A stretch of DNA of 64,000 bases from Mycolicibacterium phlei (GTDB taxonomy: Bacteria > Actinomycetota > Actinomycetes > Mycobacteriales > Mycobacteriaceae). The translations under genes were made by a program, and so were the position numbers. Every line of letters begins with the position of its first letter. Position 1 is the first letter of the stretch. Of the stretch, positions 1 to 64,000 are shown piece by piece. The notes beneath the pieces are model-generated. The model saw nothing but the letters and a program-made list of their open reading frames with translations, was not told where the DNA came from and ran no database searches. The stretch is taken from positions 1,550,001-1,614,000 of the forward strand of contig NZ_CP014475.1 of NCBI RefSeq assembly GCF_001583415.1, in the 5' to 3' direction.

Positions 1-1
1 C

Positions 2-649
2 GCCGACGCGTTCCCGATCCTGGTGCGTCCGATCGACCGGCTGCTGGGGCTCGGGACCGCCATTCCCGCGGTGATCAGCCCGATCGTCGACGCGATCATG
101 ATCGGCGCCAGCACGTTCATCATGTCGGTCGCCGGCACCGCCGACGACGTGTGGCACAACGTCAAGAAGCTCGACGTCGACGGTGCGATCAACGCGCTGC
201 TGACCGGCCTGGCGGTGATCCCGGCGACCGCGCTGGGTCTGGTCGCCGCCCCGCTGCAGGGGTTGATCGAGGCCAGCCACGTCATCGCGAGCGTGCTGCG
301 CAGCATCGACCCGCCGCCGGGGCTGCCCACGTCCACGGCCTCGCAGGTGCCCGACGAGGACGCGCCGACGGTGACAGTCGATGTGGTGGACGAGGATCCG
401 GCGCCCGAGGACGAGGTGCTCTTCCAGAAGGTCGCGCTGACCGATGAGGTCGAGGACGAAGATCTCGACCTCGGGGAGCTCGACGAGGCAGAGGAGCTCG
501 ATCTCGGGGAGCTCGATACCGACCTCGCTACCGACCTGGACGCTCTGACGGACGACGACGTCGTCGAAGAGGTCATCGAGAAGGACGTCAACGAGGACGC
601 CGTCGAGAAGGACGCCGAGAAGGACGTCAACGAGGACGCCACCGAATAA
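2..649 (+). CDS. 3' part of a hypothetical protein with hydrophobic core and acidic tail (5' end outside window)
   Basis: The frame is open from base 2, so the gene very probably starts left of the window; an internal GTG at 23 could also serve as a start. The visible protein has a hydrophobic, Ala/Gly/Ile-rich first third (about residues 8-100) that could be membrane-associated. A strongly acidic tail follows, ending in the near-repeat EKDVNEDAVEKDAEKDVNED. I do not recognise a family. Hydrophobic segments followed by an Asp/Glu tail are common in mycobacterial envelope proteins, but this is only a resemblance. The gene ends at a TAA and is followed at once by a strong hairpin, and it converges on sdhB. 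Confidence 0.6.
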   Translation, partial: ADAFPILVRPIDRLLGLGTAIPAVISPIVDAIMIGASTFIMSVAGTADDVWHNVKKLDVDGAINALLTGLAVIPATALGLVAAPLQGLIEASHVIASVLRSIDPPPGLPTSTASQVPDEDAPTVTVDVVDEDPAPEDEVLFQKVALTDEVEDEDLDLGELDEAEELDLGELDTDLATDLDALTDDDVVEEVIEKDVNEDAVEKDAEKDVNEDATE

Positions 650-654
650 GCGAA

Positions 655-697
655 TTCGGTGTAGTTGGTGGTGCTCAGCGCCACCAACTACACCGAA
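655..697. terminator. Strong hairpin, probable bidirectional terminator
   Basis: A perfect 17-bp inverted repeat (TTCGGTGTAGTTGGTGG at 655-671, its complement at 681-697) closes a 9-nt loop. It sits between the convergent ends of the left-edge gene (stop at 649) and sdhB (stop at 711). No T-run is evident, which is usual for mycobacterial terminators. Position and stem strength make a shared terminator the simplest reading. Confidence 0.75.
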
Positions 698-710
698 ATC
701 GCAAGGGGGG

Positions 711-1508
711 TCAGCGCGCGAACATCAGGGCGCGCTTGACCTCCTGAATCGCCTTGGTCACCTGGATGCCACGCGGGCACGACTCGGTGCAGTTGAACGT
801 CGTGCGGCAGCGCCACACGCCGTCGACCTCGTTGAGGATGTCGAGGCGCTCGGCGGCGGCCTCGTCACGCGAGTCGAAGATGAACCGGTGCGCGTTGACG
901 ATCGCGGCCGGACCGAAGTACGACCCCTCGCTCCAGTAGATCGGGCAGCTCGTCGTGCAGCACGCGCACAGGATGCACTTGGTGGTGTCGTCGTAGCGGG
1001 CCCGGTCGGTGGGGCTCTGGATGCGCTCCCGGGTCGGCGGGTTGCCGCTGGTGACCAGGTACGGCTTGATCGCGCGGTAGGCGTCGAAGAACGGCTCCAT
1101 GTTCACCACGAGATCCTTCTCCACGGGCAGGCCGCGGATCGGCTCGATGGTGATCGTCAGTTCCTTCTTCGGGTTCTTCGGCAGCATGTCGCGCATCAGA
1201 ACCTTGCACGCCAGCCGGTTCACGCCGTTGATCCGCATGGCGTCGGACCCGCACACACCGTGCGCGCACGACCGGCGGAACGTCAGCGTGCCGTCCAGGT
1301 ACCACTTCACGTAGTGCAGCAGGTTCAGCAGACGGTCGCTGGGCAGGCACGGCACCCGGAAGCTCTGCCAGCCCCCCGAATCCGCATAGGCGTCCGGATT
1401 CTCCGGGTTGAAGCGGGCGATCTTCAGGGTGACGAACACCGCGCCGTCGGGCACGGGCGGCAGCTCGGGATCGCCGGCTTCCGGCTTGTCAATGACGGGT
1501 GCACTCAT
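711..1508 (-). CDS. sdhB: Succinate dehydrogenase iron-sulfur subunit SdhB
   Basis: This 265-aa protein carries electrons from the flavoprotein SdhA to the membrane quinone site through three Fe-S clusters. The [2Fe-2S] ligands are C81, C86, D89 and C101; Asp in the third position is also known from E. coli SdhB. The remaining cluster ligands are C178, C181, C184, C188 and C234, C240, C244, in the usual CxxCxxCxxxC and CxxxxxCxxxC patterns. It is the last gene of sdhCDAB and starts 2 bp after the sdhA stop, so it is translated from the same message. Length and order fit the Sdh2-type mycobacterial enzyme. Confidence 0.97.
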   Translation of the reverse strand: MSAPVIDKPEAGDPELPPVPDGAVFVTLKIARFNPENPDAYADSGGWQSFRVPCLPSDRLLNLLHYVKWYLDGTLTFRRSCAHGVCGSDAMRINGVNRLACKVLMRDMLPKNPKKELTITIEPIRGLPVEKDLVVNMEPFFDAYRAIKPYLVTSGNPPTRERIQSPTDRARYDDTTKCILCACCTTSCPIYWSEGSYFGPAAIVNAHRFIFDSRDEAAAERLDILNEVDGVWRCRTTFNCTESCPRGIQVTKAIQEVKRALMFAR

Positions 1509-1510
1509 CG

Positions 1511-3265
1511 TCAGTACTTCCGTTCCATCGGCTCATAGCGGGTCATGACCACGGGCTTGTAGTCCAACCGGATGTCGGACAGCAGCTCCGTGCCCTCCTT
1601 GTAGGCCATGGTGTGGCGCATGTAGTTGGTGTCGTCGCGGTTCGGGTAGTCCTCGCGGGCGTGGCCGCCGCGGGACTCCTTGCGGTTGAGCGCGCCGACC
1701 ACGGTGACCTCGGCCAGCTCCAGCAGGAAGCCCAGCTCGATGGCCTCGAGCAGGTCGCTGTTGTAGCGCTTGCCCTTGTCGTGCACCGTGATTCGCTTGT
1801 ACCGCTCCTTGAGGGCGTGAATGTCGGTCAGCGCCTGCTTGAGCGTCTCCTCGGTGCGGAACACCGCGGCGTTGTTGTCCATCGACTGCTGCAGCGCGCT
1901 ACGGATGTCGGCGACGCGCTCGTTGCCGTGCTCGGACAGGATGTCGCCGACCCAGTTGACCACCATGCCCGCCGGGTCGTCCGGCAGCGGCGTGAAGTCA
2001 TGGCCCAGCGCGTAGTTCGCGGCGGCGATGCCGGCGCGACGGCCGAACACGTTGATGTCCAGCAGCGAGTTGGTGCCCAGGCGGTTGGCGCCGTGCACCG
2101 ACACGCACGCGCACTCGCCTGCGGCGTACAGACCCGGCAGCGGGGTGGTGTTGTCGCGCAGCACCTGGCCGTTGACGTTGGTCGGGATACCGCCCATGAC
2201 GTAGTGGCACGTCGGGTAGACCGGCACCAGTTCCTTGACCGGGTCCACACCGAGGTAGGTGCGGGCGAACTCGGTGATGTCGGGCAGCTTGGCCTCGAGC
2301 ACGTCCTCGCCGAGGTGGCGCACGTCGATGTAGACGTAGTCCTTGTTCGGCCCGGCGCCGCGGCCCTCGAGCACCTCGAGCACCATCGAGCGGGCGACGA
2401 TGTCACGCGGCGCGAGGTCGACGATCGTCGGCGCGTAGCGCTCCATGAACCGTTCGCCCTCGCCGTTGAGCAGACGACCGCCCTCGCCGCGCACGGCCTC
2501 CGAGATCAGGATGCCCAGGCCCGCCAGACCCGTCGGGTGGAACTGGTGGAACTCCATGTCCTCCAACGGAAGTCCCTTGCGGAACACGATGCCCAGACCG
2601 TCGCCGGTCAGCGTGTGGGCGTTGGAGGTGGTCTTGTACATCCGGCCCGACCCGCCGGTGGCGAACACGATCGCCTTGGCGTGGAAGACGTGGATGTCAC
2701 CGGTGGCCAGCTCGTAGGCGATGACGCCGGTGGCCACGGGGCCGGCCTGGGTCTCGGTGATCGCCAGGTCGAGCGCGTAGAACTCGTTGAAGAACTCGAC
2801 GTCGTGCTTGACGCAGTTCTGGTACAGCGTCTGCAGGATCATGTGGCCGGTGCGGTCGGCGGCGTAGCAGGCCCGGCGCACCGGGGCCTTGCCGTGGTCG
2901 CGGGTGTGCCCGCCGAACCGGCGCTGGTCGATGCGGCCCTCGGGGGTGCGGTTGAACGGCATCCCCATCTTCTCGAGGTCGAGGACCGCGTCGATGGCCT
3001 CCTTGCACATGATCTCGACCGCGTCCTGGTCGGCGAGGTAGTCGCCGCCCTTGACGGTGTCGAAGGTGTGCCACTCCCAGTTGTCCTCTTCGACGTTGGC
3101 CAGCGCGGCGCACATGCCGCCCTGCGCCGCGCCGGTGTGGCTGCGGGTGGGATACACCTTGGTCAGCACGGCGGTCCGCACGCGCGGGCCGGCTTCGACC
3201 GCGGCGCGCATCCCGGCGCCGCCTGCGCCGACGATCACGACGTCGTAGCGATGTTCCTGAATCAT
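1511..3265 (-). CDS. sdhA: Succinate dehydrogenase flavoprotein subunit SdhA
   Basis: This is the 584-aa catalytic subunit that oxidises succinate to fumarate on covalent FAD at the inner face of the membrane. The N-terminus holds the dinucleotide fold VGAGGAGM (residues 12-19) and the SHTGAAQGG segment with H43, the expected FAD-linking histidine. Active-site candidates match the family: H243 in HPTG, R287 in PRD, H354 and R395. The ATG at 3265 is preceded by a GGGGAC ribosome-binding site and lies 10 bp after the sdhD stop. It reads as the third gene of the operon. Confidence 0.97.
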   Translation of the reverse strand: MIQEHRYDVVIVGAGGAGMRAAVEAGPRVRTAVLTKVYPTRSHTGAAQGGMCAALANVEEDNWEWHTFDTVKGGDYLADQDAVEIMCKEAIDAVLDLEKMGMPFNRTPEGRIDQRRFGGHTRDHGKAPVRRACYAADRTGHMILQTLYQNCVKHDVEFFNEFYALDLAITETQAGPVATGVIAYELATGDIHVFHAKAIVFATGGSGRMYKTTSNAHTLTGDGLGIVFRKGLPLEDMEFHQFHPTGLAGLGILISEAVRGEGGRLLNGEGERFMERYAPTIVDLAPRDIVARSMVLEVLEGRGAGPNKDYVYIDVRHLGEDVLEAKLPDITEFARTYLGVDPVKELVPVYPTCHYVMGGIPTNVNGQVLRDNTTPLPGLYAAGECACVSVHGANRLGTNSLLDINVFGRRAGIAAANYALGHDFTPLPDDPAGMVVNWVGDILSEHGNERVADIRSALQQSMDNNAAVFRTEETLKQALTDIHALKERYKRITVHDKGKRYNSDLLEAIELGFLLELAEVTVVGALNRKESRGGHAREDYPNRDDTNYMRHTMAYKEGTELLSDIRLDYKPVVMTRYEPMERKY

Positions 3266-3275
3266 CAGCCGTCCC

Positions 3276-3773
3276 CTATGTGATGTTCGCGTCGAAGGTG
3301 ACCAGCACGTAGCTGCCCAGTACGAGGGTGAACCCGGTCGCCAGCAGCAGGATCGAGTTCAGCCAGAACTTCGTGACGTTCTTGCGGGCGTAGTCGCCGA
3401 TGATGATGCGCAGGCCGTTGGCGCCGTGCACCATGGCCAGCCACAGCAGCGCCATGTCCCAGATCTGCCAGAACGGCGACGCCCAGCGCTCGGCGACGTA
3501 GTTGAAGTCGATGCGGTAGACGCCGTCCTGCCACATCAACATCACGAACAGGTGGCCCAGCGCCAGGAAGACCAGCGCCACGCCGGAGAACCGCATGAAC
3601 AGCCAGGCGTACTTCTCGAAGTACGGGATGCCGCGCGGACGGCGGGGCGCCCGCGGGTGGTCCAGACCGGCCGGCCGGTCGTGCTCCTTCTCCAGAACCG
3701 GTGCGATGCGGCCTTCGCGGTGGTGCGGGGTCCAGGCGCCGCCGCCTGCCGACCCGCCCGCCGGGGCGCTCAC
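3276..3773 (-). CDS. sdhD: Succinate dehydrogenase membrane anchor subunit SdhD
   Basis: This is a 165-aa hydrophobic anchor with three membrane segments. The segment with FEKYAWLFMRFSGVALVF and GHLFVMLMWQDG and the C-terminus LVTFDANIT match what I remember of mycobacterial Rv3317. The start is placed at GTG 3773 because it overlaps the sdhC stop as GTGA, a coupling arrangement seen repeatedly in this window. The longer frame running to 4106 only reads sdhC out of frame. With SdhC it forms the quinone site and binds heme if the complex is heme-bearing, which the sequence alone does not settle. Confidence 0.92.
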   Translation of the reverse strand: MSAPAGGSAGGGAWTPHHREGRIAPVLEKEHDRPAGLDHPRAPRRPRGIPYFEKYAWLFMRFSGVALVFLALGHLFVMLMWQDGVYRIDFNYVAERWASPFWQIWDMALLWLAMVHGANGLRIIIGDYARKNVTKFWLNSILLLATGFTLVLGSYVLVTFDANIT

Positions 3774-4204
3774 AGGAACCGCTCCGCCATGTGCATACCG
3801 ATCACTCCAAGCGACGGGATGAAGATTGCCAGGAAGACGCCGATGACGACCCACAGCATCACCCGCTGGTAGCGCGGGCCCTCCTGCCAGAAGTCGATCA
3901 GGATGATGCGGATGCCGTTCAGCGCGTGGTAGAGCACCGCCACGACCAGCCCGATCTCCATCAGGCCGATGATCGGCGTCTTGTACGTCTCGATGACCTC
4001 GTTGTAGGCCTGCGGGCTGACCCGCACCAGCGCGGTGTCGAGCACGTGCACGAACAGGAAGAAGAAGATGGTCGCACCGGTGATGCGGTGCAGAACCCAG
4101 GACCACATGGCCGGGTCGCCGCGGTACAGCGACCGTCTGCGCGACGGCCCCGAGCGAGGAGTCGGCACCGCCGAGGGCGGTCCCTCCGAAACTTGAGTAC
4201 TCAT
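3770..4204 (-). CDS. sdhC: Succinate dehydrogenase cytochrome b subunit SdhC
   Basis: This is the first gene of the sdhCDAB operon, 144 aa, with three membrane helices. The motif WSWVLHRITGATIFFFLFVHV includes the conserved HR and the histidine usually assigned as a heme ligand; HALNGIR and DFWQEGPRYQR are typical of the family. The start at ATG 4204 is chosen for the clean GGAGG ribosome-binding site at 4208-4212. It gives an N-terminal extension of about 30 polar residues compared with the M. tuberculosis protein as I remember it. The open frame continues upstream to 4390 without further support. Confidence 0.92.
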   Translation of the reverse strand: MSTQVSEGPPSAVPTPRSGPSRRRSLYRGDPAMWSWVLHRITGATIFFFLFVHVLDTALVRVSPQAYNEVIETYKTPIIGLMEIGLVVAVLYHALNGIRIILIDFWQEGPRYQRVMLWVVIGVFLAIFIPSLGVIGMHMAERFL

Positions 4205-4373
4205 CTGGCCTCCAACGCCTTCGGTGGACGAATGGGCTGTCGAGCAGCCCACCGGGCGGAATGTCGACTGGTCCGGTTGGCGCACTTCACCCAAACCACG
4301 GGTGGACTCTAGTCCCACTCGTACTGGTAAACGAACTACGGTCGTGGTGGCGGTGTCTTCGAAACCGCCAAAG

Positions 4374-4392
4374 TTAGGTTCTCCTAACATGG
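4374..4392. promoter_or_regulatory. IdeR/DtxR-like iron box candidate between sdhC and cdd
   Basis: The 19 bases beginning TTAGGTTCTCCTAAC match 14 of 19 positions of the IdeR/DtxR consensus as I remember it (TTAGGTTAGSCTAACCTAA). The site contains the symmetrical core TTAGG-TTCT-CCTAA. It lies 170 bp upstream of the sdhC start and about 60 bp upstream of cdd in a 247-bp divergent gap. Iron control of an Fe-S/heme enzyme would make sense. Mismatches cluster in the right outer arm, so this is a candidate only. Confidence 0.4.
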
Positions 4393-4451
4393 AACGGCGT
4401 TCGTCGGGGGAGGCCTCGGAATGGATTCAGAATCGACTCAGCGAGGGTTCG

Positions 4452-4865
4452 ATGCCGTCCGAAATTGACTGGAATCTGCTGCGGCGCAAGGCGTTTGAGG
4501 TAACCCGGAACGCCTACGCCCCGTATTCGGGGTTTCCGGTGGGTGCGGCCGCTCTGGTCGACGATGGGCGTGTCGTCGCCGGATGCAATGTGGAAAATGT
4601 CTCATATGGCCTTGGTCTCTGTGCCGAGTGCGCTGTGGTCTGCAACCTGTTCGCCACCGGCGGCGGACGGTTGCTCGCGCTGGCGTGTGTCGACGCCGCG
4701 GGGGACCCGCTGATGCCGTGCGGACGGTGTCGCCAGGTGCTGCTCGAACACGGCGGACCGGCGATGCTGATCGACCATCCCGGCGGGCCCCGGCCGCTGG
4801 GCGATCTGCTGCCCGACGCGTTCGGCCCCGATGATCTGGCTCGCACGAAACGGCAAAGCCCGTGA
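4452..4865 (+). CDS. cdd: Cytidine deaminase
   Basis: This is a 137-aa tetrameric-type zinc enzyme that converts cytidine and deoxycytidine to uridine and deoxyuridine. The zinc ligand C57 and catalytic E59 lie in CAE; C90 and C93 lie in PCGRC. The ATG at 4452 is preceded by GAGGG and gives the length usual for the family; the frame is open upstream to 4224 but that part has no family similarity. The stop overlaps the deoA start by 4 bp (GTGA), so Cdd, DeoA and, 20 bp further on, Add form a pyrimidine/purine nucleoside salvage operon. Confidence 0.95.
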
Positions 4866-6190
4866 CCCAGTTCACATTCGACGCTCCTGGGTCCAATGTC
4901 GCGCCCTTCGACGCTCCGACCATAATCCGGACCAAGCGCGACGGCGGCGTGCTGTCCGACGCCGCGATCGACTGGGTGATCGACGCCTACACCCGCGGGG
5001 CCGTCGCCGACGAGCAGATGTCGGCGCTGCTGATGGCGATCTTCCTGCGCGGGATGACCGGCCCGGAGATCGCGCGCTGGACCGCGGCGATGGTCAACTC
5101 CGGGGAACGGTTGGACTTCACCGATCTGCGCCGCGACGGCAGGCCGCTGGCGCTGGTGGACAAGCACTCCACCGGCGGGGTGGGCGACAAGATCACGATC
5201 CCGCTGGTCCCGGTGGTGATGGCGTGCGGCGGCGCGGTCCCGCAGGCGGCCGGCCGCGGCCTCGGCCACACCGGCGGCACCCTCGACAAACTCGAGTCCA
5301 TCCCGGGGTTCTCCGCGGAGCTGCCGAAAGAACGGATCAGGCAACAGCTTTGCGAGCTCGGCGCGGCGATCTTCGCCGCCGGGGAGCTGGCACCCGCCGA
5401 CCGCAAGATCTACGCGCTGCGCGACATCACGGCGACCACCGAGTCGCTGCCGCTGATCGCCAGCTCGGTGATGAGCAAGAAGATCGCCGAGGGCGCCCGC
5501 GCGCTGGTGCTCGACACCAAGGTCGGCTCGGGTGCGTTCCTCAAGACCGAGGCCGAGTCGCGGGAGCTGGCCCGCACGATGGTCGACCTGGGCAGCGCGC
5601 ACGGGCTGTCGACCAGGGCGCTGCTCACCGACATGGCCACCCCGCTGGGCCGCGCGGTCGGCAATGCCGTGGAGGTCGAGGAGTCGCTGGAGGTGCTGGC
5701 CGGCGGCGGGCCGCGCGATGTCGTCGAGCTGACACTGGCACTGGCGCGCGAGATGCTCGACGCGGCCGGCCTCGACGGCGTCGACCCCGCCGACACCCTG
5801 CGCGACGGCACCGCGATGGACCGGTTCCGCGCGCTGGTGGCCGCCCAGGGCGGCGATCTGAACCGGCCGCTGCCGGTGGGCCGCTGCAGCGAGACGCTCA
5901 CCGCGTCGAGCACCGGCGTCGTGCGGCGGCTCGACGCGTTGGCGGTCGGCCTGGCGGTCTGGCGGCTGGGCGCGGGCCGCTCGGCGCCCGGCGAGCAGGT
6001 GCAGTTCGGCGCCGGGCTGCGGATCCACCGCCGCGAGGGGGAGCCGGTGACCGCCGGGGAACCGCTGCTGACGCTCTACACCGACACCCCGGAGCGGTTC
6101 GCCGCCGCCGTCGCCGAACTCGACGGCGCCGTCGACATCGGCGACACCGCACCGCCGCCGCGGCCGCTGATCATCGACCGGATCGTCTGA
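4862..6190 (+). CDS. deoA: Thymidine/pyrimidine-nucleoside phosphorylase
   Basis: This 442-aa enzyme splits thymidine or deoxyuridine with phosphate to base and deoxyribose-1-phosphate. The phosphate and ribose binding stretch [12 protein letters not shown] is followed by [15 protein letters not shown], both signatures of the glycosyltransferase family 3 nucleoside phosphorylases. The N-terminal helical domain, central alpha/beta domain and C-terminal pyrimidine-nucleoside phosphorylase domain are all present at normal length. It begins with GTG 4862, overlapping the cdd stop, and should act directly on the deoxyuridine that Cdd makes. Confidence 0.96.
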
Positions 6191-6210
6191 CGGCGCGGAT
6201 GATGGGGGAT

Positions 6211-7299
6211 ATGACGACGCCGTTGACCCCCGAGACGATCCACCAGGCGCCCAAGGCGCTGTTGCACGACCATCTCGACGGCGGACTGCGACCGGCCACG
6301 GTGCTCGAACTCGCCGAGGCCCACGGCTACGACCAGCTGCCCGCCGACGACCCCGACGAACTCGCCACGTTCTTCCGCACCGCCGCGCACAGCGGTTCGC
6401 TGGAGCGCTACCTGGAGCCGTTCGCCCACACCGTCGGGGTGATGCAGACCCCGGAGGCGCTGCACCGGGTGGCCTACGAGTGCGTCGAGGACCTGGCCGC
6501 CGACAACGTCGTCTACGCCGAGGTCCGGTTCGCCCCCGAGCTGCACATCAACGGCGGACTGTCGCTGGACGAGGTGGTCGACGCGGTGCTGGCCGGGTTC
6601 GCCGACGGGGAGAAGGCGGTGAGCGCCGAGGGCCGCCCGATCACGGTGCGGTGCCTGGTGACCGCGATGCGCCACGCCGCCCGCTCCCGGGAGATCGCCG
6701 AGCTGGCGATCCGGTTCCGCGACAAGGGCGTGGTCGGGTTCGACATCGCGGGCGCCGAGGCCGGTTACCCGCCGTCACGGCACCTCGACGCGTTCGAGTA
6801 CATGCGAAGCAACAACGCGCGCTTCACGATTCACGCGGGTGAGGCGTTCGGCCTGCCGTCCATCCACGAGGCGATCGCCTACTGCGGCGCCGACCGGCTG
6901 GGCCACGGGGTGCGCATCGTCGACGACATCACCGTGCTGCCCGACGGCACCGCCAAGCTCGGCAGGCTGGCGGCGCTGCTGCGCGACAAGCGCATCCCGT
7001 TCGAGATGTGCCCGTCGTCGAACGTGCAGACCGGCGCGGTGCCCAGCATCGCCGAGCACCCGTTCGATCTGCTGGCGCGCTTGCGGTTTCGCGTCACCGT
7101 CAACACCGACAACCGGCTGATGAGCGACACCACGATGACCCAGGAGATGCTGCGGCTGGTCGAGACGTTCGGCTACGGCTGGAGCGACCTGCAGCGGTTC
7201 ACGATCAACGCGATGAAGTCGGCGTTCATCTCCTTCGACGAGCGCCTGGCCATCATCGACGAGGTGATCAAACCCCGCTACGCGGTCCTGATCGGCTGA
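6211..7299 (+). CDS. add: Adenosine deaminase
   Basis: This 362-aa metal-dependent hydrolase deaminates adenosine and deoxyadenosine to the inosine forms. Zinc and catalytic residues are visible: H19 and H21 in HDHLDG, H208 and E211 in HAGEAFG, H232 in LGHG, and D300 in NTDNRL. The start at ATG 6211 follows GGGGG at a good distance; upstream in-frame sequence is only the shadow of deoA. It is the third gene of the cdd-deoA-add run. It converges on satS with a 13-bp gap; in M. tuberculosis I recall Rv3312c and the small pilus gene mtp at this point, and neither is present here. Confidence 0.96.
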
Positions 7300-7312
7300 C
7301 AGCCCGGCCGCG

Positions 7313-8587
7313 CTACTCGGGACGCAGCCGCGACTCGACGAACGCCTCCAGCTTCTCCCACTGCGCGACGACCTCGGCGTACGGCGGCTCGGGCCGCTCG
7401 ACCGACTCCGGGTCGAGCACATGCGCGATGAACCGGCCCAGCGGCTGCTCGGGGTCGAGCGCCTGGTCGACGGTGGTCTCCTCGGAGTAGTCGCCGACAT
7501 CGCGCAGCAGTTCGACGGCCAGCTCGAGCTGATCGCGGTCGACGGCGTCGGGGCCGTCGGCGATGTCGTCGACGAGGCCGGTGAGCACGTAGACGTTCTC
7601 CTCGTCGACCTCGACCTCCAGCGACCCGTCGGTGGCCGCGGTGCGGATGTCGTCGTAGGTGGACAGGCCGGCCAGGTCGTGGTCGTGCTCGTCGGCCAGG
7701 TAGCGCGCCAGCGCCCGCTCGGACGGGAACACGCTGATGCGGCCGTTGCGGCCGAGGAACACCGGCTGGTCCTCGAGGTAGCAGCGCAGCGTGTAGTAGG
7801 TGCCGGCACTGGTCATCAGTCGCACCGGGTCGATGCCGACCTGCAGCCAGAAGTCCTCGTCGCCGCCCAGCACCCGGCTCTGCGCCTGCGCGACCAGCTC
7901 GTCGCCCTCGTCCTCGTCGCCGTCGGAGTCCTCGGCGCCCTCGGACTCGAGCTCCTCGACGACCTCCTCCTCGGGCTCGGGTTCAGGTGCGGGCTCGGCG
8001 AGTTCGGCCTCGGCCGCGCGCACCGCGGCCGCGTCGACCTCCGGGATCGTGACGAGCTCGTCGAGCGCGTCGACGACGCTGTCCCACGACCGCGCGATCA
8101 CGGTCTCGATCTCGGCCCACCGCTTGCGCCCGGCCCGGCCGGAGAACGCGTCGATGCCGCCGCCGAGCGTGCTCAGCACCGGGTTGCCGTTGAACAGCTT
8201 GGCCACCGCGGGCAGTTCGCAGACGGTGCCGAGCGAGTTGACGATCGCCAGCGTGCGGAACAGCGTGGTGACCCGCTCCTCGTTGACCTTCTCCGCGACG
8301 ATCTCGGGCACGCCGATGATGTCGTAGAGGTTCTCCTCTTTCGGCTCGAACCGGTGCGCGTTGGCCTGCGTGGTCTTCTCCCACGCCGGGTGGTCGGTGA
8401 GGTCGTTGTCGGTGTTGGTCCTGACGAACGCGACCAGGTCGGCAACCGACTCGAACACGTAGAGGTCCTCGTCCTTGCCGAGGAACGCCTCCCACTCGTC
8501 ACCGGCATCGCGCCAGCGTGGAGCCCATAGCGTGTACAGGTCGCCCTTGGTCAGGCCGAGCCGGATCGGCACGATGTCAGCAGCCAT
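7313..8587 (-). CDS. satS: SatS-like chaperone of SecA2-dependent export
   Basis: This 424-aa protein matches what I recall of Rv3311/MSMEG_1684, named SatS, reported to help SecA2-dependent export in mycobacteria. Two similar halves can be seen: residues about 1-200 and about 250-424 each carry a LYTLWAP/YYTLRCYL-like start, a D-rich turn and an ENLYDI/ENVYVL segment, which suggests an internal duplication. A highly acidic linker (EPEPEEEVVEELESEG and following) joins them. There is no signal peptide, consistent with a cytosolic role. Position between add and upp agrees with the conserved order. The functional statement rests on the remembered homology. Confidence 0.8.
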   Translation of the reverse strand: MAADIVPIRLGLTKGDLYTLWAPRWRDAGDEWEAFLGKDEDLYVFESVADLVAFVRTNTDNDLTDHPAWEKTTQANAHRFEPKEENLYDIIGVPEIVAEKVNEERVTTLFRTLAIVNSLGTVCELPAVAKLFNGNPVLSTLGGGIDAFSGRAGRKRWAEIETVIARSWDSVVDALDELVTIPEVDAAAVRAAEAELAEPAPEPEPEEEVVEELESEGAEDSDGDEDEGDELVAQAQSRVLGGDEDFWLQVGIDPVRLMTSAGTYYTLRCYLEDQPVFLGRNGRISVFPSERALARYLADEHDHDLAGLSTYDDIRTAATDGSLEVEVDEENVYVLTGLVDDIADGPDAVDRDQLELAVELLRDVGDYSEETTVDQALDPEQPLGRFIAHVLDPESVERPEPPYAEVVAQWEKLEAFVESRLRPE

Positions 8588-8642
8588 GGCGCACAGCCTA
8601 ACGACCTGACCGGGGAGTCAGGCCGCCACACGGTCGTGTCGA

Positions 8643-9710
8643 TCAGCCGGTGGGTCGCCAGAACCCCTGAAAACCCTGTCCCGCGTTGGTGGTGCGGATC
8701 GGGGAGAGTTTCACCGGGTCGCCCGCCTCGATCATCTGGCCGTTGCCGACGACCATCGCGACGTGGCCGTCCCACACCGCCAGGTCGCCGGGCCGCAGAT
8801 CCCCGAACGCCACCGGCGCGCCGATGTCCTGTTCCTGCGCCAGCCGCGGCAGCGTCAGCCCCGCCTCGCGGTACGCCCACTGGGTCAGCCCGCTGCAGTC
8901 CAGGCCGACGCCGGGCGTGGTGCCGCCCCACTGATACGGCACGCCCAGTTGGGTGAGCGCGTGGCGAACCGCGCTGGCGGCGACCGCGTTCGGGGCGGTC
9001 ACCACGCTGCCGTCGGGCAGTCGCACCGCCACGCCGTCGCCGAAGGCCGCCGCCTCCGGGGTCTCCGGCCGCGCCGCTTCGGCGATCTCGCGCACCAGCG
9101 ACCCGAGCCCGCCGGCGGCCGGCACACCGGCGGAGGCCGCGCCCAACGCGCCCGGCACCCCGCCGCCGGGCGTGACGCCCGACGGTGCGGTGGACGCCGG
9201 AGCGGCCGCGGGCGCGGGGACAGCGGAGGTGACGGCTGAGGTGTGGCCGTCGAGTTCGGCGCGCAGGTCGTCGACCACCGCGACGGCTTCGGCCAGCGCC
9301 CGGCGGGCGTCGTTGACCAGCGCGTCGACCACCTCGGGGGAGTCCAGGTAGGGCTCCAGGGCCCGGGCGCGCGCCTCGAACCCCTCGACGATGTCGCGCA
9401 GCCGCCGGTGGGCCCGCGCCACCGCCGCACCGGCCGCGTCGGCCGAGCGGGCCAGCAGCGCCACCCGCTCGGCGGCGTCCTCCGCGGCCGCGACCGTCGC
9501 CGACACCGCAGCGGCCGCCGCGTCGGCACCCGCCCCCGTCCACGCGTCGGCGGTGCGCCACCAGCCCCGCCCGGTGGCCGCCGCCAGCTCGTCGAGCGCG
9601 GTGCGCACGGCCGTCAGGTCCGCCGCGACGTCGTCGGCGCCGCCGGGCCCGACCAGCGCCGCCATCTCGCGCAGCGGCGCGGTGAGCGCCGCGACCAGCG
9701 CGCCGGACAT
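8643..9710 (-). CDS. WXG-domain / NlpC-P60 cell-wall peptidase fusion, likely type VII secreted
   Basis: This is a 355-aa protein. Residues 1-165 are Ala-rich helices with W57-T58-G59 in a helical hairpin, as in ESX/WXG100-type domains. A Pro/Ala/Gly linker follows, and residues about 235-355 form an NlpC/P60 domain. Catalytic candidates are C272 in LDCSGL and H316 in DGHVAMV. Such domains cut D-Glu-DAP links in peptidoglycan stem peptides. There is no Sec signal peptide, so the WXG-like domain is the plausible export module. It starts 1 bp after the EspC-like gene stops. In M. tuberculosis this place holds sapM, as I recall. Confidence 0.8.
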   Translation of the reverse strand: MSGALVAALTAPLREMAALVGPGGADDVAADLTAVRTALDELAAATGRGWWRTADAWTGAGADAAAAAVSATVAAAEDAAERVALLARSADAAGAAVARAHRRLRDIVEGFEARARALEPYLDSPEVVDALVNDARRALAEAVAVVDDLRAELDGHTSAVTSAVPAPAAAPASTAPSGVTPGGGVPGALGAASAGVPAAGGLGSLVREIAEAARPETPEAAAFGDGVAVRLPDGSVVTAPNAVAASAVRHALTQLGVPYQWGGTTPGVGLDCSGLTQWAYREAGLTLPRLAQEQDIGAPVAFGDLRPGDLAVWDGHVAMVVGNGQMIEAGDPVKLSPIRTTNAGQGFQGFWRPTG

Positions 9711-9711
9711 G

Positions 9712-9999
9712 TCAGAGTCCGCCCACCCGGGCGCCGACGCGCCCGTCGGCGTCGTCGTAGGCGGTCGCCGCCCGGGCCGCGCTCACCGCGGTCTGCGCCA
9801 TCCGGTCACGCAGCGCGGCCACCGCCTCGGCCTCGCGCGCCAGCGCCGCCCGCAGCGCGGCCACGAAATCGGCGCCGACGGGGCCGAGGCCCGCCGGGGT
9901 GGGGGTGTTGGACAGTCGGGCCGCGATCGCGGTGAGCTCGTCGGCGTGGGCGGTGTGGGCGGCGGCCAGCGCCCGGATCGCGTCGGTGTCGGCGTGCAT
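9712..9999 (-). CDS. EspC/DUF2580-like small ESX-type partner protein
   Basis: This 95-aa helical protein resembles the small ESX-1 secretion-associated (EspC/DUF2580) group: helix, Pro-Gly turn near residues 33-40, helix, then Y81-D-D-A-D85. That last element fits the YxxxD/E type VII secretion signal, which lies just after the second helix in known substrates. It is immediately upstream of the WXG-NlpC/P60 gene with a 1-bp gap, the arrangement expected of a co-secreted heterodimer. The ATG at 9999 is the only good start. The substrate assignment is inferred from motif and context. Confidence 0.65.
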   Translation of the reverse strand: MHADTDAIRALAAAHTAHADELTAIAARLSNTPTPAGLGPVGADFVAALRAALAREAEAVAALRDRMAQTAVSAARAATAYDDADGRVGARVGGL

Positions 10000-10049
10000 G
10001 TCGGTAGGACGCGGCGCGGCCGTGGGCGGTTCCCGTTAAGGTCTGCCCC

Positions 10050-10673
10050 ATGGATGTGCGCGTCGTCGATCACCCTCTCGCGGCGGCACGGTTGACCACC
10101 CTGCGCGACGAGGCCACCGACAACGCCGCATTCCGCGCGGCGCTGCGTGACCTGACCCTGATGCTCGTCTACGAGGCCACTCGCGACGCGGCGGTGCAGA
10201 CGGTGCCCGTGCGGACCCCGGTCGCCGAGACCACCGGCTGCCGGCTGGCCAACCCGCCGCTGCTGGTGCCCGTGCTGCGGGCCGGGCTCGGCATGGTCGA
10301 CCAGGCGCACGCGCTGATCCCCGAGGCCCAGGTCGGGTTCGTCGGGGTGGTGCGCGACGAGGAGACCCATCTGCCGACGCCGTACCTGGCGTCGCTGCCC
10401 GACGACCTGAGCACCCAGCCGGTGTTCGTGCTCGACCCGATGCTGGCGACGGGCGGCTCGATGGTGCACACCCTGGAGCTGCTCTACAGCCGCGACGCCG
10501 TCGACGTCACCGCGATCTGCGTCGTCGCCGCTCCGGAAGGCATTGCGGCGCTGGAGAAGGCCGCACCCGACGTCCGGCTCTACACCGCGACGGTCGACTA
10601 CGGCCTCAACGAGTCCGCCTACATCGTGCCGGGCCTCGGCGACGCCGGTGACCGGCAGTTCGGTCCGCGCTAG
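10050..10673 (+). CDS. upp: Uracil phosphoribosyltransferase
   Basis: This 207-aa enzyme joins uracil and PRPP to give UMP. The PRPP loop DPMLATGGS is at residues 129-137, and the uracil-binding C-terminus [12 protein letters not shown] is intact. It is transcribed away from the EspC-like gene with a 50-bp gap and converges on pmmB with only 7 bp between stop codons. Together with Cdd and DeoA it completes uracil salvage. The gap holds a short direct repeat, CTAGAGAGCTG, twice at the two stops. Confidence 0.97.
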
Positions 10674-10680
10674 AGAGCTG

Positions 10681-12297
10681 CTAGAGAGCTTCGGCCGCGT
10701 CGACGAGGTCGGCCTGGATCCGCCGCGCCCGCGCCCGCGCGGCGGTCAGGTCGTCGGTCGGTGCGCAGCGGACCTCGATGTAGGACTTGACTTTCGGTTC
10801 GGTGCCCGACGGGCGCACCACGACCCGCACCGCGGTGTCGGGGTCGCCGCCGGCCAGGATCACCGCGTCGGTGCCGGGCGCGAGGTCGGTGACCGTGGCG
10901 GCGAATCCGGCGAGCCGCTGCGGCGGTGTCTGCCGCAGCCGGGCCATCACGGCGGCGGCCTCGTCGGGGTCGGCCACCACCTTCGTCACCGCGGTGGTGG
11001 TGTGCACCCCGTGCCTGCGGGCCAGGCCGTCGAGCGCGTCGAGCACGGTGTGCCCGCGGTCGCGCAGCGCGGCAACCAGATCGCACACCAGCACCGCCGC
11101 GCTGATGCCGTCCTTGTCGCGCACCGCCGACGGGTCGACACAGTGGCCGATCGCCTCCTCGTAGGCGTACACCAGCGTGCAGCCGGGCAGGTCGGCGTCG
11201 GCGCGCGACAACCACTTGAAGCCGGTCGGCGTCTCGACGTGGCGGGCGCCGTGGTCGGCGGCGATCGCCGCCAGCATGCGCGACGACACCAGCGAGCTGG
11301 CCACCACCGTCGCCTCGGCGACCGGGCCGGGATCGAGTTGGGAGAGGATGTAATCGCCGAGCAGCCAACCGGTTTCGTCGCCGGAGAGCATGCGCCAGCC
11401 GTCCGGGGTGGGGATGCCGACCGCGCAGCGGTCCGCGTCGGGGTCCAGGGCGATCGCGACCTCGGCGTCGACCTCGGCGGCCCGTTTCAGCAGCGCCGCC
11501 ACCGCGGCCGGGTCCTCCGGGTTGGGGTAGGTCACGGTCGGGAAGTCGGGGTCGGGGGTGAACTGCTCCTCGACGACGTGCACGTCGTCGAACCCGGCCA
11601 GCGCCAAGGCGTCCAGCGCGTACTCGCCGCCCACGCCGTGCAGAGGGGTCAGCGCGACGCGCACCGACCCGTGGGTGCGCCGCACCCCGGCCGCCCGTTC
11701 GAGGTAGCGCTGGATCTCGCCCAGACCGGCCGGGGTCACCGGGGCGCGCGGGATCTGGTCGGCGGGCGGCGCTTCGGCCATCGCCTGCTCGATCTCGCGG
11801 TCGGTGGGGGAGATGATCGGGTAGCCGCCCTCGAAGTACACCTTGTAGCCGTTGTCGGTGGGCGGGTTGTGTGAGGCGGTGATCTGGACACCCGCCGCGG
11901 CGGGCAGGCTGCGCACCGTGAAGGCGACGACGGGCGTGGGCACCGCGGCCAGGAACAGCGTCACCGGAAAGCCCTGCGCGGCAAGCACTTCAGCGGCGGC
12001 GAGCGCGAACTCGTCGGAGCCGTGCCGGGTGTCGCGGCCGACGACGACGTCCTGGCCGGCCAGTCCGCGGTCGGTGAGCACCTTGGCGACGGCCCAGCTG
12101 GCGCGCAGCACCACCGCGAGGTTCATCCCGTCGGGGCCGGCGCGCAGCGGACCGCGCAGGCCCGCGGTGCCGAACGTCAGCGGACGCGCGAAGCGGCGCT
12201 CGAGTTCGTCGGGGGAGCAGGCGCGCAGCTCGGCGACCGACTCCGGGTCGGGGTCGTGGGCGATCCACTCCTGCGCGGTGTCGAGGGTGCCGGTCAT
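10681..12297 (-). CDS. pmmB: Phosphomannomutase/phosphopentomutase-type phosphohexomutase
   Basis: This is a 538-aa alpha-D-phosphohexomutase. The phosphoserine loop TASHNP places the active serine at S142; the metal loop is DPDADR with D284, D286 and D288; sugar and phosphate loops are EEAIG and RPSGTEPK. In M. tuberculosis the homologue is named PmmB, but its place among nucleoside salvage genes would also suit interconversion of deoxyribose-1- and -5-phosphate; substrate cannot be decided from sequence. The ATG at 12297 overlaps the MarR stop as ATGA, so pmmB is probably co-transcribed with the regulator. Confidence 0.9.
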   Translation of the reverse strand: MTGTLDTAQEWIAHDPDPESVAELRACSPDELERRFARPLTFGTAGLRGPLRAGPDGMNLAVVLRASWAVAKVLTDRGLAGQDVVVGRDTRHGSDEFALAAAEVLAAQGFPVTLFLAAVPTPVVAFTVRSLPAAAGVQITASHNPPTDNGYKVYFEGGYPIISPTDREIEQAMAEAPPADQIPRAPVTPAGLGEIQRYLERAAGVRRTHGSVRVALTPLHGVGGEYALDALALAGFDDVHVVEEQFTPDPDFPTVTYPNPEDPAAVAALLKRAAEVDAEVAIALDPDADRCAVGIPTPDGWRMLSGDETGWLLGDYILSQLDPGPVAEATVVASSLVSSRMLAAIAADHGARHVETPTGFKWLSRADADLPGCTLVYAYEEAIGHCVDPSAVRDKDGISAAVLVCDLVAALRDRGHTVLDALDGLARRHGVHTTTAVTKVVADPDEAAAVMARLRQTPPQRLAGFAATVTDLAPGTDAVILAGGDPDTAVRVVVRPSGTEPKVKSYIEVRCAPTDDLTAARARARRIQADLVDAAEAL

Positions 12298-12746
12298 GAC
12301 GTCAGTGTGCCCACATTCGATTCGGCGTACGCCAGCTTGCGCAGCACCGGGGCGACGAGCATCAGCAGGTCGAACTCCAGCTGGGTGAGGTTGTCGCGCA
12401 TGGTGGCGTACAGCCATGCGTCGCGCTCGGCGCGGTCGCGCTCGAGCAGGTCCTTACCGGCGTCGGTGAGGTCGATGAGCTGGCGGCGCCGGTCGTCGGG
12501 GTCGGGCCTGCGGGTGATCAGGCCACGGCTGACGAGCTCGTTGAGGCCGTCGGTCAGCGACTGTGCGCGCACGCCCATCCGGGTGCCGAGCTCGGCCGGG
12601 GTGGTGGTGCCGGCGCGGCTGATCTCGCCGAGCAGCTGTAGCTGGCTCAGCGGCAGCCCGTGGTCGGGGCGGTGTCTGCGCAGTTGGCGCGTGAGCGCCA
12701 TCATCGCCTCCCGCAGCTCGGTCGCCGCGGACACACTGCGGTCCAT
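12294..12746 (-). CDS. MarR-family transcriptional regulator
   Basis: This 150-aa winged-helix regulator has the recognition segment TTPAELGTRMGVRAQSLTDGLNELVSRGLI and the wing RRPDPDDRRRQLIDLTDAG, which are typical of MarR. The start at ATG 12746 is preceded by TATAAC only 7 bp upstream, which suggests a leaderless message. Its stop overlaps pmmB by 4 bp. The divergent neighbour is an AbrB-family membrane protein, so it may control both directions. The ligand is unknown. Confidence 0.85.
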   Translation of the reverse strand: MDRSVSAATELREAMMALTRQLRRHRPDHGLPLSQLQLLGEISRAGTTTPAELGTRMGVRAQSLTDGLNELVSRGLITRRPDPDDRRRQLIDLTDAGKDLLERDRAERDAWLYATMRDNLTQLEFDLLMLVAPVLRKLAYAESNVGTLTS

Positions 12747-12748
12747 AA

Positions 12749-12766
12749 ACCAAGTTATACCTTGGT
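12749..12766. promoter_or_regulatory. Candidate MarR operator overlapping a leaderless -10
   Basis: The inverted repeat ACCAAG-TTATAC-CTTGGT lies just before the MarR start codon. On the minus strand its centre reads TATAAC, a good -10 element 7 bp before ATG 12746. A MarR dimer bound here would block its own promoter. The same site is about 66 bp upstream of the divergent AbrB-family gene. Confidence 0.5.
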
Positions 12767-12831
12767 AATTTGTCGAATCGGAAGATATCGAACAGGAAAT
12801 TTCCCGGTTGCGGTCATGAGTTGCCAAGAGA

Positions 12832-13974
12832 ATGCTTGATATTGCGATGCCCTGGACGAAGACGGCCATGAGATGGCTCCTGCTGGCGGCGGTGACGGTC
12901 GTGGTCACCTGGCCGCTGGAGCTCGTCGGCGTCCCGTCGGCGGCGCTGTTCGCGGCGCTGGTGGTGGGCATCGCGCTGGCGCTGGCCGCCGTCGCACCCG
13001 CCCGGGTGCCGCGCCGGCTGGGCGTCGCCGCCCAGGGCGTGCTGGGCGTCTACATCGGCACGATGGTGCACCAGGACGCGGTCGCCGAGCTGGGCCCGCA
13101 CTGGCCGCTGGTGATCGGCATCGCGTTCGCCACGCTGGTGCTGAGCGTGGCCTGCGGTGCGCTGCTGGCGCTGCACCGCGGCGTCAGCGTGCTCACCGGG
13201 TCGCTGGCGCTGGTGGCCGGCGGGGCCTCCGGCCTGGTCGCGATCGCCCGCGAACTCGGCGGCGACGACCGGGTGGTGTCGGTGGTGCAGTACCTGCGGG
13301 TGGCCCTGGTGACCGCGTCGATGCCCGTCGTCGTCACGCTGGTCTACCACGCGGACCGCTCCCGCCCCACCTTCATCGCCGAAACCGAGTCCGCGCCTTG
13401 GTATCTCAGCCTGGCCATGCTGGTCGGGCTGGTGGTCGTCGGTGCGCTGGCCGGCCGGCTGGTGCACCTGCCCGGCGCCGGCCTGCTCGGCCCGCTGGCG
13501 CTGACGGTGGCCCTCGAGCTCAGCGGCTACTCGTTCGGGCTGGCGGTGCCGGTGGTGCTGGTCCAGCTCGGCTACGCGGTGATCGGCTGGCAGGCCGGGC
13601 TGGCGTTCACCCGCGAGTCGCTGCGCACCGTGGGGCGCACGCTGCCCACCGCGATCGGGCTGATCGCCGTGCTCGGCGTCGTCACCGCCGGGCTCGGTGT
13701 GCTGCTGTCGCGGCTGACCGGGCTGTCCCTGCTGGAGGGCTACCTGGCGACCAGCCCGGGCGGCGTCTACGCCGTGCTGGCGACCGCGGTGGAGACCGGC
13801 TCCGATGTCACGTTCATCATCGCCGCGCAGGTGGTGCGGATCCTGATGATGCTGTTCGCCGCGCCGCTGCTGGCGCGGGGCGTGGTGTGGCTGAGCCGGC
13901 GGCTGGGCGACGGGGATGGTCAGAGCCGGGCGATCACCGAGGCCAGCAGGGAACCCATCCGGGTCGCCGACTGA
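12832..13974 (+). CDS. AbrB-family (AmoA-like) integral membrane protein
   Basis: This 380-aa protein has about ten hydrophobic segments in two similar halves, as in the AbrB/ammonia monooxygenase-like family (Pfam PF05145). The repeated [14 protein letters not shown] and [18 protein letters not shown] segments with the following A-A-Q-V-V-R-I-L-M are the family signature of the duplicated unit. Two starts are possible, ATG 12832 and ATG 12847; the first is listed. Function is uncertain in this family, and a regulatory or transport role has been proposed. Its 3' end overlaps the convergent deoD by 55 bp. Confidence 0.8.
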
Positions 13975-14717
13975 CGGCCGGCCTCCAGCACCTCTTCGTG
14001 GTTGAGCGGCGCACCCGTCATCCCCGCCGCCAGGTTCGTCACCAGCGACACCCCGAGCACCGCCGCACCGGCCTCCCGCGCGGCGATCGTCTCGTGCACC
14101 GTCGACATGCCGACCAGGTCGGCGCCCAGCGTGCGCAGCATCCGGATCTCGGCGGGCGTCTCGTACTGCGGGCCGGGCAGCCCGGCGTAGACGCCCTCGG
14201 CCAGGGTCGGGTCGATCTCGCGGGCCAGCGCGCGCAGCCGCGGCGTGTACGCGTCGACCATGTCGACGAACCGCGGTCCCACTAGCGGGGAACGCCCGGT
14301 CAGGTTGAGGTGGTCGCTGATCAGCACCGGCTGGCCGACGGTGAAGTCGGCGCGCAGCCCGCCGGCGGCGTTGGTCAGCACCACGGTGCCCACCCCGGCC
14401 GCGCAGGCGGTGCGCACCGGGTGCACGACGTGGCGCAGGTCGTGGCCCTCGTAGGCGTGGATGCGGCCGACGAACACCAGCACCCGGTGCCCGCCGATCG
14501 GCACGGACAGCACCTGCCCGCCGTGGCCCTCGGCGGTGGGTGGGGTGAAGCCGGGCAGCTCGGCGACCGGCAGCACCGCGACCGGGTCGCCCAGCTCGCG
14601 CACCGCGGGCGCCCAGCCCGACCCGAGCACCACGGCGACGTCGTGGCGCGCGACGCCGGTGCGTTCGGCGATCGCCCTGGCGGCCTGGGTGGCGGCCTGC
14701 ATCTCCGGTGCGGTCAC
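13920..14717 (-). CDS. deoD: Purine nucleoside phosphorylase
   Basis: This is a 265-aa trimeric-type purine nucleoside phosphorylase that releases hypoxanthine or guanine from inosine and guanosine. Visible features are the phosphate loop [16 protein letters not shown], the base site LTNAAGGLR, and [14 protein letters not shown] 14717 is chosen because it gives the N-terminal length I remember for the mycobacterial enzyme; ATG 14702 is the alternative. It would take inosine from adenosine deaminase onward. The 55-bp convergent overlap with the membrane protein gene looks real because both C-termini are conserved. Confidence 0.92.
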
Positions 14718-14772
14718 AGTGGGCGAGCCTAGCCCCGGCAGCCGCCCCGGGATGCAGTGAGATACTGCGAAG

Positions 14773-15954
14773 ATGCCAGCAGTCGCCGCGCCGGACGCCG
14801 TCGAGGACGCCGTCACCCGGCGCCGCGGTGATCTGGTGGAGCTGTCGCACTCCATCCACGCCGAACCCGAACTGGCCTTCGCCGAACACCGCAGCTGCGC
14901 CAAGGCCCAGGCCCTGGTCGCCGAACGCGGCTTCGAGATCCAGGCCGGCGCCGGCGGGCTGGAGACCGCGTTTCGCGCCGTCTACGGCAGCGGCCCACTG
15001 GTCGTCGGGGTGTGCGCCGAGTACGACGCGCTGCCCGGCCTCGGGCACGCCTGCGGGCACAACATCATCGCCGCGGCCGGGGTGGGCACCGCGCTGGCGC
15101 TGGCCGACGTCGCCGACGAGCTCGGGCTGACGGTGGTGCTGCTGGGCACCCCCGCCGAGGAGGCCGGCGGCGGAAAGGTGTTGATGCTCAACGCCGGAGC
15201 GTTCGACGACATCACCGTGTCGGTGATGCTGCATCCCGGCCCGCACGACATCGCGGCCGCCCGCTCGCTGGCGCTGTCGCAGGTCGCGGTGCGCTACGAG
15301 GGCCGGGAGGCGCACGCCGCCGTCGCGCCGTACCTGGGGCTCAACGCCGTCGACGCGGTCACCGTCGCACAGGTGGCGATCGGGCTGCTGCGCCAGCAGA
15401 TGGCGCCCGGGCAGATGGCGCACGGCATCGTCACCGACGGCGGGCAGGCCACCAACGTGATCCCCGCGCGCGCCGAGATGCAGTACACGATGCGCGCCAC
15501 CGACTCGGCCTCGCTGCGCGAGCTCGAGGCGCGGATGGCGGACTGCTTCCTGGCCGGTGCGGTGGCCACCGGCTGCTCCTACGACGTGCGCGAGACCGAA
15601 CCCAGCTACCTCGAGCTGACCCCCGACGCGTGGCTGGCCGAGACGTTCCGCGCCGAGATGCAGCGGCTGGGCCGCTCCCCGGTGGGACCCGAGCTGGAGG
15701 CCGCGCTGCCGCTGGGCAGCACCGACATGGGCAACGTCACCCAGGTGATGCCGGGCATCCACCCGATCGTCGGCGTCGACGCCGGCGGCGCCTCGGTGCA
15801 CCAGCCGGCGTTCGCCGATGCGGCCGGGGGACCCGACGGGGACCGCGCCGTGGTGGAGGGCGCGATCATGCTGGCCCGCACCGTGGTGCGGCTGGCGCAG
15901 ACCCCCGCCGAGCGGGACCGGGTGCTGGAACTGCAGGCGAGGCGGGCGTCATGA
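14773..15954 (+). CDS. amiB1: M20-family amidohydrolase AmiB1
   Basis: This 393-aa protein belongs to the M20/M40 amidohydrolases such as aminobenzoyl-glutamate or N-acyl amino acid hydrolases. The di-metal site is in [17 protein letters not shown] and [10 protein letters not shown], followed by a dimerisation lid and the C-terminal metal histidine in [11 protein letters not shown]. In M. tuberculosis the homologue is called AmiB1, and the substrate is not established. Its stop overlaps amiA1 by 4 bp (ATGA), and the two paralogues are one operon. The gap to the divergent deoD is only 55 bp. Confidence 0.88.
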
Positions 15955-17123
15955 GCGTGTTGCCGCACGCCGCCGCCCGGTGGCTGTCCGCCCACTTCGA
16001 CGACCTCGTGGAGTGGCGCCGCCACATCCACCGGCACCCCGAGCTGGGCCGCCAGGAGTTCGCGACCACGCAGTTCGTCGCCTCCAAGCTGGCCGAGGCC
16101 GGGCTGAACCCGAAGGTGCTGCCCGGCGGCACCGGGCTGACCTGCGATCTGGGGCCCGACGACGGGCAGCGGATCGCGCTGCGCGCCGACATGGACGCAC
16201 TGCCGATGCCGGACCGCAGCGGGGCGCCGTACGCGTCGCTGGTGCCCAACGTCGCGCACGCCTGCGGGCACGACGGGCACACCGCGATCCTGCTCGGCAC
16301 GGCGCTGGCGCTGGCGTCGGTGCCGGAACTGCCGGTCGGGGTGCGGCTGATCTTCCAGGCCGCCGAGGAGCTGATGCCCGGCGGCGCGCTGGACGCCATC
16401 GCCGCAGGCGCGCTGACCGGGGTGTCGCGGATCTTCGCACTGCACTGCGACCCGCGGCTGGCGGTCGGCAAGGTCGCGGTGCGGCAGGGCCCGATCACGT
16501 CGGCGGCCGACCAGCTCGAGGTGACGCTGCACTCGCCGGGCGGGCACACGTCGCGTCCGCACCTGACCGGTGACCTGGTCTACGGGCTGGGCACTCTGAT
16601 CACCGGGGTGCCCGGGGTGCTGTCGCGGCGCATCGACCCGCGCAACAGCACGGTGATGGTGTGGGGTGCGGTCAACGCCGGCGTCGCCGCCAACGCGATC
16701 CCGCAGACCGGCACCCTGGCCGGCACCATCCGCACCGCCAGCCGCGACACCTGGGTCACGCTGGAATCGATTATGCGCGAGATCATTTCGTCGCTGCTGG
16801 CGCCGCTGGGGCTGGAGCACACCGTGCAGTACCGGCGCGGGGTGCCGCCGGTGGTCAACGAGGAGATCTCGACGCGGATCCTGACCCACGCGATCGAGAG
16901 CATCGGCCCCGACGTGCTGGCCGACACCCGCCAGTCCGGCGGCGGCGAGGACTTCTCCTGGTACCTGGAGGAGGTGCCCGGCGCGATGGCCCGCCTCGGC
17001 GTGTGGAGCGGCCGCGGCCCGCAGCTGGACCTGCACCAGCCGACGTTCGACCTCGACGAGCGGGCGCTGGCGATCGGGGTGCGGCTGATGGTCAACATCG
17101 TCGACCAGGCCGCGCAGCTCTAG
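15951..17123 (+). CDS. amiA1: M20-family amidohydrolase AmiA1
   Basis: This 390-aa paralogue of the preceding gene is closer to hippurate/IAA-amino acid hydrolases. Metal ligands are in RADMDALPM, HACGHDGHTA and QAAEELMPGGA, with the lid SPGGHTSRPH and a C-terminal GGEDFSWYLE. ATG 15951 is fixed by the ATGA overlap with amiB1; the frame remains open upstream but only as a shadow. The pair probably acts on different acylated amino acids or peptides. Substrate is unknown. Confidence 0.88.
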   Translation: MSVLPHAAARWLSAHFDDLVEWRRHIHRHPELGRQEFATTQFVASKLAEAGLNPKVLPGGTGLTCDLGPDDGQRIALRADMDALPMPDRSGAPYASLVPNVAHACGHDGHTAILLGTALALASVPELPVGVRLIFQAAEELMPGGALDAIAAGALTGVSRIFALHCDPRLAVGKVAVRQGPITSAADQLEVTLHSPGGHTSRPHLTGDLVYGLGTLITGVPGVLSRRIDPRNSTVMVWGAVNAGVAANAIPQTGTLAGTIRTASRDTWVTLESIMREIISSLLAPLGLEHTVQYRRGVPPVVNEEISTRILTHAIESIGPDVLADTRQSGGGEDFSWYLEEVPGAMARLGVWSGRGPQLDLHQPTFDLDERALAIGVRLMVNIVDQAAQL

Positions 17124-17138
17124 CGCGGGCCGTCCTCG

Positions 17139-17627
17139 CTACAGGCGGTCGCTGATGCTGCCCGGCCCGACGTTGCGCGACGGGCGGGTGCGCAGGTCGT
17201 GCACGTACTCCGGGGGCGCCCCGGCGATCTCGGCGGCGTCGGCCATCACGCCCAGATAGCGCGCCGACGGCAGCCCGCCCTCCCAGGCGTCGACCACGTA
17301 CAACCAGGCCAGCACGGGATCGGTGCTGGTGTCCGACGAGATCCGGTCCACCCGGCAGCGGATCTTCTTGTGGATGCCGAGTTCGGCGCCCTCCCAGCGG
17401 TCGAGGGCCTCCTCGTCCTCCTTGGTCATGTCGTAGAGCACGACGAAGACCTTCGACGTCGGATCCTCGACCACGGTGGCGAGCGCGCCTTCCCAGCCGA
17501 TGTCCTCACCGGCGAACGTCAGTCGCCAACCGTGCAGCCACCCCGTGCCCGCCATCGGCGAGTGGGGTGCACGCTGCAGCATCTGCTCAGGATCCATGTT
17601 GGACCCGTAGGCGGCGTAGAGCGGCAC
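17139..17627 (-). CDS. Gamma-glutamylcyclotransferase (AIG2)-like protein
   Basis: This is a 162-aa protein with the family start YAAYGSNMDPEQM, the GxWxLxF-like strand GWRLTFAGE and a conserved acidic segment EEALDRWEGAELG. The GGCT/AIG2 fold usually makes 5-oxoproline from gamma-glutamyl amines, but the actual substrate in mycobacteria is not known. It begins with GTG 17627 and is divergent from lpdA with a 41-bp gap. Position matches Rv3304 as I remember it. Confidence 0.8.
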   Translation of the reverse strand: MPLYAAYGSNMDPEQMLQRAPHSPMAGTGWLHGWRLTFAGEDIGWEGALATVVEDPTSKVFVVLYDMTKEDEEALDRWEGAELGIHKKIRCRVDRISSDTSTDPVLAWLYVVDAWEGGLPSARYLGVMADAAEIAGAPPEYVHDLRTRPSRNVGPGSISDRL

Positions 17628-17668
17628 CAGGAAAGAGTAAGGCCTGCCGCCGCGATAGGTTGAAGGGC

Positions 17669-19084
17669 GTGGCTACCCGCATCGTGATCATCGGCGGCGG
17701 ACCCGCCGGCTATGAGGCGGCACTGGTCGCCGCGTCACGCGGACCCGAGATCGCCGACGTCACCGTCGTCGACTCCGACGGCATCGGCGGTGCCTGCGTG
17801 CTCTACGACTGTGTCCCGTCCAAGACGTTCATCGCCTCGACCGGTGTGCGCACCGAGCTGCGCCGCGCCCCCGACCTGGGCTACGCCATCGAGTTCGAGA
17901 ACGCCGCGACGTCGCTGCACCAGATCAACGAGCGGGTCAAGCGGCTGGCGGCCGCCCAGTCCGCCGACATCGCCGAGCAGCTCATCAACGCGGGTGTCAC
18001 GTTGATCTCCGGGCGCGGTGAGCTGGTCGACGAGGTGCAAGGCCTGGCCACCCACACCGTCAAGGTCACCGGCAACGACGGCAGGGAGAGCACCCTGAAG
18101 GCCGACGTGGTGCTCATCGCCACCGGCGCCAGCCCGCGGATCCTGCCCGGCGCCGAACCCGACGGTGAGCGGATCCTGAACTGGCGCCAGCTCTACGACC
18201 TGGACGAGCTGCCCGAGCATCTGGTGGTCGTCGGCTCCGGCGTCACCGGCGCGGAGTTCGTCAACGCCTACACCGAGCTCGGGGTGAAGGTGACGGTGGT
18301 GGCCAGCCGCGACCAGATCCTGCCGCACGAGGACTCCGACGCCGCCGCCGTGCTGGAGAACACCCTGATCTCCCGCGGCGTCACGCTGGTCAAGAACGCC
18401 CGCGCGCAGTCGGTCACCCGCACCGCCGACGGGATCCGGGTCACCATGGCCGACGGCCGCACCGTCGAGGGCAGCCACGCGCTGATGACCGTCGGCTCGG
18501 TGCCCAACACCCAGGGCCTGGGCCTGGAGCGGGTCGGCGTCGAACTCGACGACCGCGGCTACATCAAGGTCGACCGGGTGTCGCGCACCTCGGTGCCGGG
18601 CATCTACGCCGGCGGCGACTGCACCGGACTGATGCTGCTGGCGTCGGTGGCCGCCATGCAGGGCCGCATCGCGATGTACCACGTGCTCGGCGAGGGGCTC
18701 GAGCCGATCCGGCTGCGCACCGTCGCCGCCGCGGTGTTCACCCGGCCGGAGATCGCCGCGGTCGGGGTGCCGCAGTCCGCGATCGACGACGGCACCGTGG
18801 CCGCCCGCACGATCATGCTGCCGCTGAACACCAACGCCCGCGCCAAGATGTCGGGCCTCAAACGCGGCTTCGTCAAGATCTTCTGCCGCCCGGCCACCGG
18901 CGTGGTGATCGGCGGTGTGGTGGTCGCGCCGATCGCCTCGGAGCTGATCATGCCGATCGCGCTGGCGGTGCAGAACGGCAACACCGTGGGCGACCTGGCG
19001 CAGACGTTCTCGGTCTACCCGTCGCTGACCGGATCGATCACCGAAGCCGGCCGACGTCTCATGGCGCACGACGATTTGGATTGA
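17669..19084 (+). CDS. lpdA: Flavoprotein disulfide reductase-family enzyme LpdA (quinone-reductase type)
   Basis: This 471-aa protein has FAD (GGGPAGYEA), NAD(P) (VVGSGVTGAEF) and dimerisation domains of the lipoamide dehydrogenase family. It is the orthologue of M. tuberculosis LpdA (Rv3303c), described as an NAD(P)H quinone reductase rather than a lipoamide dehydrogenase. Here C43 and C48 restore the CxxxxC redox spacing that I recall as incomplete in M. tuberculosis. The C-terminal catalytic His-Glu dyad is absent: the usual HPT is YPSLTGSITE. GTG 17669 is the start; the open frame upstream lies inside the divergent gene. glpD2 follows 56 bp later. Confidence 0.88.
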   Translation: MATRIVIIGGGPAGYEAALVAASRGPEIADVTVVDSDGIGGACVLYDCVPSKTFIASTGVRTELRRAPDLGYAIEFENAATSLHQINERVKRLAAAQSADIAEQLINAGVTLISGRGELVDEVQGLATHTVKVTGNDGRESTLKADVVLIATGASPRILPGAEPDGERILNWRQLYDLDELPEHLVVVGSGVTGAEFVNAYTELGVKVTVVASRDQILPHEDSDAAAVLENTLISRGVTLVKNARAQSVTRTADGIRVTMADGRTVEGSHALMTVGSVPNTQGLGLERVGVELDDRGYIKVDRVSRTSVPGIYAGGDCTGLMLLASVAAMQGRIAMYHVLGEGLEPIRLRTVAAAVFTRPEIAAVGVPQSAIDDGTVAARTIMLPLNTNARAKMSGLKRGFVKIFCRPATGVVIGGVVVAPIASELIMPIALAVQNGNTVGDLAQTFSVYPSLTGSITEAGRRLMAHDDLD

Positions 19085-19140
19085 TTGCACGTAGCCTGGG
19101 AACTCGGCACGGTAGCGACGAGTGACGAGGAGCCATCGCC

Positions 19141-20880
19141 GTGAGTGACCCGATCCCAGCTAGCGGACAGACCCTTCTAGGACCCCAACAGCGTGCCGAA
19201 GCCTGGGAGCGGCTCGGCAGCGAGCAGTTCGACGTGGTGGTGATCGGCGGGGGAGTCGTCGGTGCCGGTGCCGCCCTGGACGCGGCGACCCGCGGCCTCA
19301 AGGTCGCGCTGGTCGAGGCCCGCGACTTCGCGTCGGGCACCTCCAGCCGCAGCTCGAAGATGTTCCACGGCGGGTTGCGCTACCTCGAGCAGCTGGAGTT
19401 CGGGCTGGTGCGCGAGGCCCTGCACGAACGCGAGCTGTCGCTGACGACGCTGGCCCCGCACCTGGTCAAACCGCTGCCGTTCCTGTTCCCGCTGACCAAC
19501 CGCTGGTGGGAGCGGCCGTACGTGGCGGCCGGCATCTTCCTCTACGACCAGCTGGGCGGCGCGAAATCCGTTCCCGCGCAGAAACATCTGACCAAGTCCG
19601 GGGCGCTGCGGCTGGCGCCGGGGCTGAAACGGTCGGCGCTGATCGGCGGGATCCGCTACTACGACACCGTCGTCGACGACGCGCGGCACACCCTGACGGT
19701 GGCGCGCACGGCCGCGCACTACGGTGCGGTGCTGCGCACCTCGTCACAGGTGGTGGCGCTGCTGCGGGAGGGCGACCGGGTGATCGGGGTGCAGGTCCGC
19801 GACTCCGAGAACGGGATGACCACCGAGGTGCACGGCCACGTGGTGGTCAACGCGACCGGGGTGTGGACCGACGAGATCCAGGCCCTGTCCAAGCAGCGCG
19901 GGCGGTTCCGGGTGCGCGCCTCCAAGGGGGTGCACATCGTGGTGCCGCGGGACCGCATCGTCAGCGAGGTCGCGATCATCCTGCGAACCGAGAAGTCGGT
20001 GCTGTTCGTGATCCCGTGGGGCACCCACTGGATCATCGGCACCACCGACACCGACTGGAATCTCGACCTGGCCCATCCGGCGGCCACCAAGGCCGACATC
20101 GACTACATCCTGCAGACCGTGAACACGGTGCTGGCCACCCCGCTCACCCACGACGACATCGACGGCGTCTACGCCGGGCTGCGGCCGCTGCTGGCCGGGG
20201 AGAGCGAGGAGACCTCCAAGCTGTCGCGTGAGCACGCCGTCGCGGTGCCCGCCCCCGGGCTGGTGGCGATCGCCGGCGGCAAGTACACCACCTACCGGGT
20301 GATGGGCCAGGACGCGATCGACGCCGCCGCGCAGTTCATCCCGACGCGGGTGGCGCCGTCGATCACCGAGAAGGTGCCGTTGATGGGCGCTGACGGCTAC
20401 TTCGCGCTGATCAACCAGACCCAAACCGTCGGAAAGCATTACGGTCTGCACCCGTACCGGGTGCGGCACCTGCTGGACCGGTACGGCTCGCTGATCGGCG
20501 AGGTGCTGCAGATGGCGCAGGACAAGCCGGACCTGCTCACCCCGATCACCGAGGCGCCGGTGTACCTGAAGGTCGAGGCGTACTACGCCGCCGCCGCGGA
20601 GGGCGCGCTGCACCTGGAGGACATCCTGGCCCGGCGGATGCGCATCTCCATCGAGTACCCGCACCGCGGGGTGGACTGTGCCCGTGAGGTCGCCGAGATC
20701 GTCGCGCCGGTGCTGGGCTGGACCGCCGAAGACATCGACCGCGAGGTCAACACCTATCTGGCGCGGGTGGACGCCGAGATCCGCTCGCAGCAGGAGCCCG
20801 ACGACGAGTCCGCCGACGCGCTGCGGGCGGCGGCGCCGGAGGCGCGCGCGGAGATCCTCGAACCGGTGCCGCTCAATTGA
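19141..20880 (+). CDS. glpD2: FAD-dependent glycerol-3-phosphate dehydrogenase
   Basis: This 579-aa enzyme oxidises sn-glycerol-3-phosphate to dihydroxyacetone phosphate and passes electrons to quinone. The FAD fold VVIGGGVVGAGAALDAA is at residues about 32-48, followed by SSRSSKMFHGGLRYLE; GGKYTTYRVMGQDA and the C-terminal DAO_C domain are complete. GTG 19141 follows the GAGGAG at 19127-19132. Together with LpdA it forms a pair of membrane-associated flavoproteins feeding quinones. The downstream gene overlaps its stop. Confidence 0.95.
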   Translation: MSDPIPASGQTLLGPQQRAEAWERLGSEQFDVVVIGGGVVGAGAALDAATRGLKVALVEARDFASGTSSRSSKMFHGGLRYLEQLEFGLVREALHERELSLTTLAPHLVKPLPFLFPLTNRWWERPYVAAGIFLYDQLGGAKSVPAQKHLTKSGALRLAPGLKRSALIGGIRYYDTVVDDARHTLTVARTAAHYGAVLRTSSQVVALLREGDRVIGVQVRDSENGMTTEVHGHVVVNATGVWTDEIQALSKQRGRFRVRASKGVHIVVPRDRIVSEVAIILRTEKSVLFVIPWGTHWIIGTTDTDWNLDLAHPAATKADIDYILQTVNTVLATPLTHDDIDGVYAGLRPLLAGESEETSKLSREHAVAVPAPGLVAIAGGKYTTYRVMGQDAIDAAAQFIPTRVAPSITEKVPLMGADGYFALINQTQTVGKHYGLHPYRVRHLLDRYGSLIGEVLQMAQDKPDLLTPITEAPVYLKVEAYYAAAAEGALHLEDILARRMRISIEYPHRGVDCAREVAEIVAPVLGWTAEDIDREVNTYLARVDAEIRSQQEPDDESADALRAAAPEARAEILEPVPLN

Positions 20881-21734
20881 GCCCGGTGCCGCCGCTGCCG
20901 GACCGCGACGGTGTCGGGCCGACGCGGGTGCGGTTGCGCGGCGGCTCGGTGCTGGTGGAGCTGGCCGACCGGTTCGGGGAGCGGGCGGCCGCGAAAGTGC
21001 TTGCCGGAGAGGTGTTCTGCTCCGACGGCACGTCGGTGACGGCGTCGACGGTGCTGCCGCCGCTGTCGGATGTGTGGCTGTACCGGGACCTGCCCGACGA
21101 GGTCGAGGTGCCGTTCGACATCCCGGTGCTGTACCGCGACGACGACATCGTCGTGGTGGACAAACCGCACTTCCTGGCGACCACGCCGCGCGGCGGGCAC
21201 GTCGCGCAGACGGCGACGGTGCGGCTGCGCCGCGAACTGGGGCTGCCCGAGCTGTCGCCCGCGCACCGGCTGGACCGGCTGACCGCCGGGGTGCTGCTGT
21301 TCACCGTCCGGCGCGAGATCCGGGGTGCGTACCAGACGATGTTCGCCCGCGGTGAGGTGCGCAAGACGTACCTGGCGCGCGCGGGTGTGGACCCCACCCT
21401 GCGGTTCCCGCGGGTGGTGTGGAGCCGAATCGTCAAGCACCGTGGGCAGTTACAGGCGGTCGAGGAGAACGGGCGGCCGAACGCCGAGACGCTGGTGTCG
21501 CATCTGGGCGACGGGGTGTACCGGCTGACCCCGACGACGGGCCGCACCCACCAGCTGCGGGTGCACATGAACTCGCTTGGCCTGCCGATCGTCGGAGACC
21601 CGTTGTACCCGACCGTGATCGACGTCGCGCCCGACGACTTCACGCGGCCGCTGCGGCTGCTGGCGCACACGCTGGAATTCGACGACCCGATCAGCGGACA
21701 GCCGCGCCGGTTCGTCAGCGCGCGGGAGTTGTGA
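20877..21734 (+). CDS. RluA-family pseudouridine synthase
   Basis: This 285-aa protein has the RluA motif HRLDRLTAG with the catalytic aspartate at D133, preceded by VVVDKPHFL and followed by GRTHQLRVHM and the GDPLYP segment. It isomerises uridine in rRNA or tRNA, but the target base is unknown. The start is either TTG 20877, overlapping the glpD2 stop as TTGA, or GTG 20886. It matches Rv3300c in the remembered order. Its TGA abuts the stop of the convergent next gene with no intervening base. Confidence 0.85.
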   Translation: MSPVPPLPDRDGVGPTRVRLRGGSVLVELADRFGERAAAKVLAGEVFCSDGTSVTASTVLPPLSDVWLYRDLPDEVEVPFDIPVLYRDDDIVVVDKPHFLATTPRGGHVAQTATVRLRRELGLPELSPAHRLDRLTAGVLLFTVRREIRGAYQTMFARGEVRKTYLARAGVDPTLRFPRVVWSRIVKHRGQLQAVEENGRPNAETLVSHLGDGVYRLTPTTGRTHQLRVHMNSLGLPIVGDPLYPTVIDVAPDDFTRPLRLLAHTLEFDDPISGQPRRFVSAREL

Positions 21735-22559
21735 TCAGGCCGGGCTTTTCAGCGTCGCGACCATTTCGTTGATGACGTTGGCGTTGGGGGTGACGGTGGC
21801 GCCCTCGCGCAGCGAGATGACGAACACCACCGAGCCCTCCACGCCGGGCACCGTCGTCACGACGATGCTGTGGTAGGCGCCCGGGCCCGCGCACTCGGTG
21901 GTCTGGATGTCGCGCACCGTCGCCACCACCTGCACCGCCGGGTGCGGGCCGATCTGGAACTCCCGGATCGGGGCGAACTCCACGTTCGGCGCGTTGCCGT
22001 CGCGGGTGTAGATCGGCGACACCGTCTGCATCTCCTCGTCGAGCGCGGCGCGGATGTCGGGGTTGGCCGAGCGGGTGACCCCGGCGATGCCGAGGTTCTG
22101 CTTGGGGCAGGTCGGGTTGGCGACCGTCGACACCGCGCCGAGCTCGCGGATCACGCACTGGCCCTCCGGGCACGGCTGCACCCAGCCGGTGCGGGTGCCG
22201 CACACCGCGACGGTCCAGTCCGGTGGTGCGGCGTAGGCCAGCCCGAGGCGGTTGATCGCGGCGTGCCAGCCCGGCTGGGAGGACTCGTCGACGGAGGCCG
22301 TGTAGCCCTCGCACGTCATCGACGCGCTCTGCGGCGGTGCCGGCGGTGCGGCACCGGTCGGCAGCGGCGCCACCGTGGTCGCCGGAGCGGACGCGGTGGT
22401 CTGCTGCGCGGCGGGGCTCTGGTCGCCGCCGCGCTGGGTGACGAGCAGGACCGCCAGCACCACGATGATCACGACCGCGACCGCGAGCGCGATCCAGAGC
22501 CCGTACCGGCGGCGCGGGTACTCGTAGATCGGGGGTCCGGGTGGTGTCGGGTAGGTCAC
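21735..22559 (-). CDS. Membrane-anchored secreted hypothetical protein
   Basis: This 274-aa protein has a short cytosolic Pro-rich tail, one transmembrane segment (about residues 21-42), a low-complexity Ala/Pro/Thr linker (about 50-80) and a C-terminal extracytoplasmic domain with several cysteines that could pair in the periplasm. The N-terminal GPPIYEYPRRR-TM layout is common among actinobacterial envelope proteins. I do not recognise the domain beyond that. It starts at GTG 22559 behind GGAG. It marks the left border of the accessory block that separates the RluA-like gene from nei2. Confidence 0.75.
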   Translation of the reverse strand: MTYPTPPGPPIYEYPRRRYGLWIALAVAVVIIVVLAVLLVTQRGGDQSPAAQQTTASAPATTVAPLPTGAAPPAPPQSASMTCEGYTASVDESSQPGWHAAINRLGLAYAAPPDWTVAVCGTRTGWVQPCPEGQCVIRELGAVSTVANPTCPKQNLGIAGVTRSANPDIRAALDEEMQTVSPIYTRDGNAPNVEFAPIREFQIGPHPAVQVVATVRDIQTTECAGPGAYHSIVVTTVPGVEGSVVFVISLREGATVTPNANVINEMVATLKSPA

Positions 22560-22623
22560 GTTCTCGCTCCGTATTCGCCTGTGGCAGCGACGCTACCGTC
22601 CGGACCCGAACGCCGGGTGCGTT

Positions 22624-24552
22624 TCACCGGCGCTCGCGGTCGTCGTCGATGGAACCGGCCGCGATCACCGCGCGGTTGCGGTCGGCGACGGCGCGCATCG
22701 ACATCTTGACCAGCCACCGATCGTAGGTCATGAACCCGTTGACCTCGTTCTCCACGTCGGTGGTCTGCGTGTAGATCGCCGCGGACAGCCCGCCGCGGCG
22801 CACCGCCTCCTCGAGGTCGCGGCTGACCTCGATGTAGCGCTCGGTCAACCGGGCGCGGTCGGGGGCCATCTCGTAGGCCTGCGGTCTACCGGGCCAGCGG
22901 TTGCCGTGCGGGACGAGCCCGAGGCCGCCGTACTCGCCGTCGACGACGACACGGTGCTCGAGCGGGATCGGGTGGTCGCCGAGGCGGGTGCGCTCGTCGT
23001 GGCGGGTGGACGGGTTGTCGTGCAGCACGGGCTTGCCGGGGCCGACGTAGGTGTGGTCGTCGTAGATGTCGCCGGCGCGGGTGTCGGGCCGGGACTTGCA
23101 GCAGTTGACCCCGCTGTTGGCGTTGACCATGCGGGTGGGGTCGGCCGCCTTGGTGACCCCGGCGATGCGGGCGGTGTCGAACTCGCCCCAGCCCTCGTTG
23201 AACGGGACCCAGCCGACGATCGAAGTGACACTGCGCAATTGGTCGATCATCTCGACGAGTTCGCGTTCGAAGTTGGCCTTCGCCGCCGGTGACGGATCGG
23301 GGGCCGGGCCGACCGGGATGTCGAGCGAGACGTCGAGGGAGGGCATGTCCTGCCACACCAGCAGCCCGAGTTTGTCGGTCCAGTGGTACCAGCGGGCCGG
23401 TTCGACCTTCGCGTGCTTGCGCACGAAGTTCATCCCGAGCGCCTTGGTGCGTTCCAGGTCGAAGCGCAGCGCGTCGTCGGTGGGTGCGGTGTAGATGCCG
23501 TCGGGCCAGTAGCCCTGGTCCAGCGGGCCGTGCAGGAAGGTGATCTTGTTGTTCAACGCGATTCGCGGCCGGCCCTGCGGGTCGGGGAGAACGCTGATGG
23601 TGCGCAGGCCGCCGTAGCTGCCGACCTCGTCGACGACCTTGCCGGACGGGCTGATCAGCCGCACCGTCAGGTCGTAGAGGTACGGGTCGTCGGGCGTCCA
23701 CAGCCGCGGTTTCGGAACGTTCACCCGCACCGGGTCACCCGGCTTGCCGGAGGCCCGGACGAGGGTGTCCCCGCCCGGGTCGGCGACGATCACCTCGGCG
23801 CGCTCCGTGGTGGTTCCGGTGACCCGCGGGGTGACCGTGAAACCGGTGAGATCCGAAGTGATGTCGAGTTTCTCGATGTGGGCGGCGCGCACCGGCTCCA
23901 TCCACACGGTCTGCCAGATCCCGGAGGCGCCGGTGTAGAAGAGGCCCTCGGGGTTGGTGCGCTGCTTACCGACGGGGAACGGGTTGGCCTCGTTGCGGTC
24001 CTCGGCGCGCACGACGATCTCCTGCGGCCCGGACCAGCGCAGCGCGTCGGTGATGTCGGCGCTGAACGAGGTGTAGCCGCCCTCATGGTGGGCCACCCGG
24101 CGGCCGTTCACCCACACGGTGGCGATCTGGTCGACGGCGCCGAAGTGCAGCAGCACCCGTTGTCCGCGCCAGGTGCCGGGCAGTTGGAAGACCTTGCGGT
24201 ACCACATCTGGTCGTCGTGGCGCTTGATGCCCGACAGGGCGGACTCGGTGGGGTAGGGGACCAGGATCCGCTCGTCGTACTGGTCGGCGGCCGGCGGGGT
24301 GCTCAGCGCCCTGTCGGCCGGGCGGCCGGTGTAGGCCCACACCCCGTTGAGGTTGAGCCAGCGGGCGCGGGTCATCGCCGGGCGCGGGTACTCCGGCAGC
24401 GCGTTGTTGGGGCTGACGAGGTGGGTCCACGGGGTGGCCAGCGGCGGGCTCTGGCGCTGCCAGGACTCGGCTGCGTGGGCGGGGGTGCCGAAGAGGACCA
24501 TCCCCACCAAGACTGCCACGGTGACGGCGGTGAGCCGCCCGGCTGTTCTCAT
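22624..24552 (-). CDS. Secreted glycoside hydrolase family 2 protein (beta-galactosidase/glucuronidase-like)
   Basis: This 642-aa protein opens with a Sec signal peptide ending at AHA (residue 27). A sugar-binding jelly roll (about 55-225), an Ig-like domain (about 225-320) and a TIM barrel follow. The likely acid/base is E453 in FNEGWGEF and the likely nucleophile is E540 in VDGEYGGLG, both standard GH2 positions. The substrate could be a beta-galactoside, mannoside or glucuronide. ATG 24552 is supported by an AGGGGGATC ribosome-binding site; the frame extends upstream but lacks signal features. It lies alone and does not overlap a transporter gene. Confidence 0.85.
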   Translation of the reverse strand: MRTAGRLTAVTVAVLVGMVLFGTPAHAAESWQRQSPPLATPWTHLVSPNNALPEYPRPAMTRARWLNLNGVWAYTGRPADRALSTPPAADQYDERILVPYPTESALSGIKRHDDQMWYRKVFQLPGTWRGQRVLLHFGAVDQIATVWVNGRRVAHHEGGYTSFSADITDALRWSGPQEIVVRAEDRNEANPFPVGKQRTNPEGLFYTGASGIWQTVWMEPVRAAHIEKLDITSDLTGFTVTPRVTGTTTERAEVIVADPGGDTLVRASGKPGDPVRVNVPKPRLWTPDDPYLYDLTVRLISPSGKVVDEVGSYGGLRTISVLPDPQGRPRIALNNKITFLHGPLDQGYWPDGIYTAPTDDALRFDLERTKALGMNFVRKHAKVEPARWYHWTDKLGLLVWQDMPSLDVSLDIPVGPAPDPSPAAKANFERELVEMIDQLRSVTSIVGWVPFNEGWGEFDTARIAGVTKAADPTRMVNANSGVNCCKSRPDTRAGDIYDDHTYVGPGKPVLHDNPSTRHDERTRLGDHPIPLEHRVVVDGEYGGLGLVPHGNRWPGRPQAYEMAPDRARLTERYIEVSRDLEEAVRRGGLSAAIYTQTTDVENEVNGFMTYDRWLVKMSMRAVADRNRAVIAAGSIDDDRERR

Positions 24553-24932
24553 GATCCCCCTATGACAAAGGCGTCCCCGCAGCAAACTGTAGGCAGCGTT
24601 GACCAGCGCGGGAATCCGGTGTTTCCCCATCGCTTGTGCGGGTCGGCCGCAGCATGTCGCCTCTGCGGGCGCGGTGTGGGCATGAAGCAGTGCAAACGTG
24701 GGGTTCAAGTGCGTGCGGAGCCTAACATCCGGCTGCGTCCGGCGCCATGGTTACGAGCGGGATTTCGCACGATGGACAGCGAGAGCAGCGCTCGCTGTAG
24801 CAAATCAGAGTTTCTCGGGCTGGGCGGGGGTGCGGAAAAGGGCATCGACCATCTCATCGGTGCGGGCGGCGGTGTCGTTACGGCCCGAATTGACCCGAGC
24901 GTCAGTACGCTGGGCTCACGAAGGGAGGTGCC
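24553..24932. other. 380-bp non-coding gap between divergent genes
   Basis: This region separates the GH2 gene and the proline-rich peptide gene. It must hold both promoters, but I see no convincing -35/-10 pair. A TTGACC at 24892-24897 has no good -10 at the right distance. A 6-bp inverted repeat AGCGAG/CTCGCT with a 7-bp spacer sits at 24778-24796. Nothing else stands out. Confidence 0.4.
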
Positions 24933-25256
24933 GTGCGCAACATCATGCTGTGGGTGGTGGCCGCGGGTATCGCCGGCGGTCTGATGACGGTCAGCGCGCC
25001 GACCGCCGAGGCGACGCTCTGCGGCTCCATCGGGGGTCGCCACATCGACGTGACCGGCTGCGCGGATCCGCTGTCCTACCTCAACGAGGCGCTGCCGCCG
25101 CCCCCACCGCCCCCGCCGCCCAGCGAGGTACCGCCGCCCAGCGACGCGCCACCACCGCCACCACCACCTCCGGCGTATGTGCCGCCACCGCCGGCGCCGA
25201 ACGTCAGTGTCTGCGCGAACGTGGGACGAAGGGTGAGCGTCACCGGCTGTATCTGA
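24933..25256 (+). CDS. Small secreted proline-rich protein with duplicated cysteine module
   Basis: This 107-aa protein has a signal peptide (cleavage near residues 25-28) and a polyproline centre (about 55-88). Two related cysteine segments flank the centre: CGSIGGRHIDVTGC near the N-terminus of the mature form and CANVGRRVSVTGC near the end. Each has two cysteines bracketing a G-R-x-V-T-G pattern, so the protein looks like an internal duplication linked by a stiff rod. GTG 24933 is preceded by GGGAGG at 24923-24928. Function is unknown; a cell-wall or surface role is likely. Confidence 0.75.
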   Translation: MRNIMLWVVAAGIAGGLMTVSAPTAEATLCGSIGGRHIDVTGCADPLSYLNEALPPPPPPPPPSEVPPPSDAPPPPPPPPAYVPPPPAPNVSVCANVGRRVSVTGCI

Positions 25257-25275
25257 ATCTGCTTGACTGACAACC

Positions 25276-26046
25276 GTGGACCGCACTTCATTCGATCGTC
25301 TCTTCGACATGACCGGCCGCACGGTAATCGTCACCGGCGGCACCCGGGGTATCGGTTTGGCGCTGGCCGAGGGATTCGCGCTGGCCGGTGCCCGGGTGGT
25401 GGTGGCCAGCCGCAAGCCCGAGGCGTGCGAGCAGGCGGCGCAACGGTTGCGTGAGCTCGGTGGGCAGGCCATCGGGGTGCCGACGCACCTCGGCGAGCTG
25501 GACAGCCTCGACGCTCTCGTGGCGCGCACCGTCGAGGAGTTCGGCGGCATCGATGTGGTGGTCAACAACGCGGCCAACGCGCTGGCCCAGCCGTTGGGGC
25601 AGATGACCCCGGATGCGATGCAGAAGTCGTTCGAGGTCAACCTGCGCGGGCCGGTGTTCCTCGTTCAGTCGGCGCTGCCGTATCTGAAGGAGTCGCCGAA
25701 ACCGGCTGTGATCAACATGATCTCGGTGGGCGCGTTCATGTTCGCGGGGTTCACCTCGATCTACTCGGCGAACAAGGCGGCGCTGATGTCGTTCACGCGG
25801 TCGATGGCCACGGAGTACGCGCCGTTCGGGATCCGGGTCAACGCGATCGCGCCCGGTCCCGTCGACACCGACATGATGCGCAACAACCCGCAGGAGGCCA
25901 TCGACGCGATGGCCAACAGCACGCTGATGAAGCGACTGGCGTCACCGGACGAGATCGTCGGCACCGCGCTGCTGCTGGCCGCCGATGCCGGCAGCTACAT
26001 CACCGGCACCGTCATGATTGTCGACGGCGGCGGAACGCCTCGGTAG
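25276..26046 (+). CDS. Short-chain dehydrogenase/reductase (FabG-like)
   Basis: This is a 256-aa classical SDR. The cofactor motif TGGTRGIG, the NNAAN segment and the YSANK active site (YxxxK) are all present; the C-terminus ITGTVMIVDGGGT is standard. R47 in ASRKPEA after the second strand suggests NADP(H). The substrate is unknown. It starts at GTG 25276 soon after the proline-rich gene and overlaps the convergent enoyl-CoA hydratase by 35 bp at the 3' end. Confidence 0.88.
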   Translation: MDRTSFDRLFDMTGRTVIVTGGTRGIGLALAEGFALAGARVVVASRKPEACEQAAQRLRELGGQAIGVPTHLGELDSLDALVARTVEEFGGIDVVVNNAANALAQPLGQMTPDAMQKSFEVNLRGPVFLVQSALPYLKESPKPAVINMISVGAFMFAGFTSIYSANKAALMSFTRSMATEYAPFGIRVNAIAPGPVDTDMMRNNPQEAIDAMANSTLMKRLASPDEIVGTALLLAADAGSYITGTVMIVDGGGTPR

Positions 26047-26797
26047 CCTCGCGGATCGCCCCGCTGGTGGAGGCCAGGATCTGGCTGCGGTTCTCCACCT
26101 GCAGGGCCGCGTCCAGGCTGGGCGCCTCGAGGTTGGCCCACAGCACCTGCTTGGTGGACTCGACCCCGAACTTGGCGTAGCCGCAGAGGGTTTCGGCGAT
26201 CTCGAGGGCATCGTCAACGACGTTGCCGGTGCTGATGCGGGAGACCAGCCCGAGCCGCAGGGCCTCCTGGGCGTCCACAGCGCGGGCGGTCAGGATGAGG
26301 TCGAACGCCGGCCCGGCGCCGATGATGCGGGGCAGGGTGTAGCTGACACCGATGTCGCAGCCGCCGAGTCCGAGCTTGATGAACTGGGTGCAGAACCGGG
26401 CGGATTCGGCGGCGACGCGGATGTCGCAGGCGGCGGCGATACCGAGACCGCCGCCGTAGGCGACGCCGTTGACCGCGGCGATGACGGGCTGGCGCAGGCG
26501 CTGGATCTTGACGGTGAGGTCGGCGATGAGCTCCTGGAAACGCATGCCGGAGCGGGGGAACTCCAGACCCTCCCCGGTGATCTCGGGGTCGTAGTCGGTC
26601 AGATCCAGGCCGGAGCAGAAGCCGCGGCCGGCGCCGGTGAGGACGACGACGCGGCAGTCGTTGTCGGCGCGCAGGTCGTCGAGGGCGGAGTGCAGGTCGC
26701 GGACGAGCTCATAGGACAGCGCGTTGAGCTTCTCGGGCCGGTTGAGCGTGATGACGGTGATGTCGGGGCGCGGGCGGCTCAGTTCCAGGGTCGACAT
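26012..26797 (-). CDS. Enoyl-CoA hydratase/isomerase family protein
   Basis: This 261-aa crotonase-fold protein has the oxyanion-hole segments GAGRGFCSGLDL and AAVNGVAYGGGLGIAAACD. The length and the C-terminal helices are normal. Neither of the usual hydratase glutamates can be assigned with confidence by eye, so it may be an isomerase or another crotonase activity. The ATG at 26797 begins at MSTLEL and is the natural start; the frame upstream is a shadow. It is preceded by the TetR gene on the same strand with a 25-bp gap, so the two may be co-transcribed. Confidence 0.85.
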   Translation of the reverse strand: MSTLELSRPRPDITVITLNRPEKLNALSYELVRDLHSALDDLRADNDCRVVVLTGAGRGFCSGLDLTDYDPEITGEGLEFPRSGMRFQELIADLTVKIQRLRQPVIAAVNGVAYGGGLGIAAACDIRVAAESARFCTQFIKLGLGGCDIGVSYTLPRIIGAGPAFDLILTARAVDAQEALRLGLVSRISTGNVVDDALEIAETLCGYAKFGVESTKQVLWANLEAPSLDAALQVENRSQILASTSGAIREATEAFRRRRQS

Positions 26798-26822
26798 GGG
26801 AACACCGTAGCCGCCGGAGGTT

Positions 26823-27482
26823 TCAGGGTGTGCTGCGCCACCCGTCGACGCCGACGGCAATCATCCGCAGCTGTTTGACGGCGACACGTTTGATCTCGTC
26901 GAGCGCGGCCTGGTCGTGGGCGTCCTCGATGGCCTCGGCAGTGACGATCATGGCGTTGACGAACAGGCTGGCCAGGATGTTGAGATCCTCGCTGCTCCAG
27001 GTGTTCAATCCGGGGAAGCGGGCCAGGTCGATGGCGAGTTCGGATGTGATGAGCCGGATTTCGGTGCGGATGGCGTAACGCAGCACCGAGACGCCGCTGT
27101 TGCGCTCCCGGCCGATGAACCGCCAGTGCTCGCGGCGCTCGTTGACCCCGTCGATGAGGATGTCGACGCTGGACTCGATGACGCGGGTGGGGTCGAGTTT
27201 GCCGGCGCGGGCGCCGCGCAGCAGGTCACGCAGGCTGCGGAAGGACTCGTCGATCAGGACGAGGCCGAGCGCCTCCATCGACTCGAAGTGGCGGTAGAAC
27301 GCCGCCGGCACGATGCCGGCCTCGCGAGTGACCTCACGCAAGCTCAGCCCGGAGAAGCTGCGCTGCTCGAGCAGGCGCAGGGCGGCGTCGATGATGGCCT
27401 GCCGGGTCGCCTGCTTGCGCTCCTCGCGGGTGAGCGTGTCACGCGTGCGCGAACGCTCGCCCCGTCCGGACCGGCTACCCAT
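26823..27482 (-). CDS. TetR-family regulator of the FabR/DesT type
   Basis: This 219-aa regulator has an N-terminal helix-turn-helix, SLREVTREAGIVPAAFYRHF, and a ligand domain. The run AFYRHFESMEALGLVLIDES, the RFIGRERNSG segment and the C-terminal QLRMIAVG match what I recall of E. coli FabR and Pseudomonas DesT, which sense unsaturated acyl-CoA/ACP ratios and control desaturation. ATG 27482 is chosen; ATG 27506 is an alternative that would place the operator inside the coding region. A palindrome directly upstream recurs at the reductase-desaturase operon 15 kb away. It lies just after giant gene 1. Confidence 0.85.
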   Translation of the reverse strand: MGSRSGRGERSRTRDTLTREERKQATRQAIIDAALRLLEQRSFSGLSLREVTREAGIVPAAFYRHFESMEALGLVLIDESFRSLRDLLRGARAGKLDPTRVIESSVDILIDGVNERREHWRFIGRERNSGVSVLRYAIRTEIRLITSELAIDLARFPGLNTWSSEDLNILASLFVNAMIVTAEAIEDAHDQAALDEIKRVAVKQLRMIAVGVDGWRSTP

Positions 27483-27489
27483 GTTTGCC

Positions 27490-27507
27490 AGCGTACAGCT
27501 GTTCACT
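27490..27507. promoter_or_regulatory. Candidate FabR/DesT-like operator at the TetR gene
   Basis: AGCGTACAGCTGTTCACT is an imperfect palindrome (AGYGWACAG arms, 7 of 9 positions paired) 7 bp before the TetR start codon. The half-site AGTGAAC on the minus strand is like the DesT operators I remember. The same pattern recurs at 42282-42300. Autoregulation of the TetR gene is the simplest reading. Confidence 0.6.
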
Positions 27508-27524
27508 TACGTATCGGCGGGTGG

Positions 27525-30500
27525 TCAGAAATCCCGATCGTTGTCGGTTTCGGATATCGCGGCGGTGCTCCCCAGCGGATTTCCTGCCAGGTCTTTCGGA
27601 CCGGACCCGGGAACCCAGGTCATCGTGGCGTTGGAGGTGACGGTGCCCTGGCCGATGAGGGGAAGGCCGAGGAGTTCGCCCTCAGGGCTGACGGCGCCGA
27701 GGGTGATCGTTACCGAGTTGCCGCTCATCACCATCGTTGAGTTGCTGTACTTGAGATACGCACCGAGGAGTCCGCCGAGCAGTGACGTAGCGTATCCCGC
27801 ATTGTCGAGTTTGACTGTGCCGAGCGTCGTCAACTGTGCATTGTCAGCGGCGTTGTAGACCTGGAGCGTGTCCTGTCCCCCGAGGAGATTCAGCAGAATA
27901 TCGCCGTCGAAGACTCGTACTGTGACGGTTTGGGCAGAGCCGTCCCAGCCGGCGAGGATGCTTCCCGGATCAATCGGCTCGCTGAACGTGTAGGTGATGG
28001 TGTCGCCCGGTTCGATCCTGCCTTGAGTACCGCCGTTCTTGTTGGTCGCCGTCACCATCACCGGTATCGGGGCGATGTTGTCGGTGATGGTCACCGTGGC
28101 GACATTGCTGTCGGCATTGCTGTCGCTGCCGTCATTGACCTTGTATGTGAACGAGTCGGCGCCCGTGTAGGTCCCGTTCGGCGTGTAGGTGATGGTGCCG
28201 TTCGCGTTGACCGTCACGCTGCCGTGGGCGGGTTGCGAGACGATCACCGGTGTCAGGGTCGTGCTGTCGACATCGATGTCGTTGGCGAGAACCGCGATGG
28301 TGACCGCCTGACCGGGATTGGTGTGAGCAGTGTCGTTGTTGGCGACCGGTGCGTCGTTGACGGGAGTGACCGTGATGGTCACGGTGCCTTCCGCACTGGT
28401 GGTTCCGTCGGAGACGGTGTACTTGAAGGAGTCGGTGCCGTTCCAATTGGTGGCCGGCGTGTACGAGAAGGTCCCGTCCGCGCTGACGCTCCACACGCCG
28501 CCGTTGACAGTGACGCCGTTGGCCGCAGTAACGGTGAGCGTCTCGCCGATGTCGACGTTCTGCGCGATGTCGTTGATCAGAACATTGCCGGTGATCGGAC
28601 CGCCGTCTTCGAGCCCAGAGGCTGTGTCGTTGATCGCGACGACCGGATCGTTGACCGGGTTGACAGTGATGGTCACCGTGGCCGTATTACTGACCGCGCC
28701 ACTGTTGTCGGTGATCTCGTAGGTGAAGCTGTCGGTGCCGTTGAAGTTGGCATTCGGTGTGTAGGTGAACTCCCCGGTGGTTTCGTTGAACGTCAGGGTG
28801 CCGTTCGAGGGACCCGTCACCACCGCCGCCGACACGATGGTGGCCTTGCCCTCGGGATCGGTGTCGTTGGTCAGTACGTTGCCTGTGACCTGAGTGTCCT
28901 CGTTGGTGGCGATGGTGTCGTTGACCGCGACCGGCGGATCATTGACCGGCTCCACCGTAATCGTCACCGTCGCTTCCTCACTCGTCAGCGAGCCGTCGCT
29001 GATCGTGTAGGTGAAGCTGTCGGTGCCGTTGAAGTTGAGTCCTGGCGTGTAGGTGAACTCTCCGGTGGTTTCGTTGAACGTCAGGGTGCCGTTCGAGGGC
29101 CCGATCACGACCTCCGCCGACTGGATCGTGTTGTTGCCGTCCGGGTCGGTGTCATTGGTCAGCACGTTGCCGGAGACCGCGGTGTCCTCGTCGGTGGTGA
29201 AGCTGTCATTCACAGCGACCGGTCGGTCGTTGACCGGGGTCACGGTGATGTCCACAGTGGCATCGGCGGTGCCACCCTGGCTGTCGGAGACGGTGTAGGT
29301 GAAGCTGTCGGTGCCGTGGTAATCCTGGTGCGGCGTATAGGTGAACGTGCCGTTGGGGTTCAGGTTCAGCGTGCCGTGCGACGGATCGGTATGCGAGATG
29401 ACCGTCAGCGGGTTGCCATCGACGTCGCTGTCGTTGCTCAGGACGTTACCGCTGTAGGTGGTGTCCTCGGCGACGGTGAAGGAATCGTTGGCGGCGACCG
29501 GGGGGTCGTTGACCGGTGTGACCGTGATTGTGACGACACCCGCGGTCTGGCCGTTCACCGTGCCGTCGTTGACCCGGTAGAAGAACGTGTCGGTGCCGTA
29601 GAAGTTCGCATTCGGCGTGTAAGTGAAGGTGCCGTTGGAGTTCAGCGTCAGAGTCCCGTTGTTGGGCCCCATGACCAGAGTCGCCGACAGGGTGTCACCG
29701 TCGACGTCGATGTCGTTGGTCAACACGTTGCCGTTCAACGGGGTGTCCTCGTCGGTGTTGAACGAGTCGTTGACGGCGACGGGGCGGTCGTTCACCGGGT
29801 TGACGGTGATGTTCACGGTGCCGACAGCGGTGCCGCCCTGGCCGTCGGAGACGGTGTAGGTGAAGCTGTCGGTGCCGTTGTAATTCTCATGCGGTGTGTA
29901 GGTGAACGTGCCGTTGGGGTTCAGCGTCAGCGTGCCGTGCGCCGGGTTGGTATTCGCGATGACCGTCAGAGCGCCGCCGTCGACGTCGGTGTCGTTGGCC
30001 AGCAGACCGGTGCCGGCGGGCACGGTCAGGACGGTGTCCTCGTTGACGCTGTAGTTGTCGGTCACGGCGACAGGCGCATCGTTGACCGCGATCACCGTGA
30101 TGTTCACGGTGCCGACGGCGGTGCCGCCCTGGCCGTCGGAGACGGTGTAGGTGAAGCTATCGGTGCCGTTGTAGTTGGCCACTGGGGTGTAGGTGAACGA
30201 CCCGTCGGTGTTGACGGTGACGGTGCCGTGGGCCGGCTCGGTGGTCAGGGTGGCGGACAGAGTGCCGCCGTCGACGTCGGTGTCGTTGGCCAGCAGACCG
30301 GTGCCGACGGGCACGGTCAGGACGGTGTCCTCGTTCACGGTGTACGTGTCGGTGCCCGCGACCGGCGCGTCGTTGACCGAGGTGACCGAGATCGTCACCA
30401 ACGCCGTATCGGTGCCGCCTTGGCCATCGGAGACCTCGTAGGTGAAGGTGTCGGTGCCGTTGAAGTTGAGATCGGGCGTGTAGGTGAACGTGCCGTCCTC

Positions 30501-33500
30501 GTTGAGCGTCAACGTGCCGCTGCTCGGACCCGACACCACGCCGACCACTGTCAGCGCATCCTTATCGGCGTCAACGTCGTTGGCGAGGACATCCATGGTG
30601 AGCTCGGTGTCCTCATCGACGGTGAACGAATCGTCGTTGGCCACCGGGGCGTCATTGACGTTGGTCACCACGATGGTGACCAACGCCGTGTTGCTCGTCA
30701 GCTCGCCGTCTGAGGCCTCGTAGGTGAAGGTGTCGGTGCCGTAGAAATCGACATTGGGGACGTAGGTGAAGCTACCGTCCGGGTTCAGCGTGAGTGTGCC
30801 GTTCTTCGGCCCGTCGACCAGGCTGACCGTGATGGAATCGCCGTCGACGTCGATGTCGTTGCCGATCACCGAGTCTTGCAGCGTTCCCTCTTCGGGGACG
30901 GTGAAGTTGTCGTTGTATGCGACCGGCGCATCGTTGACTGGCTGAATGTTGAATGTCACGGTGCCGGTGGCGATTCCGCCCTTGCCGTCGGAGACGGTGT
31001 AGGTGAACGAGTCGGTGCCGTGGTAGTTGGGGTTCGGCGTATAGGTGAACGTGCCGTCGGCGTTCAGGTCCAGGGTCCCGTTACTGGGTGGGTCATCCAG
31101 TGTCACGGTGAGGCTGTCGCCGTCGACGTCGTGGACGGTGACGCTGGACTCGATCTGGTGGTCCTCGTCGAAGGTGAAGGTGTCGTCTTCGGCGGTCGGG
31201 TCGTCGTTGACGGGGGTGATGGTGATGGTGATGGTGCCGGTGGCGGTTTCGCCGTCAGGGTCGGTGACGGTGTAGGTGAACGTATCGACACCGTTGAAGT
31301 TGGCGGCCGGTGTGTAGGTGTAGTCGCCGTTGGCGGTGATGCTGTAGGTGCCGCCGTTGGCGGTGGTCTGGTTGGTGACCGGTGTGACGGTGAGGGTTTC
31401 GTCGACGTCGACGTTGGCCGCGTTGTCGTTGGTCAGCACGTTGCCGGTCACAGCCGGGCCGTCTTCGACACCGGTGTTGGTGTCGTTGACCGCCACCACC
31501 GGGTCGTTGACCGCGGTGATGGTGATGGTGATGGTGCCGGTGGCGGTTTCGCCGTCGGGGTCGGTGACGGTGTAGGTGAAGGTGTCGTCGCCGTTGTAGT
31601 TGGCGGTTGGGGTGTAGGTGAAGGTGCCGTCGCCGTTGTCGGTGACGGTGCCGTGAGCGGGGGTGCCGAGGTTGATGGTCAAGGGGTCGCCGTCGGCATC
31701 GGAGATCGGCAGGGTCCCGGTGTAGGGGGTGTCCTCCTCGGTGGTCACGGTGTCATCGCCGGCGACGGGGGCGTCGTTGACGGGGGTGACGGTGATGGTG
31801 ATGGTGCCGGTGTCGCTGTAGGTGCCGTCGCTGACGGTGTAGGTGAAGCTGTCGGTGCCGTTGAAGTTGGCGGCCGGTGTGTAGGTGTAGTCGCCGTTGG
31901 CGGTGATGCTGTAGGTGCCGCCGTTGGCGGTGGTGAGGTTGGTGACCGGTGTGACGGTGAGGGTTTCGCCGACGTCGACGTTGGCCGCGTTGTCGTTGGT
32001 CAGGACGTTGCCGGTGATCGGGCCGCCGTCTTCGTCGACGGTGTTGGTGTCGTCGACCGCGACGACGGGGTCGTTGACGGCGGTGATGGTGATGGTGATG
32101 GTGCCGGTGGCGGTTTCGCCGTCAGGGTCGGTGACGGTGTAGGTGAAGGAGTCGTCGCCGTTGTAATTCGTCGTCGGGGTGTAGGTGAAGGTGCCGTCTT
32201 CGTGGATGGTCAGGGCACCGTATTCCGGTTCGGTGCCGACCTCGATGGTCAGGGGGTCGCCGTCGGCATCGGAGATCGGCAGGGTCCCGGTGTAGGGGGT
32301 GTCCTCCTCGGTGGTCACGGTGTCATCGCCGGCGACGGGGGCGTCGTTGACGGGGGTGACGGTGATGGTGATGGTGCCGGTGTCGCTGTAGGTGCCGTCG
32401 CTGACGGTGTAGGTGAAGTTGTCGGTGCCGTTGAAGTTTTCGGCGGGGGTGTAGGTGTAGGTACCGTCCGCGGCGATGCTGTAGGTGCCGCCGTTGGCGG
32501 TGGTGAGGTTGGAAACCGGTGTGACAGTCAGAACCTCGCCGGCGTCGACGTTGGCCGCGTTGTCGTTGGTCAGGACGTTGCCGGTGATCGGGCCGCCGTC
32601 TTCGTCGACGGTGTTGGTGTCGTCGACCGCGACGACGGGGTCGTTGACCGCGGTGACGGTGATCGTCACGACACCGGTGGAGCTGGTGGCGCCGTCACTG
32701 ATCGTGTAGGTGAAGCTGTCGGTGCCGTTGAAGTTTTCGGCGGGGGTGTAGGTGAACTCGCCGTCGGCGTCGATGGTCCAGGTGCCGCCGTTGGCGGTGA
32801 CGCCGGAACCCGGTGTGACGGTGAGGACCTCGTCGTCGACGTTGGCGGCGTTGTTGGCGGTCAGAATGTTGCCGGTGGCCGTGGCGCCGTCCTCGACGGC
32901 GTCGGCGGTGATCTCGACGGCCTGCACCGGGTCGTTGACCGCGGTGACGGTGATGGTCACCGTGCCGATCGCGGTACCACCCTGCCCGTCGGAGACCAGG
33001 TAGGTGAAGGTGTCCCCGCCGTTGAAGTTCGGTGCCGGGGTGTAGGTGAAGGTGCCGTCGCCATCCAGCGTGACCGTGCCGTTCTTCGGTTCCGTCGCCA
33101 ATATCACCGACAACCCATCGCCGTCGGGGTCGGTGTCGTTGCTGAGGACATTGCCGGTGAGCGTGCTGTCCTCGTTGATGGTGTAGGAGTCGGGACCGGC
33201 GACGGGCAGGTCGTTGACCGAGGCCACCGTGATCGTCACCGTGGCCGTGTTGCTCGTCAGGAGGCCGTCGGAGGCCTTGTACGTGAACGAGTCGACGCCG
33301 TGGAAGTTGGCGTTCGGCGTGTAGGAGAACGTGCCGTCCGGATTCAGCGTGAGCGTCCCGTTCGACGGGCCCGAAACCAGCTGTGCCGTCAGCGGATCGC
33401 CGTCTGAGTCGGTGTCGTTGTCCAGGACGCTGCCGGTCTTCGGAGTGTCCTCGTTGGTGGTGAACGTGTCGTTGGCCGCCACCGGTGCGTGGTTGATGTC

Positions 33501-36500
33501 GCGGACGGTGATGCGGACCGTCGCTACTTCACTGTCGGCGGCGTTGTCGGAGGCGATATAGGTGAACGAATCCTCGCCGTGGAAGCCGCTGTTGGGGATG
33601 TAGGTGAAGGTGCCGTCAGCGTTGAGCGTCACCGTGCCGTTGGCCGCCGGGCTCACCAGGGTGGCGGTGAGTGGGTTGTTGTCCTTGTCGGTGTCGTTGC
33701 TCAGGACGTTGCCGGTCAACACCGAATCCTCGTTGATCGTGTACGAGTCATCCTGGGCCACAGGCGGATCGTTGACCGGTGTCACCGAGATGATGACGAT
33801 CGAGGCGTCACTGTCGACGACACCGTCGGAGATGGAGTAGTAGAAGTAGTCGACGCCGTTGAAGTCCGGTGCCGGCGTGTAGGTGAACGTGCCGTCCTCG
33901 TTCAGCGTCACGTCGCCGTGCGAGGGCGGCATCACCAGGACCGCGGTGAGCGCGTCGCCGTCGATGTCGTGGTCGTTGTCCAGGACGTTGCCCGTCAACG
34001 GCGAGTCCTCGGGCGTTGAGTAGAAGTCGTCCTGCGAGACCGGGGCGTCGTTGACGGGGGTGACGGTGACGGTGACCAGGCCGGTGTCGCTGCCACCCTT
34101 GCCGTCGATGACGGTGTAGGTGAAGGTGTCGGTGCCGTTGAAGTCCGCCGCCGGGGTGTAGGTGAACGACCCGTCCGGGTTGAAGGCCACCGTCCCGTGT
34201 CCCGGCTGCGTGACCGTCGACACCGAGAGCGGATTGCCGTCGACGTCGCTGTCGTTGGTCAGCAGGTTGCCGCTGAGCGTCCCGTCCTCGGCGACCACAT
34301 AGACGTCGTCCTGAGCCACCGGTGCGTCGTTGACCGGGGTCACCGTGATCGTCACGACCGCCGGCGCGCTGGTGGCGGTGCCGTCGGACACCGTGTAGCT
34401 GAACGAGTCTGTGCCGTAGTAGTTCTCGTTAGGCTTGTAGGTGAAGCTGCCGTCCGACTCCAGCGTGAGTGTGCCGTGCGCCGGATTCGACACCACCGAC
34501 GCGGTCAGTGAGTCGCCGTCCACATCGCTGTCGTTGGTGAGGACGTTGTTGGTGAGCGTGCCGTCCTCGGTGACGGTGAAGCTGTCGTTGACCGCGACGG
34601 GCGCGTCGTTGACCGGGTTGACCGTGATGGTGACGGTGGCGGGGCCACTGGTCGCGCCGTGGCTGTCGGTGACGGTGTAGGTGAACGAGTCGGTGCCGTG
34701 GAAGTTCGCGTTCGGCGTGTAGGTGAAGCTTCCGTTCGAATGCCACTGCAGCTGACCGTTCGCCGTCCCCGCGCCGGGGGTGACCGTCAGCGGGTCGCCG
34801 TCGACGTCGACGTCGTTGGCCAGCACGTTGCCGACCAGGACCGCGTCCTCGTTGACGGTGTAGGAATCCGGGTTCGCGACCGGGTCATCGTTGACGGGGG
34901 TGACGGTGATCCGCACCAGCGTCGGCGCACCCGTCAGCTCACCGTCGGTGGCGACATACGAGAACGCATCGGTGCCAGTGAAGTTCGCGTTCGGCGTGTA
35001 GACGAACGAGCCGTCGGCGTTGAGCTGGACGGTGCCGTGGCTGGGCGCGGTGTCCAGCACCGCGGTGAAGCTGTCACCGTCGGGATCGGAGTCGTTGGCC
35101 AGCACGTTGCCCGTGGCCTGCGAGTCCTCGGTGATGACGTACTCGTCGTCAGTGCCCACCGGGGGCCGGTTGACCGGGGTGATGATGATGGCGACGCGTG
35201 CCGGGGCGCCCGCCGCGCTGTTGTAGGCCGTGTAGAGGAACACGTCCTCGCCGGAGTACTCGGGATCGGGCTCGTAGAGGAACGAGCCGTCCGGTTGCAG
35301 CGTCAACCTGCCGTACTGAGGCTCCACAAGCGGTGCGGCGGTGAGGGTTTCGCCGTTGGGGTCGGTGTCGTTGGCCAGCACGTTGCCCGTGGCGGGCACG
35401 CCCTGTTCGGTGACGAACACATCGTTGTTCGGCGTCGGCGGCAGCGTCGCGGCCACAACCGTGATCCTGATCTTCGCCGAGTCGGTGTGGCCCCAGTGCG
35501 GGCGCAGGAAGCCGAGCAGGCCGTGCAGGTGCGGTCGGGTGTGGGCGTCGCTGACGGTGAGCCGGAACTCGTCGGTGCCGGTGAAGCCGGGGTCTGGGGT
35601 GTAGGTGAAGGTGCCGGTGGCCTGGTCGACGGTGACCGAGCCGTGCGTCGGCCCGCCGGGCACGCCCTGGGTGGGCACGTAGTACCGGAGGTTGTCACCG
35701 TCGAAGTCGTGCACGTGGAAGGAGATCGGGCCGCTCTCCCCGCCGGGAGGCAGCACCAGGGTGATCTCCTGGTTGATCGCGATCGGAGTCCAGTTGAAAA
35801 AGGTGCGCTGCACCTCGCGGCGCACGAACTCCAGCATCGCCCACAGCATCGGCGGGTGCGTCGGCGCGGACGGGTGCCCGAAGATCGGGGTCAGCAGGGC
35901 GGCGACGACGGTGTGCGCGAGATCGATGACGGCCATCGGCACCGCCAGCACCGCCTGCAGCGGGTTGACCGCGGTCGCCGACGGGATGGTCGGCGGCTGC
36001 CACCGGATGTGATGGGCCACCTGGTTCGGGGCCTCATTCCCGGTGTCCCCGATGTCCTCGGAGTCTTCGGAGGTGGCGGACAGACCGAACGCCTGCAGCA
36101 CCGAATCGATGACGTCGGTATCGCTCGTCGGCTCCGGTGACCTGAACGCCTCTGCGGGCGAATTGTTTTCGGTCGAAGCCGGGTCGCCCCCAGACTCTGC
36201 GGCGGGATCGGACTCGGGCTCGGGATCCTGGATCGGCGGGACCGCCTCGTCCTCGCCGGCGACCGGCTCCGGCTCTTCCTCCTCGGGCTCCGGCTCCGGC
36301 TCCGGCGTCTCCACCTCGAGGTCGTCATCGGTCGCCTGTCCGGCGTCGTTGGTGGAGTTGGTGAGCCCACCGGAGCTGCTGACCTGCATGCCCCCGGAGG
36401 TGTCGGGGTCCGTGTCGGTGTCGGTGCCGGCGTTGCCCGAATTGTTCGACGACGGGGTCGACGGGGACTCCGCCGATTCGCTGGTGGTCGAGGGGGAGGT

Positions 36501-36794
36501 GTCGGACACCTTGGCGTCGTCGGAACCGGATTCGGGCTGGGCGTAGGCGACGGCCATGCCGTGATGGCCGGTGCCCACCACGGCGCCGATGCCGAGCGCC
36601 ACCGCCAGCGCGCCGACGCGGCCGATGTAGCGCGAGTAGTTCGCCGCCGTCGCCGGTTCGAACGCGGCGGTCGCGTCGCGGTCGTCGGGGCGCAGGGTGA
36701 AGTGCGGGTATACCGCCTGCGGAGCGGATGTGCGGTTGTTTCTCCGGTGACGACCCCGGGTGCGGTCGACGCGCTGTCCACGCACATCGGTCAC
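27525..36794 (-). CDS. Giant secreted cadherin/VCBS-like repeat protein 1 (3089 aa)
   Basis: Parts in order: a basic, extended signal region (residues 1-85, hydrophobic core 56-83, cleavage near AYA); an acidic Ser/Pro/Glu linker (about 86-265); a conserved segment ending LEFVRREVQRTFFN; a divergent first Ig-like unit; 26 tandem repeats of about 92-98 aa; and a C-terminal SEPIDPGSILAGWDG domain ending NDRDF. Each repeat carries NVLxNDxDxDGDxLT, FTYTPNxNFNGTDSFTYTVSDG and VTITVTPVNDAPVA, typical of bacterial cadherin-like/VCBS adhesins with Ca-binding Asp loops. GTG 36794 follows GGGAG. No transporter gene is adjacent. It is a tandem paralogue of giant gene 2. An adhesin or biofilm role is inferred. 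Confidence 0.88.
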   Translation of the reverse strand: MTDVRGQRVDRTRGRHRRNNRTSAPQAVYPHFTLRPDDRDATAAFEPATAANYSRYIGRVGALAVALGIGAVVGTGHHGMAVAYAQPESGSDDAKVSDTSPSTTSESAESPSTPSSNNSGNAGTDTDTDPDTSGGMQVSSSGGLTNSTNDAGQATDDDLEVETPEPEPEPEEEEPEPVAGEDEAVPPIQDPEPESDPAAESGGDPASTENNSPAEAFRSPEPTSDTDVIDSVLQAFGLSATSEDSEDIGDTGNEAPNQVAHHIRWQPPTIPSATAVNPLQAVLAVPMAVIDLAHTVVAALLTPIFGHPSAPTHPPMLWAMLEFVRREVQRTFFNWTPIAINQEITLVLPPGGESGPISFHVHDFDGDNLRYYVPTQGVPGGPTHGSVTVDQATGTFTYTPDPGFTGTDEFRLTVSDAHTRPHLHGLLGFLRPHWGHTDSAKIRITVVAATLPPTPNNDVFVTEQGVPATGNVLANDTDPNGETLTAAPLVEPQYGRLTLQPDGSFLYEPDPEYSGEDVFLYTAYNSAAGAPARVAIIITPVNRPPVGTDDEYVITEDSQATGNVLANDSDPDGDSFTAVLDTAPSHGTVQLNADGSFVYTPNANFTGTDAFSYVATDGELTGAPTLVRITVTPVNDDPVANPDSYTVNEDAVLVGNVLANDVDVDGDPLTVTPGAGTANGQLQWHSNGSFTYTPNANFHGTDSFTYTVTDSHGATSGPATVTITVNPVNDAPVAVNDSFTVTEDGTLTNNVLTNDSDVDGDSLTASVVSNPAHGTLTLESDGSFTYKPNENYYGTDSFSYTVSDGTATSAPAVVTITVTPVNDAPVAQDDVYVVAEDGTLSGNLLTNDSDVDGNPLSVSTVTQPGHGTVAFNPDGSFTYTPAADFNGTDTFTYTVIDGKGGSDTGLVTVTVTPVNDAPVSQDDFYSTPEDSPLTGNVLDNDHDIDGDALTAVLVMPPSHGDVTLNEDGTFTYTPAPDFNGVDYFYYSISDGVVDSDASIVIISVTPVNDPPVAQDDSYTINEDSVLTGNVLSNDTDKDNNPLTATLVSPAANGTVTLNADGTFTYIPNSGFHGEDSFTYIASDNAADSEVATVRITVRDINHAPVAANDTFTTNEDTPKTGSVLDNDTDSDGDPLTAQLVSGPSNGTLTLNPDGTFSYTPNANFHGVDSFTYKASDGLLTSNTATVTITVASVNDLPVAGPDSYTINEDSTLTGNVLSNDTDPDGDGLSVILATEPKNGTVTLDGDGTFTYTPAPNFNGGDTFTYLVSDGQGGTAIGTVTITVTAVNDPVQAVEITADAVEDGATATGNILTANNAANVDDEVLTVTPGSGVTANGGTWTIDADGEFTYTPAENFNGTDSFTYTISDGATSSTGVVTITVTAVNDPVVAVDDTNTVDEDGGPITGNVLTNDNAANVDAGEVLTVTPVSNLTTANGGTYSIAADGTYTYTPAENFNGTDNFTYTVSDGTYSDTGTITITVTPVNDAPVAGDDTVTTEEDTPYTGTLPISDADGDPLTIEVGTEPEYGALTIHEDGTFTYTPTTNYNGDDSFTYTVTDPDGETATGTITITITAVNDPVVAVDDTNTVDEDGGPITGNVLTNDNAANVDVGETLTVTPVTNLTTANGGTYSITANGDYTYTPAANFNGTDSFTYTVSDGTYSDTGTITITVTPVNDAPVAGDDTVTTEEDTPYTGTLPISDADGDPLTINLGTPAHGTVTDNGDGTFTYTPTANYNGDDTFTYTVTDPDGETATGTITITITAVNDPVVAVNDTNTGVEDGPAVTGNVLTNDNAANVDVDETLTVTPVTNQTTANGGTYSITANGDYTYTPAANFNGVDTFTYTVTDPDGETATGTITITITPVNDDPTAEDDTFTFDEDHQIESSVTVHDVDGDSLTVTLDDPPSNGTLDLNADGTFTYTPNPNYHGTDSFTYTVSDGKGGIATGTVTFNIQPVNDAPVAYNDNFTVPEEGTLQDSVIGNDIDVDGDSITVSLVDGPKNGTLTLNPDGSFTYVPNVDFYGTDTFTYEASDGELTSNTALVTIVVTNVNDAPVANDDSFTVDEDTELTMDVLANDVDADKDALTVVGVVSGPSSGTLTLNEDGTFTYTPDLNFNGTDTFTYEVSDGQGGTDTALVTISVTSVNDAPVAGTDTYTVNEDTVLTVPVGTGLLANDTDVDGGTLSATLTTEPAHGTVTVNTDGSFTYTPVANYNGTDSFTYTVSDGQGGTAVGTVNITVIAVNDAPVAVTDNYSVNEDTVLTVPAGTGLLANDTDVDGGALTVIANTNPAHGTLTLNPNGTFTYTPHENYNGTDSFTYTVSDGQGGTAVGTVNITVNPVNDRPVAVNDSFNTDEDTPLNGNVLTNDIDVDGDTLSATLVMGPNNGTLTLNSNGTFTYTPNANFYGTDTFFYRVNDGTVNGQTAGVVTITVTPVNDPPVAANDSFTVAEDTTYSGNVLSNDSDVDGNPLTVISHTDPSHGTLNLNPNGTFTYTPHQDYHGTDSFTYTVSDSQGGTADATVDITVTPVNDRPVAVNDSFTTDEDTAVSGNVLTNDTDPDGNNTIQSAEVVIGPSNGTLTFNETTGEFTYTPGLNFNGTDSFTYTISDGSLTSEEATVTITVEPVNDPPVAVNDTIATNEDTQVTGNVLTNDTDPEGKATIVSAAVVTGPSNGTLTFNETTGEFTYTPNANFNGTDSFTYEITDNSGAVSNTATVTITVNPVNDPVVAINDTASGLEDGGPITGNVLINDIAQNVDIGETLTVTAANGVTVNGGVWSVSADGTFSYTPATNWNGTDSFKYTVSDGTTSAEGTVTITVTPVNDAPVANNDTAHTNPGQAVTIAVLANDIDVDSTTLTPVIVSQPAHGSVTVNANGTITYTPNGTYTGADSFTYKVNDGSDSNADSNVATVTITDNIAPIPVMVTATNKNGGTQGRIEPGDTITYTFSEPIDPGSILAGWDGSAQTVTVRVFDGDILLNLLGGQDTLQVYNAADNAQLTTLGTVKLDNAGYATSLLGGLLGAYLKYSNSTMVMSGNSVTITLGAVSPEGELLGLPLIGQGTVTSNATMTWVPGSGPKDLAGNPLGSTAAISETDNDRDF
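28066..35424 (-). repeat. 26 tandem cadherin/VCBS-like repeats in giant gene 1 (approximate limits)
   Basis: I counted 26 units of about 92-98 codons from the VFVTEQG unit near 35424 down to the unit ending DNIAPIP near 28066. Most are diverged at DNA level. The central part (about 31,100-32,650) is nearly identical in a two-unit, 570-bp periodicity. Repeats of this kind change copy number by recombination and are easily mis-assembled. Confidence 0.85.
31113..32650 (-). repeat. 570-bp higher-order tandem duplication inside giant gene 1
   Basis: Bases 31683-31848 (166 bp) are identical to 32253-32418, and 31973-32078 (106 bp) are identical to 32543-32648; both pairs are offset by exactly 570 bp, or 190 codons. 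Each unit is one NAANVD-type repeat plus one TEEDTPYTGT-type repeat. The 31291-31363 stretch matches 31861-31933 in the same register, so the array holds two to three copies. The identity points to recent expansion. Confidence 0.85.
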
Positions 36795-36889
36795 TGTCAG
36801 TCTCCCGCCGTCTGCGCCGCCTGGGCGAATCCGCTCGCTCTGCTGCCCACCCGACGCAGGGTATGGAGACCGACCGCTGTGGGGGAGCG

Positions 36890-36916
36890 TCAGCTAATTT
36901 AACTTACCTGTTAAAT
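36890..36916. promoter_or_regulatory. AT-rich palindrome in the giant gene 1 upstream region
   Basis: A perfect inverted repeat, ATTTAAC-TTACCT-GTTAAAT (36897-36916), sits about 100 bp upstream of giant gene 1 in otherwise GC-rich DNA. Its left part, TCAGCTAATTTAAC, recurs exactly at 41964-41977, about 92 bp upstream of giant gene 2. On the minus strand it contains possible -10 elements such as TAAATT. It is a candidate promoter/operator common to both giant genes. Confidence 0.55.
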
Positions 36917-37163
36917 AATGCCAGCATAACGCTACCGTTGGTGGTCAATTCCCCGGCGAATCGGAAAAGTTCCGCATCGAAAGCGCGTTGAGTGCGCATA
37001 ATCCGTGCTCAAGTAGCCGGTTCAGCGCGGAATCCGCAGGGCTTACCACTGGTGGGCATGTCGCCGAGATAAGTCCGTGAATTAGTAAAGCCATCTCAGC
37101 AAATGATCTTGATTCGTCCCGCAACTGCGCCGGGGTTGTCATTTCATTGCGACTCGAAATAGA

Positions 37164-37175
37164 TACAACTGTTCA
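37164..37175. promoter_or_regulatory. Degenerate FabR/DesT-like half-palindrome
   Basis: TACAACTGTTCA reproduces the TACA-NN-TGTTCA core of the operators at 27490 and 42282, with outer positions lost. It corresponds to the block at 42209-42221 in the other 5' region. It may be a weak site or a relic of the duplication. Confidence 0.3.
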
Positions 37176-37200
37176 GCGAATCTCAGGGGGTCAACGGTGG

Positions 37201-37237
37201 CCGGGGATGCGTCGATCCGACGATCGCGCATCCCCGG
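37201..37237 (-). terminator. Probable terminator of giant gene 2
   Basis: A perfect 11-bp inverted repeat (CCGGGGATGCG at 37201-37211 and its complement at 37227-37237) with a 15-nt loop lies 73 bp beyond the giant gene 2 stop codon. It has no T-run, as is common in mycobacteria. It also interrupts the homology with the 42.2-kb region, so it may have formed after the duplication. Confidence 0.6.
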
Positions 37238-37254
37238 TGTGCACACGTTCACTG
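37236..37254. promoter_or_regulatory. FabR/DesT-like palindrome, duplicate of the desaturase-operon site
   Basis: GGTGTGCACACGTTCACTG matches the site at 42282-42300 in 16 of 19 positions. It lies about 440 bp upstream of giant gene 1 and just beyond the giant gene 2 end. It keeps the GTTCACT half but loses part of the core TGT. It is either a functional distal site or a remnant of the duplicated control region. Confidence 0.4.
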
Positions 37255-37309
37255 AGATTTCGATACCGGCCGGCACGGTACTGACCAGTGCCGATGCCGA
37301 ATCGGGCGC

Positions 37310-40300
37310 TCAGAAGTCCCGGTCGTTGCCGCCGGACTCGATGACCGGGGCGGGGGTCAGCGGATTGCCCGCGAGATCGGTGATGCCCTCCGCCGGCGTC
37401 CACGTCAGCTTGCTCCAGCCCAGGCCGTACGCACGGACGACACCCGTGAACTCCGACTGGTACGTGCCGATGGTGATCGTCAGCGTGTTGCCGGCCAGGG
37501 TCATCGTCGACGGGTCGCCGGTCGCGCCGAAGGTGACGTACTCGCCGTTGCCACCGGTCACGTAGTCCGCCCGACCCAGGTCGATCCGGCCGAAGGGCAG
37601 CAGCTCCTGGTTGGCCGCGTCGTACACCACCAGGCTGTCGTACCCGTTCTCGGTGGGGAAGCCGAGGACCGTGGCGTCATACGCCCGGACCACCACGTTG
37701 GCGGGGGCGGTGCCGTCCCAGCCGGCCAGGATCGAGCTCGGGTCGATCGGCTCGCTGAACGTGAACACGATCTGATCGCCCTTGCTGATCAGGCCCTCGC
37801 TGGACAGCCCCGAGTCGCGCACGCCGCTGTCGATCGTCTGCACGTCGATCGCCACCGGGGCGATGTTGTCCACGACGGTGATGCTGACGGTGGCGATGTT
37901 GCCGGTCGTGGTGCCGTCGCTGAGCTGGTAGGTGAAACTGTCCGTCCCGCTGAAGCCGGCCGTCGGGGTGTAGGTGAACGACCCGTCCTTGTTCAAAGTC
38001 ACGGTGCCGCTGGCGGGCCCGTTGACCAGCGTGGCGGTGATCGCGTCACCGTCGACGTCGAAGTCGTTGCCGACCACGCCGGGGCCGGAGACCGTCAGCG
38101 TCTGACCCTGGTTCACCGAGTACGCGTCGTCGCTGGCCACCGGTGCGTCGTTGACCGCCGTGATCGTGATCGTGACGGTCGCGGTGTTGCTGGTCGCGCC
38201 GTCGCTGTCGGTGATCGTATAGGTGAAGGTGTCGGTGCCGTTCACGTCCGCCGCCGGCGTGTAGGTGAATTCGCCTGTGGCCGTGTTGAGATCGAGGGTG
38301 CCCTTGGTGGGTCCGGTCACGACGGTCATCGACGCGATGGTCGTCTTGCCGTCGACGTCGGTGTCGTTGGTCAGCACGTTGCCCTGCACGGCGGTGTCCT
38401 CGTTGGTGGTGACGGTGTCATCGCCGGCCACCGGTGCGTCGTTGACGGCCGTCACCGTGATCGTCACCGTCGCGACGTCGCTCGTGAGCGTGCCGTCGGA
38501 GACGGTGTAGCTGAAGCTGTCGGTGCCGGTGTAGTCGGTGTTCGGGGTGTAGGTGTAACTGCCGTCCGCCTGCAGGTGCAGCGTGCCGTTGTTCGGCTCG
38601 GTGTGCACCGTCGTGGTCAGGGTGTCGCCGTCGGCGTCGGTGACGTGGTTGAGGACGTTACCGCTGTGGGTGGTGTCCTCGGTAATCTTCACGGAGCCGT
38701 CGACGGTCACCGGCGCGTCGTTGACCGGGGTGACGGTGATGGTGACCGTGCCGAGCCTGGTGGTGGTGCCGCCGTCGCTGACCCGGTACACGAAAATGTC
38801 GGTGCCGTTGAAGTTCTCGTCCGGCGTGTAGGTGAAGGTGCCGTCCGCGTTGAAGTCCAGCTTGCCGTGCGTCGGTGCACCCACCAGCGACGTGGTGAGC
38901 GTGTCGCCGTCGATGTCGGTGTCGTTGGTCAGCACGTCGCCGGTCAGCTGGGTGCCCTCGTCGGTCGTGTACGAGTCGTCGGTGGCCACCGGCGCGTCGT
39001 TGACCGGCGTGACGTTGATGGTCACCGTCGCGAGGTTGCTCGTCGCGTTCTTCGCGTCGGTCACCGAGTAGACGAAGCTGTCGGTGCCGTTGTAGTCCGC
39101 CTCGGGTGTGTAGGTGAACGTGCCGTCGGCGTTGAGCTTCAGCGAGCCGTGTGTCGGCCCGGAAACCACTGCGGCGCTGAGATCGTCGTTGTCGGGGTCG
39201 AAGTCGTTGGTCAGCACGTTGTCGGTGAGGGCGCTGTCCTCGCCGATCGTGTACTCGTCGTTGACCGCGACCGGGGCGTCGTTGACGGCGGTCACGGAGA
39301 TGGTCACCACGGCGGTGTCGCCGAGGCGGCCGTCGCCGGCGGCGTAGGTGAAGCTGTCGGTGCCGTTGTAGTCCGCCTCGGGCGTGTAGGTGAACGTGCC
39401 GTCGGCGTTGAGCGTCAGCGAGCCGTGGCTCGGACCCGAAACCACCTCGGCGGTAAGCCGATCGCCGTCGGTGTCGGTGTCGTTGTCCAGGACGTTGCCG
39501 GTCAGCTGGGTGCCCTCGCCGACGGTGTAGTCGTCGTCCTTGGCCACCGGGGCGTCGTTGACCGGGGTCACCACGATGGTGACCAGGGCGGTGTTGCTGG
39601 TCAGCTCGCCGTCGGAGGTCTGGTAGGTGAAGCTGTCGGTGCCGCTGAAGTCGGCGTCGGGCACGTAGGTGAAGCTGCCGTCGCCGTTGAGCGTGAGCGC
39701 ACCGTTCGCCGGGCCCGTCACCAGCGTCGCGGTGACCGTGTCACCGTCGACCTCGCGGTCGTTGGCCAGGACCGAGTCGTGCAGCGAGCCGTCCTCGGCC
39801 ACCGTGAACGTGTCGTTGTCAGCGACCGGCGCGTCGTTGACCGGGGTGATCTCGAAGGTGATCGTCGCGACGTCGCTGACCGCGGTGCCGTCGGACACGG
39901 CGTAGCTGAATGTGTCGGTGCCGTAGTAGTTCTCGTTCGGCGTGTAGGTGAAGCTGCCGTCGTCGTTGAGGGTGAGGGTGCCGTGGCTGGGCCCGCTGAC
40001 CAGTGACGCGGTGAGCGTGTCGGCGTCGGCGTCGGTGTCGTTGGCCAGCACCTTGCCGGTGAGCGTGCCGTCCTCGGCGACGGTGAAGCGGTCGTCGTTG
40101 GCGACCGGCGCGTCGTTGACCGGGTTGACGGTGATCGTGACGGTGCTGTCCGCGGTGCCGCCCTGCCCATCGGAGACGGTGTAGGTGAACGTGTCCTCGC
40201 CGTGGTAGTCGGCGTGCGGGGTGTAGGTGAACGAGCCGTCGGCGTTGAGTTCGACATCGCCGTGCGCGGCGGGGGTGTCGAGCACCGCGGTGACGGCGTC

Positions 40301-41872
40301 ACCGTCGGGGTCGCGGTCGTTGGTCAGCACGTTGCCGGTGACGGCCGTGTCCTCGCTGGTGGTGTACGCGTCGTCGACGCCGACCGGTGCGCGGTTGACC
40401 GGCGTGATGACGATGTCCACCCGGCCGGTGCTGCTGAGTTCGCCGTTGAACGCCGTGTAGACGAAGCTGTCCATGCCGTGATACTCGGGATCGGGCTCGT
40501 AGGTGAACGAACCGTCCACCGAGAACGCCAGTTTCCCGTAGCGCGGCCCGGTGACCAGTGCGGCGGTGAGGGTTTCGCCGTCCAGGGCGCTGTCGTTGGC
40601 CAGCACGTTGCCGACGATGGTCTTGCCCTGCTCGGCCACGAAGCGGTCGTCCGCGGTGACCGGGGGCTGGGCCGCGGAGACCACGGTGATGGTGATCTTC
40701 GCCGAGTCGGTGTGGCCCCAGTGCGGGCGCAGGAAGCCGAGCAGGCCGTGCAGGTGCGGTCGGGTCTGCGCATCGCTCACGGTGAGCCGGAACTCGTCGG
40801 TGCCGGTGAAGCCGGGGTCGGGGGTGTAGGTGAAGGTGCCGGTGGCCTGGTCGACGGTGACCGAGCCGTGCGTCGGCCCGCCGGCGACACCCTGCGTCGG
40901 CACGTAGTACTTCAGGCTCTCGCCGTCGAAGTCGTGCACGTGGAAGGAGATCGGGTCGCTTTCCTCGCCGGGCTTGAGCACCAGGGTGATCTCCTGGTTG
41001 ACGGCCAGGGGAGTGCGGTTGAAGAAGGTGCGCTGGACCTCGCGGCGGACGAACTCCAGCATCGCCCACAGCAGCGGCGGCTGAGCCGGAGCCGACGGGG
41101 TGCCGAAGATCGGGGTCAGCAGGGCGGCGACGACGGTGTGCGCGAGGTCGACGACGGCCTTGGGTGCGGCCAGCACCGCCTGCAGCGGGTTGACCGCGGT
41201 CGCCGACGCGAACGTCGGCGGGGCGATCGTGGCGTGGTGGGCCACCTGGTTCAGCGTGACGTCCTCGACGCCGACGGACGTGGCACCGGCCCGGCCGACC
41301 GACTGCAGAGTCGAGTCGATGACGGTCGTGTCGCTGGCCGCCGGGGTGAATGTGTCGTGCTGCGAACCGATTTCGGCGGCGGGACGGTCCTTGTCGCTGC
41401 GTGCCGGTGTCGCGTCGGTCTGCTCGGTGGGGGCCGACTCGGCGTCGTCGGCGGGGGTCGTTTCCGGCTCACTGGCGGGCTCGGATGCGGTGGTGTCCTC
41501 GCCGGCGGATTCGTCGTCGTCTGCCGGTAGTTCATCGGCGTCGGTGACCTGATCGGTGTCGTCGTCGGAGTCGATGCGCCCACCGGAACTGCTGACCTGC
41601 ATGCCGCCGGTGCCGGGGTCGTCGGAGGCGGAGTCGGTGTCCGCGTAGGCGACGGCCAGGCCGTGGTGGCCGGTGCCGACCACGACGCCGATGCCGAGCG
41701 CCACGGCCAGTGCGCCGACCCGGCCGATGTAGCGCGAGTAGTGCGCCGCGGTGGCCGGCTCGAGGCTGGTCGCCGCGTGGTCCTCGGCGCGCAGGGTGAA
41801 GTGCGGGTAGATCGCCTGTGGGCTCGTCGTGCGGGGGTTCCTCCGATGACGTCCCCTGTTCATTCCAGCCAT
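37310..41872 (-). CDS. Giant secreted cadherin/VCBS-like repeat protein 2 (about 1520 aa)
   Basis: This shorter paralogue of giant protein 1 has the same plan: extended signal region (1-77, cleavage near AYA), acidic linker, the conserved LEFVRREVQRTFFN segment, a divergent first unit, 10 tandem cadherin/VCBS-like repeats and the SEPIDPSSILAGWDG domain ending NDRDF. The N-terminal 300 or so residues are very similar to protein 1, with long near-identical DNA runs (35470-35650 against 40690-40870). ATG 41872 is preferred over 41926 because GGGGAG lies 7 bp upstream and the peptide then aligns with protein 1. It is divergent from the reductase gene. Confidence 0.87.
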   Translation of the reverse strand: MAGMNRGRHRRNPRTTSPQAIYPHFTLRAEDHAATSLEPATAAHYSRYIGRVGALAVALGIGVVVGTGHHGLAVAYADTDSASDDPGTGGMQVSSSGGRIDSDDDTDQVTDADELPADDDESAGEDTTASEPASEPETTPADDAESAPTEQTDATPARSDKDRPAAEIGSQHDTFTPAASDTTVIDSTLQSVGRAGATSVGVEDVTLNQVAHHATIAPPTFASATAVNPLQAVLAAPKAVVDLAHTVVAALLTPIFGTPSAPAQPPLLWAMLEFVRREVQRTFFNRTPLAVNQEITLVLKPGEESDPISFHVHDFDGESLKYYVPTQGVAGGPTHGSVTVDQATGTFTYTPDPGFTGTDEFRLTVSDAQTRPHLHGLLGFLRPHWGHTDSAKITITVVSAAQPPVTADDRFVAEQGKTIVGNVLANDSALDGETLTAALVTGPRYGKLAFSVDGSFTYEPDPEYHGMDSFVYTAFNGELSSTGRVDIVITPVNRAPVGVDDAYTTSEDTAVTGNVLTNDRDPDGDAVTAVLDTPAAHGDVELNADGSFTYTPHADYHGEDTFTYTVSDGQGGTADSTVTITVNPVNDAPVANDDRFTVAEDGTLTGKVLANDTDADADTLTASLVSGPSHGTLTLNDDGSFTYTPNENYYGTDTFSYAVSDGTAVSDVATITFEITPVNDAPVADNDTFTVAEDGSLHDSVLANDREVDGDTVTATLVTGPANGALTLNGDGSFTYVPDADFSGTDSFTYQTSDGELTSNTALVTIVVTPVNDAPVAKDDDYTVGEGTQLTGNVLDNDTDTDGDRLTAEVVSGPSHGSLTLNADGTFTYTPEADYNGTDSFTYAAGDGRLGDTAVVTISVTAVNDAPVAVNDEYTIGEDSALTDNVLTNDFDPDNDDLSAAVVSGPTHGSLKLNADGTFTYTPEADYNGTDSFVYSVTDAKNATSNLATVTINVTPVNDAPVATDDSYTTDEGTQLTGDVLTNDTDIDGDTLTTSLVGAPTHGKLDFNADGTFTYTPDENFNGTDIFVYRVSDGGTTTRLGTVTITVTPVNDAPVTVDGSVKITEDTTHSGNVLNHVTDADGDTLTTTVHTEPNNGTLHLQADGSYTYTPNTDYTGTDSFSYTVSDGTLTSDVATVTITVTAVNDAPVAGDDTVTTNEDTAVQGNVLTNDTDVDGKTTIASMTVVTGPTKGTLDLNTATGEFTYTPAADVNGTDTFTYTITDSDGATSNTATVTITITAVNDAPVASDDAYSVNQGQTLTVSGPGVVGNDFDVDGDAITATLVNGPASGTVTLNKDGSFTYTPTAGFSGTDSFTYQLSDGTTTGNIATVSITVVDNIAPVAIDVQTIDSGVRDSGLSSEGLISKGDQIVFTFSEPIDPSSILAGWDGTAPANVVVRAYDATVLGFPTENGYDSLVVYDAANQELLPFGRIDLGRADYVTGGNGEYVTFGATGDPSTMTLAGNTLTITIGTYQSEFTGVVRAYGLGWSKLTWTPAEGITDLAGNPLTPAPVIESGGNDRDF
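37856..40643 (-). repeat. 10 tandem cadherin/VCBS-like repeats in giant gene 2 (approximate limits)
   Basis: Ten units of about 92-98 codons run from the FVAEQGKT unit near 40643 to the unit ending DNIAPVAI near 37856. First, second and last units pair best with the first, second and last units of giant gene 1. The size difference between the two genes is therefore mainly internal gain or loss of repeats. Confidence 0.8.
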
Positions 41873-42290
41873 GTCGTTCTCCCCGCGGTCAGGCGCCTCA
41901 GAGCGAAGTCGACCGCACTGATTCACGCCCCGATGCGCAGGTGACGCCTCAAGGGGCGGGCGCTCAGCTAATTTAACGAACTAGAACAATTGGTTAACCA
42001 TAAGTCAACTTATGGAAATAACGTCCGACGGCGTGATTCGCATCTCGTTTCTGCAGGCGGGAAGTACTTCGGATTTCGCGTGAATAGCGCTTGAGTCACT
42101 ACGAATTACGAATCTCGCCGACAAACCTGCAGTACTTGCATGTGCAAGAAATACCGGAATCCAGCAAATGATCCTGATGCGCGCCGGGGCGGTGTTCACG
42201 CAATTGAAACAAGTGTTCACTGAATGTGAGGGCGCCCACAAACCGGATAAACCCATTGATCGGGCCCTCGCCGTCGTGCACGGTGTACAT
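41873..42290. other. 418-bp divergent control region, giant gene 2 / reductase-desaturase operon
   Basis: The region holds the promoters of two divergent transcription units. It contains the shared TCAGCTAATTTAAC block (41964-41977), two perfect palindromes (41991-42015) and several GTTCAC half-sites at 42194, 42215 and 42294. The small open frames within it are not supported. It is the better preserved partner of the duplicated 36.9-37.3 kb region. Confidence 0.65.
41991..42015. promoter_or_regulatory. Double palindrome over a possible giant gene 2 -35 element
   Basis: TGGTTAACCA (41991-42000) is a perfect 10-bp palindrome. It overlaps CCATAAG-TCAA-CTTATGG (41998-42015), a perfect 7-bp inverted repeat. 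The centre of the second reads TTGACT on the minus strand, a usable -35 element for giant gene 2. Neither palindrome is conserved in the giant gene 1 copy. Confidence 0.4.
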
Positions 42291-42300
42291 ATGTTCACTG
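42282..42300. promoter_or_regulatory. Candidate FabR/DesT-like operator at the reductase-desaturase operon
   Basis: GGTGTACATATGTTCACTG shares 14 of 17 positions with the TetR-gene site at 27490 (GYGTACA-NN-TGTTCACT). It overlaps the presumed ATG at 42291, so the message is either leaderless or starts further downstream. A weaker copy, ACAAGTGTTCACT, lies at 42209-42221. Confidence 0.6.
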
Positions 42301-43361
42301 GAAATTCCACTGGAACGTTGGCCCGGCGGGTGCTCCGGTCACCGCTGATCGACCTGCTCACCGGGCCGCACGGAGTGGACCGCTACACCGAGCTCGTCGC
42401 CCCGACCTGGACCGACGCCGAGGCCCGCGCCCAGGTCGTCGCCGTCACGCGGCCGACGCCGCGCGCCGTCACCCTGACCCTGCGCCCCAACCGTGCGTTC
42501 ACCGGCTTCCGGGCAGGTCAGCACGTCAACCTCGCCGTCGAGATCGACGGTCGGCGCCGTGTCCGCCCCTACTCACCGGCCTGCGCGGAGAACGCCGGCC
42601 ACCTCGAGCTGACCATCGGCCGCCACGACGGCGGGCTGGTCTCCACCTACCTCTACGAGCACGCCAGCCCCGGCATGGTCGTCGGCCTGAGCGACGCCGC
42701 CGGCGACTTCGTGCTGCCGGCCGAACGCCCCCACCGGATCCTGTTCATCTCCGGCGGCAGCGGCATCACCCCGGTGATGTCGATGCTGCGCACCCTGCGA
42801 GCCGAGCGCTTCGCGGGCGAGATCGCGTTCCTGCACTACGCGCGCGGCGCCGACGAGGCCTGCTACCGCGCCGAGCTGGCCGCGATGACCGGGGTGCGGG
42901 TGCTGCACGGCTACACCCGCGCGACCGACGGCTCCGACCTCGACGGCCGCTTCGGCCCCGCACATCTGGCCAAGGCGATGCCCGACCTCGACAGCGACAC
43001 CGCGGTCTACGTGTGCGGCCCCGCCGAACTCGTCGACGCCGTGAAGACGCACTGCCCGCAGGCCCGTTCGGAAAGCTTTGTGCCACCCCGGTTGACGACC
43101 GTCGCATCGGGCGGCGCGGTTCGCTTCACCAAGTCCGGGACGACGGTCACCGACGACGGCCGCCCCCTGCTGGAGCAGGCCGAGGCCGCCGGGCTGACCC
43201 CCGAGAGCGGATGCCGGATGGGCATCTGCCACAGCTGCACCCGCCGCAAGACCCACGGCGTGGTGAAGAACCTGATCACCGGAGCGGTGTCGGGTCCCGA
43301 CGCCGAGGACGTGCAGATCTGCGTGTCCGCGCCCGTCGGCGACGTCGACCTCCTGCTTTAA
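42291..43361 (+). CDS. Flavin/2Fe-2S oxidoreductase, electron donor to the desaturase (Rv3230c-like)
   Basis: This 356-aa reductase has an FAD domain with RPYSPA (92-97), an NAD(P) domain with GGSGITP (155-161) and YVCGP (240-244), and a C-terminal plant-type [2Fe-2S] ferredoxin with C308, C313, C316 and C344. It should pass electrons from NADPH to the desaturase encoded 38 bp downstream, as Rv3230c does for DesA3 and DesC for DesB in Pseudomonas. ATG 42291 gives an N-terminus of similar length to Rv3230c (SPLIDLLTGPHGVDRY follows). Longer frames reach 42168; GTG 42330 is a shorter option. Confidence 0.88.
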   Translation: MFTGNSTGTLARRVLRSPLIDLLTGPHGVDRYTELVAPTWTDAEARAQVVAVTRPTPRAVTLTLRPNRAFTGFRAGQHVNLAVEIDGRRRVRPYSPACAENAGHLELTIGRHDGGLVSTYLYEHASPGMVVGLSDAAGDFVLPAERPHRILFISGGSGITPVMSMLRTLRAERFAGEIAFLHYARGADEACYRAELAAMTGVRVLHGYTRATDGSDLDGRFGPAHLAKAMPDLDSDTAVYVCGPAELVDAVKTHCPQARSESFVPPRLTTVASGGAVRFTKSGTTVTDDGRPLLEQAEAAGLTPESGCRMGICHSCTRRKTHGVVKNLITGAVSGPDAEDVQICVSAPVGDVDLLL

Positions 43362-43380
43362 AGACCTGCTGCTTTAAGAC
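43352..43380 (+). repeat. Short direct repeat at the reductase stop codon
   Basis: CCTGCTTTAAAGAC and TGCTGCTTTAAGAC lie side by side over the reductase TAA and the gap before the desaturase. This looks like a small tandem duplication by replication slippage. It adds about 15 bp of spacing but does not touch the desaturase ribosome-binding site. Confidence 0.6.
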
Positions 43381-43399
43381 CTGCCCTCTAGGAGAAGAC

Positions 43400-44527
43400 A
43401 TGACTCTCACAACGACACAACCCCGGACGCTCGAGAAGACCGTCGCCGGGCACACCGTCACGCTGACCGCCGAGCAGGCCGAGGCGTTCGGCCGCGAACT
43501 CGACGCCCTCAAGGAGAGCGTCATCGCCGACCTCGGCGAGCGCGACGCCACCTACATCCGCCGAATGGTCAAGGCCCAACGGGGATTTGAGGTCGCCGGC
43601 CGGGCGCTGCTGTTCGGCGGGGTGTTCCCGCCGTTCTGGTTGGCCGGCACTGCGATGCTGGGCGTGGCGAAGATCCTCGACAACATGGAGATCGGCCACA
43701 ACGTCATGCACGGCCAGTACGACTGGATGAACGATCCGGCGCTGTCCAGCCGTGCGTTCGAGTGGGACACCGCCTGCCCGAGTGACCAGTGGCGACACTC
43801 GCACAACTACATGCACCACACCTACACCAACATCGTCGGCATGGACCGCGACGTCGGCTACGGCATCCTGCGGATCAGCAAGGACCAGCCGTGGAAGCCG
43901 TACTTCTTGGGCAACCCCGTCTACGCGTTCCTGCTGATGGTGCTGTTCCAGTACGGTGTCGCGCTGCACGATCTCGAGACCGAACGCATCCTCGCCGGCG
44001 AGGTCACGGTGGCCGAGAAACGCGAGATCCTCGAAGGCATCTGGCGCAAGACCCGACGCCAGACGCTCAAGGACTACGTGGCGTTTCCGCTGCTGGCCGG
44101 GCCGTTCGCGCCGTGGGTGCTCACCGGCAACCTGACCGCCAACCTGATCCGCAACGTGTGGTCGTACATGATCATCTTCTGCGGGCACTTTCCCGACGAC
44201 GTCCAGGAGTTCTCCGTCGAGGAGACCAAGGCCGAGACTCGCGGCCAGTGGTACTTCCGCCAGGTGCTCGGATCGGCGAACCTCACCGGTCTCTTCCCCC
44301 GTCGCTTCGCTCGCCCCGACGGGAAGCTGTTCCACATCCTGTCCGGCAACCTGTCGTTCCAGATCGAACACCACCTGTTCCCGGACATCCCGGCCCACCG
44401 GCTCGCGGAGATCTCCACGCAGGTGCGCGAGATCTGCGGCCGCTACGGCATCCCGTACAACAGCGGGTCGCTGCCGCGCCAGTTCGCGACCGTGGTGCGC
44501 AAGATCGTCCGCCTCGCCCTGCCCTGA
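43400..44527 (+). CDS. Membrane fatty acyl-CoA desaturase (DesA3-like)
   Basis: This 375-aa di-iron desaturase has the three histidine boxes GHNVMH (99-104), HSHNYMHH (133-140) and QIEHHLFPDIPAH (from 321), plus H263 in CGHFPD. Hydrophobic spans near 67-92 and 230-262 anchor it in the membrane. It would put a cis double bond into stearoyl- or palmitoyl-CoA using electrons from the preceding reductase. ATG 43400 follows AGGAG at 43390-43394. It is shorter than the M. tuberculosis DesA3 I remember (427 aa), lacking the basic C-terminal tail that has been linked to protein turnover there. Confidence 0.92.
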   Translation: MTLTTTQPRTLEKTVAGHTVTLTAEQAEAFGRELDALKESVIADLGERDATYIRRMVKAQRGFEVAGRALLFGGVFPPFWLAGTAMLGVAKILDNMEIGHNVMHGQYDWMNDPALSSRAFEWDTACPSDQWRHSHNYMHHTYTNIVGMDRDVGYGILRISKDQPWKPYFLGNPVYAFLLMVLFQYGVALHDLETERILAGEVTVAEKREILEGIWRKTRRQTLKDYVAFPLLAGPFAPWVLTGNLTANLIRNVWSYMIIFCGHFPDDVQEFSVEETKAETRGQWYFRQVLGSANLTGLFPRRFARPDGKLFHILSGNLSFQIEHHLFPDIPAHRLAEISTQVREICGRYGIPYNSGSLPRQFATVVRKIVRLALP

Positions 44528-44546
44528 GACCGGTCCTATGCCGGTG

Positions 44547-44604
44547 CCGAAACTACGGAAGATGACGGAATTCCGTGGATTTTCGTCAACAACCGTAGTT
44601 TCGG
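44547..44604 (+). terminator. Two-tier hairpin after the desaturase gene
   Basis: A 12-bp inverted repeat, CCGAAACTACGG (44547-44558) and CCGTAGTTTCGG (44593-44604), encloses a symmetrical 4x4 internal loop (AAGA/ACAA) and a second 5-bp stem, TGACG/CGTCA. A perfect palindrome ACGGAATTCCGT lies at 44565-44576 inside. Its place 20 bp after the desaturase stop suggests termination or message stabilisation. Confidence 0.6.
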
Positions 44605-44668
44605 TGTCCCGGTGCCGCGCTGAGTATTACTCTGGCCAAACTGGCGTCGCGGGTGGTATCAACCGACG

Positions 44669-45034
44669 ATGGGCAGCTACAACCCCGCGATGCAGAAGGC
44701 TCGGTTCGCCGACATCGAGAGTGACGTGCACGGGCTGATCTCCAAACGCACCGCCGTCCTCGACGGGGTGTCGGTGACGCAGGTGACCTTCGACAAGGGC
44801 GCCAGGTGGTCGAACGATCTCAAGGACTATGCGGGTACCGAGTTGTGCGAGCTACCGCACGTCGCCGTCGTCCTCAGTGGCGCGCTGGCGGTGCGGATGG
44901 CCGATGGCTCCGAGGAGGTGTTCTCGGCGGGCGACGTCATGCTGCTCCCGCCTGGGCATGACGCGTGGACGGTCGGCGACGAGGCGTGCACGTTCGTGGA
45001 GTTCGCGCGCGGCAACGACTACTACGCGCGCTGA
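44669..45034 (+). CDS. Small cupin-domain protein
   Basis: This 121-aa single-domain cupin has LSGALAVRMADGSEEVFSAGDVMLLPPGHDAWTVGDE in the second motif region. The first motif is weak, with H64 in ELPHVAVV; the usual HxH pair is not evident, so metal binding is uncertain. ATG 44669 is the likely start; ATG 44690 is possible. Its TGA directly abuts the nei2 stop on the other strand. Function is unknown. Confidence 0.75.
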   Translation: MGSYNPAMQKARFADIESDVHGLISKRTAVLDGVSVTQVTFDKGARWSNDLKDYAGTELCELPHVAVVLSGALAVRMADGSEEVFSAGDVMLLPPGHDAWTVGDEACTFVEFARGNDYYAR

Positions 45035-45793
45035 CTAGCGCTGGCAGTTCGGGCACCAGTAGGAGACCCGATCGCCGGAGTCGTCCCACCGGATCGGGGT
45101 GCCGCAGCGCCGGCACGGTTTACCCCTGCGGCCGTACACCCACAGGTCCCGGCCGCCGCGGGTGTCTCCGGTGGTGGTGCGGTTGACCCGGGAACGGTTG
45201 AGCCACAGCATGTCTCGCGCCCGCTGCACCATCCGCAGCGGATCCTTGACGGCGCCCACCGGGGTGGTCGGCAGATACCCGGTGACGAAACACAACTCGT
45301 TGGCGTAGACGTTGCCGACGCCGGCCATCACCCGCTGGTCGAGCAACGCCTCGGCCAGCGGCCGGTCCGGCTCGGCGACGAGGTTGTCGCGCGCGACGCG
45401 CGGCTCCCAGTCGTCGCCGAGCAGATCCGGCCCTAGATGCGCGACGGCCTCCATGTCCTGGTCGCGCCGCAGGATCTCCAGCACGCCCAGATCCACGCCG
45501 GCGGCGCGGGAATCGGCCGTCGCCAACAGGATCCGGATCTTGAACTCCGGCACCCGGCGGATCTGCCCGTCGATCAGCCACGCGCCCTCCATCTTCAGGT
45601 GCGAGTGGATGCTGGCGTCGCCGACGCGGATGAACAGGTGCTTACCGCGGCTGAGCACCTCGTCGACCACGCACCCGGTCAGGTCCACGGTCGCGAACTT
45701 CGGCACCCGCACATCGCAGCGGGTCAGCGCCTTGCCCACCAGTGCCTCTCGCAGCTTGGTGGCGGCGCGGTAGACGGTGTCGCCTTCGGGCAT
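45035..45793 (-). CDS. nei2: Fpg/Nei-family DNA glycosylase Nei2
   Basis: This 252-aa base-excision repair enzyme removes oxidised bases and cleaves the abasic site. After Met removal the catalytic Pro is P2 with E3; K51 is the expected beta-hairpin lysine; the helix-two-turn-helix has GVGNVYANE; the zinc finger uses C227, C230, C247 and C250. The gene is 6 bp downstream of lhr and is probably translated from the same message. This matches the Rv3296-Rv3297 arrangement I remember. Confidence 0.93.
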
Positions 45794-45799
45794 AGGGCT

Positions 45800-50353
<4,554 letters not shown>

Positions 50354-50411
50354 TGCCTCCATGGTGTACCCCGTCACCGACAGGACCCGACAAGCCGACC
50401 GAAGCCGCAGG

Positions 50412-51062
50412 TCAGCGGTGCTCGGGTGACACCGCGTCGCGCAGCACCTGCGGAATGCCGGGCACCCGGTGGATCGCGTCGAGCAGCGCGTGGGCGCAGG
50501 CGGCGGCGACCTGATCGGCGTCGATCGACGGATCGAGGAGGCGTTGTCTGCACATCTCCAGCGTGAACGCCAGCCAGCCGTAGACGGTGACGCGCAGGTC
50601 CCGTTCGACCTTGTCGTCGAGCTGGTCGCCGACCGCGGCGCGGATACGGCCGAGGATCCGCTGCGCCTGGCGCTCGGTGTCGACGTCCTCGGTCTCGCGC
50701 AGCACCGGATCCGAACGCCCGACCCCGACGTAGGCCGCCCACGCGCCGTGCGGATGGTCCTCGTCGTAGCGCAGATACGCCAGCACCCCGCACCGCAGCT
50801 GGTCGAACAGGCTCAGGCTCGGGTCGGGCGGGGTGTTGGTGACCTCGAACAACCGCTCGCTCTCCGCGCGGATCACCTCGGCGAAGAACGTGCGCTTGTC
50901 CGGGAAGTAGTGGTACATCAGCGCGCGCGAGACCCCGGCGCGTTCGGCGATCTCGTCGATGCGGACCTCGTCGTAGGGACGCTGACCGAACACCTCCGCG
51001 CCCAGCGCGAGCAGTTCCCGGCGGCGCTCCTCAGGGGAGAGCCGGCGGCGCGGTTCGGCCAT
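50412..51062 (-). CDS. TetR-family transcriptional regulator upstream of lhr-nei2
   Basis: This 216-aa regulator has the N-terminal HTH helix RIDEIAERAGVSRALMYHYFPDKRTFF and a typical ligand domain. ATG 51062 (MAEPRRRL) is preferred over 51083. It lies 59 bp upstream of lhr on the same strand, as Rv3295 does in M. tuberculosis as I recall, so it may share its promoter. The ligand is not known. Confidence 0.88.
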   Translation of the reverse strand: MAEPRRRLSPEERRRELLALGAEVFGQRPYDEVRIDEIAERAGVSRALMYHYFPDKRTFFAEVIRAESERLFEVTNTPPDPSLSLFDQLRCGVLAYLRYDEDHPHGAWAAYVGVGRSDPVLRETEDVDTERQAQRILGRIRAAVGDQLDDKVERDLRVTVYGWLAFTLEMCRQRLLDPSIDADQVAAACAHALLDAIHRVPGIPQVLRDAVSPEHR

Positions 51063-51102
51063 GACCCCAATCGTAGTGAACACCCGTCACACCCGCCCCG
51101 CG

Positions 51103-52317
51103 TCAGGTGCCCTTGACGTTGAGCACCTGCCGCAGGCTGGTCACCACCTCGACGAGATCGCGCGAATCGGCCATCACGGTGTCGATCGGCTTGTAGGCGT
51201 CCGGGATCTCGTCGACCCACGCCTCGCCGTGCCGGTACTCGATCCCCGCCATGCGGGACTTGAGGTCCGCGGCGGTGAACCGCCGTCGCGCCTCGCTGCG
51301 CGAGTACCGCCGGCCCGCACCGTGCGGGGCGCTGCACAGGCTGTCCGGGTTGCCCTTGCCGCGCACGATGTAGGACCGCGTGCCCATCGACCCCGGGATC
51401 ACCCCCAGCCGGCCCGCGTGCGCGGCCACCGCACCCTTACGGGTCACCCACACGTCGGTGCCGCCGTGCCGTTCGGTGGCGGTGTAGTTGTGATGGGTGT
51501 TGATCCGTTCGGTCTCGACGCCGTCCGGGTCGGCGCGCATCCAGCGGGCCAGCGCCTGCCGGAACCGGTCCATCATCTCCTCGCGGTTGGCCAGCGCGAA
51601 CTGCTGCGTCCACCCGAGATCGGCGATGTAGCGGTCGAATTCGGCGGTGCCCTCGGTCAGATAGGCCAGGTCGCGGTTGGGCAGCTCGACCCCATCGCGC
51701 CGGCACAGCCGCTTGGCCACCTCGATGTGGTGGGTGGCGATCTTGTTGCCGACGCCGCGGGACCCGGAGTGCAGGAACATCCACACCTGCCCGTCGTCGT
51801 CGACGCACAGCTCGATGAAGTGGTTCCCGCCGCCCAGGCTGCCCAGCTGCTCCTTCCACTTCGGCGAGTGCGACAGGTCCACCCCGTGCTCGGCGGCCAG
51901 CGTCTCCAGCCGTCGCACCCGGTCCGCGGTGAACGGATAACGCCGCAGCGACCGGTTGTAGTTGCCCGGGCTGAGCGGGATCGCCGACTCCAGCGACGCG
52001 CGCAGCAGCGAAAGGTCCCTACCCGCAATGTCGTTGGCGGTGAACACGGTGCGGGCGGCGATCATCCCGCAGCCGATGTCCACGCCGACGGCCGCGGGGA
52101 TCACCGCGCCGACGGTGGGGATCACGGTGCCGACGGCGGCGCCCTTGCCGACGTGCGCGTCGGGCATCAGGGCGACATGCGGGCACACGAACGGCAGCGC
52201 CGCCGTCTGCCTGGCCTGCTCGACGGTCTGCTCGTCGATCTCGGTGGCGAAGTTGACGATCTTGGCGCTGGCGGCCTCGAACCTCACTGGGGTACCCACG
52301 GCGTCGAGGGTAGCCAC
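51103..52317 (-). CDS. rtcB: RtcB-family RNA ligase
   Basis: This 404-aa enzyme joins 2',3'-cyclic phosphate or 3'-phosphate ends to 5'-OH RNA ends using GTP and manganese. Conserved features are D80 and C83 in GVDIGCGM, H166 in GGNHF, H183 in HSGSRG, the HHN at 275-277, and the guanylated histidine H332 in SAPHGAGR. It starts at GTG 52317. It is shorter than archaeal RtcB but usual for bacteria. No archease gene is adjacent. It is divergent from the stress-type SDR. Confidence 0.9.
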   Translation of the reverse strand: MATLDAVGTPVRFEAASAKIVNFATEIDEQTVEQARQTAALPFVCPHVALMPDAHVGKGAAVGTVIPTVGAVIPAAVGVDIGCGMIAARTVFTANDIAGRDLSLLRASLESAIPLSPGNYNRSLRRYPFTADRVRRLETLAAEHGVDLSHSPKWKEQLGSLGGGNHFIELCVDDDGQVWMFLHSGSRGVGNKIATHHIEVAKRLCRRDGVELPNRDLAYLTEGTAEFDRYIADLGWTQQFALANREEMMDRFRQALARWMRADPDGVETERINTHHNYTATERHGGTDVWVTRKGAVAAHAGRLGVIPGSMGTRSYIVRGKGNPDSLCSAPHGAGRRYSRSEARRRFTAADLKSRMAGIEYRHGEAWVDEIPDAYKPIDTVMADSRDLVEVVTSLRQVLNVKGT

Positions 52318-52348
52318 GAGATCGCACGTCAGCTAATGAATCTCGCGG

Positions 52349-52377
52349 GGTTGTGTAGGCGAGGCGCCCCTGGGTAC
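52349..52377 (+). promoter_or_regulatory. SigF-like promoter candidate for the SDR gene
   Basis: GGTTG at 52349-52353 and GGGTAC at 52372-52377 are separated by 18 bp. They resemble the mycobacterial SigF pattern GGWWT-N16-17-GGGTAY, one base off in each aspect. The predicted start of transcription would be about 20 bp before ATG 52406. The encoded SDR resembles the B. subtilis general stress protein 39 group, which suits a stress sigma factor. Confidence 0.4.
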
Positions 52378-52405
52378 CCGGGGATCCGGACGCGACGAAA
52401 GGCCG

Positions 52406-53248
52406 ATGATGAGCTTCCCCGAACAGCAACAGACCCCGCCCGGCGTGCAGAGCGCGATGGATCCCGTGCCCGACTGCGGGGAGACCAGCTACCGCGGCTC
52501 CGGCCGGCTCACCGGCAAGCGCGCGGTGATCACCGGCGGCGACAGCGGGATCGGGCGGGCCGCGGCGATCGCGTACGCGCGCGAGGGGGCCGACGTGCTG
52601 GTCGCCTACCTCAACGAGCACGAGGACGCCGAGGAGGTGCAGCGCTACGTGCACGAGGCCGGACGCAGGTGCGTGCTGGTGCCCGGTGACCTCGCCGACC
52701 CGGCGCACTGCCGCGCGGTGATCGACCGGGCCGTCGCGGAGTTCGGCGGCATCGACATCCTGGTGAACAACGCCGCCTACCAGATGACGCACGACAGCCT
52801 CGACGAGATCACCGACGAGGAGTGGGACTACACGTTCCGGCTCAACATCGGGGCGTACTTCTATCTGGTGAAGGCGGCGCTGCCGCACATGGGCCCCGGC
52901 GCCTCGATCATCGGCAGCTCGTCGGTCAACTCCGACATGCCCAATCCGAAGTTGGCGCCGTACGCCGCGACCAAGGCGGCGATCGCGAACTTCTCGGCCA
53001 GCCTCGCCGAGCTGTTGGGGGAGAAGGGGATCCGCGCCAACAGCGTCGCGCCGGGGCCGATCTGGACACCGCTGATCCCGGCGACGATGCCGCCGGAGAA
53101 GGTCAAGCGGTTCGGTGAGAACACCCCGCTGGGCCGTGCCGGGCAGCCGGCCGAACTGGCACCGGTGTATGTGATGCTGGCCTCCGATGAGGCCAGCTAC
53201 GTCACCGGGGCGCGGGTCGCGGTGACCGGCGGACGGCCGATCCTCTAA
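52406..53248 (+). CDS. Stress-type short-chain dehydrogenase (YghA/GSP39-like)
   Basis: This is a 280-aa SDR with a long N-terminal extension, YRGSGRLTGKRAVITGGDSGIGRA, NNAAYQ, SSSVNS and YAATKAAI at the active site. The extension PEQQQTPPG...MDPVPDCGE and the overall pattern match the YghA/YdaD group of general stress dehydrogenases. ATG 52406 and 52409 are equivalent; AAAGG lies upstream. The physiological substrate is not known. It overlaps the epimerase gene end by 4 bp. Confidence 0.88.
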   Translation: MMSFPEQQQTPPGVQSAMDPVPDCGETSYRGSGRLTGKRAVITGGDSGIGRAAAIAYAREGADVLVAYLNEHEDAEEVQRYVHEAGRRCVLVPGDLADPAHCRAVIDRAVAEFGGIDILVNNAAYQMTHDSLDEITDEEWDYTFRLNIGAYFYLVKAALPHMGPGASIIGSSSVNSDMPNPKLAPYAATKAAIANFSASLAELLGEKGIRANSVAPGPIWTPLIPATMPPEKVKRFGENTPLGRAGQPAELAPVYVMLASDEASYVTGARVAVTGGRPIL

Positions 53249-54156
53249 CCGGACTCGTCGTAGCGGACCGCCCAGGACGCGCAGAACACCTCACCGGGCT
53301 CCAGCCAGCGCAGGCCGGTGCCGGAGTTGAGGGCGTCGGCCGGGGCGGTCATCGGCTCCAGTGCGATCGCGGTGACGGGCCCGGCGGGCGTCGGGAACTC
53401 CCGGGTGATGAACACGTGCAGGTACCCGAAGTCGTGGTCCGCGCGCAGGGACACCGTGCGTCCGTCCGGGGCCCGCAGCGTGTGGGTGCTCCAGCGCGGC
53501 ACCGCCCAGCAGTCGTCGAGGTCGAGGTCGCCGACCCGGCGGCCACGGCGCAGATCCCAGCCGGTGCCCGCGACGTCGGTCATGCCCACCGGGATCAGCC
53601 GGGCGTCGACGTCGATGTGGTGGCCGCCGTTCACCGTCACGGTCAGGTCGTCGGTGGGTACGTCGCCGATCGCCAGGAACGGATGTGCGCCGAACGCGAC
53701 CGGCGCGCAGCCGGATCCGGTGTTGCGCGCGGCGTGGGTGACGACGACACCGTCGGGGAGCAGTTGGTAGGTGACGGTGGTGTCGAGCGCGAACGGGTAA
53801 CCGGCGCACGGCAGGATCGGCGCGGCCAGGGTGACCGAGGACGACGTCCGTCGCACCACGCGGTACTCGGTGCCGCACAGCAGGCCGTGCAGTGCGGTGT
53901 GGTGCTCGGGATCGGTGATGTCGAGTTGCAGGACGCGGCCGCGGTGCCGCCACCGCCCGTCGCGGACCCGATTCGGCCAGGGGGACAACACTTTTCCGCA
54001 GAAGAACGGGGCGGTGGCGTGGCGCTCGAAGCCGGGGGTGAGGGCGGTGCCGTTGACCGACAGCCGGCGCAGTGCGGCGCCCACGCTTGAGATGGTGGCC
54101 CGCGCCGAGCCCAGTTCGAGCCGGTAGTCCGTCCCGGTCGCGCAGTGTGTGGTCAC
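53245..54156 (-). CDS. galM: Aldose 1-epimerase (galactose mutarotase)
   Basis: This 303-aa protein has the beta-sandwich pattern of the mutarotase family. The likely catalytic His is in FGAHPFL and the likely Glu is in [15 protein letters not shown]; an N-terminal [12 protein letters not shown] binding segment is also typical. It interconverts alpha and beta galactose so that galactokinase can use it. GTG 54156 overlaps the galK stop as GTGA. It is the last gene of the galactose operon. Confidence 0.88.
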
Positions 54157-55253
54157 GGCGTGGCCCGGTCGCCGGGGCCGTCGCCGGCCGTGATGTGGGT
54201 GATGGTCGGCTCCCGGTAGCCGGCCTCGCCGACGCGTCGCCGGACCTCGGCCTCGACCGCGGCCCGCCGGGGCGCGGGGACCAGCGCGATGACGCAGCCG
54301 CCGAAGCCGCCGCCGGTCATCCGCGCGCCCAGCGCGCCGGCATCGGTGGCCGCCTCGGCGATCAGGTCGATGTGCCCGGTGGTGATCTCGAAGTCGTCGC
54401 GCATGGAGGTGTGCGATGCGGTGAACAACCGTCCCGCCGCGGCGAAGTCGTTGGCCTGCAGGGCCTCGACGGTGTCGAGGACGCGCCGGTTCTCGGTCAG
54501 CACGTGCCGGGCCCGGCGCGCCGCACCGGGGTCGGCGACCTCCGCCAGCGCCGCCTCCCCGCGGTGCTGCACGTCGCGCAGCGAGGCCGCTCCGAGCGCG
54601 GTGGCGGCCCGCTCGCACGACGCCCGCCGCTCGGCGTACTCGCCGCCGGCGTGGCGGTGGGTGGCGTGGGAGTTGATCAGCAGCAGCGTCACCCCGTGGG
54701 CGTCGGGGTCGAAGGTGACCGGGCGCAGGGTGAGGTGGCAGAAGTCGATCAGCTGCGCCCGCCGCGGCTGGGCGAACAGGATGGCCAGCTGGTCCATCAG
54801 ACCCGTTGGGGCGCCGACGTATTCGTTTTCCGCGCGGTGGGCGATGCGGGCCTGCTCCATCGGGTCGAGGCGCAGACCGCCGGCTCGCAGCAGCGCACCG
54901 AGCACGGCGCACTCCAGCGCCGCCGAGGACGCCAGCCCGGCGCCCATCTCGACTCCGCCGGAGATCGTCAGCGTGCCGCCGGGCACCTGATGTCCGGCCC
55001 GGCGCAGCGCCCAGATGACGCCGGCCACGTACGCCGCCCAGCCGGTGACCGCACCCGGCGTCGTGTCCAGCGGAAACCGTTCCGGGGCCTGCGCACGGTC
55101 GCTGTGCACCGTCATCTCGGCGCTGTCCGAGGGGGCGAACGTCACGACGGTGCGCGCGGGCAGGGCGATCGGCAACGCGAAACCCTGGTTGTAGTCGGTG
55201 TGTTCGCCGATGAGGTTCACCCGGCCCGGTGCCGAGTGCCGCACGACGGTCAT
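54153..55253 (-). CDS. galK: Galactokinase
   Basis: This 366-aa GHMP kinase has the sugar-binding signature [15 protein letters not shown], the ATP loop [13 protein letters not shown] and the C-terminal [14 protein letters not shown]. It phosphorylates galactose to galactose-1-phosphate. ATG 55253 overlaps the galT stop as ATGA, and its stop overlaps the epimerase gene. The open frame further upstream only reads galT out of phase. Confidence 0.95.
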
Positions 55254-56359
55254 GTCGCCAACCCCCGCAGCGTCGCCGCCAGGGCTTCGGGGGTGACATC
55301 GTTGATGAAGGCGCCCATCACCGATTCCGAACTGGCCAGGTACTTCAGCTTGGTGGCGCTGCGCCGGGTGGAGATCACCTGCGCGTGGAACCGGCCCTCG
55401 CGCTGGGCGTCGGTGTCGCGGTACTGGTGCAGCGCGGCCATGTAGGGGAGGGGTTCGGGGTAGAGGCGGTCGAGGCGGCGCAGCACCGTGTGGTAGAGGG
55501 CGGTGAAGTCGTCGAGTTCCGCGGCGTCGAGGTCGAGCAGGTTGTGCACCGGCCGGTTCGGGTAGATGTGCACCTCGACCGGCCAGCGCGCCGCGAACGG
55601 CACGAACGCGGTGAACGTCTCGGTGCGCTCGATGACCCGCTTGCCCGCGGCGGTCTCGCGCTCCAGGATGTCGGCGAACAGGTTGGTGCCGTGGGCCGCC
55701 CGGTGCGCGGCCGCCTGGCGCAGCGTCGCCGCGGTGTGCGGGGTCAGATAGGGGTAGCCGTAGATCTGGCCGTGCGGATGGGTCAGCGTCACCCCGATCT
55801 CGTCGCCGCGGTTCTCGAAGCAGAACACCTGCTCGATGCCGGGCCGCGCCGACAGATCCCGGGTGCGGTGCCGCCACGCCTCGACGACCAGGCGGGCATG
55901 CGGCAGCGGCAGGTCGGCGAAGGAACCGGTGTGGGCGCTGGAGAAGCAGACGACCTCGCAGCGTCCGTGGCCCGGCCGCGGCACCAGCGGTGGGCCGCCG
56001 GACTCCGGCAGCGGGGTGTCCCCGGACCCGGACAGGCTGGCGAAGCGGTTCTCGAACACCGCGACGTCGTAATCGGGTGCGGGGATCTCGCTGGTCAGCC
56101 CGGACGGGCCGGGGCACAGCGGGCACTGGTCGGCAGGCGGCTTGTAGGTGCGGTCCTGGCGCAGCGCCGCGATGATGACCCACTCGCCGGTGGTGCGGTC
56201 GAACCGCAGCTCCGACTGCGCGGTGTCGCGCGGGGGCAGCGGGCGGCGGTCCCGCACCGGGGCGCAGCGGCGGCCGGGCAGGTCGAAGAACAGCAGTTCG
56301 CGCCCGTCGGCCAGGACCCAGCGTGTCGGCGTGGTCTGCCTCATCGACCGGGCCGTCAC
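55250..56359 (-). CDS. galT: Galactose-1-phosphate uridylyltransferase
   Basis: This 369-aa histidine triad-type enzyme exchanges UMP between UDP-glucose and galactose-1-phosphate. The catalytic motif is THPHGQIY; zinc ligands include the CPLC pair and nearby His; [10 protein letters not shown] follows in the second half. GTG 56359 overlaps the stop of a 61-65-aa ORF as GTGA. No UDP-galactose epimerase is in the operon; mycobacteria usually have one elsewhere. Confidence 0.94.
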
Positions 56360-56541
56360 GGCGTGGGCATCTGCCGCGGCGGGTCCTGCAGGCTCTGCTG
56401 GTACCGCCGTGCCAGCTCCTCGCGGGTCAGTCCCAGCCCGGGCAGCTTCTCATCGGCTGACGGCCAGCCGTACGGCGCGGAGTTGCCCATGAACGTGACG
56501 ATATCGTGCGCGAACCGATCTGCGACGCCACCGTCGGACAT
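56356..56541 (-). CDS. Small conserved-position ORF between gguB and galT
   Basis: This 61-aa ORF (ATG 56541; GTG 56553 adds four codons) runs from 1 bp after the permease stop to a GTGA overlap with galT. Its sequence has no membrane span; it reads as an N-terminal helix with [10 protein letters not shown], then [32 protein letters not shown] do not recognise a family. The tight overlaps on both sides argue that it is translated. It could be a small regulator or chaperone of the transport or Leloir enzymes, but that is a guess. Confidence 0.6.
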
Positions 56542-56542
56542 G

Positions 56543-57778
56543 TCAGGATGCACCCTTTCTCTTGTTGTAGATGTCGAAACCGACGGCGGCCAGCAGCACC
56601 ATGCCCTTGATCACCTGCTGGATGTCACTTCCGATGCCCAGCAGGGACATCCCGTTGTTGAGCACGCCGAGCACGAAGCCACCGATGATGGCACCGAGCA
56701 CGGTGCCCACGCCGCCGCTGGCCGACGCGCCGCCGATGAACGCCGCGGCGATGGCCTCCAGCTCCATGCCGATACCGGCCTGCGGGGTGGCCGAATTCAA
56801 CCGCGCCGCGAACAGCAGGCCGGCCAGCGCGGACAGCAGGCCCATGTTGACGAACACCAGGAACGTGGTCCGCTTGGTCTTCACCCCGGACAACCGGGCC
56901 GCCGCCTCGTTACCGCCCACCGCGTACACCTGGCGCCCGAATACCGTGCTGCGCATGACGAATGCGTAGATCACGAACGCCACGGCCAGGATGATGCCGA
57001 CGACCGGCACCCCGCGGTAACTGGCCAGCAGCAGCGTGAAGGCGGCCAGAGCGGCGACCAGCGCCGCGCACTTGAACACGAACCAGCCGCGCGGCGCCAC
57101 CTCGAACCCGTAGCGGGACTGGGCCCGTCGCTGGCGCACCTGCTGCCACACCACCGCGACCATCACCACCAGCCCGAGGATCACCGTCGGCCAGTGGTAG
57201 AGGCTGTTCTCACCCAGCTCGGGCAGGAACCCGCTGCTGACCTGGCTGAAGCTGCGCGGGAACGGGGCGATCGACTGGCCCTCCAGCAGGTACTGGGTGG
57301 CCCCGCGGAACAGCAGCATGCCGGCCAACGTGACGATGAACGACGGGATGCCGACGTAGGCGATCCAGAACCCCTGCCACGCACCGATCACCGCGCCCAT
57401 CAGAAGACACAGCGCGACGGCCACCGGCCAGGGCAGGTCGTTGCGGATCATCAGGACCGCCGACATCGCGCCGACGAAGCCGGCGATGGATCCGACGGAC
57501 AGGTCGATGTGGCCGGAGATGATGACGATGACCATCCCGATCGCCAGGATCAGGATGTAGCCGTTCTGCTGAACGATGTTCGTCACATTCAGCGGTTTGA
57601 GCAGGATCCCGCCGGTCCACAGCTGGAACAGCAGCACGATCACCGCCAGCGCGACCACCATGCCGTACTGTCTGACGTTGCCGTGCAACGCCGCTTTCAG
57701 CCGGGTGACGGGTCCGTCGGGTGGTTCCGGGGTCTGGGATGGGCGCGGGGTCGCGGCCACCGTGGGGCTGGCGGTCAT
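56543..57778 (-). CDS. gguB: Multiple-sugar ABC transporter permease GguB
   Basis: This 411-aa permease has about ten membrane spans and the family motif [13 protein letters not shown], as well as [23 protein letters not shown], which is the EAA-like loop of ribose/xylose permeases. The length over 400 aa and the central soluble insert are typical of GguB/XylH rather than RbsC. ATG 57778 overlaps the gguA stop as ATGA. It should import galactose and related aldoses for the downstream gal enzymes. Confidence 0.92.
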
Positions 57779-59319
57779 GCGGTGTGTCCCTTCATCATGT
57801 AGCGCATCAGCGTCTCCTGTGTCGCCTGCTCGCGGGGCACCTCGCCGGTGAGACGGCCCTCGTTGAGCGTGTAGATGCGGTCGCAGAGCCCGATCAGCTC
57901 GGGCAGCTCCGATGAGATGACGATCACGGCCTTCCCCTGGGCGGCAAGCGAATTGATGATCTGATAGATCTCGTACTTGGCGCCGACGTCGATTCCGCGG
58001 GTGGGTTCGTCGAGGATCAGCACGTCGGGGTCGGCGAAGATCCACTTGCTCAGCACGACCTTCTGCTGGTTGCCGCCGGACAGGTTGCCGGTGGTCGCCC
58101 GCACCGACGGGGCCTTGATGCGCATGTCGCGGCGGTACCGCTCGGCGACCATGGTCTCGTTGTGCTCGTTGATGACCGTCCGGTTGCTGACCTTCGGCAG
58201 CGACGCCAGCGTGATGCTGCGGGCGATGTCGTCCATCAGGTTCAGCCCGTAGTGCTTGCGGTCCTCGGTGACGTAGACGATGCCGTGGTCGACGGCCTCG
58301 GGCACCGTGCGGGTGCGGATCTCGCGGCCGTCCTTGACAACCCGGCCGCTGACGTACTTGCCGTAGCTGCGCCCGAACACGCTCATCGCCAGCTCGGTGC
58401 GGCCGGCGCCCATCAGCCCGGCCAGCCCGACGATCTCGCCGCGCCGGACGTGCAGCGATACGTCGTCGACGACCCGGCGCTGCTGATCCAGCGGATGCAG
58501 CACCGTCCAGTTCTCGATGGCGAGCGCGACATCGCCGATGGGGCGGGGTTCACGGTCGGGGAACCGGTCGGTCATGTCCCGGCCCACCATCCCGCGGATG
58601 ATGTGCTCCTCGGTGAGCCCGTGTCCCACCGGCCGGGTCTCGATGGTGCGGCCGTCGCGCAGGATCGTCACGGTGTCGGCCACCCGCATCACCTCGTTGA
58701 GCTTGTGCGAGATGATGATGCACGTCAGCCCCTGGGATCTGAGCTCGAGAATGAGGTCGAGCAGATGCCTGCTGTCCTCGTCGTTGAGCGCGGCGGTGGG
58801 TTCGTCGAGGATCAGCAGCCGCACCCGCTTGCTCAGCGCCTTGGCGATCTCGACGAGCTGCTGCTTGCCGACCCCGATGTCGGAGATCCGGGTGTTGGGG
58901 TTCTCCCGGAGGCCGACGCGGCCGAGCAGCTCCTGGGCGCGGGTCATGGTCTCGTGCCAGTTGATGACGCCCGCCCGCGCGTGCTCGTTGCCGAGGAAGA
59001 TGTTCTCGGCGATCGACAGCACCGGCACCAGCGCCAGCTCCTGGTGGATGATCGCGATACCGCACCGCTCACTGGACCGGATGTCCTTGAACTCGCATGG
59101 GCTGCCGTCGAAGACGATCTCCCCGTCGTAGCTGCCGTGCGGATAGATTCCGCTGAGCACCTTCATCAGCGTGGACTTGCCCGCGCCGTTCTCACCGCAG
59201 ATCGCGTGGATCTCGCCGCGGCGCACCGCCAGGTTGACGTCGCGCAGGGCGGTCACCTGACCGAAACGTTTGGTGATGCCGCGCATCTCGAGCAGCAGCG
59301 GCGCGTCGGTCACCGTCAC
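57775..59319 (-). CDS. gguA: Multiple-sugar ABC transporter ATPase GguA
   Basis: This 514-aa double ATPase has a full N-terminal domain (GENGAGKST at 42-50, [10 protein letters not shown]) and a degenerate second domain with the signature LSGGNQQKV and [11 protein letters not shown]. The second Walker A is [10 protein letters not shown], as is usual in sugar importers of this class. GTG 59319 overlaps the chvE stop. It energises the ChvE-GguB transporter. Confidence 0.94.
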
Positions 59320-60416
59320 GCCAGCTGAGCCTCGGTGTAGTACCCGGAGTCGACGAGCACCTTCTGGTAGTTGCTCTTGTCGACGCTGACGGGTTCGAGC
59401 AGATAAGACGGCACCACCTTGACCCCGTTGTCGTAGGTCGTGGTGTCGTTGGTCTCCGGGGTTCCGCCGGTGAGCAGCGAATCTGCCATCTGCACAGCGG
59501 CTTTCGCGAGTTCGCGGGTGTCCTTGAACACGGTCTGGGTCTGCTCGCCCGCGATGATCGACTTCACCGAGGCCAGTTCGGCGTCCTGGCCGGTGACGAT
59601 CGGCAACGGGTTGGCCGGGGTGCCGTAGCCGGCGCTCTTGAGCGCCGAGATGATGCCGATGGACATGCCGTCGTAGGGGGACAGCACCGCGTCGACCCGC
59701 CCGCTGGTGTAGCTGCGGCTGAGCAGGTTGTCCATCCGGGACTGGGCCAGCCCGCCGTCCCAGCGCAGCGTGGCGACCTGGTCGAAGGAGGTCTGCCCGC
59801 TCTTGACGACCAGTGCGCCGCTGTCGATGTAGGGCTGCAGCACGCTCATCGCGCCGTCGAAGAAGAACGTCGCGTTGTTGTCGTCGGGTGACCCCGCGAA
59901 CACCTCGATGTTGAAGGGGCCCTTGCCTTCTGCCACTCCGAGCTTGTCGACGATGTAGGTGGCCTGCTGGACGCCGACCTTGAAGTTGTCGAAGGTCGCG
60001 TAGTAGTCGACGTTGTCGGTGCCGCGGATCAGCCGGTCATAGCTGACCACCGGGATGCCGGCGTCGGCGGCGCGGGCGAGGGTGTCGGTCAGCGAGGAGC
60101 CGTCGATCGGCGCGATGACCAGAACCCGCACGCCCTTGGTGATCATGTTCTCGATCTGCGACACCTGGTTCTGCACGATGTCGTCGCCGTACTGCAGATC
60201 GGTGTCATAGCCGAGTTCCTGGAACTGCTTGGCCATGTTGTCGCCGTCGGCGACCCAGCGCTCCGAGGACTTCGTCGGCATCGCGATGCCGACCGTGCCG
60301 GTGCGTTCACCACCGCTGTCGGCCGCCTCGGGAGCGGTCGAACGACCGCAGCCCGCGCTCGCCAGGGCGGTCGCCACGGCGAGCGCGCCCACGATTCGGA
60401 CAAAGCTTCTGCGCAT
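59316..60416 (-). CDS. chvE: Sugar-binding lipoprotein ChvE
   Basis: This 366-aa lipoprotein has lipobox LASAGC (C23). The mature sequence, [53 protein letters not shown] and [17 protein letters not shown], matches Agrobacterium ChvE as I recall it, a galactose, glucose and arabinose binder. It is the first gene of the seven-gene operon. The promoter region just upstream has LacI-type operators. ATG 60416 is the start, and the ORF has no better one. Confidence 0.92.
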
Positions 60417-60473
60417 GAGAAATCCTCCGGAGTTGTGTCTCGGACGGCGAAAACGGCTTGACAGCCGATCAAG

Positions 60474-60489
60474 ATGTGAGCGCTAACAT
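60474..60489. promoter_or_regulatory. LacI-family operator A
   Basis: ATGTGAGCGCTAACAT has the central GCGC symmetry and the TGTNANCGNTNACA form of LacI/GalR operators. It lies 58 bp upstream of chvE, where it could block transcription of the galactose operon. Confidence 0.65.
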
Positions 60490-60540
60490 GCCGATGATGT
60501 GATGGTGGTCACGGCTTTGTCAACCCCGAACTCGCTGTGA

Positions 60541-60556
60541 ATGTGAGCGCTAACAA
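60541..60556. promoter_or_regulatory. LacI-family operator B
   Basis: ATGTGAGCGCTAACAA differs from operator A at one base. It lies between the two divergent promoters, 5 bp before the TTGACA of the ytfQ promoter, and could loop with A or C. Confidence 0.65.
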
Positions 60557-60561
60557 AGTCG

Positions 60562-60591
60562 TTGACACCCGGAGAATGTGAGCGTTAACAT
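60562..60591 (+). promoter_or_regulatory. ytfQ promoter with operator C over its -10
   Basis: TTGACA (60562-60567) and TAACAT (60586-60591) are 18 bp apart, a near-consensus housekeeping promoter facing ytfQ. Operator C, ATGTGAGCGTTAACAT (60576-60591), overlaps the -10, so repressor binding would exclude RNA polymerase. Confidence 0.7.
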
Positions 60592-60711
60592 CCGTCCATG
60601 TGTAACGCCGGTCACAGCGGCCGGTGACGGTTCGAGATCTCGCACAATCGTTCAAAAACCCATCTTCACCTGCATTTATTCCACGAATAGGCCGATTGTG
60701 AAGGAGCTGTC

Positions 60712-61692
60712 GTGAACAAAATCCTGACCGCGGTGCTGAGCATCGCGACGGCCGGTGTGCTGGCGGCGTGCGGCAGCGGACCGGCGCCAAGATCCGACGG
60801 CGGCGACGCCGGTGGACGGCTGACGATGGGCTTCTCCCAGGTCGGCGCGGAGAGTGGCTGGCGAACTGCCAACACCACCTCCATCCAGGACGCCGCCAAG
60901 GCCGCCGACGTGGACCTGAAGTTCTCCGACGCCAACGGCAAACAGGAGAACCAGATCTCGGCGATCCGCTCGTTCATCCAGCAGCGCGTCGACGTGATCG
61001 CGTTCAGCCCGGTGGTGCGCACCGGCTGGGACGCCGTCCTGCTGGAGGCCAAGGCCGCCGGCATTCCGGTCATCCTCACCGACCGTGCCGTCGACACCAC
61101 CGAACCCGACGTCTACGTGACGTTCTTGGGCGCGGACTTCGTGCAGGAGGGCCGGTGGGCCGGTGAGTGGGTGGTCAAGGAGTTCGCCTCGGCCACCGGC
61201 CCGGTCAACATCGTCCAGCTCGAGGGCACCACGGGTTCCGATCCCGCGCTCGAACGCACCAGCGGCTTCGCCGAGGCCATCAAGGCCAATCCCAATCTCA
61301 AGGTGATCGCCTCGCAGACAGGCGATTTCACGCGGTCAGGCGGTAAGCAGGTGATGGAGGCGTTCCTCAAGGCGCATCCGGACATCGATGTCGTGTTCGC
61401 GCAGAACGACGACATGGGGCTCGGCGCGATCGAGGCCATCGAGGCGGCGGGCAAGAAGCCCGGTGAGGACATCAAGATCGTCGCCATCGACGCCACCCGC
61501 GACGGGATGCAGGCCACCGCCGACGGCAAGTTCAACTTCCTCGTCGAATGCAACCCGCTGCTCGGACCCGAGCTGATGGACATCGCCAAGAAGGTCGTCG
61601 CCGGCGAGAGCGTACCGCCCCGGATCGTCACCCCGGACGAGACGTTCGACCAGGCGCAGGCAGCCGCGGCGCTGCCCGACCGCAAGTACTGA
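60712..61692 (+). CDS. ytfQ: Galactofuranose-type ABC transporter binding lipoprotein YtfQ
   Basis: This 326-aa lipoprotein has lipobox VLAAC (C20). The mature N-terminus MGFSQVGAESGWRTANT and the segments QISAIRSFIQQRVDVIAFSPVV and SGDFTRSGGKQVMEAFL match E. coli YtfQ, which binds galactofuranose. GTG 60712 follows AAGGAG at 60701-60706. It is the first gene of the ytfQRT run, controlled by the shared operators. Confidence 0.9.
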   Translation: MNKILTAVLSIATAGVLAACGSGPAPRSDGGDAGGRLTMGFSQVGAESGWRTANTTSIQDAAKAADVDLKFSDANGKQENQISAIRSFIQQRVDVIAFSPVVRTGWDAVLLEAKAAGIPVILTDRAVDTTEPDVYVTFLGADFVQEGRWAGEWVVKEFASATGPVNIVQLEGTTGSDPALERTSGFAEAIKANPNLKVIASQTGDFTRSGGKQVMEAFLKAHPDIDVVFAQNDDMGLGAIEAIEAAGKKPGEDIKIVAIDATRDGMQATADGKFNFLVECNPLLGPELMDIAKKVVAGESVPPRIVTPDETFDQAQAAAALPDRKY

Positions 61693-61715
61693 GACCGCCG
61701 GACCGGAGGACTGCG

Positions 61716-63230
61716 ATGACGGCACCGACGCCGGTGGTGGAGATGAGAGGCATCACCATCGACTTCCCGGGCGTCAAGGCGCTCGACGGGGTCGACTTCC
61801 GCCTGCTGCCGGGCGAGATCCACGCCCTGATGGGGGAGAACGGCGCCGGTAAGTCGACGCTGATCAAGGCCCTCACCGGGGTGTACGACACCGACGCCGG
61901 GTCCATCGTCGTCGACGGCGTCGAACAGCGGTTCGCCGGGCCCCGGCAGGCGCAGGAGGCCGGCATCAGCACGGTCTACCAGGAGGTCAACCTCTGCCCG
62001 AATCTCACTGTGGCGGAAAACATTCTGTTGGGACGGGAGCCGCGCCGGTTCGGCGGCATCGACCACCGGGCGATGAACCGCAGGGCCGCAGAGCTTCTCG
62101 CCGACCTCGACCTCGACATCGCGCCCGACTCCACCCTCGGCGATCACCCGATCGCGGTGCAGCAACTCGTCGCGATCGCCCGGGCCACGGCGATCTCGGC
62201 GCGGGTGCTGATCCTCGACGAACCGACCTCCAGCCTGGACGCCGACGAGGTGGCCGAACTGTTCCGGGTGATGCGGCGGCTGCGCGACGGCGGCACCGCG
62301 ATCCTGTTCGTCTCCCACTTCCTCGACCAGGTGTACGAGATCTCCGACCGGATGACGGTGCTGCGCAACGGACGTCTGGTCGGGGAGTACCCGACGGCGT
62401 CGCTGCAGCGGGTGCAGTTGATCGCCGCGATGCTCGGCCACGACCTCGAACTGCTCGAGGAGATCGGCGAGGAGGTCGCCGCCGCCGACACCCACGCCGG
62501 GACGACCGTGCTGTCCGCGCGCGGGCTCGGCCGCGCACCCGCGCTGCATCCGCTCGATCTCGACGTCCACCACGGCGAGGTGGTCGGACTGGCCGGCCTG
62601 CTCGGCTCCGGACGCACCGAACTGGCGCGGCTGCTGTTCGGCGCCGACCGGGCCACCAGCGGCACGACCACCGTCAACGGCCGCGACGTCGCCCTGCGCT
62701 CCCCGCGCACCGCCATCGCCAACGGCATCGCGTTCTCGTCGGAGGACCGCAAGCGCGAGGGCATCGTCGGGGACCTGTCCGTCGCCGACAACCTGATCCT
62801 GGCCCTGCAGGCCCGGCGCGGATTCGCCCGCCCGCTGTCGAAATCGGCCAAGGACGAACTGATCCGCCGCTACATGGATGCCCTCGACATCCGCCCCCGC
62901 GACCCCGGCGTGCTGGTCAAGAACCTCAGCGGCGGCAACCAGCAGAAGGTGCTGCTCGCGCGCTGGCTGATCACCGAACCGGAACTGTTCATCCTCGACG
63001 AACCCACCCGCGGCATCGACGTCGGCGCCAAGGCGCAGATCCAGAAACTCGTCGCCGACCTGGCCGCCGACGGTATGGGCGTGGTGTTCATCTCCGCCGA
63101 ACTCGACGAGGTGGCCAGGATCAGCGACCGGGTGGTCGTGCTGCGCGACGGACATCGCGTCGGTGAGGTCGGATCCGACTGCACCGTGCGCGAACTGACC
63201 GCACTCATCGCGGCGGGGGCCGACGCATGA
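61716..63230 (+). CDS. ytfR: Galactofuranose-type ABC transporter ATPase YtfR
   Basis: This 504-aa tandem ATPase has GENGAGKST (40-48), LILDEPTSSLD, then a second domain with [18 protein letters not shown] and [13 protein letters not shown]. The start is ATG 61716 behind GGAGG at 61705-61709. It overlaps the permease start by 4 bp (ATGA). It is paralogous to gguA across the divergent promoter. Confidence 0.93.
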   Translation: MTAPTPVVEMRGITIDFPGVKALDGVDFRLLPGEIHALMGENGAGKSTLIKALTGVYDTDAGSIVVDGVEQRFAGPRQAQEAGISTVYQEVNLCPNLTVAENILLGREPRRFGGIDHRAMNRRAAELLADLDLDIAPDSTLGDHPIAVQQLVAIARATAISARVLILDEPTSSLDADEVAELFRVMRRLRDGGTAILFVSHFLDQVYEISDRMTVLRNGRLVGEYPTASLQRVQLIAAMLGHDLELLEEIGEEVAAADTHAGTTVLSARGLGRAPALHPLDLDVHHGEVVGLAGLLGSGRTELARLLFGADRATSGTTTVNGRDVALRSPRTAIANGIAFSSEDRKREGIVGDLSVADNLILALQARRGFARPLSKSAKDELIRRYMDALDIRPRDPGVLVKNLSGGNQQKVLLARWLITEPELFILDEPTRGIDVGAKAQIQKLVADLAADGMGVVFISAELDEVARISDRVVVLRDGHRVGEVGSDCTVRELTALIAAGADA

Positions 63231-64000
63231 CGGCCCTCAAGCAGCGGTTGAACCGCTCGCCGCTGGTGTGGCCCGCGGTGGCCCTGGTGGCCCTGCTGGC
63301 CGTGAATGTGCTTCTGACACCCAGTTTTCTGAAGATCCGGGTGCAGGACGGCCATCTGTTCGGCAGCCTGATCGACATCCTGCGCAACGGCGCACCGACC
63401 ATGCTCGTCGCGCTCGGCATGACCCTGGTGATCGCCTCGCGCGGTATCGACCTGTCCGTCGGCGCGGTGGTCGCCGTCAGCGGGGCGCTGACCTGCGCCC
63501 ACATCGCCGCGGCCCCGGATCCCGCGGCCACCGCGACCGTGCTGACCGCGATGGGGATCGCGCTCGCCGTGGCGGCCGCACTCGGACTGTGGAACGGCAC
63601 GCTGGTGTCGGTCTTCGGGGTGCAGCCCATCATCGCGACGCTGGTGCTGATGACGGCGGGCCGCGGGATCGCGCTGTTCATCACCGACGGTCAGATCGTC
63701 ACGACCGCCAGCGCCCCGTTCAAGGTGCTCGGCGCCGGCTACGCGCTGGGCCTGCCCGTCGCGATCCTGGTGAGCCTGACCGTCTTCGCCCTCGTCGGCG
63801 TGCTCACCCGGCGCACCGCGCTGGGCATGCTGCTCGAGTCGGTGGGCGTCAACCCCGAGGCCAGCAGGCTGGCCGGGGTGCGGTTGCGGTCCATCGTGTT
63901 CGCGGTCTACGTCTTCAGTGCGCTGTGCGCCGGGGTGGCCGGGCTGATGATCGCCTCGAACATCTCGGCCGCCGACGCCAACAACGCGGGACTGTGGATC
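63227..64000 (+). CDS. ytfT: Galactofuranose-type ABC transporter permease YtfT (3' end outside window)
   Basis: The frame is open from ATG 63227 to the right edge, 258 codons. Translation gives a membrane protein with GMTLVIASRGIDLSVGAVVAVSGA, the conserved permease signature, and later FGVQPIIATLVLMTAGRGIA and the RRTALGMLLESVGVNPEASRLAGV loop. It overlaps the ytfR stop as ATGA. A second permease (YjfF-like) would be expected just beyond the window. Confidence 0.9.
   Translation, partial: MTALKQRLNRSPLVWPAVALVALLAVNVLLTPSFLKIRVQDGHLFGSLIDILRNGAPTMLVALGMTLVIASRGIDLSVGAVVAVSGALTCAHIAAAPDPAATATVLTAMGIALAVAAALGLWNGTLVSVFGVQPIIATLVLMTAGRGIALFITDGQIVTTASAPFKVLGAGYALGLPVAILVSLTVFALVGVLTRRTALGMLLESVGVNPEASRLAGVRLRSIVFAVYVFSALCAGVAGLMIASNISAADANNAGLWI

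Follow-up and report, generated by a model that had tools for sequence, protein, structure and literature searches.

Two divergent transcription units, a TetR-family regulator of the DesT/FabR type and a reductase-desaturase gene pair, appear to form a DesT-type divergon that has been split by two giant genes in the window (the 64,000-nucleotide stretch of Mycolicibacterium phlei DNA analysed here). On the evidence of sequence comparison, TetR probably represses itself and the reductase-desaturase genes through 18-bp operators.

In the proposed mechanism, an operator at each start would let TetR repress both its own gene and the reductase-desaturase operon. Both mRNAs are predicted to be leaderless, and a dimer on operator B would consequently cover the start codon and the transcription start as well as the end of the -10 element. 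Where the divergon is split, TetR is likely to have gained a promoter with the -10 element TACGCT, which belongs to operator A, and the sites between the giant genes would derive from duplication of a module carrying both operators. Like DesT, TetR is likely to sense fatty acids: how tightly it binds would depend on acyl-CoAs, and saturated chains would open the desaturase, which is the direction known for DesT.

Organisation of the locus

The features of the locus are as follows.

26823..27482, minus strand: TetR-family regulator, DesT/FabR-like, 219 aa, with a TetR_N domain; ATG at 27482
27490..27507, no strand: operator A, AGCGTACAGCTGTTCACT, at the TetR start; matrix score 25.4; one of two exact genome matches
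27490..27495, minus strand: predicted -10 element TACGCT of a predicted leaderless promoter, within operator A and 7 nt ahead of the TetR ATG
27525..36794, minus strand: G1, giant tandem-repeat protein, 3089 aa, predicted adhesin (Big_9/Cadherin_4/Cadherin_5, tand_rpt_95)
37161..37179, no strand: A'', A-type operator remnant between G1 and G2, recognised by its likeness to the A' copies
37236..37253, no strand: B'', B-type operator remnant, the third copy of the initial annotation; 15/18 identical to B; score 15.8
37310..41872, minus strand: G2, giant tandem-repeat protein, predicted adhesin; likely ATG start at 41872
42205..42223, no strand: A', A-type operator remnant on the reductase side; 15/19 identical to A' of genome G011
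42256..42261, plus strand: predicted -35 element TTGATC of the reductase promoter, corresponding to a conserved TTGAC of 74 loci
42279..42284, plus strand: predicted -10 element CACGGT of the reductase promoter; positions 2 (A) and 6 (T) invariant in 74 relatives
42282..42299, no strand: operator B, GGTGTACATATGTTCACT, which includes the reductase ATG (42291-42293); matrix score 30.7
42291..43361, plus strand: FAD/NAD/2Fe-2S reductase, 356 aa, DesC-like partner (Pfam FAD_binding_6, NAD_binding_1, Fer2)
43400..44527, plus strand: membrane fatty-acid desaturase, 375 aa (FA_desaturase PF00487, E 4.3e-29 from a scan of the longer open frame 43013-44527)

Operators A and B thus lie 14.8 kb apart, with the two giant genes between them. 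The TetR open frame extends to a GTG at 27506, within operator A; this GTG is 18 bp from the G1 stop, and the ATG 42 bp. The G2 open frame reaches 41926 (1538 aa). An enoyl-CoA hydratase gene comes after TetR.

Identity of the regulator

The regulator had been called FabR/DesT-like in the initial annotation, an assignment borne out by both sequence and modelled structure. TetR matches DesT (PDB 3lsj) over residues 19-219 with an E-value of 1.9e-31, the next PDB sequence match being at 2.4e-08, and the recognition-helix region reads LSLREVTREAGIVPAAFYRHF in TetR and LSLREVTRAAGIVPAGFYRHF in DesT. Four DesT chains are the best structural matches of a TetR model with a pLDDT of 80 (TM 0.81 normalised to query length and 0.87-0.91 to target length), and the structural alignment shows 36-38% identity. 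TetR therefore combines a TetR fold with full-length similarity to DesT and, judged by sequence and predicted fold, is a DesT homologue. It is also the best match in the genome to the FabR model (130.9 bits; next protein, 43.0). However, at 130.7-130.9 bits it misses the FabR equivalog cut-off (NF008402, 151 bits) and is not filed as a FabR equivalog, which counts against the divergon reading.

Operator sequences

The exact pattern GTACANNTGTTCACT occurs at only two places in the 5.35-Mb genome, the TetR start and the reductase start codon, and would be expected about 0.017 times from the base composition of the window. Operators A and B are near-palindromes, each self-complementary at 14/18 positions, and are identical to one another at 14/18; their likeness had been given as 14 of 17 positions, and the coordinates and sequences are correct. 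Allowing up to two mismatches to GTACANNTGTTCACT, 23 places in the genome match, against nine for the reversed pattern, and four of the 23 lie in this locus. Within the window, the pattern originally described has six matches with up to three mismatches (two of them the same near-palindromes read on the other strand), compared with a shuffle mean of 1.07, and none of 100 shuffles reaches six. The genome-wide scan that had been proposed, with occurrence at chance frequency as the refuting outcome, consequently places the pattern above chance, with its exact form at the two starts only.

A weight matrix built from 152 operators of the genus, of which the weakest scores 15.5, gives 30.7 at 42282, 25.4 at 27490, 15.8 at 37236 and 3.5 at 42204, with a maximum of 3.7 in the reversed window. 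A genome-wide regulon was considered and set aside: the best near matches outside the locus (16.7, 13.9 and 11.6) are all inside long open frames, and none of the 23 near matches is a clear second target; this set may miss more distant targets, since only places with up to two mismatches to GTACANNTGTTCACT were scored. One near match outside the locus, L015, scores 8.5.

Conservation of the divergent pair

TetR and the reductase-desaturase genes are divergent neighbours in 78 of 80 named mycobacterial loci, the other two (L109 and L132) being cut by a contig end. Among the 78 complete loci, operator A was found in 76, with an in-frame GTG (75) or GTA (1) inside that is open into TetR, and operator B likewise in 76, with an in-frame start codon inside in every case (75 ATG, 1 GTG); A in L076 and L091, and B in L070 and L097, may have been missed through the scan range or a variant site. 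The two start codons are 69-71 bp apart in 73 of the 74 loci with both operators, and 153 bp apart in M. deserti. In these 74 loci TTGAC stands at -36 to -32 in 97-100%, and A-11 and T-7 in 100%, a pattern that fits a leaderless start.

Outside the genus but within the same order, 19 of 20 loci are divergent and an operator scoring 19.0-29.2 lies in the gap in 19/19, other sites inside genes reaching 16.3 with the same matrix, which was trained within the genus only. Retained outside the genus, the link between regulator and operator is therefore older than the adhesins. Against the divergon reading, the strict pattern is absent from 36 of 148 genomes of the genus; at E ≤ 1e-20 TetR has no match in 13 of the 148, and in at least five others the match is only distant or partial. 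The initial proposal that the operator pair ties TetR to the reductase-desaturase genes, conserved as it is in the genus loci examined and, for the other genera of the order, in 19 of 20 loci, is supported as a candidate link at the level of sequence.

Origin of the split arrangement

Of 43 loci checked in the genus, all but two, the window and G011, have the reductase next to TetR. These two are sisters nested among unsplit relatives (SH-aLRT 99; in a second tree, bootstrap 98 and SH-aLRT 94; L129 was excluded from alignment A1). The tree thus identifies their arrangement as derived, the giant genes having entered an older divergent pair late, and the idea that the giants are an old part of the locus finds no support. 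A close giant N-terminus is present in four of 396 genomes of the genus (E ≤ 1e-35), namely the window, G011, G034 and G307; the G034 giant is 468 kb from its TetR, and the G307 giant has no TetR or reductase within the 16 kb read around it. Searched for giant remnants, the G079, G085 and M. deserti spacers gave only short weak matches (best E 0.02).

The third copy described earlier is present at 37236-37253, as are weak copies near 37164 and 42209; judged by sequence likeness, all of these are parts of copied two-operator modules. A'' is identical at 14/19 and 15/19 positions to A' of the window and of G011, respectively, and B'' starts 75 bp from the start of A''. Where B has the start codon ATG, B'' has the codon ACG.

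A promoter within the operator

The sequence TANNNT followed 6-7 nt later by an in-frame start codon was found in five of eight displaced TetR genes, those standing apart from operator B, and in none of 92 others, after 36 duplicates and L109 and L132 had been dropped; two of the 92 undisplaced rows have A and B interchanged (spacing -77 and -78), and the displaced share is no frequency, since most sampled genomes were picked for long or unusual gaps. Three displaced genomes with no giant in the gap share this layout. It suggests that evolution took the same step repeatedly, on four branches of the tree: the operator of a displaced regulator came to be shaped as a predicted leaderless -10 element. 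In G020, G021 and G124, a further displaced group, this did not happen; there the TetR-side site, weak at 6.0, still contains the GTG and has TAGCCC at its end. G034, G096 and G121 do have TANNNT, but in an undisplaced setting and lacking the start codon. The promoter-in-operator step is therefore not a rule.

TetR and the enoyl-CoA hydratase gene might instead be transcribed mainly from the upstream giant, so that adhesin expression would set the amount of repressor. We consider this unlikely, though it fares best among the alternatives. G1 and TetR are on the same strand with 42 bp from stop to ATG, no terminator was called between them in the window, and G011 is arranged similarly (giant frame ending at 11113, TetR frame beginning at 11140). 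Moreover, the sequence found directly upstream of operator A in unsplit relatives has remained on the reductase side in the split form. The short gap without a called terminator also counts against the divergon reading, as does the promoter scanner, which called no sigma-70-type promoter at either the TetR or the reductase start. Against transcription from the giant, a predicted leaderless -10 element is available within the TetR-side operator in both the window and G011; the notion of a TetR without its own promoter in the split form was dropped, as the predicted TACGCT lies in operator A.

Control of the giant genes

The initial annotation had further proposed that membrane fluidity and surface adhesion are controlled together. 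Sequence comparison supports the desaturase half of this proposal; control of the adhesins is possible, but the giants are late arrivals and the sites copied modules. TetR would here also repress the giants, acting on operator copies that lie upstream of G1 (37161-37253) and of G2 (42204-42299), and lipid state would set adhesin levels; if true, this would be a new link of envelope physiology to surface attachment. The idea is kept alive, at a probability we put at about one in four, by the G1-G2 module, in which both operator blocks (A'' and B'') and their 75-bp spacing survive although the module serves no reductase. The reductase start codon and -10 element have been lost from it, and the 56-58 bp between A'' and B'' agree at 31-32 positions, near the shuffled level (mean 27). 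B'' scores just above the weakest training site. Comparisons of B'' are to some degree circular, because its likeness is what drew attention to it.

By sequence, B'' is nonetheless weaker than its likeness to B implies: its symmetry is lost (self-complementary at just 8/18), and elsewhere in the genome a long open frame contains a site that scores higher (16.7). A' scores 3.5 in the window, at the level of the reversed control, and 0.3 in G011. In addition, the modules lie approximately 330-440 bp upstream of the likely giant starts, beyond a further block common to the three upstream regions.

Less probable again is the fullest version, a fatty-acid-sensing DesT-type repressor wired to adhesion, in which the giants would have entered the divergon, the copied module upstream of the first giant would have been kept for adhesin control once its desaturase promoter was gone, and the repressor would be expressed from a leaderless promoter made from its own operator. 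A motif repeated by chance or as ordinary repeat content, and without regulatory meaning, is highly improbable and was rejected for A and B, since near matches are common (the 23 places above) but the exact pattern is rare and confined to the two starts, with fixed place and spacing in 73/74 loci and a site in 19/19 gaps outside the genus.

Comparison with known systems

The preferred reading, a split DesT-type divergon, offers a candidate DesT for mycobacteria and their order, as a unit of regulator, operator and target for membrane desaturation. No account of this divergon in mycobacteria was found in the open-licence literature, with a possible overlap with the motif logos of PMC4482099. 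Mycobacteria have another TetR-type regulator of desaturase genes, MadR, which is reported to bind acyl-CoAs, to resemble DesT in predicted structure and to control desA1/desA2 in mycolate synthesis (PMC8872791). That published description sets MadR apart from the present case, where the target is a membrane desaturase (PF00487) with a reductase. MSMEG_1743, a desaturase induced in the cold (PMC10454040), may be an orthologue of the window desaturase.

The E. coli FabR motif, AGCGTACACGTGTTCGCT, is matched by operator A at 15/18 positions and by operator B at 13/18, making both FabR-like palindromes. Shewanella oneidensis has a fabR-desA divergon in which the FabR site begins at the predicted transcription start (PMC4273635), an arrangement comparable to that proposed here, with the difference that the window TetR falls below the FabR equivalog cut-off. 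In Pseudomonas aeruginosa, desB and desT form a divergon (PMC4273635). DesT-desCB of that species, with a structure solved on the desCB promoter (according to its title), has a homologous regulator and, as here, a reductase and a desaturase as target. Unlike DesT-desCB, the present system has two operators at two start codons, a fixed gap in relatives and predicted leaderless genes, and in the window lineage giant genes separate regulator and target. These giants, which are predicted adhesins, resemble the large adhesins BapA/Bap/LapF in passing the curated NCBIfam cut-off (NF045619, 180 bits; G1 507.1, G2 204.6), and differ from them in their position inside a desaturase divergon.

Locus and sites

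The positions of the three main and two weak operator sites reported in the initial annotation were confirmed in the window, where the locus is arranged as follows:

25276-26860: enoyl-CoA hydratase gene after TetR, with an SDR gene beyond
26823..27482, minus strand: TetR, a DesT/FabR-like regulator of 219 aa from ATG 27482, with an open frame reaching GTG 27506 at the second base of operator A
27490-27507: operator A, at the TetR start
27525..36794, minus strand: giant gene G1, 3089 aa
37310..41872, minus strand: giant gene G2, with a likely ATG at 41872 in an open frame of 1538 aa that extends to 41926
42282-42299: operator B, over the reductase start
42291..44527, plus strand: reductase-desaturase operon, the predicted target; reductase ATG at 42291, within operator B

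The hydratase-then-SDR order downstream of TetR recurs in four relatives' loci (L094, L108, L129 and L138). The giant proteins consist of tandem bacterial Ig/cadherin-like repeats and pass the model for BapA/Bap/LapF large adhesins. Both end in NDRDF (27525-27545 and 37310-37330, minus strand), possibly a shared C-terminal signal.

Conservation of the operator pair

In a scan of the whole genome (5,349,645 bases), GTACANNTGTTCACT has two exact matches, both at this locus, against about 0.017 expected from base composition. The decisive evidence against chance is conservation. Among 80 named mycobacterial loci (the best 80 of 323 relatives, hence the closest and not a random sample), TetR and the reductase-desaturase pair lie side by side in 78, the other two being cut by a contig end. 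Operators A and B were each found in 76 of these 78. The reductase start codon falls inside B in 76/76 loci (75 ATG, one GTG), and an in-frame TetR GTG lies inside A in 75, with GTA in M. deserti. The distance between the two start codons is 69-71 bp in 73 of the 74 loci having both operators, and 153 bp in M. deserti. In a genus sample of 148 genomes the strict pattern is present in 112 and a TetR match in 135, at least five of these being distant or partial.

Beyond the genus, 121 genomes were searched and 32 matched, ten of them within the genus; 20 loci were returned for 22 matching genomes. The reductase is divergent beside TetR in 19 of the 20. With a matrix trained within the genus only, best operator scores were 19.0-29.2 in all 20 loci, inside the gap in 19/19 divergent loci, and sites within genes scored up to 16.3.

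Identity of the regulator

DesT is the sole strong PDB sequence match of TetR (E 1.9e-31; next 2.4e-08), and the recognition-helix regions are nearly identical. The four top structural matches of a TetR model (21 sequences, mean pLDDT 80) are DesT chains, including DesT on the desCB promoter. TetR also tops a FabR-model search of the genome (130.9 bits; runner-up 43.0), below the FabR equivalog cut-off, and operator A agrees at 15/18 positions with AGCGTACACGTGTTCGCT, the motif published for FabR of E. coli (PMC4273635). On these sequence and model comparisons TetR is a DesT homologue and, by analogy, likely works like DesT.

Predicted promoter and repression

Across 74 aligned loci, counting from the reductase ATG, TTGAC at positions -36 to -32 is 97-100% conserved, and every locus has A at -11 and T at -7. 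These elements would form the reductase promoter, with the transcript starting at the ATG itself; a generic promoter scanner called no promoter at the reductase start. Mycobacterial mRNAs starting with ATG or GTG undergo leaderless translation (PMC4633059). Since the transcript is predicted to begin at the ATG, operator B would overlap the -10 end, the transcription start site and the ATG.

Probable splitting of the locus by giant genes

Of 43 genus loci checked, 41 have the reductase no more than 1.5 kb from TetR; the exceptions are the window and its sister genome G011, which carries a single giant gene (2714 aa) at the same place. These two are sisters nested in unsplit relatives (SH-aLRT 99; bootstrap 98 and SH-aLRT 94 in another tree), so the simplest reading is that the giants were inserted later, as a derived state. 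Both genomes retain the module on the reductase side as A'-B, with A' decayed (matrix scores 3.5 and 0.3, respectively). A further copy, A''-B'', lies between the window's two giants and accounts for the third and weak sites initially annotated; B'' reads ACG where B carries the reductase ATG. In three relatives, other tandem-repeat giant genes occur about 3-6 kb past TetR on its downstream side (L094:13582-15957, L108:15664-19995, L129:16714-19953), a hint that the neighbourhood attracts them.

Through A''-B'' the giants may possibly belong to the TetR regulon. In favour, the operator blocks of this copy agree with other copies at 14-15/19 (A'') and 15/18 (B'') positions and the spacing is nearly kept (75 versus 77 bp), whereas the intervening stretch agrees at 31-32 positions, near the 27 of shuffles. 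Against it, the symmetry of B'' is lost (8/18), its score of 15.8 is below the 16.7 of a site within a long open frame elsewhere in the genome, and a different shared block is closer to where the giants start. This block, GTTAAATTAGCTGA, is found about 90-130 bp before G1 (36794) and G2 (41872), minus strand, and, with changes, upstream of the G011 giant; it is perhaps the giants' own promoter region. Read-through from G1 would possibly provide a second link to the regulator, as 42 bp separate its stop from the TetR ATG and no terminator was called between them.

Displaced regulators

The A-B distance is 77-79 bp in 90 of 100 distinct loci and above 100 bp in eight; in the other two rows the script took A and B the wrong way round. 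In the eight displaced loci the operators are parted by giant genes (the window and G011), by about 84-169 bp of additional spacer (G079, G085 and M. deserti) or by 76 additional bp (G020, G021 and G124). The first five represent four tree branches, and in each of them TANNNT forms the end of the TetR-side operator and is followed 6-7 nt later by an ATG or GTG in frame. This layout is absent from G020, G021 and G124, whose TetR-side site is weak (6.0) with the GTG still inside, and from all 92 undisplaced rows; TANNNT without the start codon occurs in three undisplaced genomes (G034, G096, G121). We read this as a displaced TetR often, not always, having acquired a putative leaderless promoter within its own operator after losing the shared one.

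In G124, G020 and G021 (L165-L167) the weak operator sits 153 bp from B, and G020 has a middle site scoring 11.5. In eight genomes (L168-L175: G022, G069, G130, G073, G078, G016, G101, G086) another strong operator, scoring 21-24, lies 17 bp from B, giving three operators per unit.

Comparison with known systems

FabR and DesT divergons are already known in proteobacteria (PMC4273635), and no mycobacterial report of a TetR/reductase-desaturase divergon was found in searches of an open-licence library. The unit differs from the known divergons by its pair of operators set over the start codons at constant spacing, by the repeated appearance of a predicted promoter within the TetR operator, and by the giant genes that split it.
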